Of a stretch of DNA of 25,791 bases, positions 1 through 25,791 are shown piece by piece (positions within the stretch are counted from its first letter, which is position 1; every line of letters begins with the position of its first letter). The notes below the pieces were generated by a model. The model ran no database searches and had not been told where the DNA came from. It worked only from the letters and a program-made list of their open reading frames with translations. The stretch covers positions 1-25,791 of the IMG/VR virus record IMGVR_UViG_3300042384_001106; one strand, 5' to 3'. The translations under genes and the position numbers were made by a program. The stretch is from a virus.

Positions 1-34
1 CCTATTTTGCTAGATAACTGAACACCCCCTTCTT

Positions 35-55
35 TTGTAAGGTTTATCCTTACAA
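35..55. repeat. Perfect 8-bp inverted repeat near the left edge
   Basis: TTGTAAGG at 35-42 and CCTTACAA at 48-55 flank a TTTAT loop. No run of T follows on either strand, so this is not a typical intrinsic terminator. It lies downstream of the minus-strand gene that ends at 88. It could be an RNA hairpin or a protein-binding site. The rest of bases 1-87 shows no gene I can support. Confidence 0.4.
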
Positions 56-87
56 GGTAACTACACCTCGTAAGTATTTTTAAGACA

Positions 88-1173
88 TCAACCTATCTTA
101 TTTATTAAATTAAGTTCTTTTAAACTTTCTCTAATGTTTTTTCCTATTGTTTGCTCAAGTTGAAGATCGTTTACGTCTGCAAGTTGTTTTTTATTGTACA
201 TATTATTTTTTCTACATAATTTAATATGGTTTGATAACCACAATCTTGCTTCGTTTGGTCCCATATTTTGTAGTCTTGGGTTTATTTTCACAACATCACC
301 ACAAGACTCTTCCTTTGTATTACATTGATCCAGCGTTATTATCGCTGTTTTACAAGATTGGTTAGTAAAATTTTCTTTATTAATTTTTTTAATACCTCGT
401 TTTATGTTAAAAGCAGTTTGTCTTTCTTTCACACGATCAACATCTTTAATATACCCAGATTTTACCGCCTCATCCCTTTGTTTATTTGTCATAGGATATA
501 TCGGTTTATTACCTTGTGATCCGTCAGCATATTGTTTTAATATACCTGAACACAACCCTGGTGTTTCATTACAAAGTTTTTTAACTGTTGTTTGTGAACG
601 TTGTTGATCATTATCACCAGGTTCTAGTTGACGAGTGTAACCATTTGTTTTTAAGAATTGATTAACTTCGTCTTCAGTATTTACATTACTAACTTCACTA
701 GCAACACTTGTTGTTTCAGGGTTGTATTGTACACTACAATCTAATTGACCCTCAAGGTATTGATTGGCTTTATCACCTTCCCTTTGGTAAAACAATTTAA
801 AGTAACCTTCTTTACCTTCAAGACTCTTTTTTCCAAGAATATATAAATTATACATCACCTCTTGGCCGCGTTTATTTATCGGTTTAAACTTCGTAACTTT
901 AATAAATGGTTCATTAGAATTAGTACCTGGTAATTTTTTAGTTGTGGTTGTGGTTATTTCAATTTTTGATTCTGCACCACCAGGTCTACTGGTTATACAA
1001 CCTTTATCTTTAATCCACTTCAACCAATCTTCAGTACTTTTAGTTGATATCCAATCTTTTTTCGGTAATAAACTTGTAGGATCAAATTGTTCATTGATTA
1101 ATGGTTTAACATCACCCATCTTTGATTCAAGTAGTGATAACATTCTTTTTATGTTTAAATCTATATTTTTCAT
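88..1173 (-). CDS. Hypothetical protein with N-terminal leader, last gene of a four-gene unit
   Basis: 361 residues. I do not recognise the family. The N-terminus MKNIDLNIKRMLSLLESK leads to PLINE-Q at about residues 24-29, an [IL]-x-E site like those in the leaders of neighbouring genes; the mature protein could begin at Q29. A region rich in T and K follows, then scattered Cys residues (around 59, 145 and 202-209, with more near 275-320) that could form disulfides. A charged, Lys-rich C-terminus ends in LNLINKIG. There is no signal peptide and no membrane segment. It starts 16 bases after the stop of the gene at 1190-2356, with no TATTTAT box, so it is probably co-transcribed from the promoter near 3853. 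A virion-internal protein is my inference from the leader. Confidence 0.85.
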   Translation of the reverse strand: MKNIDLNIKRMLSLLESKMGDVKPLINEQFDPTSLLPKKDWISTKSTEDWLKWIKDKGCITSRPGGAESKIEITTTTTKKLPGTNSNEPFIKVTKFKPINKRGQEVMYNLYILGKKSLEGKEGYFKLFYQREGDKANQYLEGQLDCSVQYNPETTSVASEVSNVNTEDEVNQFLKTNGYTRQLEPGDNDQQRSQTTVKKLCNETPGLCSGILKQYADGSQGNKPIYPMTNKQRDEAVKSGYIKDVDRVKERQTAFNIKRGIKKINKENFTNQSCKTAIITLDQCNTKEESCGDVVKINPRLQNMGPNEARLWLSNHIKLCRKNNMYNKKQLADVNDLQLEQTIGKNIRESLKELNLINKIG

Positions 1174-1189
1174 CTTTTTTTATTTTTTT

Positions 1190-2356
1190 TTATACAATAC
1201 CTGAAATACTATCAAGTTCATCACGAGTTAATGTGTCGCTACCATATCTTGCAACAACTTCGTTCTCTAATGTTGTATCAAATTCACCAGTCGTTGGTAA
1301 TCCTAATACTTGTTGTAATGCTGTAATTTCTTTATCACCACCAAGATAATCTTTACATCCTTTTTTGAATGGTCCATTTGGTGAACAATTTTTATAGACG
1401 ATAGGTTTTATTTCATCTTTACCACCACCAGGCACTCTAGGTGTTTCAGTATCATCATCGTCTTCACTAGTTTCATCCCACGGATCAAGTAAATCTTCAA
1501 CATAACCTTGTACTTTAGCCCAGTTTCTCCACAACCAATAACCCGCTAATGTACCACCACCTAAAATCCAAAACCATTTATTACCAATTACCCATTTTCC
1601 TAAATTTTTGACAAATCGTACAACACCATTTGTTTTAAGAAATAATTTAACAGTACTTGGTGATGAATCTTTTATTTTTGCTAGTTCTAATTTACGTTCA
1701 TCAACTAATTTTTTATTTTCAGCGATTTTAATATCTTGTCCTAAAATTTCCGCTTCTTTCACTTTTTTTGCGGCTTCCACTTCTTTCAATTTTAATATCT
1801 CATCAGCACTCGCCAAGTCATCTAACGTTTGTTGGACACGCGTAGTATTTGATTTAGAATCACGATACGCTGTTGCCAATCTTTGTGCGTCCTTCTTATC
1901 AAGCCCTTGTTTCAATAGTTCATTTTTAGCCTCTGTTGGTGTCATTTTACCATATTTACTAATAAATGAATCACTTTTAACAATATCTTTAGCCAACTCA
2001 ATTCTTATCGCTTTATTCGGCGTTGATTTGAATACCGCCCAATTAAATCTAGCTAACTCTTTTTCGGTAATTGTACCTCTTTTAGCAGCACCAACCACAT
2101 CTTGAAATGTTCGTAGTTCTTTACCTGCTTTATCAAAAAGTTTACCACCTTTAAGTTCGTTCATAAACTTCGCGTCCTTCATTAATAACGTTAATTCTTT
2201 AACAACTGCACCATCTTTACTAAAGGCTTTAAGGACATCACTATAAAGTGTTCTTTGTTCTAATATCGTTGTATTTTCAGATAACGTCATATCCATATTG
2301 TAATTTGATAACAACATAATTCTTTGGATATCTTCTAGTATTAATTTCTTTTCCAT
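1190..2356 (-). CDS. Leader-tagged, membrane-anchored protein with coiled coil and C-terminal peptidoglycan-binding-like domain
   Basis: 388 residues. The leader MEKKLILEDIQRIMLL is followed by candidate cleavage sites at TLSE-N (about 24-28) and TILE-Q (about 30-34). Residues 40-180 look helical. Residues 183-229 are rich in K, E and A and look like a coiled coil. A membrane segment with many aromatic residues and glycines lies at about 256-276. An acidic linker (298-304, run of D and E) precedes a C-terminal module at about 334-371 with the pattern GC...EITALQQVLGL..TGEFDTTLENEV, which matches the general shape of a PG_binding_1 repeat. The layout suggests a protein that crosses or anchors in a membrane and touches cell wall, such as an ejected or structural phage protein. 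No catalytic wall-hydrolase motif is visible. It sits 3 bases after the gene at 2360. Confidence 0.85.
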   Translation of the reverse strand: MEKKLILEDIQRIMLLSNYNMDMTLSENTTILEQRTLYSDVLKAFSKDGAVVKELTLLMKDAKFMNELKGGKLFDKAGKELRTFQDVVGAAKRGTITEKELARFNWAVFKSTPNKAIRIELAKDIVKSDSFISKYGKMTPTEAKNELLKQGLDKKDAQRLATAYRDSKSNTTRVQQTLDDLASADEILKLKEVEAAKKVKEAEILGQDIKIAENKKLVDERKLELAKIKDSSPSTVKLFLKTNGVVRFVKNLGKWVIGNKWFWILGGGTLAGYWLWRNWAKVQGYVEDLLDPWDETSEDDDDTETPRVPGGGKDEIKPIVYKNCSPNGPFKKGCKDYLGGDKEITALQQVLGLPTTGEFDTTLENEVVARYGSDTLTRDELDSISGIV

Positions 2357-2359
2357 AAT

Positions 2360-3610
2360 TTATATAAATTCTGAGTAATCAGCCTTTGTATTACCACCCG
2401 TAAGACTTTCAATATCTTTGGTCGCTAAGTCTGATGGTTTATTTTTTTCTTGATAATTTTTATATGTGTGTGCGGCAGTACCAATACCACCAACAACAAC
2501 CGCTGTTTTCGCCCCAGCCTTTAATGTTTTAAATGATAATAATTTCGCTAAGGTTTCACCTAAATATTTAAAAAATCCACCCATTTTTGATAAAATACCT
2601 TTAAACCAAGTACCAATCTTACCACTACCTAATCTACTTGATGCTTTTTCCATTTGTGTTGCGGCTTTAGGTATTGCTTCAGCACCAGCCTGAACAACCT
2701 TTGTTGCTGCAGGTGATTTTGCGATTTTTTGTGCCGCGGCCTCAATAGTTCTAGCACCAGCGGTTGCGGTTTTGATTGCGACACGACCGGCTTTTGCGGC
2801 AACCCCAGCGAAAACCATACCCATAACATCAACAACAAAAAACAACGCTCGTAACCAAGTCGGATCATCTGTTTCGTAATCACCAGTTGTAAATTCATAT
2901 ATGTCTAATGCAACAACTATCGCCCAAACGATAAATTGTGCAACCTTACCAACACCACTTACAATCAATATAGTATCAATAATAAGTCCTGCTTCACTAT
3001 AGACAGCCTGTCTAATTTTTCTTGCAACATATAATGTTCCTTTCTTTAATAAGTTTATGATTTCTTGAACATCACCACTTAACACTGCCCCACCAATTTT
3101 TTTAGCACCTTGCCAAACGTCTTTACCAAAATCAGTTATTCCTTTTTTTGTACTTTGTACAAAATCGGATCCCCAATCTTTAGCACCTTGCCAAACGTCA
3201 CCTAACATTGATTCATTAATCAATATTTCTTTAATAACGTTTTTGTGTTGTGTTAAATCAAGTTTACCTTCTGTTAGAAGAAACTTACTGAAAGTGTTTG
3301 CTGCGTGTTCTTTAATTGTTTCATTTAGGTTTGATGTTCTATATGTATGTTCTAAAAATACAACTAAATTGGAGACATCTTCCCAGATATTTCCATAACT
3401 TTTTTTCTCATTTAAATCAAATAACTCATCTAAGAAAATAACATATCTCTCATCAGGTGATAACCAATCTGTAATAATAACATTGTCACTATTTTTTGAA
3501 TCATCAAGATTAACACTTTCTTTTAAGTATTGTTTCTTTGTTGCGGTTTTGTGCATCTCAAGAATCCTACTTATTTCAGTATTGTCAATATGGTATAATT
3601 TTTTTTTCAT
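2360..3610 (-). CDS. Leader-tagged membrane-active protein
   Basis: 416 residues, no family recognised. The leader MKKKLYHIDNTEISRILEMH contains the ILEMHK string also approximated in the 4178-4726 protein (ILDQHK), and YLKE-S at about 28-32 is a candidate cleavage site. Residues 138-170 hold a tandem repeat of DVWQGAK (139-145 and 164-170), seen in the DNA as a repeated 18-base stretch. Strong hydrophobic segments at about 207-238 and 251-275 are followed by an Ala- and Lys-rich amphipathic region (268-320) and another hydrophobic stretch near 366-382. The hydrophobic core followed by Ala/Lys helices resembles residues 89-170 of the protein at 18457-20238, so the two may share a membrane-insertion role. 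It overlaps the upstream gene by 4 bases, so translational coupling is likely. Confidence 0.85.
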   Translation of the reverse strand: MKKKLYHIDNTEISRILEMHKTATKKQYLKESVNLDDSKNSDNVIITDWLSPDERYVIFLDELFDLNEKKSYGNIWEDVSNLVVFLEHTYRTSNLNETIKEHAANTFSKFLLTEGKLDLTQHKNVIKEILINESMLGDVWQGAKDWGSDFVQSTKKGITDFGKDVWQGAKKIGGAVLSGDVQEIINLLKKGTLYVARKIRQAVYSEAGLIIDTILIVSGVGKVAQFIVWAIVVALDIYEFTTGDYETDDPTWLRALFFVVDVMGMVFAGVAAKAGRVAIKTATAGARTIEAAAQKIAKSPAATKVVQAGAEAIPKAATQMEKASSRLGSGKIGTWFKGILSKMGGFFKYLGETLAKLLSFKTLKAGAKTAVVVGGIGTAAHTYKNYQEKNKPSDLATKDIESLTGGNTKADYSEFI

Positions 3611-3840
3611 ATTAATGTATTCCCTTTACCTCTTGCGGTCGTATATAACGATTTCCAAGTTACTTTATCATCGATAGTATTTGCTAAACCTCTAGTTAAA
3701 CCTGTTTCCCATTTTGTAACAGTAGGATAACCACCCTCACCACCAGATGGTGCTGCGTCGTCTTGTTCTCCTAATTCACTGTTATTTGATTTAAATGTGA
3801 ATTTTTCCATAAAACCGATTAATTCGTCAACGCTATACAT
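3607..3840 (-). CDS. Small Gly-rich hypothetical protein, first gene of the 88-3840 unit
   Basis: 77 residues. The N-terminal 24 residues form a likely helix ending in SELGE-Q, another [IL]-x-E-Q site, followed by a Gly- and Ser-rich segment and the strings YPTVTKWETGLTRG and NTIDDKVTW. I recall similar YPxVTKWExGxTRG strings in hypothetical phage proteins but cannot name the function. It heads the operon and has a TATTTAT box 12 bases upstream of its ATG. Its stop overlaps the start of the membrane protein gene at 2360-3610. Confidence 0.8.
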   Translation of the reverse strand: MYSVDELIGFMEKFTFKSNNSELGEQDDAAPSGGEGGYPTVTKWETGLTRGLANTIDDKVTWKSLYTTARGKGNTLI

Positions 3841-3852
3841 ATTCTTTTATTT

Positions 3853-3859
3853 ATAAATA
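3853..3859 (-). promoter_or_regulatory. TATTTAT box for the gene starting at 3840
   Basis: Read on the minus strand it is CAATATTTATAAATA, 12 bases before the ATG. The core is part of a near-palindrome, so orientation rests on the gene. It heads the four-gene unit 88-3840. Confidence 0.55.
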
Positions 3860-3869
3860 TTGTAAAGTA

Positions 3870-4178
3870 CTAAAAAGGTTCAACCGATGGTAATTTATTC
3901 GGATTCACAATATAGTACTCATTTAAAAACTCAACTAATAGTTCTTCATCAATTGTCTGAAAGTCATCATCAAAAACATCATCTTCGTTTTCATCATCTA
4001 ATAAATCTAAAATTTCAAAATCATCTTCAATTAAGTTGTAACCATACTCTTCAGATTCGTCTAAACAAACAATATCATTTCTAACTTCATCGTCAGAATC
4101 AATTGTTAGTCTAAAAGTAACATCAACCCTTCTTTTGTCTTCATACACATAGTATGATACAATCTCTATAATTTCCAT
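3870..4178 (-). CDS. Very acidic small hypothetical protein
   Basis: 102 residues, dominated by Asp and Glu, especially residues 48-80 (LIEDDFEILDLLDDENEDDVFDDDF). The first 30 residues alternate hydrophobic and polar as in beta strands (IIEIVSYYVYEDKRRVDVTFRLTI). No leader tag and no membrane segment are seen. Its ATG shares a base with the stop of the gene upstream (TAATG), so it is translationally coupled to another acidic protein. A DNA-mimic or scaffold-like role would fit the charge but is not shown. Confidence 0.8.
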   Translation of the reverse strand: MEIIEIVSYYVYEDKRRVDVTFRLTIDSDDEVRNDIVCLDESEEYGYNLIEDDFEILDLLDDENEDDVFDDDFQTIDEELLVEFLNEYYIVNPNKLPSVEPF

Positions 4179-4726
4179 TATTTAATAATTCTTTTAAACA
4201 TATTTAAAGACTCATTTAATTTTTGTGTAAACTCTTCTTGTAAATCAACTGGGATTTCATCCATCAATTCTGGATCAATCTCACCTTCAAACTCAAGTAG
4301 ATCATCTTTAATATAATTAAATTCCGGAACACCCTCTTCACTAATATCAAATGGTATTTCGTCTTCACAATCAATACATTCATCATCATCAACAGCACCT
4401 AACGAAATAAAGTCAAACTCACTATCATTTGGTGATGGGTATTCGTCATCTAAATCAACAGTACCGTTTTTTAAATCTGTTGGTCCGTCCGCAATTTTAT
4501 CTAACATTGAATGTGATTCATTTATTCCCATATTGGTATAAGGTTTCACAACACCCTTGTTGGTTACCACCAAACCTTCAGTGTCATTTGCATAACTTTG
4601 TACATATAATGGTTGTTCGTTTGAACCTTGTCCATATTGTGTAACATAACCATCATAAATCTTCTTATGTTGATCCAAGATATTATTCTTCTCGGCTTGA
4701 TTCATTTTAAAAAAATATTGATTCAT
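4178..4726 (-). CDS. Acidic hypothetical phage protein (ILDQHKKIYDGYVTQYGQ family)
   Basis: 182 residues. The start region MNQYFFKMNQAEKNNILDQH is followed by KKIYDGYVTQYGQ, a string I recall from hypothetical proteins of large T4-like phages; no function is known to me. The second half is highly acidic (DDDECIDCEDE near 112-122, with a CIDC pair). The C-terminus QKLNE-SLNMFKRIIK contains an [IL]-x-E site followed by a short basic tail. Internal Met8 is an alternative start, because no clear ribosome site separates the two. It lies 13 bases after the gene at 4740-5048, without a TATTTAT box, and is coupled to 3870-4178. Confidence 0.85.
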   Translation of the reverse strand: MNQYFFKMNQAEKNNILDQHKKIYDGYVTQYGQGSNEQPLYVQSYANDTEGLVVTNKGVVKPYTNMGINESHSMLDKIADGPTDLKNGTVDLDDEYPSPNDSEFDFISLGAVDDDECIDCEDEIPFDISEEGVPEFNYIKDDLLEFEGEIDPELMDEIPVDLQEEFTQKLNESLNMFKRIIK

Positions 4727-4739
4727 TTTTTTTCTGTTT

Positions 4740-5048
4740 TTAATAATTTTTATTTAAAATATCGTATTTGGTTCTTACCAAAACGATTTTAGATTCATTT
4801 AACGGCTCTTCAGTTTCGGGTTCGCTTTCAATTTTAACCCATTTGTCATAACCATCAACCAATGATAATTTTGAACCATTTTTCCAATCAACATTATAGA
4901 TGATAACATCACTAATGTTATCGACATTTTTAACAACACCAGGCATCCCAGGTGTTATTGGTGAAAATGCGTCATCCATACGCAAACAAACCACCTTATC
5001 CCCAGATTGGAGTGGGGCATTCTGAACCATATTATTTTTCTTTTTCAT
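4740..5048 (-). CDS. Small SH3-like (DUF4314-type) protein
   Basis: 102 residues. Residues 16-70 (SGDKVVCLRMDDAFSPITPG, then GVVKNVD, VDWKNGSKLSLVDGYDKW) match the general pattern of the DUF4314-like SH3 barrel: GDxVxLxxMxDPxxPIPPGxxGxVxxVD...VxWDNGSxLxL. Such domains occur in phages and plasmids and probably bind a protein or peptide; the substrate is unknown. A Pro/Glu linker and PLNE-S near residue 86 (an [IL]-x-E site) follow, then a basic tail. It is first in a unit of three genes and is divergent from the gene at 5079, with only 30 bases between the two starts. Confidence 0.8.
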   Translation of the reverse strand: MKKKNNMVQNAPLQSGDKVVCLRMDDAFSPITPGMPGVVKNVDNISDVIIYNVDWKNGSKLSLVDGYDKWVKIESEPETEEPLNESKIVLVRTKYDILNKNY

Positions 5049-5052
5049 ATAA

Positions 5053-5059
5053 ATAAATA
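5053..5059 (-). promoter_or_regulatory. TATTTAT box for the gene starting at 5048
   Basis: GATATATTTATTTATATG on the minus strand; 4 bases separate the core from the ATG. It is packed back to back with the plus-strand box at 5068. Confidence 0.6.
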
Positions 5060-5067
5060 TATCGTAA

Positions 5068-5074
5068 TATTTAT
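5068..5074 (+). promoter_or_regulatory. TATTTAT box for the gene starting at 5079
   Basis: AATATTTATTTATATG; 4 bases to the ATG. With the box at 5053 it forms a divergent promoter pair in a 30-base gap. Confidence 0.6.
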
Positions 5075-5078
5075 TTAT

Positions 5079-5702
5079 ATGAAGATTATTATAACAGAAT
5101 CACAATATAAAAAAATATTGTTAGAAAATTCGTCAAATGAGGTTGAGAGTAAGTTTAAAGAGATGTCTGAATTCTTTAAAAAAGTTAAAAATGATTTAAA
5201 AAAAGAGTTAAGTTTAGATTTTGAATTTTCATTAACTTGGGGTTTAACAATTGCAGGTTTAGCAATGCCAATAATGAGTTACCTACAAGGGAAATACGAA
5301 GGATTAACCTCAAGTGATATTTCATTATTGACAGCGGGGATAGTATTTACATTCTATTTTGCGAATCAAAAAAATCTAAAGTTAATTATTGCTGAATTAA
5401 AAAAACGTGGATTAAAAGACGTTTATGACGATATGATCCAAAAAACTAAAGAGTTTAAAAAGGTTTTTATTAAATTTATTGAAAGTTTTGCGGTACCCAC
5501 AACATCTGTTATAAATGTCTTGGCTTTTACACTCTTAATTCCAGTATTACCTGAGTTATTTAATTTTATTATGGGTAATCCAACAAACTTATCTATTAAA
5601 GAATTAGTTATTAGGGTTGCGGCTTACGTACCAATAAAATACTTTGTTGTAACACTAAAAAATCTAATTGCGTTAATGTTAAAACGATTTAATGGGGAAT
5701 AA
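5079..5702 (+). CDS. Leader-tagged multi-pass membrane protein
   Basis: 207 residues from the ATG at 5079. A longer reading from 5007 would cross the divergent gene and its promoter, and the leader begins exactly at 5079. The leader MKIIITESQYKKILLE-N belongs to the M-K-I-I-I-T-E-x-Q class, with a candidate cut after LLE (residue 16). A charged helix (21-46) precedes hydrophobic segments at about 51-70, 79-95, 141-166 and 174-199, so three or four membrane passes are likely. The family is not recognised. A tagged protein with membrane passes could be ejected with the DNA and insert into the host membrane; this is an inference. It converges on the gene ending at 5703 with no spacer. Confidence 0.85.
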   Translation: MKIIITESQYKKILLENSSNEVESKFKEMSEFFKKVKNDLKKELSLDFEFSLTWGLTIAGLAMPIMSYLQGKYEGLTSSDISLLTAGIVFTFYFANQKNLKLIIAELKKRGLKDVYDDMIQKTKEFKKVFIKFIESFAVPTTSVINVLAFTLLIPVLPELFNFIMGNPTNLSIKELVIRVAAYVPIKYFVVTLKNLIALMLKRFNGE

Positions 5703-6293
5703 TTATTTTTTATAATTTAATAATTTAGAAATAACGTCATTAACCTCATCCACACTCAATTTATGTACATCTTCGTGTGTGTCAAACCATTCTTTAACCA
5801 CAACCTCAAATGGTCGTTTAGTTAGTTTTGACAATCGTTTAAAACCAAATACTTGCGCATCAATTTCGTGTGGTTGTGTATAGTATTTATACGGATTTTC
5901 TTCTTCTGGAACATTAATATCAAATAAATTTCTATATTTTTGATCAATATGTCTAATTTCGTGACCAATCACCTCATTTAGTTCACCAATTAATTTAAAA
6001 GTAATGTTGTTTTTTGTATTTGGGTTATATGTGATAACAACTTCAATAACATCCTCGTTACCCCATAACCAAGCATCAAGTTTAAAACTATCTAACGACT
6101 CATCTTCAACTAAATTTAATTCAATTGTTAAGTCGTGGTTAAAATCTAAAAAATTATAAAAATCTTCATTATCAAGATAATTGGGTAAATAATACTCACC
6201 TTCATCCTCACTTTTAAACACTGTTATAATATCTCTTACTAATGTTCTAATAACATTTCTTCGTTTTTTATTTTCCAATAATAAATTTCCCAT
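5703..6293 (-). CDS. Predicted zinc-metalloprotease-like protein with short leader
   Basis: 196 residues from the ATG at 6293. I prefer this start to the in-frame ATG at 6308 because a TATTTAT box ends 4 bases before it and the 6308 start would fall upstream of that box. Residues 111-115 are HEIRH, the HExxH zinc signature, within GELNEVIGHEIRHIDQ. Downstream, PHEIDAQ (141-147) supplies a Glu that could be the third zinc ligand, as in gluzincin-like folds. The N-terminus MGNLLLE-N contains an [IL]-x-E site. The substrate is unknown. Possible roles are processing of host or phage proteins, or a virion-packaged protease. Catalytic competence is inferred from the motif only. Confidence 0.85.
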   Translation of the reverse strand: MGNLLLENKKRRNVIRTLVRDIITVFKSEDEGEYYLPNYLDNEDFYNFLDFNHDLTIELNLVEDESLDSFKLDAWLWGNEDVIEVVITYNPNTKNNITFKLIGELNEVIGHEIRHIDQKYRNLFDINVPEEENPYKYYTQPHEIDAQVFGFKRLSKLTKRPFEVVVKEWFDTHEDVHKLSVDEVNDVISKLLNYKK

Positions 6294-6297
6294 ATCA

Positions 6298-6304
6298 ATA
6301 AATA
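6298..6304 (-). promoter_or_regulatory. TATTTAT box that decides the start at 6293
   Basis: GATATTTATTGATATGG on the minus strand; 4 bases to the ATG at 6293. It lies inside the longer reading that starts at 6308. Confidence 0.6.
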
Positions 6305-6357
6305 TCATATTTGACTATAAAACAAAATATAGTTATTATTTTAATAAAAAACAAAAT

Positions 6358-7323
6358 ATGAAAAGAAAATTTGATTTTGATAACATTACTTTATTACCAC
6401 AATTCAGTAGTATTGAAAGTAGAACTGAGTGTGATGCTAGTTGTGTATTTGGTAAACATAAGTTTAAATTACCCATCGTACCTGCAAATATGGAAAGTAT
6501 ACTTAACATTGAATTAGCGGTTGAATTGGCGAAATCTGGTTATTTTTATATTTTACATAGATTTGATATTGATGTTGTTTCGTTTGTTGAGAAAATGAAT
6601 AGTCTGAATTTAATTTCGTCAATATCAGTTGGTGTTAATGATGATTCATATTTGTTAATTGATGAGTTAGTCAGTAAAAATTTAATACCAGATTATATCA
6701 CAATTGACATTGCACACGGACACTCAATTAAAATGATGAAAATGGTTAAATATATTAAAAACAAAATACAAAATGTGTTTTTAATTGGTGGAAATATTTG
6801 TACACCTGATGCCGTTATAGATTTAGAATCTTGGGGATGTGATGCGGTTAAGTGTGGTATTGGTGGTGGATCCGCGTGTACAACATACCACTCAACTGGT
6901 TTTGGTAATCGTGGGTGGCAAGCGGCAATGATTTCAGATTGTGTTAAGGTTGCTAAAAAACCAATTATCGCTGATGGCTCAATAAAAGAACATTGTGATA
7001 TCATTAAAAGTCTTGTTCTTGGTGCATCAATGGTTATGGTTGGTGGTATGTTAGCAGGATACAATGAATCACCAGGTAAAAGGGTTAAGAACGCAATATA
7101 TGGAGATTGTCATAAGGAGTTTTGGGGTAGCGCATCATCATCACAATTGGGTAAAACAAATAGAATTGAGGGGATTAAAAAATTAGTACCTTGTAAAGAA
7201 GTTTCAATTTTTAATAAGTTAACAGAAATTGAAGAATCAATACAGAGTGCCATATCCTACGCTGGGGGCAACCCAAATACAATTGACTGTTTTTGTACTG
7301 TTGAGTATGTATTAAACGATTAA
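6358..7323 (+). CDS. guaC: GMP reductase (IMPDH/GMPR family, GuaC type 2)
   Basis: 321 residues, close to the roughly 325 usual for bacterial GuaC. The enzyme converts GMP to IMP and ammonia using NADPH in the cytosol. Family landmarks seen: FDFDNITLLPQ (5-15), GKHKFKLPIVPANM (32-45), YFYILHRF (62-69), ISVGV (89-93), ITIDIAHGHS (114-123), the catalytic loop VKCGIGGGSAC (164-174) with Cys174 as the nucleophile, IIADGSI (203-209), SMVMVGGMLAG (224-234) and the substrate flap EFWGSAS (254-260). No CBS domains are present, and the overall pattern follows Firmicute-type GuaC rather than IMPDH. It has no leader tag and no TATTTAT box; an ATATTTG string about 45 bases upstream may be a host-like -7 element. 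It may rebalance purine pools during infection. The 3' end overlaps the convergent gene at 7320. Confidence 0.93.
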   Translation: MKRKFDFDNITLLPQFSSIESRTECDASCVFGKHKFKLPIVPANMESILNIELAVELAKSGYFYILHRFDIDVVSFVEKMNSLNLISSISVGVNDDSYLLIDELVSKNLIPDYITIDIAHGHSIKMMKMVKYIKNKIQNVFLIGGNICTPDAVIDLESWGCDAVKCGIGGGSACTTYHSTGFGNRGWQAAMISDCVKVAKKPIIADGSIKEHCDIIKSLVLGASMVMVGGMLAGYNESPGKRVKNAIYGDCHKEFWGSASSSQLGKTNRIEGIKKLVPCKEVSIFNKLTEIEESIQSAISYAGGNPNTIDCFCTVEYVLND

Positions 7324-7670
7324 AACTCTTTAAGGTACTTTCGTTCCCATTCTGAAGATTTTTTATAATGAGTGATTGTTGATGTCGCATTACAATTTAT
7401 TCTAGAATTTTTTGTGAATGGGAACACAGAGTGCAGAAGATTTTTTACTTCATTACCTTTACGCATCGCAGTATCTGAGGATTTCTCATTAAATACATCT
7501 TTAAACACACCAGTCAACTTAATAGACATTTCATCATATTGTGAACCAACAATTACTTTAAATCCGATAAAATTATCATCATTAATACCTAAGTTGTTAT
7601 TTTCTAAAAATTTATTAATTATTTCTTCATAATAATCAAAATTTTTTACAACCAAATTATCTGTTTTCAT
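7320..7670 (-). CDS. Hypothetical protein, partner of the cupin gene
   Basis: 116 residues, family not recognised. It is a mixed alpha/beta-looking sequence with FIGFKVIVGSQYDEMSIKLTG (33-53) and a Lys-rich C-terminus (SEWERKYLKEF). No leader, signal peptide or membrane segment. Its start overlaps the end of the cupin gene by 14 bases, so the two are co-translated and may work together. Confidence 0.8.
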   Translation of the reverse strand: MKTDNLVVKNFDYYEEIINKFLENNNLGINDDNFIGFKVIVGSQYDEMSIKLTGVFKDVFNEKSSDTAMRKGNEVKNLLHSVFPFTKNSRINCNATSTITHYKKSSEWERKYLKEF

Positions 7671-7938
7671 TTTCTTTAATTAAAATAACAAGTTTACCAT
7701 TACCTTTAATAACCCTATGATATACACCTTTCGGTATAAATAAAGTATCACCCTCACTTAATATTTTCGGTAGTTGATTATCCATTTGGATTTGCCAACC
7801 ATCTGATTCAAGAATTTTAACTTTTCTATCTTTAGCATCAAAATGCCATTTTAATTCGTGATCATCAATAGATTCGTCAAATGTTCTTTTTTTTATACCA
7901 TTCCTATTTATCTCCTTAAACGGAAAATTTTCGTTCAT
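7657..7938 (-). CDS. Small cupin-fold protein
   Basis: 93 residues. The C-terminal half has the second cupin motif: GDTLFIPKGVYHRVI (63-77) followed by GNGKLVILIKE. HELKWHFDAKDR (27-38) provides more His residues and is a string I recall from small phage cupins. It may bind a metal or small ligand; the reaction is unknown. No leader tag and no TATTTAT box; the start is preceded only by an A/T-rich run. It is first in a two-gene unit with 7320-7670. Confidence 0.85.
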   Translation of the reverse strand: MNENFPFKEINRNGIKKRTFDESIDDHELKWHFDAKDRKVKILESDGWQIQMDNQLPKILSEGDTLFIPKGVYHRVIKGNGKLVILIKENENR

Positions 7939-7977
7939 ATTACATTTTTTTGAAAAAAAAATTATTTGATTTTATCA

Positions 7978-8592
7978 CTACCATTTGTTCTTAGATACAA
8001 TCCCAAGTGACTTAGCATATCTACCCACATTACACGACCAGTATCCTGCGGTTGTTCTGTCTTTTTTCTGGTCACATTTATGTCTAGCCCTAAATGATTT
8101 TGCGGCTTTTTTGTTAGCGTTTCTAACTCTTAAATTTGGGTCACCAAATGTTACTTTTTTTATTGTTCCTCTAGGTGTTTTAACGTAAACAGCAAATTTC
8201 TTAGACCCACCTGGTGTTCTAAAAGGTTTATTTAGTTTGACATCCCTACCTCTATGTTTTGCCTCATTCAATTGTTCATCAATTTCAAATGGTACGTCTA
8301 ACCAGATCTTTCTACCATCTTCAAGTATTACTGATTTACCTAAATCACTTTCAATAATCCAAAGATCACGATTAGGGACTCTAATCTGATCATTAAAATA
8401 CAACTCTCTAACTTCATTTATTAAACTAAAATAAGAATCAGAATAAACTCTAAAGATAGTTTCAGAAAGATTAATATTATTATCAATATGATATTTTAAA
8501 TTATCCGATATTCCAACATTTTCTAATAATGTTAATTTTGGGCTAAGTTCTTCCTTTATAACTCTTTTAATAATATTTTCTAAAATTCTCAT
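7978..8592 (-). CDS. Tagged protein with basic C-terminal domain found in T4-like phages
   Basis: 204 residues. The leader MRILENIIKRVIKE-E has the same RVIKE end as the large tag family. A middle region (30-105) leads to EQLNE-AKHRG (107-115), a second [IL]-x-E site. Cutting there would free a strongly basic domain of about 94 residues: KLNKPFRTPGGSKKF (119-133), VTFGDPNLRVRN (147-158), and RARHKCDQ...TTAGYWSC (168-187) with two conserved Cys. I recall this C-terminal block from T4-like phages of marine bacteria, where its function is unknown; a DNA- or capsid-associated role would suit its charge. It is the best single pointer to a T4-like virus in this window. Confidence 0.87.
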   Translation of the reverse strand: MRILENIIKRVIKEELSPKLTLLENVGISDNLKYHIDNNINLSETIFRVYSDSYFSLINEVRELYFNDQIRVPNRDLWIIESDLGKSVILEDGRKIWLDVPFEIDEQLNEAKHRGRDVKLNKPFRTPGGSKKFAVYVKTPRGTIKKVTFGDPNLRVRNANKKAAKSFRARHKCDQKKDRTTAGYWSCNVGRYAKSLGIVSKNKW

Positions 8593-8601
8593 AATAACAG
8601 A

Positions 8602-8608
8602 TATTTAT
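8602..8608 (+). promoter_or_regulatory. TATTTAT box, possible promoter for the gene at 8660
   Basis: GATATTTATT on the plus strand, 51 bases before the ATG at 8660; this would leave a true 5' leader. It faces the minus-strand box at 8613. Confidence 0.45.
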
Positions 8609-8612
8609 TAAT

Positions 8613-8619
8613 ATAAATA
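8613..8619 (-). promoter_or_regulatory. TATTTAT box for the gene starting at 8592
   Basis: TGTATTTATATT on the minus strand, 20 bases before the ATG. It partly faces the plus-strand box at 8602 in the divergent gap. Confidence 0.5.
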
Positions 8620-8659
8620 CATTTAAAAGTAGAATAAACAAACATATTAAATTATTACT

Positions 8660-9190
8660 ATGAAAAAATATAGATTAAACGAGAGTGATATTAATAGAAT
8701 TATTGGTAAAGTTTTATCCGAACAATCAGAAAAAAAATCACCTAAAAAAACAGATGTACAACCAAGATGTTTACCTGAAAACGTTGTACCCTTAACAGAA
8801 ATTGTTGGGTTTGCAGATGAATATATTAAATATGGTCCAGGTGTGACAAAAAGAAGAAGTGGTGTTAACTCAATGGTTGATACTTTAGGTATATTAAATA
8901 ATGTAAGATTATTTAAAGATATAAAAGATGGTGGATCACATTTGGCTTACGAAATGATGAATGGTTTAAATCGTTTTAGAAATAAACACTATTATGACGA
9001 AACAACAAATGAATGTCGTAAGGCGATGGATAAAGTTACTGAGTTATATAAGGAAAATGAGCATGGTACAGAATTAGTTAAAGATATTGAACGTGTTTTA
9101 AATCTACAAACAAAGGATGACGAATTTACACCATCACCAAGAACAAAAGAATATTTAAAACAATGTATTAATTTAGTCAAAGGACAATAA
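8660..9190 (+). CDS. Leader-tagged hypothetical protein
   Basis: 176 residues. It carries the class-A leader MKKYRLNESDINRIIGKVLS ending in E-Q (cut predicted after residue 21). The body (residues 22-176) is helical and polar with no membrane segment: a charged KKSPKKTD linker, then GFADEYIKYGPGVTKRRSG and a C-terminal helix. Two or three Cys (36, 117 and 170 by my count) are present. The family is not recognised. A terminator follows at 9229. Confidence 0.85.
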   Translation: MKKYRLNESDINRIIGKVLSEQSEKKSPKKTDVQPRCLPENVVPLTEIVGFADEYIKYGPGVTKRRSGVNSMVDTLGILNNVRLFKDIKDGGSHLAYEMMNGLNRFRNKHYYDETTNECRKAMDKVTELYKENEHGTELVKDIERVLNLQTKDDEFTPSPRTKEYLKQCINLVKGQ

Positions 9191-9228
9191 TAATTTTGCT
9201 TAGGACCATTACTGGTTATGGTAATGTT

Positions 9229-9259
9229 AAAGGGGACAATTCGCTACTGTCCCTTTTTT
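9229..9259 (+). terminator. Intrinsic terminator after the gene at 8660-9190
   Basis: The stem pairs AAAGGGGACA (9229-9238) with TGTCCCTTTT (9248-9257), with one G-T wobble, a 9-base loop, and a run of six T at 9254-9259 that also supplies part of the stem. A smaller CATTAC/GTAATG hairpin sits just before it at 9207-9226. Confidence 0.75.
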
Positions 9260-9269
9260 ATTTTCAAAC

Positions 9270-9276
9270 TATTTAT
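9270..9276 (+). promoter_or_regulatory. TATTTAT box for the holin-like gene
   Basis: CTATTTATAAATAAAAATATG; 10 bases from core to ATG at 9287. The box begins 10 bases after the T-run of the preceding terminator, which fits an independent transcription unit. Confidence 0.6.
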
Positions 9277-9286
9277 AAATAAAAAT

Positions 9287-9520
9287 ATGATGAAGAATTA
9301 TTGGACTCCAACTCCAAAAAAATGGAGAAGGTTAGGAGACTCTTTATTGGCTGTAGCAACAGTTATTGCAATTGGTGGTATTTGGCAATATGACAGTCTA
9401 AAGGAAATTTTCAGTACTGGCGAATTAAAAATTATGATTGTATCCTCAATCGTTTTTGGTGTAGTCGGTAAATTTCTGACAAATTTCTTTAAAGACGACA
9501 CAAAAGAGTCACAAGATTAA
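9287..9520 (+). CDS. Small two-helix membrane protein, holin-like
   Basis: 77 residues from the ATG pair at 9287. The longer reading from 9218 runs through the terminator and promoter, so it is rejected. The N-terminus MMKNYWTPTPKKWRRLGDS is positively charged, followed by membrane helices at about 17-34 and 48-66 and a charged tail (KDDTKESQD). This size, topology and charge pattern fit a class II holin, and I recall similar WTPTPKKWRKLGD openings in small phage membrane proteins. No endolysin lies next to it in this window. It is a single-gene unit bounded by terminators on both sides. Confidence 0.8.
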   Translation: MMKNYWTPTPKKWRRLGDSLLAVATVIAIGGIWQYDSLKEIFSTGELKIMIVSSIVFGVVGKFLTNFFKDDTKESQD

Positions 9521-9539
9521 CATTTTATTAAATTTTACT

Positions 9540-9569
9540 CCCCTCCATAAGAGGGGTTTTATTTTTTTT
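9540..9569 (+). terminator. Intrinsic terminator after the holin-like gene
   Basis: CCCCTC (9540-9545) pairs with GAGGGG (9551-9556) around a 5-base loop, followed by TTTTATTTTTTTT. Confidence 0.85.
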
Positions 9570-9571
9570 AC

Positions 9572-9579
9572 TATATTTG
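9572..9579 (+). promoter_or_regulatory. Host-type -7 element (TAnnTTTG) before a 51-residue gene
   Basis: TATATTTG matches the Bacteroidota -7 consensus TAnnTTTG. Only 4 bases separate it from the ATG at 9584. No TTG is seen 19 bases upstream, where the terminator T-run lies. It has almost the same sequence and spacing as the phage TATATTTAT boxes. Confidence 0.5.
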
Positions 9580-9583
9580 TACT

Positions 9584-9739
9584 ATGAACGATAAAAAAAC
9601 TAAAAAAACAATAGAACAAAAGAAGTTTGAACGAACATATGTGATGACTGATTGTATTATGATTTGGAAATATGATAATTATAAAACAAATACAGGACCA
9701 TATGAGGTTGAAATTAAACAATTAAAGAAAACCGTTTAA
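9584..9739 (+). CDS. 51-residue hypothetical protein
   Basis: ATG at 9584, stop TAA at 9737-9739. The product is highly charged at its N-terminus (MNDKKTKKTIEQKKFERTY), with a central MTDCIMIWKYDNYKTNTGPY and a C-terminal VEIKQLKKTV. It has no membrane segment and no leader tag. Support comes from an open frame filling the space between the terminator at 9540 and the gene at 9757, and from the TAnnTTTG element directly in front. The family is not recognised. The basic, aromatic-containing sequence could be a small regulatory or nucleic-acid-binding protein. Confidence 0.65.
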   Translation: MNDKKTKKTIEQKKFERTYVMTDCIMIWKYDNYKTNTGPYEVEIKQLKKTV

Positions 9740-9743
9740 TCAT

Positions 9744-9751
9744 TATATTTA
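9744..9751 (+). promoter_or_regulatory. TATATTTA box for the gene at 9757
   Basis: TATATTTAATATTATG; 5 bases to the ATG. It is intermediate between the phage TATTTAT box and the host TAnnTTTG element. Confidence 0.45.
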
Positions 9752-9756
9752 ATATT

Positions 9757-10200
9757 ATGAAGTTACTACCTGTTTTAAGTGAAATTATTAATAGAGAAAC
9801 CCTTATTTCGGCACTAAAAACGATGGATTTTAGTGAAAAAGAGGCTCAAAAAGAGTTAAAATACCACATAAATAGGTTAAAAAACCTACCAGAAATCGTT
9901 AAAGGTTACCGAATTTTACGTGTTGATGATGAAAAAGATATCAATTTAAAGGAAATTGGGTCACATTTTGGTGAAAATAAGGATGATTTGTTAAGAAATC
10001 ACTCATATTTGACTGGTTTTGGTGAAAAATACTTCATAATTACGGTAAAAATCCCTAAAAATGAAATAAATGTGTCTGAAACCATAGAAAATAACATACT
10101 TTACCCTCACGAAAGAGAAATTACAGTCAAAAACAACGGAAAAAACGTAAAAATCGTTAGAATTGAAGAAATTGACACTGAAAACGACTATTTTTTCTGA
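9757..10200 (+). CDS. Tagged hypothetical protein, possibly ADP-ribosyltransferase-like
   Basis: 147 residues. The N-terminus MKLLPVLSE-IINRE contains an [IL]-x-E site. The rest is a compact alpha/beta sequence with GYRILRV (50-56), EIGSHF (66-71), NHSYLTGFGEKYFIITVKIP (81-100) and YPHEREITVKNNG (116-128). An Arg early, a central S-H/Y-containing stretch and a late E-x-E (here EREI) are spaced as in small ADP-ribosyltransferases, and T4-like phages package such enzymes (Alt). The match is by motif spacing only and is weak. The 3' end overlaps the convergent gene at 10188 by 13 bases. Confidence 0.75.
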   Translation: MKLLPVLSEIINRETLISALKTMDFSEKEAQKELKYHINRLKNLPEIVKGYRILRVDDEKDINLKEIGSHFGENKDDLLRNHSYLTGFGEKYFIITVKIPKNEINVSETIENNILYPHEREITVKNNGKNVKIVRIEEIDTENDYFF

Positions 10201-10406
10201 TATTTATCCATAATTTTCTTAATTCTTTCCATTTCTTGATTAAAATGAGAAGAATCAAAGGTATTCATTGTATTTTTTTGGATATTTTTAAGATTTATGA
10301 CCATATCAAAGATTTTTTTACCATATTTCTTCCACCATAGGTAAAAAACCACTGACATACCTATTAAAATTACCATAAACACACATAAAACGATTAAAAC
10401 TGCCAT
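10188..10406 (-). CDS. Small single-pass membrane protein
   Basis: 72 residues. One strong membrane helix at about 2-24 (MAVLIVLCVFMVILIGMSVVF) is followed by LWWKKYGKK and a charged helical cytoplasmic tail (FDSSHFNQEMERIKKIMDKYQKK). The layout is N-out, C-in by the positive-inside rule. It could be a lysis accessory, superinfection-exclusion or regulatory membrane protein; nothing decides between these. The start region has no TATTTAT box. Confidence 0.75.
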   Translation of the reverse strand: MAVLIVLCVFMVILIGMSVVFYLWWKKYGKKIFDMVINLKNIQKNTMNTFDSSHFNQEMERIKKIMDKYQKK

Positions 10407-10458
10407 AATTATTACTTTTTTATTAAAAAATAGGTAAAAATTGAGTAAATGTCAACTT

Positions 10459-11022
10459 TTAACGTATTATTACAATATGTCCGTGGTCATTTCTCTTTTC
10501 ATCGTTGTTTTTTACGTTAAATTTAAGATTCCAGATATAAATACCATCCGAACATATAGTATTATTGTATGTTCCATCCCAATTTACGTTCAAATCCTCT
10601 GTTTCCCAAATTAATTGACCCCATCTGTTATAAATAGTGAACGAAAAACCATCAATATCTATCCCATCATTAAAAATAGGTCTAAATGTTTGATTAAATT
10701 CGTTATTATCTGGTGTAAATGCGTTTGGAATCCAATAAATGACCCCAATACAGGGTGTTATTGTGACATTGTACGACTCTTCAGTCCTACATAGTACATT
10801 TTCCCTAACTAAATCAATATTATACACACCTGGTTGATTAAAACTGTATACTAAGGTGTCTCCAATGTATGTTAATCCGTTAACTGACCATATATTTATA
10901 CCAATACTATTAGTTTCTGAGAAATAACTAACAGTTTTTAACTCACCAGGACATAATTCAAAGGTTTGTTGCCCTAATAAGGTAAATGAACAAAAGAATA
11001 ATATAAAAATAATGAGTTTCAT
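10459..11022 (-). CDS. Secreted protein with type IX secretion C-terminal sorting domain (gliding-motility CTD type)
   Basis: 187 residues. A signal peptide spans about 1-17 (KLIIFILFFCSFTLLG, cut before QQ, typical of Flavobacteriia). A short beta-rich domain follows (20-92, with Cys pairs at 24, 78 and 91). Residues 97-187 match the gliding motility-associated C-terminal domain (type B T9SS sorting signal): YWIPNAFTPDNNEFNQTF (96-113), FTIYNRWGQLIWET (128-141), NWDGTYNN (147-154), SDGIYIWNLKF (158-168), ending in a beta strand GHIVIIR. The protein should cross the inner membrane by Sec and the outer membrane by the host type IX system. It is last in the operon and its ATG shares a base with the upstream stop (TAATG). 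This is a host-type signal and implies a Bacteroidota host. Confidence 0.9.
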   Translation of the reverse strand: MKLIIFILFFCSFTLLGQQTFELCPGELKTVSYFSETNSIGINIWSVNGLTYIGDTLVYSFNQPGVYNIDLVRENVLCRTEESYNVTITPCIGVIYWIPNAFTPDNNEFNQTFRPIFNDGIDIDGFSFTIYNRWGQLIWETEDLNVNWDGTYNNTICSDGIYIWNLKFNVKNNDEKRNDHGHIVIIR

Positions 11023-11600
11023 TAGTTATGTTGTATTGGTGATAATGATGGCGTACCATAAACCCCAACAGTTGATTGTGTTGAGAATGTACAACCACCA
11101 GATGTTATTGTATATGTTATTGTTGAGGTATTATTTGTACCATTAGCAACTAAATCAGGACAAAACTGTGTACCATTGACCCCAACACCACTAAAAACAC
11201 CACCAATTGGTGTTCCATTTAATGTAACACAAGGATCTGACTCACAAAAAGGGCCAATTTGTGTTATTGTTGGTGTAATATTATAGATTAAAACGTTTAG
11301 AGTAACAGGTGTTGCTGGACAATTGGCTGGTGGTGGTGATGAATACGTCACAGAAACACCATTTGGTATTAATCCAGGTGCTGCTGTAGACCAATTAACA
11401 GAAATTGTACTTGTTCCTTGCCCACTTGTTATTACCCCCGGTGTTGTTACAGTCCAAGTGTATGTTCCAGCACCAATATTTGGTACGGAATACGTTGATA
11501 ACGCTGTTGATTGATAACAAACTGTGTCTGGGTTTACCGTTGATTGTGATAATGCTATTCCCGATATCATTATCATTAAAAATACTAATAGTTTTTTCAT
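11022..11600 (-). CDS. Secreted Ig/PKD-like protein, middle gene of the exported operon
   Basis: 192 residues. Signal peptide at about 1-18 (KKLLVFLMIMISGIALS, cut before QSTVNPD). The mature protein is rich in T, S, G, N and P and beta-like, with GTYTWTVTTPGVITSGQGTS (44-63) and ISVNWS, the pattern of PKD/Ig-like repeats in flavobacterial adhesins. Cys are spaced like disulfides (CESDPC near 118). It ends in LSPIQHN, close to the LGPITHN end of the next protein. No C-terminal sorting domain is present, so its export signal beyond Sec is unclear; it may be held by the sorting-domain protein encoded next. Confidence 0.85.
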   Translation of the reverse strand: MKKLLVFLMIMISGIALSQSTVNPDTVCYQSTALSTYSVPNIGAGTYTWTVTTPGVITSGQGTSTISVNWSTAAPGLIPNGVSVTYSSPPPANCPATPVTLNVLIYNITPTITQIGPFCESDPCVTLNGTPIGGVFSGVGVNGTQFCPDLVANGTNNTSTITYTITSGGCTFSTQSTVGVYGTPSLSPIQHN

Positions 11601-11602
11601 AA

Positions 11603-12196
11603 TTAATTATGTGTTATTGGCCCAAGTGTTATTGGTACCGAGTTTATTGTTCCGTTAAAGACATTTATTGGTGTAACATTATCACACGATGAACTATTGT
11701 AACTTCCCCATACACCATCGGAACCTGGTGTTACTTGGATTAATAAACTTTGTGTTGTACAAGTGTTTGCAACAACTAATGTAACACAAAACGACCAAAT
11801 ACAAGATCCTGAATCACCAAAATCATTACCTGGATTACCATCGTTGTTTAAATCAAAGAAATAACCAGGACCAACAGTTGTAATTGGTGTTGTCGTTGAT
11901 GTCACGGAGGTTCTCCATACCCATTGTCCACCACTGTTATTACCACCACAGTTTGCTGGTGTTGTTTGTGGTGACACACTTTGCCAACCAACACCCAAGT
12001 TAAGGTCAAAACCTTCAAACCAATTTGTCCCTGCTTGTGTATAGCCATTCATTGTAAAACACATAGTGACGGTTTGACCTGATTGATAGGTGTTATTCAC
12101 TGGTTGTGGTGTTAATGTAAAAGACGTTGTACCATTACATTGTCCAAATGTGTACAAATTAAATAAAATTAATAATATAGTTAATGTATGTTTCAT
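11603..12196 (-). CDS. Secreted hypothetical protein, first gene of the exported operon
   Basis: 197 residues if it starts at the second of two adjacent ATGs (12196), which places the TATTTAT box 5 bases upstream like its peers; the first ATG at 12199 would leave 2 bases. Signal peptide at about 1-18 (KHTLTILLILFNLYTFG, cut before QCNG). The mature part is rich in T, N, G and aromatic residues, with WFEGFDLNLGVGWQSV, PANCGGNNSGGQWVWR and FFDLNNDGNPGNDFGD; the last has an Asp/Asn-rich D-x-N-x-D-G pattern that could bind calcium. It ends in LGPITHN. Three Cys pairs are possible. It is 2 bases from the next gene. Confidence 0.85.
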   Translation of the reverse strand: MKHTLTILLILFNLYTFGQCNGTTSFTLTPQPVNNTYQSGQTVTMCFTMNGYTQAGTNWFEGFDLNLGVGWQSVSPQTTPANCGGNNSGGQWVWRTSVTSTTTPITTVGPGYFFDLNNDGNPGNDFGDSGSCIWSFCVTLVVANTCTTQSLLIQVTPGSDGVWGSYNSSSCDNVTPINVFNGTINSVPITLGPITHN

Positions 12197-12201
12197 CATA
12201 T

Positions 12202-12208
12202 ATAAATA
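12202..12208 (-). promoter_or_regulatory. TATTTAT box driving the secreted three-gene operon
   Basis: TAATATTTATATATGATG on the minus strand; 5 bases to the ATG at 12196. The exported genes thus use the same box as the tagged genes. Confidence 0.6.
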
Positions 12209-12248
12209 TTACCTTGAAATGTTTTAAAAATCAATTATATTTTATTAA

Positions 12249-12527
12249 ATGGTACGAAAAAAATATCTTCAATTGTTCTTTGACACCGTGTTAAAAAAAG
12301 AACTACATAAAATGTTTGGTGAGGGGTCATATGTTGTTATAACAAATTTGTTTTATGTTAGAAGTAATAAAGCAACAACAATTAATTTAACATTATTTGT
12401 TTCAGAACCAAATTACATCGTGGATTTATACCCTATTGGTTTAGAAACTTTAGTCGTTAGTGCTTGGTCTGTGGTTGGGGATAAAACCCAACTAACAATT
12501 TCCTCATCCTTTGACCTAATACCTTAG
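12249..12527 (+). CDS. Hypothetical protein
   Basis: 92 residues, family not recognised. The basic start MVRKKYLQLFFDTVLKKELHK is followed by a beta-rich core (YVVITNLFYVRSNKATTINLTLFVSE and LETLVVSAWSVVGDKTQLTISSSF). No leader tag, signal or clear membrane segment. The stop overlaps the stop of the convergent gene at 12524 by 4 bases. A TATATTTTATT string lies just upstream but lacks the exact TATTTAT core. Confidence 0.7.
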   Translation: MVRKKYLQLFFDTVLKKELHKMFGEGSYVVITNLFYVRSNKATTINLTLFVSEPNYIVDLYPIGLETLVVSAWSVVGDKTQLTISSSFDLIP

Positions 12528-13123
12528 TCCCACCACCATTCCATTCGTTCATTTAGGATTTTAAATAATAGGTTATGTGCTTTTTCTTGATTATATTGTG
12601 CAACGTGATGACATAATATTTTTTTATCTAAATCACCTTTCTTTTTTAAAACCTTACGAACTGTTGATGGGTATTTCTTTAAAAATTCATCATATCTCTC
12701 AGAAATTAAATCTTCTTCTAATGAATATAATTCTTTTTTACCTTCAATAGGTTCAAAACGGTAATTACTTGTATAATAATCAATATACTCAATACCATAA
12801 TAGTCTTCTTTAACTCGTTCAAGTAGATTAAGAACGATTGTCATATCACGATTATCACGATCAACATCAACGTGTCTATTCGTATAGATTATTTCTTCTC
12901 TTTGGTATTCAATTTTTTTTTGTAGTATTGTATATATAAACCAACCATCCCAGTTTCTATCTTTAAATATTGTTGGAAACCATCTAACAACGTTCTTACA
13001 ACCGACGATGAAATACCTAATCCGCCAGTGAACATTTCGTCTTAACCATGCTAATGGTGTTTTTCTATCCCAAATTGGTTCATTGGGAATTGTTAGTTTT
13101 TTGTAGTTTTTCATATTGTTCAT
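12524..13123 (-). CDS. Hypothetical phage-type protein rich in Trp
   Basis: 199 residues. Distinct strings include TPLAWLRRNVHWRIRYFIVG (25-44), CKNVVRWFPTIFKDRNWDGW (45-64) and FIYTILQKKIEYQRE. I recall similar WRIRY..G.KN..RWFP..WKDRDWD proteins as hypotheticals in several large phage genomes; function unknown. The C-terminal half is charged and helical (YDEFLKKYPSTVRKVLKKKG) and ends in ERMEWWWD. Start at 13123 or at Met4 (13114); either overlaps the upstream small membrane-protein gene by 35-44 bases. Confidence 0.8.
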   Translation of the reverse strand: MNNMKNYKKLTIPNEPIWDRKTPLAWLRRNVHWRIRYFIVGCKNVVRWFPTIFKDRNWDGWFIYTILQKKIEYQREEIIYTNRHVDVDRDNRDMTIVLNLLERVKEDYYGIEYIDYYTSNYRFEPIEGKKELYSLEEDLISERYDEFLKKYPSTVRKVLKKKGDLDKKILCHHVAQYNQEKAHNLLFKILNERMEWWWD

Positions 13124-13295
13124 CTTTATATTGTAAGTATAACGAAAAAATAATTAAAAAGTTAACAATAATACATAAAAAAGTTTCTAGTAAGTAATGC
13201 CAATTTGTTTGTGTCATTGATAAATGTGTACCAAACCATATAAATGAACCATACTTGTTCATTAATTGTATGATGAGGTATTTTACAAATTTCAT
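13080..13295 (-). CDS. Small membrane protein
   Basis: 71 residues. One clear membrane helix at about 35-54 (LLETFLCIIVNFLIIFSLYL), a weaker hydrophobic patch near 15-27, then a charged tail (YKDEQYEKLQKTNNSQ). Support comes from the TATTTAT box 10 bases ahead and from its place as first gene before 12524-13123, with which it overlaps in a different frame by 44 bases. Role unknown. Confidence 0.65.
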   Translation of the reverse strand: MKFVKYLIIQLMNKYGSFIWFGTHLSMTQTNWHYLLETFLCIIVNFLIIFSLYLQYKDEQYEKLQKTNNSQ

Positions 13296-13305
13296 TTTTT
13301 TTGAT

Positions 13306-13312
13306 ATAAATA
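13306..13312 (-). promoter_or_regulatory. TATTTAT box for the gene starting at 13295
   Basis: AATATTTATATC on the minus strand, 10 bases from the ATG. On the plus strand the same bases run into AATATTTG, a weak host-like -7 element that may serve the FKBP gene at 13361. Confidence 0.5.
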
Positions 13313-13360
13313 TTTGACAACACAGAAAAAATAAATTATGATTTCACAAAACAAAAGAAA

Positions 13361-13786
13361 ATGAGTAAAGTAACAGAAAGTAGTAGTGTAGTTGTGAATT
13401 ACACAGGAAAATTAACTGACGGATCCGTATTTGATTCTTCATTATTAGAAGGTAGAGAACCTTTGAACGCTAAATTAGGTGAAGGACAATTAATCCCTGG
13501 TTTTGAAACAGGACTAATTGGAATGATGGTTGGTGATAAAAAAACCGTTGAGATTGATCCTAGAGAAGCGTATGGTGAAAGAAATGAGGAATTAATTCTT
13601 GACGTTGTAAAAACAAACGTACCTGAAAATGTTGAGGTTGGTATGCTTTTACAAACATTTGGTCCTGAAGGTCCAGCGTTAGTTAAAGTTTTGGAAATTA
13701 AAGACGAATCAGTTGTGATTGATGCAAATCATCCTTTAGCTGGTGAGAAGTTAATTTTTGAATTAGAAGTAATGGGGATTTCATAA
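13361..13786 (+). CDS. FKBP-type peptidyl-prolyl isomerase (SlyD-like)
   Basis: 141 residues, a typical size for the short bacterial FKBP/SlyD class. The enzyme speeds cis-trans isomerisation of X-Pro bonds and acts as a folding helper. Seen: VNYTGKLTDGSVFDSS (12-27), LIPGFETGL (44-52), the AYGER loop (70-74), an inserted-flap region (about 75-120: VPENVEVGMLLQTFGPEGPALVKVLEI) and DANHPLAGEKLIFELEV (121-137). There is no signal peptide and no His-rich SlyD tail, so it is cytosolic without a metal-binding tail. No leader tag and no TATTTAT box, unlike the virion-type genes. It may help fold abundant phage proteins and is probably host-derived. The stop codon lies within its terminator loop. 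Confidence 0.92.
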   Translation: MSKVTESSSVVVNYTGKLTDGSVFDSSLLEGREPLNAKLGEGQLIPGFETGLIGMMVGDKKTVEIDPREAYGERNEELILDVVKTNVPENVEVGMLLQTFGPEGPALVKVLEIKDESVVIDANHPLAGEKLIFELEVMGIS

Positions 13787-13798
13787 TCCCCATTTTTT
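13771..13798 (+). terminator. Intrinsic terminator enclosing the FKBP stop codon
   Basis: AATGGGGATT (13771-13780) pairs perfectly with AATCCCCATT (13785-13794) around loop TCAT, then a T-run to 13798. The TAA stop at 13784-13786 spans the loop and the second arm. Confidence 0.85.
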
Positions 13799-15068
13799 AA
13801 AATGTTGTAAACGTCTCTTGTTCAGGAGTTCCTAATGACGTATTATCAGTTGGTTTAGTATCTACTGGTGTACCACTTGACGTTTGATTTGTGGAACTTG
13901 GTGTCGGTGTTGTTACAGTTGCTTTACCTAACGCATTTATAATCGCTTGAGCCGTTTTTGGTCCCATTTTACCATCAACAGTTAAACCTGCACTAAATTT
14001 AGTATTTAATAATTCTTGTAATTTTTTTGTTGGTGTCTTTTCTGGTTGTTCTGTTGGTGTTGTCGTTTGTTCATTTAAAACAATACCCATCATTTCTTTA
14101 ATTCTATTGATTTCTTCACTAACCATCTTCTTTTTATAATCAAACGCAAATGGTTTTGCGTCCAAACTACCACCAAGTGCCTTTTTTAGTGCTTGATTAT
14201 CTGATGTGTTACTAGGTGTTGGAACTTGTTGTTCTGACGGATTTAACTTATCATATATTGTTTGAATTTCAGTATCGGTAAGTTTACCAGTTTCTGTAAC
14301 ACCAATTGTTTTTTGTATTTGTTTAATTAATGTTGGTGTTTGAGATTGTGTAGTTGGTGCACCACCACTACCTGGTGTACGTTCTGGTGTTGTTTGTTTT
14401 TTAGACCATATTATTTTATTACCATCACAATGATAATCACCCCCTTTATTGGTTTTATCGTTGTAATAACGACCATTGTTAAAAAATTTGATCTCGTTTG
14501 GAAAAGTACCAAAACTAATATATTGACTACCGTCTTTTATAGGGTTTACACCTGACGTTTCTTGATCAAAAACTTTACCTTTCCCGTCTTTTAATAATTT
14601 TGTAACACAAGGGTAATCATTTAATTTTTGATCATTTACTTTATTACCACCACCACCAATTGATTTAGTTTGTTTAGCAACAGCACAGAATTTCTTAAAA
14701 TCTGGTCTTATATTATCATAGTTTTTATTATAATAAGTATTTTGTTTTCCAGGTATATAAAATTTACCAGCTTTACAATTATAATGTACTGTTCCTTCTA
14801 TCGTACCTGTTGTTGGATTACCATTATCTGATTTAACCATTTGGTATTTTGTATTAGAAACTAAAATTCTATTTTTTCCTACTTTGAACAAAGCCCCCTT
14901 GAACAACTTCAATTCATCCTGACCAGCAGCTTGGGCTGACTTTAAGGTTATTGTTTCGGATAATTTAAATTGTGATTCAGAACTAACCTGTTCCATAAGG
15001 TTTTTAGTCAAACCTTTTCTTGTATTAGTACGTTGACCTTCACTTAATAATAATTTCTTTAAGTCCAT
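13797..15068 (-). CDS. Large tagged protein with two peptidoglycan-binding-like modules and an internal leader-like segment
   Basis: 423 residues. The N-terminal MDLKKLLLSEGQRTNTRKGL and NLMEQ (23-27) hold [IL]-x-E sites. Residues 151-225 form a Cys-containing beta domain (DYPCVTKLL, GTFPNEIKFFNNGRYYNDKT, GGDYHCDGNKIIW). A first PG_binding-like module spans about 246-275 (LIKQIQKTIGVTETGKLTDTE). Residues 319-334 (EINRIKEMMGIVLNE-Q) look like another leader with its cut site, placed inside the protein. A second module at 344-381 (KKLQELLNTKFSAGLTVDGK, then MGPKTAQAIINALG) is a good PG_binding_1 match. Linkers are rich in T, P and Q. Cell-wall contact during entry or virion assembly is inferred; no lytic catalytic motif is seen. 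Confidence 0.87.
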   Translation of the reverse strand: MDLKKLLLSEGQRTNTRKGLTKNLMEQVSSESQFKLSETITLKSAQAAGQDELKLFKGALFKVGKNRILVSNTKYQMVKSDNGNPTTGTIEGTVHYNCKAGKFYIPGKQNTYYNKNYDNIRPDFKKFCAVAKQTKSIGGGGNKVNDQKLNDYPCVTKLLKDGKGKVFDQETSGVNPIKDGSQYISFGTFPNEIKFFNNGRYYNDKTNKGGDYHCDGNKIIWSKKQTTPERTPGSGGAPTTQSQTPTLIKQIQKTIGVTETGKLTDTEIQTIYDKLNPSEQQVPTPSNTSDNQALKKALGGSLDAKPFAFDYKKKMVSEEINRIKEMMGIVLNEQTTTPTEQPEKTPTKKLQELLNTKFSAGLTVDGKMGPKTAQAIINALGKATVTTPTPSSTNQTSSGTPVDTKPTDNTSLGTPEQETFTTF

Positions 15069-15082
15069 AATATTCTTTTTTT

Positions 15083-15089
15083 ATAAATA
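15083..15089 (-). promoter_or_regulatory. TATTTAT box for the gene starting at 15068
   Basis: GGTATATTTATAAAAAAAG on the minus strand, 14 bases before the ATG. Confidence 0.55.
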
Positions 15090-15109
15090 TACCCTAATTC
15101 AAAAAAAAC

Positions 15110-15652
15110 TTAGTTAAAACTACCCTTGGGTTCATCTTTACCAAAATCAATTCTAGATTTAAATCGTTTTTGATAATTTGTTAACTCAATAGCATATTCT
15201 TTGGTTTTTATTGTCACAATATCTGTTAGCTCAACCAGTTTAGTTAGTAACATATCTTTAGTTACTAATTCTTCACCCATATCCATAAACGTAATTAGTT
15301 TTTCCTGATAAGATTCTAGTGCTCTACCCAATAGTTTTCCCTTTCTAACAACATCTCTATCAGTGAAATCTTTAAAGACAACACCCATAACACTATTAAT
15401 GTCTGTTATAATGCCAATTGCTTTATATAATAGACCTACAATTGTATTATATTCAAGTGATTCAGAATCAATGATATTCATAATTGATCTGAAGACACTT
15501 AATAAATCAGACAAAGTCGTTATTAACACTCTCAATGATATTCTTCCGTGGTGATTCATTACCTGGAAATCATCATAACCAGCGGCCTGCTCAATAATTT
15601 TTGTTATTACAGTTTTTAATTCAGATTCTGTTAATTTAATAGTTTTTTTCAT
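15110..15652 (-). CDS. Leader-tagged helical hypothetical protein
   Basis: 180 residues. Class-A leader MKKTIKLTESELKTVITKII followed by E-Q (cut predicted after residue 21). The body appears all-helical: ISLRVLITTLSDLLSVFRSI (33-52), a VGLLYKAIGIITDINSVMGVVF stretch, LGRALESYQEKLITFMDMGE and a C-terminal helix with many K, E and T. Moderately hydrophobic helices may form a bundle. No known family. It is last in a three-gene unit with 15659-16084 and 16084-16377, 6 bases after the previous stop. Confidence 0.85.
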   Translation of the reverse strand: MKKTIKLTESELKTVITKIIEQAAGYDDFQVMNHHGRISLRVLITTLSDLLSVFRSIMNIIDSESLEYNTIVGLLYKAIGIITDINSVMGVVFKDFTDRDVVRKGKLLGRALESYQEKLITFMDMGEELVTKDMLLTKLVELTDIVTIKTKEYAIELTNYQKRFKSRIDFGKDEPKGSFN

Positions 15653-15658
15653 ATCTTA

Positions 15659-16084
15659 TTATGTTATTTGTGCTGTTTTAACACCAGTTAATCCGTAAGT
15701 GGTTGATAACCATTTTTGCGTCAAGTCTTCAGTTTCAATGTAAGTTAATTTAAATTCGTCCTCCAAGATTGACCAGATTTTAATATAATCAATATACGCG
15801 ATATTTTTTGACACTGAGTAAAAGATAAATTTTTCATCTTTCTTATTTGAAAATAAAACCCAATCTGAACTCTCTTTACTTTGAACGGACTTTAAATCGT
15901 TATATATATTTAAAAACTCCATCGGATCATTGTTAAATGCTAACTCCTTTAATTTATCGGCTGATCTAGTGATAATAATACCCGTATCAAACCCATACTC
16001 TTTAACCACGTTAAGTAGTTTTTTCTTTAAAGAAATATTTTCTTTAATTATATTATACTGGTTTTCAGTTATTATTATTTTCAT
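15659..16084 (-). CDS. Leader-tagged member of a three-copy paralog family
   Basis: 141 residues from the ATG at 16084, chosen because it shares a base with the upstream stop (TAATG) and begins the leader exactly; an in-frame ATG at 16090 would add two residues. The class-B leader MKIIITENQYNIIKE-N is followed by KKLLNVVKEYGFDTGIIITR and LKELAFNNDPMEFLNIY. The pattern LL-x3-[KD]-x-x-G-F-D-x-[AG]-[IV]-x5-S-x3-L resembles the proteins at 20737-21207 and 25338-25736, so the three look paralogous. The second half (WVLFSNKKDEKFIFYSVSKN, YIDYIKIWSILEDEFKLTYIET) is specific to this copy. Function unknown. Confidence 0.85.
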   Translation of the reverse strand: MKIIITENQYNIIKENISLKKKLLNVVKEYGFDTGIIITRSADKLKELAFNNDPMEFLNIYNDLKSVQSKESSDWVLFSNKKDEKFIFYSVSKNIAYIDYIKIWSILEDEFKLTYIETEDLTQKWLSTTYGLTGVKTAQIT

Positions 16085-16377
16085 TAACACTCATCATTAT
16101 TTTCATCCCAAAGTGTAACCAATTCATCAAAGTATTCGGCATACATCATCTCGGTTATATAATCACGTAGATAGTCTTCAGTTTCGTCATTAAAAGTATC
16201 ATCAGTTCTTTCGTAACCTTCATCACCATAAAAAAAACTAATACCCTCACCAATACAAAAGTCAGCATACTCATCACCATCCTCAAAATTACAAGGATCC
16301 TGAATTTCCATCTGAAATTCAATTGTGTCTCTAACCTCGTGAATACGTCTTAATCGTTTTAATTCTTCTTTAGTCAT
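16084..16377 (-). CDS. Acidic hypothetical protein
   Basis: 97 residues. The first 15 residues are basic and helical (MTKEELKRLRRIHEVRD). The rest is acidic (DPCNFEDGDEYADFCIGEG, DEGYERTDDTFNDETEDY, VTLWDENNDEC) with Cys at 29, 41 and 97. No leader tag. It is first in a three-gene unit and coupled to 15659-16084 by TAATG. Family not recognised. Confidence 0.75.
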   Translation of the reverse strand: MTKEELKRLRRIHEVRDTIEFQMEIQDPCNFEDGDEYADFCIGEGISFFYGDEGYERTDDTFNDETEDYLRDYITEMMYAEYFDELVTLWDENNDEC

Positions 16378-16382
16378 ATCCT

Positions 16383-16389
16383 ATAAATA
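16383..16389 (-). promoter_or_regulatory. TATTTAT box for the gene starting at 16377
   Basis: AATATATTTATAGGATATG on the minus strand; 5 bases to the ATG. It is divergent from the plus-strand box at 16414. Confidence 0.6.
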
Positions 16390-16413
16390 TATTTACATAA
16401 CATAATTTATTGA

Positions 16414-16420
16414 TATTTAT
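16414..16420 (+). promoter_or_regulatory. TATTTAT box for the gene at 16438
   Basis: TGATATTTATTTATAAAG, 17 bases before the ATG. Confidence 0.55.
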
Positions 16421-16437
16421 TTATAAAGAAATAAAAA

Positions 16438-17202
16438 ATGAAAAAATACCTTATTACTGAAGATCAAATGACACGAATAATGTTAAAAGAATCTACAAAC
16501 ATAAAAAAAGGGTTAGCACTAAAGGTTCAAGATGAGAATGGTGAATTTTATAAATCAATAATTAAAGAGTTTAAATCTGAAGACGACTTTAATAACTGGA
16601 AAGATAATTTAAAATCAAATGTGGTATTAATTGGTGATATGGATATTGATGATGACGTTTCAGAAACCATTAACGAATCTACTTACGACAAAATGCCGAA
16701 GGAAAAAAAGGATATTGGGTTTTATATGTTATTTAAAACATTAAAAGGTCGTTATCCGTTTATTATTGATATTATACCAAAACTTGAGTCATTAAAAAAA
16801 TATGGTACTTTATTAAGTTTTGATATTGTTTTTGATTTATATAAATTTTATAAATTTACAAACACACATTATGATAGTGATTATCAACATAAAGACCATC
16901 TATTAGATTTGTTGAATGATAAAAATCATTATTTATTTACATATACCGATTCAGTTTTTTATGATGAAATAAATAAACTTGACTATGATTTGAGAGATTT
17001 TATGGATAGATATTATAAAACAATTAACCCTAATATGCGTTACTCAAAATTTGATCTTTGGGATGAAGAAGATTTTAGAGAAAGTAGTAATTTTGAATTT
17101 TACTTAAAATGGGCTGAAGATAAAGATTCACCAACACTTGGTATTTCCAAATGGATTCCAGTTGTTGATCTTGATAAGATAAAAGAACTTAATATTAATT
17201 AA
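16438..17202 (+). CDS. Leader-tagged hypothetical protein
   Basis: 254 residues. The leader MKKYLITEDQMTRIMLKE-S is intermediate between the two classes (MKK-Y start and the ITEDQ core), with a cut predicted after residue 18. Residues 21-64 look like a small domain (GLALKVQDENGEFYKSIIKE...NVVLIGDMDIDD). TINE-S (about 73-77) is a second [IL]-x-E site. The remaining 170 residues are rich in D, Y, F and K (DIVFDLYKFYKFTNTHYDSD, FMDRYYKTINPNMRYSKFD), with no membrane segment. Family not recognised. The stop overlaps the convergent gene at 17199 by 4 bases. Confidence 0.85.
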   Translation: MKKYLITEDQMTRIMLKESTNIKKGLALKVQDENGEFYKSIIKEFKSEDDFNNWKDNLKSNVVLIGDMDIDDDVSETINESTYDKMPKEKKDIGFYMLFKTLKGRYPFIIDIIPKLESLKKYGTLLSFDIVFDLYKFYKFTNTHYDSDYQHKDHLLDLLNDKNHYLFTYTDSVFYDEINKLDYDLRDFMDRYYKTINPNMRYSKFDLWDEEDFRESSNFEFYLKWAEDKDSPTLGISKWIPVVDLDKIKELNIN

Positions 17203-17498
17203 TTATCAGATTGGAATTTTGTTTTTTTAAACGTTGAATTAAGTTCATCATAAAATTCATTCCTAATATAATTTGCGATTTGATTTCTAAGCATAACATA
17301 ATTACCAGGTAAATTTGAATTATCTGGAAATTCAATGGACACAATTTTACTTGCAACAATGTTTGACATAATATACCTAAAATCAGTCATAGCGTCTCTA
17401 TCACCCAAATTAAACGACGAGACAAGTCCATTATCAGATAATAAAAAAATGAGTTCATCTTTAATTTGTCTATGTCGTCTAATAAGTTCTTTTGCCAT
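17199..17498 (-). CDS. Hypothetical protein
   Basis: 99 residues from the ATG at 17498. The ATG at 17504 lies within the TATTTAT box, so the later start is preferred. The N-terminus MAKELIRRHRQIKDELIFLL is a basic amphipathic helix. The rest (NIVASKIVSIEFPDNSNLPG, NQIANYIRNEFYDELN) is mixed. No leader tag, signal or membrane segment. Family not recognised. Confidence 0.75.
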   Translation of the reverse strand: MAKELIRRHRQIKDELIFLLSDNGLVSSFNLGDRDAMTDFRYIMSNIVASKIVSIEFPDNSNLPGNYVMLRNQIANYIRNEFYDELNSTFKKTKFQSDN

Positions 17499-17502
17499 AA
17501 AC

Positions 17503-17509
17503 ATAAATA
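17503..17509 (-). promoter_or_regulatory. TATTTAT box that decides the start at 17498
   Basis: ACTATTTATGTTTATGG on the minus strand; 4 bases to the ATG at 17498. The box itself contains the ATG of the longer reading. Confidence 0.55.
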
Positions 17510-17520
17510 GTTATTAAACA

Positions 17521-17547
17521 AAAAAACTCACAAATTAATTGTGAGTT
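17521..17547 (-). terminator. Intrinsic terminator after the 59-residue gene
   Basis: AACTCACAA (17525-17533) and TTGTGAGTT (17539-17547) form a 9-bp stem with a 5-base loop. On the minus strand it is followed by a T-run, so it ends the gene at 17554-17733. Confidence 0.8.
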
Positions 17548-17553
17548 CTTTAA

Positions 17554-17733
17554 TTATAAACGTGATGCTTCTTCCATTATGGTTCTTAGTTTATTTTCCA
17601 ATAAACTAATTTCTCTGAGTTGTACATTGTTTAACTCTAATGATTCACCTTTAATTGATGAAATTTGGTTTTGTATTTTTGTATAAACATACATAAGTTG
17701 ATTATACTTTTGTGCTTTTTCTTGATTATCCAT
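17554..17733 (-). CDS. 59-residue coiled-coil protein
   Basis: ATG at 17731-17733, stop TAA at 17554-17556. The product begins MDNQEKAQKYNQLMYVYTKI and continues with QNQISSIKGESLELNNVQLR and EISLLENKLRTIMEEASRL. It has heptad-like hydrophobic spacing through most of its length, so a coiled coil is likely. No leader tag. The open frame fills the gap between its neighbours and is followed at once by a terminator at 17521, which supports a real gene. Such small coiled coils can be chaperones or assembly factors; nothing identifies it further. Confidence 0.75.
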   Translation of the reverse strand: MDNQEKAQKYNQLMYVYTKIQNQISSIKGESLELNNVQLREISLLENKLRTIMEEASRL

Positions 17734-17773
17734 AATTTATATATAAACATATTATAAAAAAAGGAAATGGTAA

Positions 17774-18004
17774 TTAATCTAAAACCTTACCACCATATTT
17801 TTGTATTATGAATTTAATTATATCTGTAACATCACTGACGGTTTCATCTTCAGTTTTTAACCCTAAATTTTTTAATAAAAAAACGGCCTCATGTCTTAAC
17901 GATTTTTGAGTGTGTGCCATCATTTCTGTTGTTTCAGATTCGGTTATAATTTTGTTAACAATTCTTGTTACATCAGACTCTGTTAGTTTTATTATTCTTT
18001 TCAT
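17774..18004 (-). CDS. Short leader-tagged protein
   Basis: 76 residues from the ATG at 18004. A longer reading from 18058 would translate a non-coding repeat shared with the region upstream of 20238, so it is rejected. Class-A leader MKRIIKLTESDVTRIVNKII followed by TE-S (cut predicted after residue 22). The mature part would be only 54 residues: AHTQKSLRHEAVFLLKNLGL and a C-terminal helix DVTDIIKFIIQKYGGKVLD. No family recognised. Confidence 0.85.
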   Translation of the reverse strand: MKRIIKLTESDVTRIVNKIITESETTEMMAHTQKSLRHEAVFLLKNLGLKTEDETVSDVTDIIKFIIQKYGGKVLD

Positions 18005-18011
18005 ATTGATG

Positions 18012-18076
18012 TTTATATATAAATATATATAACATATTTTTTTTGTTAAAACGTCCAATCAGAAAGGAAGAATTTT
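18012..18076 (-). repeat. Upstream repeat, copy A
   Basis: About 65 bases nearly identical to 20245-20307, with one 2-base length difference. It contains the TATTTAT box at 18019 and the 18-base core CCAATCAGAAAGGAAGAA at 18055-18072. It ends at the stop of the gene upstream. It makes two unrelated reading frames appear to share the N-terminus MDVLTKKICYI. Confidence 0.85.
18019..18025 (-). promoter_or_regulatory. TATTTAT box for the gene starting at 18004
   Basis: ATATATATTTATATATAAAC on the minus strand, 14 bases before the ATG, inside repeat copy A. Confidence 0.55.
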
Positions 18077-18078
18077 TT

Positions 18079-18393
18079 TCATAGTTTTAAATTATTTTTA
18101 CGGTTCATATCCAAAATATAAACCATTAAGTTCTTAACCAAAGTGTCTGGATCAAGATTCTTATATAAATCTGGGTAACGGTCTTGTAGAAGTTTATTCT
18201 CTTCATATTCTCTACAACTTAATAGAATATCTGATAACATTGATTTTAACATATGTTCTTTGTTATAATCATCATCAACTTTATTTTCCATAACTTGACC
18301 TTCAAGATCCTGGGTGTATTCAATTAATTGTTTTACTTCAGGTTCATCAAGTAGTCCGGGGTTTCTACGAAATAATTGGTTTATATTTTTCAT
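18079..18393 (-). CDS. Hypothetical helical protein
   Basis: 104 residues, charged and helical throughout (MKNINQLFRRNPGLLDEPEV, QLIEYTQDLEGQVMENK, MLSDILLSCREYEENKLLQD, TLVKNLMVYILDMNRKNN). No leader tag, signal or membrane segment. One Cys. Family not recognised. It is a single-gene unit with its own TATTTAT box 4 bases from the ATG, which also supports the start. Confidence 0.8.
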   Translation of the reverse strand: MKNINQLFRRNPGLLDEPEVKQLIEYTQDLEGQVMENKVDDDYNKEHMLKSMLSDILLSCREYEENKLLQDRYPDLYKNLDPDTLVKNLMVYILDMNRKNNLKL

Positions 18394-18397
18394 TGTA

Positions 18398-18404
18398 ATA
18401 AATA
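18398..18404 (-). promoter_or_regulatory. TATTTAT box for the gene starting at 18393
   Basis: CATATATTTATTACAATG on the minus strand; 4 bases to the ATG. Confidence 0.6.
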
Positions 18405-18422
18405 TATGAAAAAATTACAAAA

Positions 18423-18451
18423 TAAAAAACCCCACTTGATGAGGTGTGGTT
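18423..18451 (-). terminator. Intrinsic terminator after the gene at 18457-20238
   Basis: AACCCCAC (18428-18435) pairs with GTGTGGTT (18444-18451) with one mismatch. On the minus strand the stem is followed by TTTTTTATTTT. Confidence 0.7.
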
Positions 18452-18456
18452 GGTAT

Positions 18457-20238
18457 TTACATTTTGTTTAAATTATTTTGTAAATCGGGTTCAAGGTTTT
18501 TACCCTTTAATTTTTCCGCCAATTTTTTAGTTGTTAATCTATCCATTTTTCCTACGGATGTTGTTAAACCATTATCCTTTTGGAATTTCTCTAAAGCAGT
18601 TTTTGTTTCTGGACCAAATTTACCATCAGCACCTGCATTAGGTAATTGATATCCTAATGCTAGTAATGCGTTTTGGATATTTTGGACGTTTGTATTTACT
18701 GTGTAATCACTTTCACCTTCATACTCCGCAACTTCACCTTGTAAAAAAGTTTCTGTTTCTGATGATGTTTGTTTGGGATCTAAATCTGGAATAGAATCTA
18801 ACTTATTATAATCAATATTTGATCCGTCAGCTAATAACATATCACTAAATCTTTTAACAAACAACGGAACTGTTACTCCCCACCCTCTTCTCAACCAAGG
18901 TGCACCCACAGCCTTATTAATGAAGGTTTCAACAGGAACCATTGTTGTGAATTTCCTACCGTTTTTCTCAAATAATATCTTAACGCCACTGTCCGTTATT
19001 TCCGAAATTGTTCCCTTTAAAGGACCTTTAGGACCCATATATTTATACGTATAACCTTTAGCAAAGCCCGCTTTTCTTAAAACTTTTGCTCCTTGTGAAA
19101 TTTTTGGTATTCTACTAAAAAAGTTTTTTGCTGCTTGTATCGCAACAGGAGTAATGGTATTTTTACCAACTTGTTTACCAACTTGTTTACCTAACCCACT
19201 CAGTCCCTCACGGTTCAAAACCGATATTAAATCTTTAACATACTTTGAGTCTATATCTGTCATTTGTATTGCTTTTTTTCCATTATATCCTTTTATTGGA
19301 ATCCAGCCTTTACTACTATTATAAAATATCATTCTCACATTATTAGGTAATACCGCCGAAAACGCTTCTTGACCTTGACTGTGTGTTGTTTTATTAACAA
19401 CTTTTATTCCATCTTTGGTAAAGTTAACATTTTTTAATGTTGCGTTTATTGTTTCAGGAGTTTCCTTGAAACCATATTTACCAAGAGTTCTATCAATATC
19501 AAACATTTTTTTAAATTGATCGGAACTAACATTTACTGAATTTTCAACACCCTTCTTACCGGTTTTACCTGTAATTGTTGATAATATTTGTTTAATCCTT
19601 GATGTAAACTTATCAATAAATCCAGTAATTTTACCTCTAAATCTACCGAGAATCTTTTTTGCCAAAGTTGATTGTAATGCAGATTTTATTTTACTTGGTA
19701 ATTTAAGTAATATTGTATCCAAAATTCCACCAACAATTTTTAAACCCTTAACAACAATTTTTGACGCCAAACCAACACCAGTCTTAACTGCTCGTTTAAG
19801 TGGTATTGCAATTGCTTGTAATGGTCCAGGCAATATAACAAAAGCGAATGTTATTGCCGCCATAATATATAGTGAATCTCTTTCTTTTTCAGATTTAAAT
19901 TGTGCTTCAATAATATAACTAAGTGCATTTAAAACATCAATAACAGCACCAGAACCTGGGATTACAAAATCCATACCAGCAGATAAAAGATCCGCACCAG
20001 TATGTAATATATCACTCAAACTCCAATTTTCATTAATTAAGACTTCGTTCCCATTTATTGTTGAGTATGCTTTACCTTCATAAACAACATGTTTACCATC
20101 AGATGTGAATTTGCAAGTCATTAATTTTTCATATGGTGATTGTAAATCACCTATTTCAGTAATAAATTTATGTTCAGTGATAATTTTATTTATCGTTGAT
20201 ACCAAATCCAATTCTGTTAATCTAATTATTTTTTTCAT
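18457..20238 (-). CDS. Large leader-tagged protein with membrane region and C-terminal peptidoglycan-binding domain
   Basis: 593 residues from the ATG at 20238; a longer reading from 20289 only translates repeat copy B. The leader MKKIIRLTELDLVSTINKII is followed by TE-H (cut predicted after residue 22). A beta-like segment (41-68) leads to hydrophobic segments at about 89-111 (DFVIPGSGAVIDVLNALSYI) and 122-146 (SLYIMAAITFAFVILPGPLQ), then Lys-rich amphipathic helices (150-240). The middle (270-470) is mixed. An acidic linker rich in E and S precedes a clear PG_binding_1 module at about 520-578 (IQNALLALGYQLPNAGADGK, FGPETKTALEKFQKDNG). Membrane insertion plus wall binding suggests a role in DNA delivery or envelope passage. 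No lytic motif is visible. Confidence 0.88.
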   Translation of the reverse strand: MKKIIRLTELDLVSTINKIITEHKFITEIGDLQSPYEKLMTCKFTSDGKHVVYEGKAYSTINGNEVLINENWSLSDILHTGADLLSAGMDFVIPGSGAVIDVLNALSYIIEAQFKSEKERDSLYIMAAITFAFVILPGPLQAIAIPLKRAVKTGVGLASKIVVKGLKIVGGILDTILLKLPSKIKSALQSTLAKKILGRFRGKITGFIDKFTSRIKQILSTITGKTGKKGVENSVNVSSDQFKKMFDIDRTLGKYGFKETPETINATLKNVNFTKDGIKVVNKTTHSQGQEAFSAVLPNNVRMIFYNSSKGWIPIKGYNGKKAIQMTDIDSKYVKDLISVLNREGLSGLGKQVGKQVGKNTITPVAIQAAKNFFSRIPKISQGAKVLRKAGFAKGYTYKYMGPKGPLKGTISEITDSGVKILFEKNGRKFTTMVPVETFINKAVGAPWLRRGWGVTVPLFVKRFSDMLLADGSNIDYNKLDSIPDLDPKQTSSETETFLQGEVAEYEGESDYTVNTNVQNIQNALLALGYQLPNAGADGKFGPETKTALEKFQKDNGLTTSVGKMDRLTTKKLAEKLKGKNLEPDLQNNLNKM

Positions 20239-20244
20239 ACTGGT

Positions 20245-20307
20245 TTTATATATAAATATATAACATATTTTTTTTGTTAAAACGTCCAATCAGAAAGGAA
20301 GAATTTT
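20245..20307 (-). repeat. Upstream repeat, copy B
   Basis: The partner of 18012-18076. The 18-base core is at 20286-20303, the T-run at 20268-20275 and the TATTTAT box at 20252. It spans the whole gap between the gene start at 20238 and the stop at 20306. Confidence 0.85.
20252..20258 (-). promoter_or_regulatory. TATTTAT box for the gene starting at 20238
   Basis: TTATATATTTATATATAAAA on the minus strand, 13 bases before the ATG, inside repeat copy B. Confidence 0.55.
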
Positions 20308-20671
20308 ATAAAAATAGACTTTTCTTTTTTTCCCAAGCCCTATGTATCCAATCATTATATCTTTTTTCAAGAAATGGTTTTATTTGCCAATATACACCCA
20401 TAACTTTATCTCGGCTGGTCTCAATGTATTCATCATCCTCATCAACATCAATCTCATCACTTTTAATATTCATAATAAATTCATATAGAAGGTTATTGAT
20501 GACATGTTCTAAGAAGTCTTCAAATTTATTCATAGGCCGGGTATTTGCAATATAATAGACCAACTCACCATCCAAAAATTCTAGGTCACTCCGAGTTATC
20601 CTTCTTTTAAGAGAAAGTGGAAGTTCACCAAATAATCTTTCATATTGAGATTCTGATATAATAAATTTCAT
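20306..20671 (-). CDS. Leader-tagged hypothetical protein
   Basis: 121 residues. The class-B leader MKFIISESQYERLFGELPLS lacks a perfect [IL]-x-E site at the usual place (LFGE instead), so it is the least regular member. The body is charged and helical: SLKRRITRSDLEFLDGELVY, DFLEHVINNLLYEFIMNIKS, an acidic DEIDVDEDDEYIE stretch, and a basic aromatic C-terminus (FLEKRYNDWIHRAWEKKKSL). Family not recognised. A TATTTAT box stands 5 bases before the ATG. Confidence 0.83.
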   Translation of the reverse strand: MKFIISESQYERLFGELPLSLKRRITRSDLEFLDGELVYYIANTRPMNKFEDFLEHVINNLLYEFIMNIKSDEIDVDEDDEYIETSRDKVMGVYWQIKPFLEKRYNDWIHRAWEKKKSLFL

Positions 20672-20676
20672 ATTAA

Positions 20677-20683
20677 ATAAATA
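20677..20683 (-). promoter_or_regulatory. TATTTAT box for the gene starting at 20671
   Basis: CATATATTTATTTAATATG on the minus strand; 5 bases to the ATG. Confidence 0.6.
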
Positions 20684-20694
20684 TATGGGAAAAC

Positions 20695-20728
20695 AAAAAA
20701 CCCCAAGTTCTTATTAGGAATGGGGTTT
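20695..20728 (-). terminator. Intrinsic terminator after the gene at 20737-21207
   Basis: AAACCCCA (20698-20705) pairs with TGGGGTTT (20721-20728). Read on the minus strand it is followed by a T-run. The loop contains TTCTTATTAGGA, nearly the same as in the terminator at 22688. Confidence 0.8.
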
Positions 20729-20736
20729 AAAAAAAT

Positions 20737-21207
20737 TTAATATTGTTCATCAATTTTATCGTCAAATATGGTTATAACATCTTTAATTTTCAGTTTGGTT
20801 AACCCAACTCTGTCAAGGGTTCGTTCCATTGGTGAAAACCCAAATGCTGTTGTGAAATATTCGGTATCATCTTGGTTTTGGTATAAGACACTATCATCAC
20901 CAATAGTGAGTAGATACATTGGACCAAACCTATTGAGAAACCTAAGTAATTTATTACGGTCAACACCACCAAATCTAGTGAAAGTATCCGGAACATCATA
21001 AGTTGATGTTACCAGTTTAATTTCATTTGGATCAAATTTACGGTCAATTAAAACGGTTTCAAAATTATCTTTACCAATCACTTTAACCAAGTTTTTAACC
21101 GACCCAACGGTGGATACCGCAACATCAAAACCGTGAAGGTCAATCATATATAATAATTTATCAACCAAGGTTTCCTTTTGTTCTTCTGTAATAATAATTT
21201 TTTTCAT
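20737..21207 (-). CDS. Leader-tagged member of the three-copy paralog family
   Basis: 156 residues. The leader MKKIIITEEQKETLVDK is class B with an extra K. The conserved core LLYMIDLHGFDVAVSTVGSV and KNLVKVIGKDNFETV matches residues 17-52 of the protein at 25338-25736 closely (LMKLINRSEFSVGVKAVGGL, KNLIKILYDGDYNSFV) and the protein at 15659-16084 more loosely. The second half (RFGGVDRNKLLRFLNRFGPM, DTEYFTTAFGFSPMERTLDR) is specific. Function unknown. Its ATG overlaps the upstream stop (ATGA), so it is coupled to 21204-21395 and has no box of its own. Confidence 0.85.
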   Translation of the reverse strand: MKKIIITEEQKETLVDKLLYMIDLHGFDVAVSTVGSVKNLVKVIGKDNFETVLIDRKFDPNEIKLVTSTYDVPDTFTRFGGVDRNKLLRFLNRFGPMYLLTIGDDSVLYQNQDDTEYFTTAFGFSPMERTLDRVGLTKLKIKDVITIFDDKIDEQY

Positions 21208-21395
21208 AATAGTCTAAATCTTAATAGTGGTTTACCATTAATTGTAATATCCCCCTTATCATTTTTACCAATGGTTTTAACAACAATCTTTTTGTTTTTA
21301 AATTTACCACCCATAATCACATCCCCAACTTTAATGTCAAGTTTAATCATTTCTGATATGTATTTGTATTGTTGTTCCGTTATAATGATTTTCAT
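21204..21395 (-). CDS. Very short leader-tagged beta-rich protein
   Basis: 63 residues. Class-B leader MKIIITEQQYKYISE-M (cut predicted after residue 15) followed by a 48-residue, beta-rich, Gly- and Lys-rich domain: DIKVGDVIMGGKFKNKKIVV and KTIGKNDKGDITINGKPLLR. The IKVGDVI..GKFKNKKIVVKTIG..DKG pattern suggests a small SH3/KOW-like barrel. It is first of a two-gene unit. Its TATTTAT box lies inside the 3' end of the upstream gene, 1 base away. Confidence 0.8.
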   Translation of the reverse strand: MKIIITEQQYKYISEMIKLDIKVGDVIMGGKFKNKKIVVKTIGKNDKGDITINGKPLLRFRLL

Positions 21396-21396
21396 A

Positions 21397-21786
21397 TTAT
21401 AATAAATATCTAATATAGTTATGTTCTAATCTCCTTAAAATAAAAATTTTGAGGTCTTTTGATACACTATCAAAATCAACACTATAATACCCATTATAAC
21501 CTGACGGAACATCAAATGAGTCATCATAATTTATCTCAACACCAAATTGCTCTTGTGTGTAAAGAGCAAAAATAATTTTTCTTGTATCAAACCAAAGTTC
21601 CTGAACATAAACAATATCATTATCCCTATATAATTTCAGTCCATCTGGTACTCTATCCTCAAGCTCTTTAACTAATTTTTTTGGTAACTCCCAGTGAAGA
21701 ATATTGGTCTCGGTAACTTCCTCTTTAAGTACTCGTTTAACAATTCTTGTTAAATCTGATTCGGTTAGTTTTACAATTTTTTTCAT
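21397..21786 (-). CDS. Leader-tagged hypothetical protein
   Basis: 129 residues from the ATG at 21786; an upstream in-frame TTG at 21792 lies in the promoter box and is rejected. Class-A leader MKKIVKLTESDLTRIVKRVL followed by KE-E (cut predicted after residue 22). The body looks beta-rich: LYRDNDIVYVQELWFDTRKI, IFALYTQEQFGVEINYDDSF, NGYYSVDFDSVSKDLKIFIL, ending in RRLEHNYIRYLL. Family not recognised. Confidence 0.85.
   Translation of the reverse strand: MKKIVKLTESDLTRIVKRVLKEEVTETNILHWELPKKLVKELEDRVPDGLKLYRDNDIVYVQELWFDTRKIIFALYTQEQFGVEINYDDSFDVPSGYNGYYSVDFDSVSKDLKIFILRRLEHNYIRYLL
21402..21408 (-). promoter_or_regulatory. TATTTAT box for the gene starting at 21395
   Basis: TAGATATTTATTATAATATG on the minus strand; 6 bases to the ATG. 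It is embedded in the last codons of the gene at 21397-21786. Confidence 0.55.
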
Positions 21787-21791
21787 ATACA

Positions 21792-21798
21792 ATAAATA
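21792..21798 (-). promoter_or_regulatory. TATTTAT box for the gene starting at 21786
   Basis: ATGATATTTATTGTATATG on the minus strand; 5 bases to the ATG. Confidence 0.6.
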
Positions 21799-21826
21799 TC
21801 ATATAAAACAAAAAAAACGAATTTCG

Positions 21827-21854
21827 GTTAACACACCCAATCAGAAAGGAAGAA
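21827..21854 (-). repeat. Upstream repeat, partial copy C
   Basis: Shares the exact 18-base core CCAATCAGAAAGGAAGAA (21837-21854) and a neighbouring GTTAA with copies A and B, but diverges beyond. The distance from core to TATTTAT box is about 9-10 bases longer than in copies A and B. Confidence 0.8.
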
Positions 21855-21862
21855 AAATAAAA

Positions 21863-21890
21863 AACCCCAAATTATTTCTAAAATGGGGTT
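21863..21890 (-). terminator. Intrinsic terminator after the gene at 21902-22156
   Basis: AACCCCA (21863-21869) pairs with TGGGGTT (21884-21890); the T-run follows on the minus strand. It shares the TTAATGGTTAA flank with the terminator at 22688. Confidence 0.8.
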
Positions 21891-21901
21891 TAATGGTTAA
21901 T

Positions 21902-22156
21902 TTAGAATCTATTGTTTCCGTAATATTTTGTTTTACTTTTATATCTTGTTTTAGTTTGACAACCTTTCTTTTTTCTCTTATATTTTCCTCCGTTCATTCC
22001 TGAAGGTGTTGCAACATCATTAAAACAGGCCATGTCTTCTTTTGCGATGTCGTTAACATTTACAATAACTTCGTCGTCATCTTCCTCCATCTCTATAATG
22101 GTTCTTTTAATAATCCTAGTTAAATCGGATTCTGTTAGTCTAATTATTCTTTTCAT
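21902..22156 (-). CDS. Short leader-tagged protein with basic tail
   Basis: 84 residues. Class-A leader MKRIIRLTESDLTRIIKRTI followed by IE-M (cut predicted after residue 22). An acidic stretch (EEDDDEVIVNVNDIAKED) leads to MACFNDVATPSGMNGG and a strongly basic tail (KYKRKKKGCQTKTRYKSKTK, then YYGNNRF). The basic tail could bind DNA or RNA, as in packaged internal proteins; this is an inference. Two Cys. Confidence 0.85.
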   Translation of the reverse strand: MKRIIRLTESDLTRIIKRTIIEMEEDDDEVIVNVNDIAKEDMACFNDVATPSGMNGGKYKRKKKGCQTKTRYKSKTKYYGNNRF

Positions 22157-22173
22157 AATATTTTTATTTATAT

Positions 22174-22180
22174 ATAAATA
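22174..22180 (-). promoter_or_regulatory. TATTTAT box for the gene starting at 22156
   Basis: GTATATATTTATATATAAAT on the minus strand, 17 bases before the ATG; similar to the boxes in repeats A and B. Confidence 0.5.
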
Positions 22181-22221
22181 TATACATTAATAAAAAAACC
22201 GAACTTTCTGAAAAAAATTAA

Positions 22222-22254
22222 AAATATAACCACTTATTACTGAAGTGGGGGTAA
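22222..22254 (-). terminator. Intrinsic terminator after the gene at 22270, copied from or to 22731
   Basis: CCACTT (22230-22235) pairs with AAGTGG (22243-22248); a T-rich tail follows on the minus strand. The 24 bases around it recur almost exactly at 22731-22756, inside the end of another gene. Confidence 0.7.
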
Positions 22255-22269
22255 ATAAAGTGTTTTAAA

Positions 22270-22647
22270 TTACTCAACAAACTCAAGATTTAGTAATGGT
22301 TCCCAATTTTCTATAATATATTCCAAAACCTCCTCATACTCCTCTTCATCAATTTCTTCCCCATAATGTTCACCATCAACATAAACAACATCATTATCAA
22401 TATCTTCCGGATGAAGACGAATAAAGTTGTCCATAAAATAACCTGAGTCGCAACCAATTATTTTATAAACCTCAATATAATCTTGATACACATTAACATA
22501 TTCAAGATCAATTAAGTTATTCTTGGTAAGTAATGACATTAATTTTCGGACATTTTCATTCGGTGGAGAGGTCAATCTATTTTCTTTAATTACTCGTTTA
22601 ACAATTCTTGTTAAATCAGATTCTGTTAATCTTATTACTTTTTTCAT
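22270..22647 (-). CDS. Leader-tagged acidic protein
   Basis: 125 residues. The most typical class-A leader: MKKVIRLTESDLTRIVKRVI followed by KE-N (cut predicted after residue 22). The body contains LTSPPNENVRKLMSLLTKNN, LIDLEYVNVYQDYIEVYKII, CDSGYFMDNF and a long acidic C-terminus (HPEDIDNDVVYVDGEHYGEE, IDEEEYEEVLEYIIENWEPL). No membrane segment. Family not recognised. Its TATTTAT box is 19 bases upstream. Confidence 0.87.
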   Translation of the reverse strand: MKKVIRLTESDLTRIVKRVIKENRLTSPPNENVRKLMSLLTKNNLIDLEYVNVYQDYIEVYKIIGCDSGYFMDNFIRLHPEDIDNDVVYVDGEHYGEEIDEEEYEEVLEYIIENWEPLLNLEFVE

Positions 22648-22666
22648 AAATTCTTTGTTTTATTTA

Positions 22667-22673
22667 ATAAATA
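22667..22673 (-). promoter_or_regulatory. TATTTAT box for the gene starting at 22647
   Basis: GATATATTTATTAAATAAAA on the minus strand, 19 bases before the ATG. Confidence 0.5.
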
Positions 22674-22687
22674 TATCAAAAAATAAA

Positions 22688-22716
22688 AACCCCAAATTCT
22701 TATTAGAAAATGGGGA
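22688..22716 (-). terminator. Intrinsic terminator after the gene at 22724-22942
   Basis: CCCCA (22690-22694) pairs with TGGGG (22711-22715), extended by weaker pairs (TTCT/AGAA) in the loop; a T-run follows on the minus strand. Confidence 0.75.
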
Positions 22717-22723
22717 TTAATGG

Positions 22724-22942
22724 TTAAAAATACAACCACTTATTACTGAAGTGGGGATAATATCTATCAAAGTTTCGTTGACGATCAATCATATCATCCA
22801 AATCCATCGCAATAACAAGCGAACACATAATGACATAAAGATAACTACCACCAATAAAATAGGTAATAAGAAACCCAATGAATAATTTTAAAACAAGAAG
22901 GTTTAAAATAAAATAAATCTGATAAATAAAAAAGTTTTTCAT
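22724..22942 (-). CDS. Small two-helix membrane protein under a host-type promoter
   Basis: 72 residues from the ATG at 22942; a longer reading from 23005 passes through the promoter and is rejected. Membrane helices at about 8-31 (QIYFILNLLVLKLFIGFLIT) and 33-47 (GSYLYVIMCSLVIAM). The C-terminus LDDMIDRQRNFDRYYPHFSN, ending KWLYF, is charged and aromatic. No leader tag. It is one of the few genes here with a full Bacteroidota consensus promoter, so it may be expressed early by host polymerase. Possible roles are superinfection exclusion or membrane remodelling; the sequence alone does not decide. Its last codons overlap a hairpin sequence repeated at 22227. Confidence 0.75.
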   Translation of the reverse strand: MKNFFIYQIYFILNLLVLKLFIGFLITYFIGGSYLYVIMCSLVIAMDLDDMIDRQRNFDRYYPHFSNKWLYF

Positions 22943-22963
22943 AGTTTTTAGATTAATGATAAA

Positions 22964-22993
22964 CAAAGATATAAATAATTTCGGTTTTTCCAA
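22964..22993 (-). promoter_or_regulatory. Bacteroidota consensus promoter TTG-N19-TAnnTTTG
   Basis: On the minus strand TTG (22993-22991) is followed by exactly 19 bases and then TATCTTTG (22971-22964). It is placed about 21 bases before the ATG at 22942, giving a leader of about 15 bases. Confidence 0.75.
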
Positions 22994-22999
22994 GAAAAT

Positions 23000-23055
23000 T
23001 ATCAAAATTTTTTTTTTAGAATTTTCTATTTATAAAAAGAAGGCGTCGTGTTTTA
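23000..23055. repeat. Direct repeat, left copy, flanking the methyltransferase-nuclease pair
   Basis: 56 bases that align without gaps to 25269-25324 at roughly 75-80 percent identity by eye. Shared blocks: TATCAAAA, a run of T, TATAAAAAG and GTCGTGTTT. The two copies bracket the 23125-25218 gene pair. Confidence 0.75.
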
Positions 23056-23124
23056 GAATGGGATAACAAAGTTCTATGGTTCAAGACGTTTACATAATAG
23101 AAAAAAAGATGTATTATTAATGAT

Positions 23125-24294
23125 ATGAATTTTATCAATCCGTACGACCAAGAAAAGAAGAAGAAGGAGGGAATTTTTCACACACCAGAAGATATTGCGT
23201 TATTTATGGTGAATAAAACCAAAGTGTTTGATGATGGTAAAGGAATATGGTTTGATCCTTGTTGTGGTTTGGGTGTTTTATCAATTCTTTTGGCCTCAAT
23301 ACAAGAAGATCCGATTGATTTTATTAAAAATAGGTTAATAATTAATGAGAAAGATGAATATCAGTTAGCCATTGCATTAAACAATTTTATGGAAAAGTTT
23401 GGTGTGGTACCAAGTAGTTACAATGAGGATTTTTTAACATTAACAATTGATTATGACTACGTAATAATGAACCCCCCATATTTCAAATATATGGACAATG
23501 ATATGTACGCATATTTTTTAGATGAGGTGATTCAAAAAGCAAGGGGATTTATTAGTATAAACCCAATGTCATTTTCAAATGGTAGGGATTTTAAAAAAAC
23601 ACGAGAAGGTTTATTAACATATTCATCACTAACAACATATCATTTTGATAACATACCAGGACATATTTTTGATGACGCAACAGTTAGGGTATCAATAATC
23701 ATAGCTCATAACACAGACAATAATAGAAAAACAACAACACAAATTAGATGGCAAAGTAACCAGAGGGATAAAATGATATTATCTCTTGATGATAAACTTG
23801 ATGATGGTTTATTTACAAAAGAAATTTTTTATAAAACATCTCCGAACACAACAAAATATATACATAATGATACATTATCAAAATATACAACAGAAATAAC
23901 AGATTATCCCTTGTATATTACAAGTACACCAAGATATTTTATTTCAGCATCAACAAAAAAATTAGATAGGTCTGGTCAAATTGTAATATATTTAAAGGAT
24001 TTTGAGACTTACCACAAAGCATTAATTCTATTAAATAGTACATACTTATATTGGTGGTGGAGAACATCCGACAGTTCAATGACGTTAACCAAAAAGACTT
24101 TATTATCATTACCCTGGATTGACGTACCAGTTGATATGTCGTTAATTCAAGAAATACTGGAAAGTGAAAATATCAATAAAGTATATAAGATGAACGCGGG
24201 AAAAAAACAAGAGAATATTAAACACCCAATGGAACTGGTGTCTAAATTAAATGATTTATTTATTGATGTTGATTTATTGTGGTTACACAAATAA
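23125..24294 (+). CDS. N6-adenine DNA methyltransferase (type I/IIG-like)
   Basis: 389 residues. It should transfer a methyl group from S-adenosylmethionine to adenine N6 in DNA. Seen: the HTPEDIALFMV segment (19-29) typical of HsdM/Eco57I-type enzymes, motif I FDPCCGLG (43-50), an acidic INEKDE (73-78) that would hold the cofactor ribose, and motif IV NPPY (116-119). The C-terminal part (AFETYHKALILLNSTYLYWW-like region at about 293-320, then LTKKTLLSLPW) resembles the recognition/closing region of this class. It is shorter than most type I M subunits (about 500) and has no nuclease fused. No leader tag, no TATTTAT box. It converges on the nuclease gene, overlapping by 12 bases. Confidence 0.9.
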   Translation: MNFINPYDQEKKKKEGIFHTPEDIALFMVNKTKVFDDGKGIWFDPCCGLGVLSILLASIQEDPIDFIKNRLIINEKDEYQLAIALNNFMEKFGVVPSSYNEDFLTLTIDYDYVIMNPPYFKYMDNDMYAYFLDEVIQKARGFISINPMSFSNGRDFKKTREGLLTYSSLTTYHFDNIPGHIFDDATVRVSIIIAHNTDNNRKTTTQIRWQSNQRDKMILSLDDKLDDGLFTKEIFYKTSPNTTKYIHNDTLSKYTTEITDYPLYITSTPRYFISASTKKLDRSGQIVIYLKDFETYHKALILLNSTYLYWWWRTSDSSMTLTKKTLLSLPWIDVPVDMSLIQEILESENINKVYKMNAGKKQENIKHPMELVSKLNDLFIDVDLLWLHK

Positions 24295-25218
24295 CGGTTT
24301 TTGGATTATAGACACATCCCCAACGTGTTGATTAACATTACCAATGTGAATACGAAAGTTATTATTACCCAACATCTCAATATTATTTTTTTTAAATGAA
24401 AATGTGGTGTTTTTTGTTATGTATTTATATCTTGATGATTTGTTACCACCCCTCTGTTTCATCTCAGAAACTTCGTCAACATTCAAATATAAGAAATCAT
24501 CAATAATATCCAATTTATTTGGGGTAAATACTTTTTTGGTGTTTCTACTACAACTTCTAACTTCAATTAAAAATGAATGGTTACTATTATACTCATCAAT
24601 CGTCATAACATTTAATACACCGTCACCGTTGTGTGATATAATGTAATCAAATCTGGTTGTTGTAATGTTATCAATACCAACATTAAGTTCATATCTCTTA
24701 TTAACACCCAAATTATCCAATATGTTATAGTCAGACAAAACACCACCATTAAATAAAGACTTAACATAGTTATTGAAAACCAAATCTCTTGAGGTACATT
24801 CAAGTATGCCCCCATCATCGTCATAGGTGAACCCACAAGTTTTTACATATGACAAACTTTCCTTTATCTCTATTCTATATGATATACCATTTAGATGATT
24901 ATATATGGTTAAGTCGGATTTATTTGATCCACCATCTTGATATAGAGAATAATCCTCACCACGATACCAACCATTACCAACATATTTACATTCTAATATG
25001 TTTGCAATTTGTTGGGTTACCATAGTTTCAAAGATTTTACCTGGTTGTGGTAATAATCCATTCTCTATACGATTTTTAGTATCTTCCTCTAAAAATGGCA
25101 AACCTTTTAAAATATCTAAAGACAGATTAATATTGTTAAAGTTTTTCTTGAATGAACCTTTTATACGTTTTAAGTCACGCATATTAATAATAATTCTTAC
25201 AGACATTATTTTATTCAT
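24283..25218 (-). CDS. Predicted PD-(D/E)XK restriction endonuclease
   Basis: 311 residues if started at 25218 (Met5 at 25206 or Met13 at 25182 are alternatives). A helix GKIFETMVTQQIANILECKY (60-79) precedes the putative active site: SD at 101-102 in KSDLTIYN, then YRIEIKES with E117 and K119, giving D-x14-E-x-K, the usual type II nuclease arrangement. The C-terminal part is beta-rich with charged residues (EVRSCSRNTKKVFTPNKLD). Its position next to, and facing, a DNA methyltransferase makes a restriction-modification pair the likely reading. No leader tag and no TATTTAT box. The nuclease call rests on motif spacing and context. Confidence 0.8.
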   Translation of the reverse strand: MNKIMSVRIIINMRDLKRIKGSFKKNFNNINLSLDILKGLPFLEEDTKNRIENGLLPQPGKIFETMVTQQIANILECKYVGNGWYRGEDYSLYQDGGSNKSDLTIYNHLNGISYRIEIKESLSYVKTCGFTYDDDGGILECTSRDLVFNNYVKSLFNGGVLSDYNILDNLGVNKRYELNVGIDNITTTRFDYIISHNGDGVLNVMTIDEYNSNHSFLIEVRSCSRNTKKVFTPNKLDIIDDFLYLNVDEVSEMKQRGGNKSSRYKYITKNTTFSFKKNNIEMLGNNNFRIHIGNVNQHVGDVSIIQKPLFV

Positions 25219-25268
25219 AATGTAAATGTAATTATAAAAAATTAAAATATCAAATTTTAACCAAAAAA

Positions 25269-25324
25269 TATCAAAAATTTTTTTTGAGGAATTGACCCTT
25301 ATAAAAAGAGGGGGTCGTGTTTAT
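25269..25324. repeat. Direct repeat, right copy
   Basis: The partner of 23000-23055, in the same orientation. In this copy GACCC and GGGTC can pair around the TATAAAAAGAG block; the left copy cannot form that stem, so the hairpin is not conserved. Confidence 0.75.
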
Positions 25325-25337
25325 AGGGAAATAAAAA

Positions 25338-25736
25338 TTAATTCTCTTTTAAATACCTATTAATAACATAGTTTGAATATTGTTTCCATATGGAAGAAAT
25401 ATATTTATCGTCCACACCATATTTCTCCCGCATAACACTATTAAAACAACTAGGTCTAAAACTAAAAACAGGGTTATATCTCTCTGAATGATCTAAAAAG
25501 ATAGAGATGTTACAATCAAATAAAAAATAATGATGTCTAACTTTATGTGTGTTGTAAATTAAATCATCAGACACATATTTAACAAATGAATTATAATCAC
25601 CATCATATAAAATTTTAATCAAGTTCTTTAAACCACCAACCGCTTTAACCCCAACACTAAATTCGGAACGATTAATAAGTTTCATTAAATTATCTTTTAA
25701 TTTGTTATGTTGGTCTTCAGTAATAATAATTTTCAT
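25338..25736 (-). CDS. Leader-tagged member of the three-copy paralog family
   Basis: 132 residues. Class-B leader MKIIITEDQHNKLKDN. The core NLMKLINRSEFSVGVKAVGG and LKNLIKILYDGDYNSFVKYV aligns with the protein at 20737-21207. The second half (YNTHKVRHHYFLFDCNISIF, RYNPVFSFRPSCFNSVMREK, YVINRYLKEN) is distinct, with three Cys. Function unknown. A TATTTAT box stands 4 bases before the ATG. No terminator is visible after the stop; the right direct repeat follows 13 bases downstream. Confidence 0.85.
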   Translation of the reverse strand: MKIIITEDQHNKLKDNLMKLINRSEFSVGVKAVGGLKNLIKILYDGDYNSFVKYVSDDLIYNTHKVRHHYFLFDCNISIFLDHSERYNPVFSFRPSCFNSVMREKYGVDDKYISSIWKQYSNYVINRYLKEN

Positions 25737-25740
25737 ATTA

Positions 25741-25747
25741 ATAAATA
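25741..25747 (-). promoter_or_regulatory. TATTTAT box for the gene starting at 25736
   Basis: ACATATATTTATTAATATG on the minus strand; 4 bases to the ATG. Confidence 0.6.
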
Positions 25748-25791
25748 TATGTTGATGTGAAAATCTATTGATGAGGTGGGGATTATATACC

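Follow-up and report, generated by a model that had tools for sequence, protein, structure and literature searches.

The DNA analysed here (the window, 25.8 kb in its full length) is part of a 296-kb phage record (G001) whose ends match each other, and is 99.99% identical to it. Leader peptides belonging to four related classes, together with some weaker candidates, were located at the starts of the ORFs listed below, where a slash marks the end of the leader.

22582..22647, minus strand: class A leader of ORF 22270-22647, 22 codons, MKKVIRLTESDLTRIVKRVIKE/N; ATATTTAT-type motif 27 nt upstream
22091..22156, minus strand: class A leader of ORF 21902-22156, end TIIE/M; ATATTTAT-type motif 25 nt upstream
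21721..21786, minus strand: class A leader of ORF 21397-21786, end VLKE/E; the homologous body G2_144204 has a 13-residue leader
20173..20238, minus strand: class A leader of ORF 18457-20238 (593 aa, C-terminal PG_binding_1), end IITE/H
17939..18004, minus strand: class A leader of ORF 17774-18004, end IITE/S
15590..15652, minus strand: class A-like leader of ORF 15110-15652, end KIIE/Q, the Glu being residue 21
8660..8722, plus strand: class A leader of ORF 8660-9190, end VLSE/Q; G004 and G005 orthologs have leaders of other sequence
5079..5126, plus strand: class B leader of ORF 5079-5702, MKIIITESQYKKILLE/N; G4_5362 and G5_87631 retain a class B-like start
16040..16084, minus strand: class B leader of ORF 15659-16084, MKIIITENQYNIIKE/N; homologous G003 bodies have class D leaders
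20624..20671, minus strand: class B leader of ORF 20306-20671, MKFIISESQYERLFGE/L
21184..21207, minus strand: class B leader of ORF 20737-21207, IITE site only
21351..21395, minus strand: class B leader of ORF 21204-21395, MKIIITEQQYKYISE/M
25716..25736, minus strand: class B leader of ORF 25338-25736, IITE site; residue 15 is Asp, not Glu
16438..16491, plus strand: intermediate leader of ORF 16438-17202, MKKYLITEDQMTRIMLKE/S
8551..8592, minus strand: class D leader of ORF 7978-8592, MRILENIIKRVIKE/E
3518..3610, minus strand: class C leader of ORF 2360-3610, ending ISRILEMHKTATKKQYLKE/S; first 37 residues similar to G5_68820
1090..1173, minus strand: class C leader of ORF 88-1173, ending IKRMLSLLESKMGDVKPLINE/Q; start of G2_148783 similar
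2258..2356, minus strand: possible (weak) leader of ORF 1190-2356, ending TTILE/Q; likeness to the start of G5_92138 by eye only
3766..3840, minus strand: probable leader of ORF 3607-3840, ending SELGE/Q; [LI]GE retained in G4_3215 and G5_90611
6273..6308, minus strand: leader of ORF 5703-6308 (HEIRH motif), MIFIDMGNLLLE/N
9757..9783, plus strand: possible (weak) short leader of ORF 9757-10200, MKLLPVLSE/I
15039..15068, minus strand: possible short leader of ORF 13797-15068, MDLKKLLLSE/G, broad regex only

The N-termini listed in the first-pass annotation are all present in window ORFs, with some starts corrected: 17774 and 18457 begin at internal ATGs and not at the upstream TTG, and 15659 starts at 16084. 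The [KT]E which it placed after the leader occurs in four of the seven class A proteins (17774, 18457, 21397 and 22270), while 8660 has LSE and 15110 and 21902 have IIE, the general leader end being the broader [ILV]-x-E. A second [IL]xE is absent from some class B leaders. Its eight looser leaders fared unevenly. ORF 7978 belongs to class D and is upheld by homologs whose different leaders join at the same point; ORFs 88 and 2360 fall into a third class; 3607 retains its junction in two homologs; and 5703 is likewise upheld by homologs, with leaders of 9 (G4_6410), 13 (G5_86652) and 5 residues (G2_191446, MLLNE), which close at the matching Glu; 13797 is recognised by the broad regex alone, and 1190 and 9757 are weak. 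The body of 1190-2356 has no homolog among the compared genomes at E 1e-3, and a longer protein of G004 matches the body of 9757-10200 with its C-terminal part. ORF 13797-15068 also holds a second leader-like stretch, EEINRIKEMMGIVLNE/Q, within the protein. Five proteins had been put forward as untagged controls; no [ILV]xE occurs in the first 40 residues of GuaC, the cupin, the methyltransferase or the nuclease; two occur in the FKBP and, among ORFs left unclassed, two in 3870, one in 16084 and three in 18079.

The search of the full genome for further tagged genes, suggested in the same annotation, found leaders of the four strict classes at the start of 44 of 361 G001 ORFs. The same regexes matched 1 of 1,066 internal methionines and approximately 0.3 shuffled N-termini per genome; the leaders are thus genuine and above chance expectation. 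A broader regex (D2) was left out of these headline counts because it also matches shuffles (~1-3 per genome); it matched 4 of the 1,066 internal methionines. In four large records of this T4-like jumbo phage clade, strict-class leaders are found on 6-12% of called ORFs, and as a family the leaders are ~5-33 residues long, mostly with a basic or amide-rich start, and terminate in [ILV]-x-E.

Conservation and exchange of the leader

The class A leader is a 22-residue peptide with the end [ILV]-x-E, and Glu22 is present in 98% of 92 distinct leaders from 33 sources, the profile used covering residues 1-16. Information content stands at 3.66 bits at residue 22 and drops to 1.36 and then ~0.4, such that conservation ends directly past this residue. 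In G001 and G005, 26 of 28 class A leaders have Glu22, with the Glu of the two exceptions lying one residue earlier or later, and residue 20 is Ile in 25 and Leu in three; the latter count is restricted to these two genomes, Ile20 being part of the DNA pattern that retrieved many other loci. A profile built on residues 1-16 found 12 sites in G001 and 16 in G005, every one at ORF residue 1, and none at the same score in the reversed sequences.

Selection on the leader works at the amino-acid level: pN was 0.19 and pS 0.54 across 24 leaders (pN/pS 0.36), with pS close to that of the following codons. There is also a signal in the DNA, as the motif [AG]TATTTAT lies within 40 nt upstream of 28 of 44 leader ORFs in G001 compared with 55 of 317 others (p 5e-10), an excess of the same sign being found in five further records. 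The upstream ATATTTAT motif is promoter-like and common to leader genes and several head genes; no motif of this type was found within 40 nt upstream of the capsid gene. It could be argued that what is conserved is a regulatory or translation-start cassette, of which the peptide is a by-product, and the starts of 17774 and 18457, in which upstream region and leader start have been copied jointly (98 bp at 91% identity), would fit such a view. However, synonymous sites are near-random while the amino acids are retained, and several head genes bear the motif without a class A peptide, which makes this explanation very unlikely.

The proteins behind the leaders are diverse. Tagged proteins of G001 and G005 (107, of which 23 were added by eye) fall into 87 body clusters overall, with 47 BLAST-level clusters among 58 proteins in G001 and 47 among 49 in G005, few of them in common. 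Pfam searches (E 0.01) matched 20 families over 97 tagged proteins, mostly in a single member, and most bodies are unknown proteins. Ordinary paralogy, in which a single expanded gene family has diverged past its first 22 residues, has in its favour one genuine paralog family, a 12-member cluster in G001. The number of body clusters speaks against it, as do homologous bodies with leaders of different class: both partners were recognised in 56 inter-genome pairs, and the class differs in 29 of these, many from that one paralog family. We regard ordinary paralogy as scarcely credible.

Homologous bodies in related phages have leaders which differ in both class and length and are joined at the same Glu. 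Among 76 ortholog pairs of which at least one member bears a leader, 73 align a Glu at a site resembling a leader end (221 of 713 leaderless pairs), [ILV]xE is aligned on both sides in 68 (140 of 713), and a length shift of at least 2 beside an aligned [ILV]xE occurs in 25 (23 of 713), statistics which are partly circular because the leader regexes demand such a site on one side. In 127 of 183 inter-genome pairs one partner has no strict-regex leader; among the pairs listed, many of these partners plainly have a leader of type D at their start, such as MKELIRHIIKEE, and others match only in part and at a distance from the N-terminus; the junction test was therefore taken from the aligned ortholog pairs. 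Individual cases vary: G5_55889, with a body homologous to ORF 20306-20671, has a class D leader and 18 further residues ahead of the common part; the closest homolog of ORF 18457-20238 called in G002 has no recognised leader and begins at residue 40 of the body; and the homolog of ORF 7978-8592 in the cultured phage immuto aligns from residue 22 onward and has no leader. Two apparent exchanges were withdrawn: that of 18457 with G5_94419/95950 was not upheld in a larger database, and the link of 9757 to the class D protein G5_16546, found in a small database, failed E 1e-3 in the larger one. As other exchanges carry the argument, the odds given below are unchanged.

The prohead protease and the likely role of the tag

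No protease was found in the 25.8-kb window alone. The first-pass annotation held that its packaging proposal would fall if the complete genome had no prohead protease; G001 does encode one, a Peptidase_S77 (gp21) gene at 167,773-168,498 (241 aa, domain E 5e-23), which has His and Ser columns in common with T4 gp21 and is separated by two genes from a gp23-type capsid gene. Eighteen of 43 leader-bearing records have S77, as do all 17 whose gp23 gene is complete, a co-occurrence that spans two main clades and is not phylogenetically independent, with near-duplicate records such as G012/G013 and G021/G025. S77 had no match in G023, G027, G029 and G034, despite a partial capsid-gene match, and the alternative HK97-type S78 protease was found in 0 of 29 records. 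Glu60 of the major capsid protein is invariant in 15 such proteins and T4 gp23, always within [ILV]xE, at the aligned T4 cleavage site. Immuto, the nearest named cultured relative, has S77 but no strict leaders in 209 ORFs (broad class 5, against 1.2 expected), so that presence of the protease is no guide to that of the leader. In the one Baltic Flavobacterium phage paper searched for virion proteomics of immuto, neither 'immuto' nor 'mass spectrometry' occurs, and 'proteom' appears once, in a reference.

In T4, the internal proteins IPI-III and Alt have a capsid-targeting sequence cut by gp21, as the available text of PMC9026906 describes, and the leader of ipII and ipIII is MKTYQEFIAE (NC_000866). 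The tag described here is likewise short, strictly N-terminal on several unrelated small proteins and closed by a gp21-type site, [IL]-x-E, in a phage with a gp21-family protease and a gp23-family capsid. This is a likeness of form, not a claim of leader homology, T4 leaders being too short to score. Differences lie in the four interchangeable classes, in a class A fixed at 22 residues, longer than the T4 propeptides of 10-19 residues (same text), and in scale: 21-44 tagged ORFs by the strict and 33-56 by the broad regexes in G001, G002, G003 and G005, compared with the three internal proteins of T4 and the 10 or more that related phages are reported to have (PMC12373910, available text). phiKZ and SPN3US are also jumbo phages with a gp21-related protease (gp175/gp245), which cuts propeptides after Glu, and many internal proteins are ejected (PMC9026906 and PMC10052503, as far as their available text goes). 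The same sources, however, give [SA]-x-E as the motif of phiKZ, and of the eight N-terminal propeptides of SPN3US two measure 20 and 24 residues and the remaining six are long, at 111-254 residues, whereas the tags here are short, uniform and end in [ILV]-x-E, and the head genes match T4-type gp20, gp21 and gp23 models.

We therefore consider that the leaders are probably capsid-targeting propeptides (probability roughly 0.78), and that the most likely reading of these sequence data is a T4-like system, a trick known from T4, greatly expanded. The leader would dock its protein onto the prohead scaffold core, the S77 protease would cleave after the terminal Glu, and the released proteins, trapped with the DNA, would pass into the next host by injection, most of them probably serving host takeover and counter-defence there. 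This agrees with the first-pass proposal of packaging by a diverged tag: packaging and cleavage are what we infer from the protease, the amino-acid selection, the Glu joint fixed on exchanged leaders, the motif as at head genes and the [ILV]-x-E at the capsid pro-domain junction.

Two other destinations should be weighed. The leader may sort proteins elsewhere than the prohead; it could, for example, form an amphipathic helix that docks to a membrane, or direct import into a phage compartment, its Glu then serving binding and not cleavage; short leaders with a basic start on mostly unknown proteins are compatible with this. Yet conservation falls right after Glu22, the Glu junction is kept across leader lengths, and [ILV]xE is the same as the pro-domain site of the capsid protein, so we judge it unlikely. 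Alternatively, the tagged proteins could be assembly or core factors which enter the prohead, are trimmed and then remain as filler or are lost. Some do lie within the head cluster, G1_157237 adjoining the terminase gene, and fragments of T4 gp22 and gp67 persist in the head (PMC9026906, available text). The turnover of bodies between G001 and G005 is more what one would expect of accessory effectors than of assembly factors, and this second destination appears quite unlikely.

Tagged transposon cargo and wider significance

The phages concerned very probably form the same group as the bS21-encoding freshwater Bacteroidetes jumbo phages of PMC9723584, the available portion of which leaves leaders unmentioned. 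bS21 lies beside S77 on the opposite strand in G002, G005, G006, G007, G012 and G013, which with a sub-cut-off match in G009 makes 7 of 10 records; G001, G003 and G026 had no match. No cultured member of the clade was found in the phage collection with the queries used, and neither the 22-residue leader nor the 22270 protein had a tblastn match among cultured phages, a result to which low-complexity filtering of so short a query may contribute. The leader strings RLTESDL, IRLTESD, KLTESDL and LTESDLHRI did not occur in any of the 5.39 million papers searched.

Unexpectedly, Prevotella-type genomes also have the tag, on cargo genes next to IS1595-type transposases, and S77 had no match in any of the five such genomes searched. 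It is conceivable, if rather doubtful, that the tag acts as a shipping label beyond the phage: each transposon would bear a single tagged cargo gene in convergent orientation, the body differing from one transposon to the next, and its product would be loaded into the heads of an infecting jumbo phage, either as a way into new cells or as a means of poisoning or modifying the phage. Were this so, proteins delivered in capsids would form a shared pool, traded among phage, transposon and host.

If the capsid-targeting reading is correct, the tag would offer a simple filter through which many unknown jumbo-phage genes become candidate injected effectors for anti-restriction, takeover and counter-defence, at ~7 to 15 times the three internal proteins of T4 per genome. 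Tags of varied length with their matching proteases could help to bring proteins into large capsids. The link to transposons would also make capsid delivery a potential path of exchange among mobile elements.

Leader classes and the conserved peptide

The window (GC 0.30) corresponds to positions 107,107-132,897 (reverse) of G001, its parent phage record in IMG/VR (296,330 bp), with 99.988% identity along the full 25,791 bases. G001 repeats its first 120 bases near its other end (at 296,157), which fits a complete assembly that is circular or circularly permuted. Gene starts were read in the window, and four related leader classes could be expressed as regular expressions.

Strict expressions for the four leader classes
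Class A: MKK[IV]IRLTESDLTRIVKRVIKE
Class B: MKIIITExQYxxLIKE
Class C: ITEEEKxRILxMHxxAxxxxFLxE and kin
Class D: MNLQESIRRILREE

The first-pass annotation had proposed a shared leader on proteins of the window and a search of the full genome for more tagged genes. The leader is real, since 44 of 361 G001 ORFs match (A 12, B 17, C 5, D 10) against 1 of 1,066 internal methionines and ~0.3 per genome in shuffled N-termini; all ORF counts are approximate, resting on simple calling with ATG starts only. Among other leader-bearing records, G005 has 40/371 (2/1,267 internal methionines, shuffles again ~0.3), G003 21/319, G002 22/367 and G004 26/272. The rumen-type G026 has 9/517, class C also firing there at 6/1,719 internal methionines, and the cultured Flavobacterium phage immuto has no strict leader in 209 ORFs. 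A broader expression found 48 in G001, 56 in G005, 33 in G003, 35 in G002, 37 in G004, 16 in G026 and 5 in immuto, against 1.2-2.8 expected from shuffles and 41/7,510 internal methionines across the seven genomes. The freshwater-type pattern occurs in 43 IMG/VR stretches and the rumen-type in 51, these names being labels for two leader patterns and not sampling sites.

A class A profile built on residues 1-16 of 25 leaders retrieved 92 distinct leaders from 33 sources, in which residue 22, outside the profile, is Glu in 98%; information is 3.66 bits there and then falls to 1.36, 0.78, 0.52 and ~0.4. Many of these loci came via a DNA pattern that fixes residues 8-21 (Ile20 included) and leaves residue 22 free. 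In G001 and G005, which were read whole, the [IL]-x-E end first proposed holds for residue 20 in 28/28 (Ile 25, Leu 3) and for Glu22 in 26/28. In another leader, MAKKLRTE, Arg stands two residues before Glu, so the leader end is not always [ILV]xE. The class A leader of the rumen-type record carries four additional residues ahead of a similar ending (MKKIIRLTESDLHNIVKESVNRALNE). Compared at the nucleotide level, 24 class A leaders gave pN 0.19 and pS 0.54, against 0.71 and 0.64 at codons 25-45 after the same leaders; conservation therefore acts on the peptide rather than on the DNA.

Two tandem class D leaders (MNLQQTIRKILREE...NNLQETVRKVLREK) share one N-terminus at G001 95,498-97,048 (L082). 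Gene 13797-15068 of the window has an internal second leader-like stretch (EEINRIKEMMGIVLNEQ), possibly an internal cleavage site, preceding a weak peptidoglycan-binding match, and three successive genes at 10459-12199 have ordinary secretion-signal-like N-termini (e.g. MKKLLVFLMIMISGIALSQ) without a leader.

Leader exchange between bodies

The 107 post-leader parts of G001 (58) and G005 (49), 23 of them added by eye, fell into 87 clusters, and where bodies are homologous between genomes the leaders frequently are not homologous.

Homologous bodies with swapped leaders (slash, leader end)
Head-cluster body: MGNLTEKELDRIVNKIINE/APIDY, MVDKDLERLIRKIIKE/APIDY, MAKKLRTE/APMDF
Body with weak DHH similarity (E 0.004, one protein among 97): MKIIITESQYKQLIKE/SGIRD, MVMRKNLILE/SGLRD, MKSILKE/SGIRN
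AVGVP body: MKKNLIITENQLEIIVNNLLLNE/AVGVP versus MKDLIKKLLRE/AVGVP

Within the window, gene 5703 is a swap whose homologs bear 9-, 13- and 5-residue leaders, 15659 and 20306 are swaps with class D leaders on the partner bodies, and 8660 and 7978 retain leaders of differing sequence. Against swapping, the G002 homolog of 18457, as called, begins without a leader.

Ortholog pairs were taken as reciprocal best matches from residue 41 on, with a leader recognised on at least one side (n=76). By a permissive criterion, a Glu is aligned at a leader-end-like site within the first 35 residues in 73/76 leader pairs versus 221/713 leaderless pairs; [ILV]xE occurs on both sides in 68/76 versus 140/713, and together with a leader length difference of at least 2 residues in 25/76 versus 23/713. 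This comparison is partly circular, as the leader expressions require such a site on one side and both sides are recognised in just 38/76, and a few pairs are poor (those of G3_124845, for example, are non-leader proteins). Within [ILV]xE, the Glu is retained in 96/120 cases at residues 7-29 versus 95/169 at residue 46 or beyond.

Head genes, prohead protease and candidate promoters

G001 encodes a T4-type terminase, a gp23-type major capsid protein and Peptidase_S77 (S77), the last by profile match, so that the gp21-like prohead protease sought in the full genome is present. Its portal gene is also T4-type.

G001 162,873-165,968 (L086:2873-5965): portal gene, intein-interrupted (PF07230, E 4e-68; intein PF14890, E 2e-16)

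S77 was found in 9/20 leader-bearing records of a first set and 9/29 of a second (6 of these 9 repeats), 18/43 distinct records in total. A full gp23 gene is present in 17/43, and all 17 have S77, near-duplicates included (G012/G013, with identical protein scores; G021/G025, with equal lengths and scores). With clade profiles, G024 and G033 match partially for both genes, and G023, G027, G029 and G034 gave no S77 match despite partial capsid matches; we read these partial matches as putative split or interrupted genes. In G021, G025 and G030 an insertion splits the S77 match inside one open frame. Candidate causes of the split S77 and partial capsid matches in the large records of rumen type are an intein, an intron or a different genetic code. 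G002 (268,739 bp) has S77 at 31.3 and 233.5 kb and capsid genes at 34.2 and 237.2 kb; one pair is immuto-like, strict leaders are confined to beyond 121 kb, and the record is possibly a chimeric assembly. G004 (223 kb) is probably a fragment, because terminase, portal, S77 and capsid genes are all absent while tail genes are kept.

All aligned S77 proteins share with T4 gp21 its His and Ser columns, which we take to be catalytic. The G001 capsid protein reads SFLINE/ATG where T4 gp23 reads FLTE/AEIGG, presumably the exact point of the gp23 cut; all 15 capsid proteins, and T4 gp23 as well, have this Glu and carry I, L or V two positions ahead of it. According to the T4 record, gp23 is cleaved by gp21.

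bS21 adjoins S77 in G002, G005, G006, G007, G012 and G013, with a sub-cut-off match in G009 and no match in G001, G003 or G026. bS21 next to S77 is also described for freshwater Bacteroidetes jumbo phages (PMC9723584), which makes a Bacteroidota host very probable. A class B leader gene (G001 166,712-167,158) lies shortly upstream of S77, roughly in the place of the opposite-strand bS21 of G005 and other relatives.

Of 361 G001 ORFs, 68 have ATATTTAT within the preceding 35 nt, versus 2.4 expected, and [AG]TATTTAT lies within 40 nt ahead of 28/44 leader ORFs versus 55/317 others (p 5e-10); the association recurs in G005 (p 7e-6), G003 (9e-5), G002 (0.04), G026 (4e-4) and G004 (5e-6). In G001 the motif precedes terminase, portal, S77 and scaffold-like genes, with none upstream of the capsid gene. 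It stands ahead of 10/21 ORFs at 150-173 kb (the head cluster), 31/80 at 93.7-150 kb and 0/30 at 79.5-93.7 kb; at 44.9-66 kb the single case among 44 ORFs is a leader gene. The [AG]TATTTAT-type motif is a candidate late promoter. ATATTTAT or GTATTTAT stands 10-39 nt ahead of many G001 leader, head and tail genes (e.g. 5067-5074 of the window). TAnnTTTG, presumably Bacteroidota sigma-A-like, precedes some other genes and is a candidate early promoter.

Tagged genes in bacteria and the T4 system

In the bacterial and archaeal genomes of genome_contigs the freshwater-type pattern had no match and the rumen-type pattern 15, in Prevotella-type and other Bacteroidales MAGs, Segatella baroniae B14, Prevotella sp. 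MA2016 and two MAGs labelled Alphaproteobacteria and 'bacterium'. The 20 kb surrounding five matches were read (L259-L263). At L260, L261 and L263 a single tagged gene is convergent with an IS1595-family transposase, the stop codons meeting no more than ~3 bases apart; the L262 transposase is spread over two frames, and L259 holds a transposase fragment only. The terminal inverted repeats of L261 (transposase PF12762, E 6e-45) and L262 are 25 bp long and perfect.

L261:9448-11980: 2.5-kb element of a Prevotella MAG, bounded by inverted repeats, with an apparent 8-bp target duplication

The same convergent arrangement with one tagged gene is seen at L262, L240, L146 and L163; the body differs at every locus that has it, and the stops abut wherever the pair is intact. 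G026 holds a diverged IS1595-type transposase copy. Most tagged genes are not beside a transposase, since one was found by regular expression in just 6/60 leader-bearing loci of both collections (two of the six from IMG/VR). None of the five bacterial genomes gave an S77 match; a non-phage tagged gene thus need not be accompanied by a protease of its own, and hitchhiking is a possible use of the tag.

In T4, N-terminal propeptides of 10-19 residues direct internal proteins to the core of the prohead, and gp21 cuts them off; for IPIII, ten N-terminal residues suffice for incorporation (PMC9026906). Both T4 and this phage pair a short N-terminal sequence with a gp21-type protease. By analogy, the docking part of the leader would target a protein to the prohead core, the S77 protease would cleave at the [ILV]-x-E end, and the cleaved proteins would be trapped and then injected. 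Such T4-type steps would explain the docking part, the [ILV]-x-E end, body exchange, the common promoter-like motif and the gp21-type protease.

No description of these leaders was found in the literature searched, a collection with a minority of subscription papers and no preprints. The principle of tagged internal proteins is already known, at least 10 being reported for T4-related phages (PMC12373910); what is new is the number of tagged genes, their four interchangeable classes, their spread and the link to transposons.
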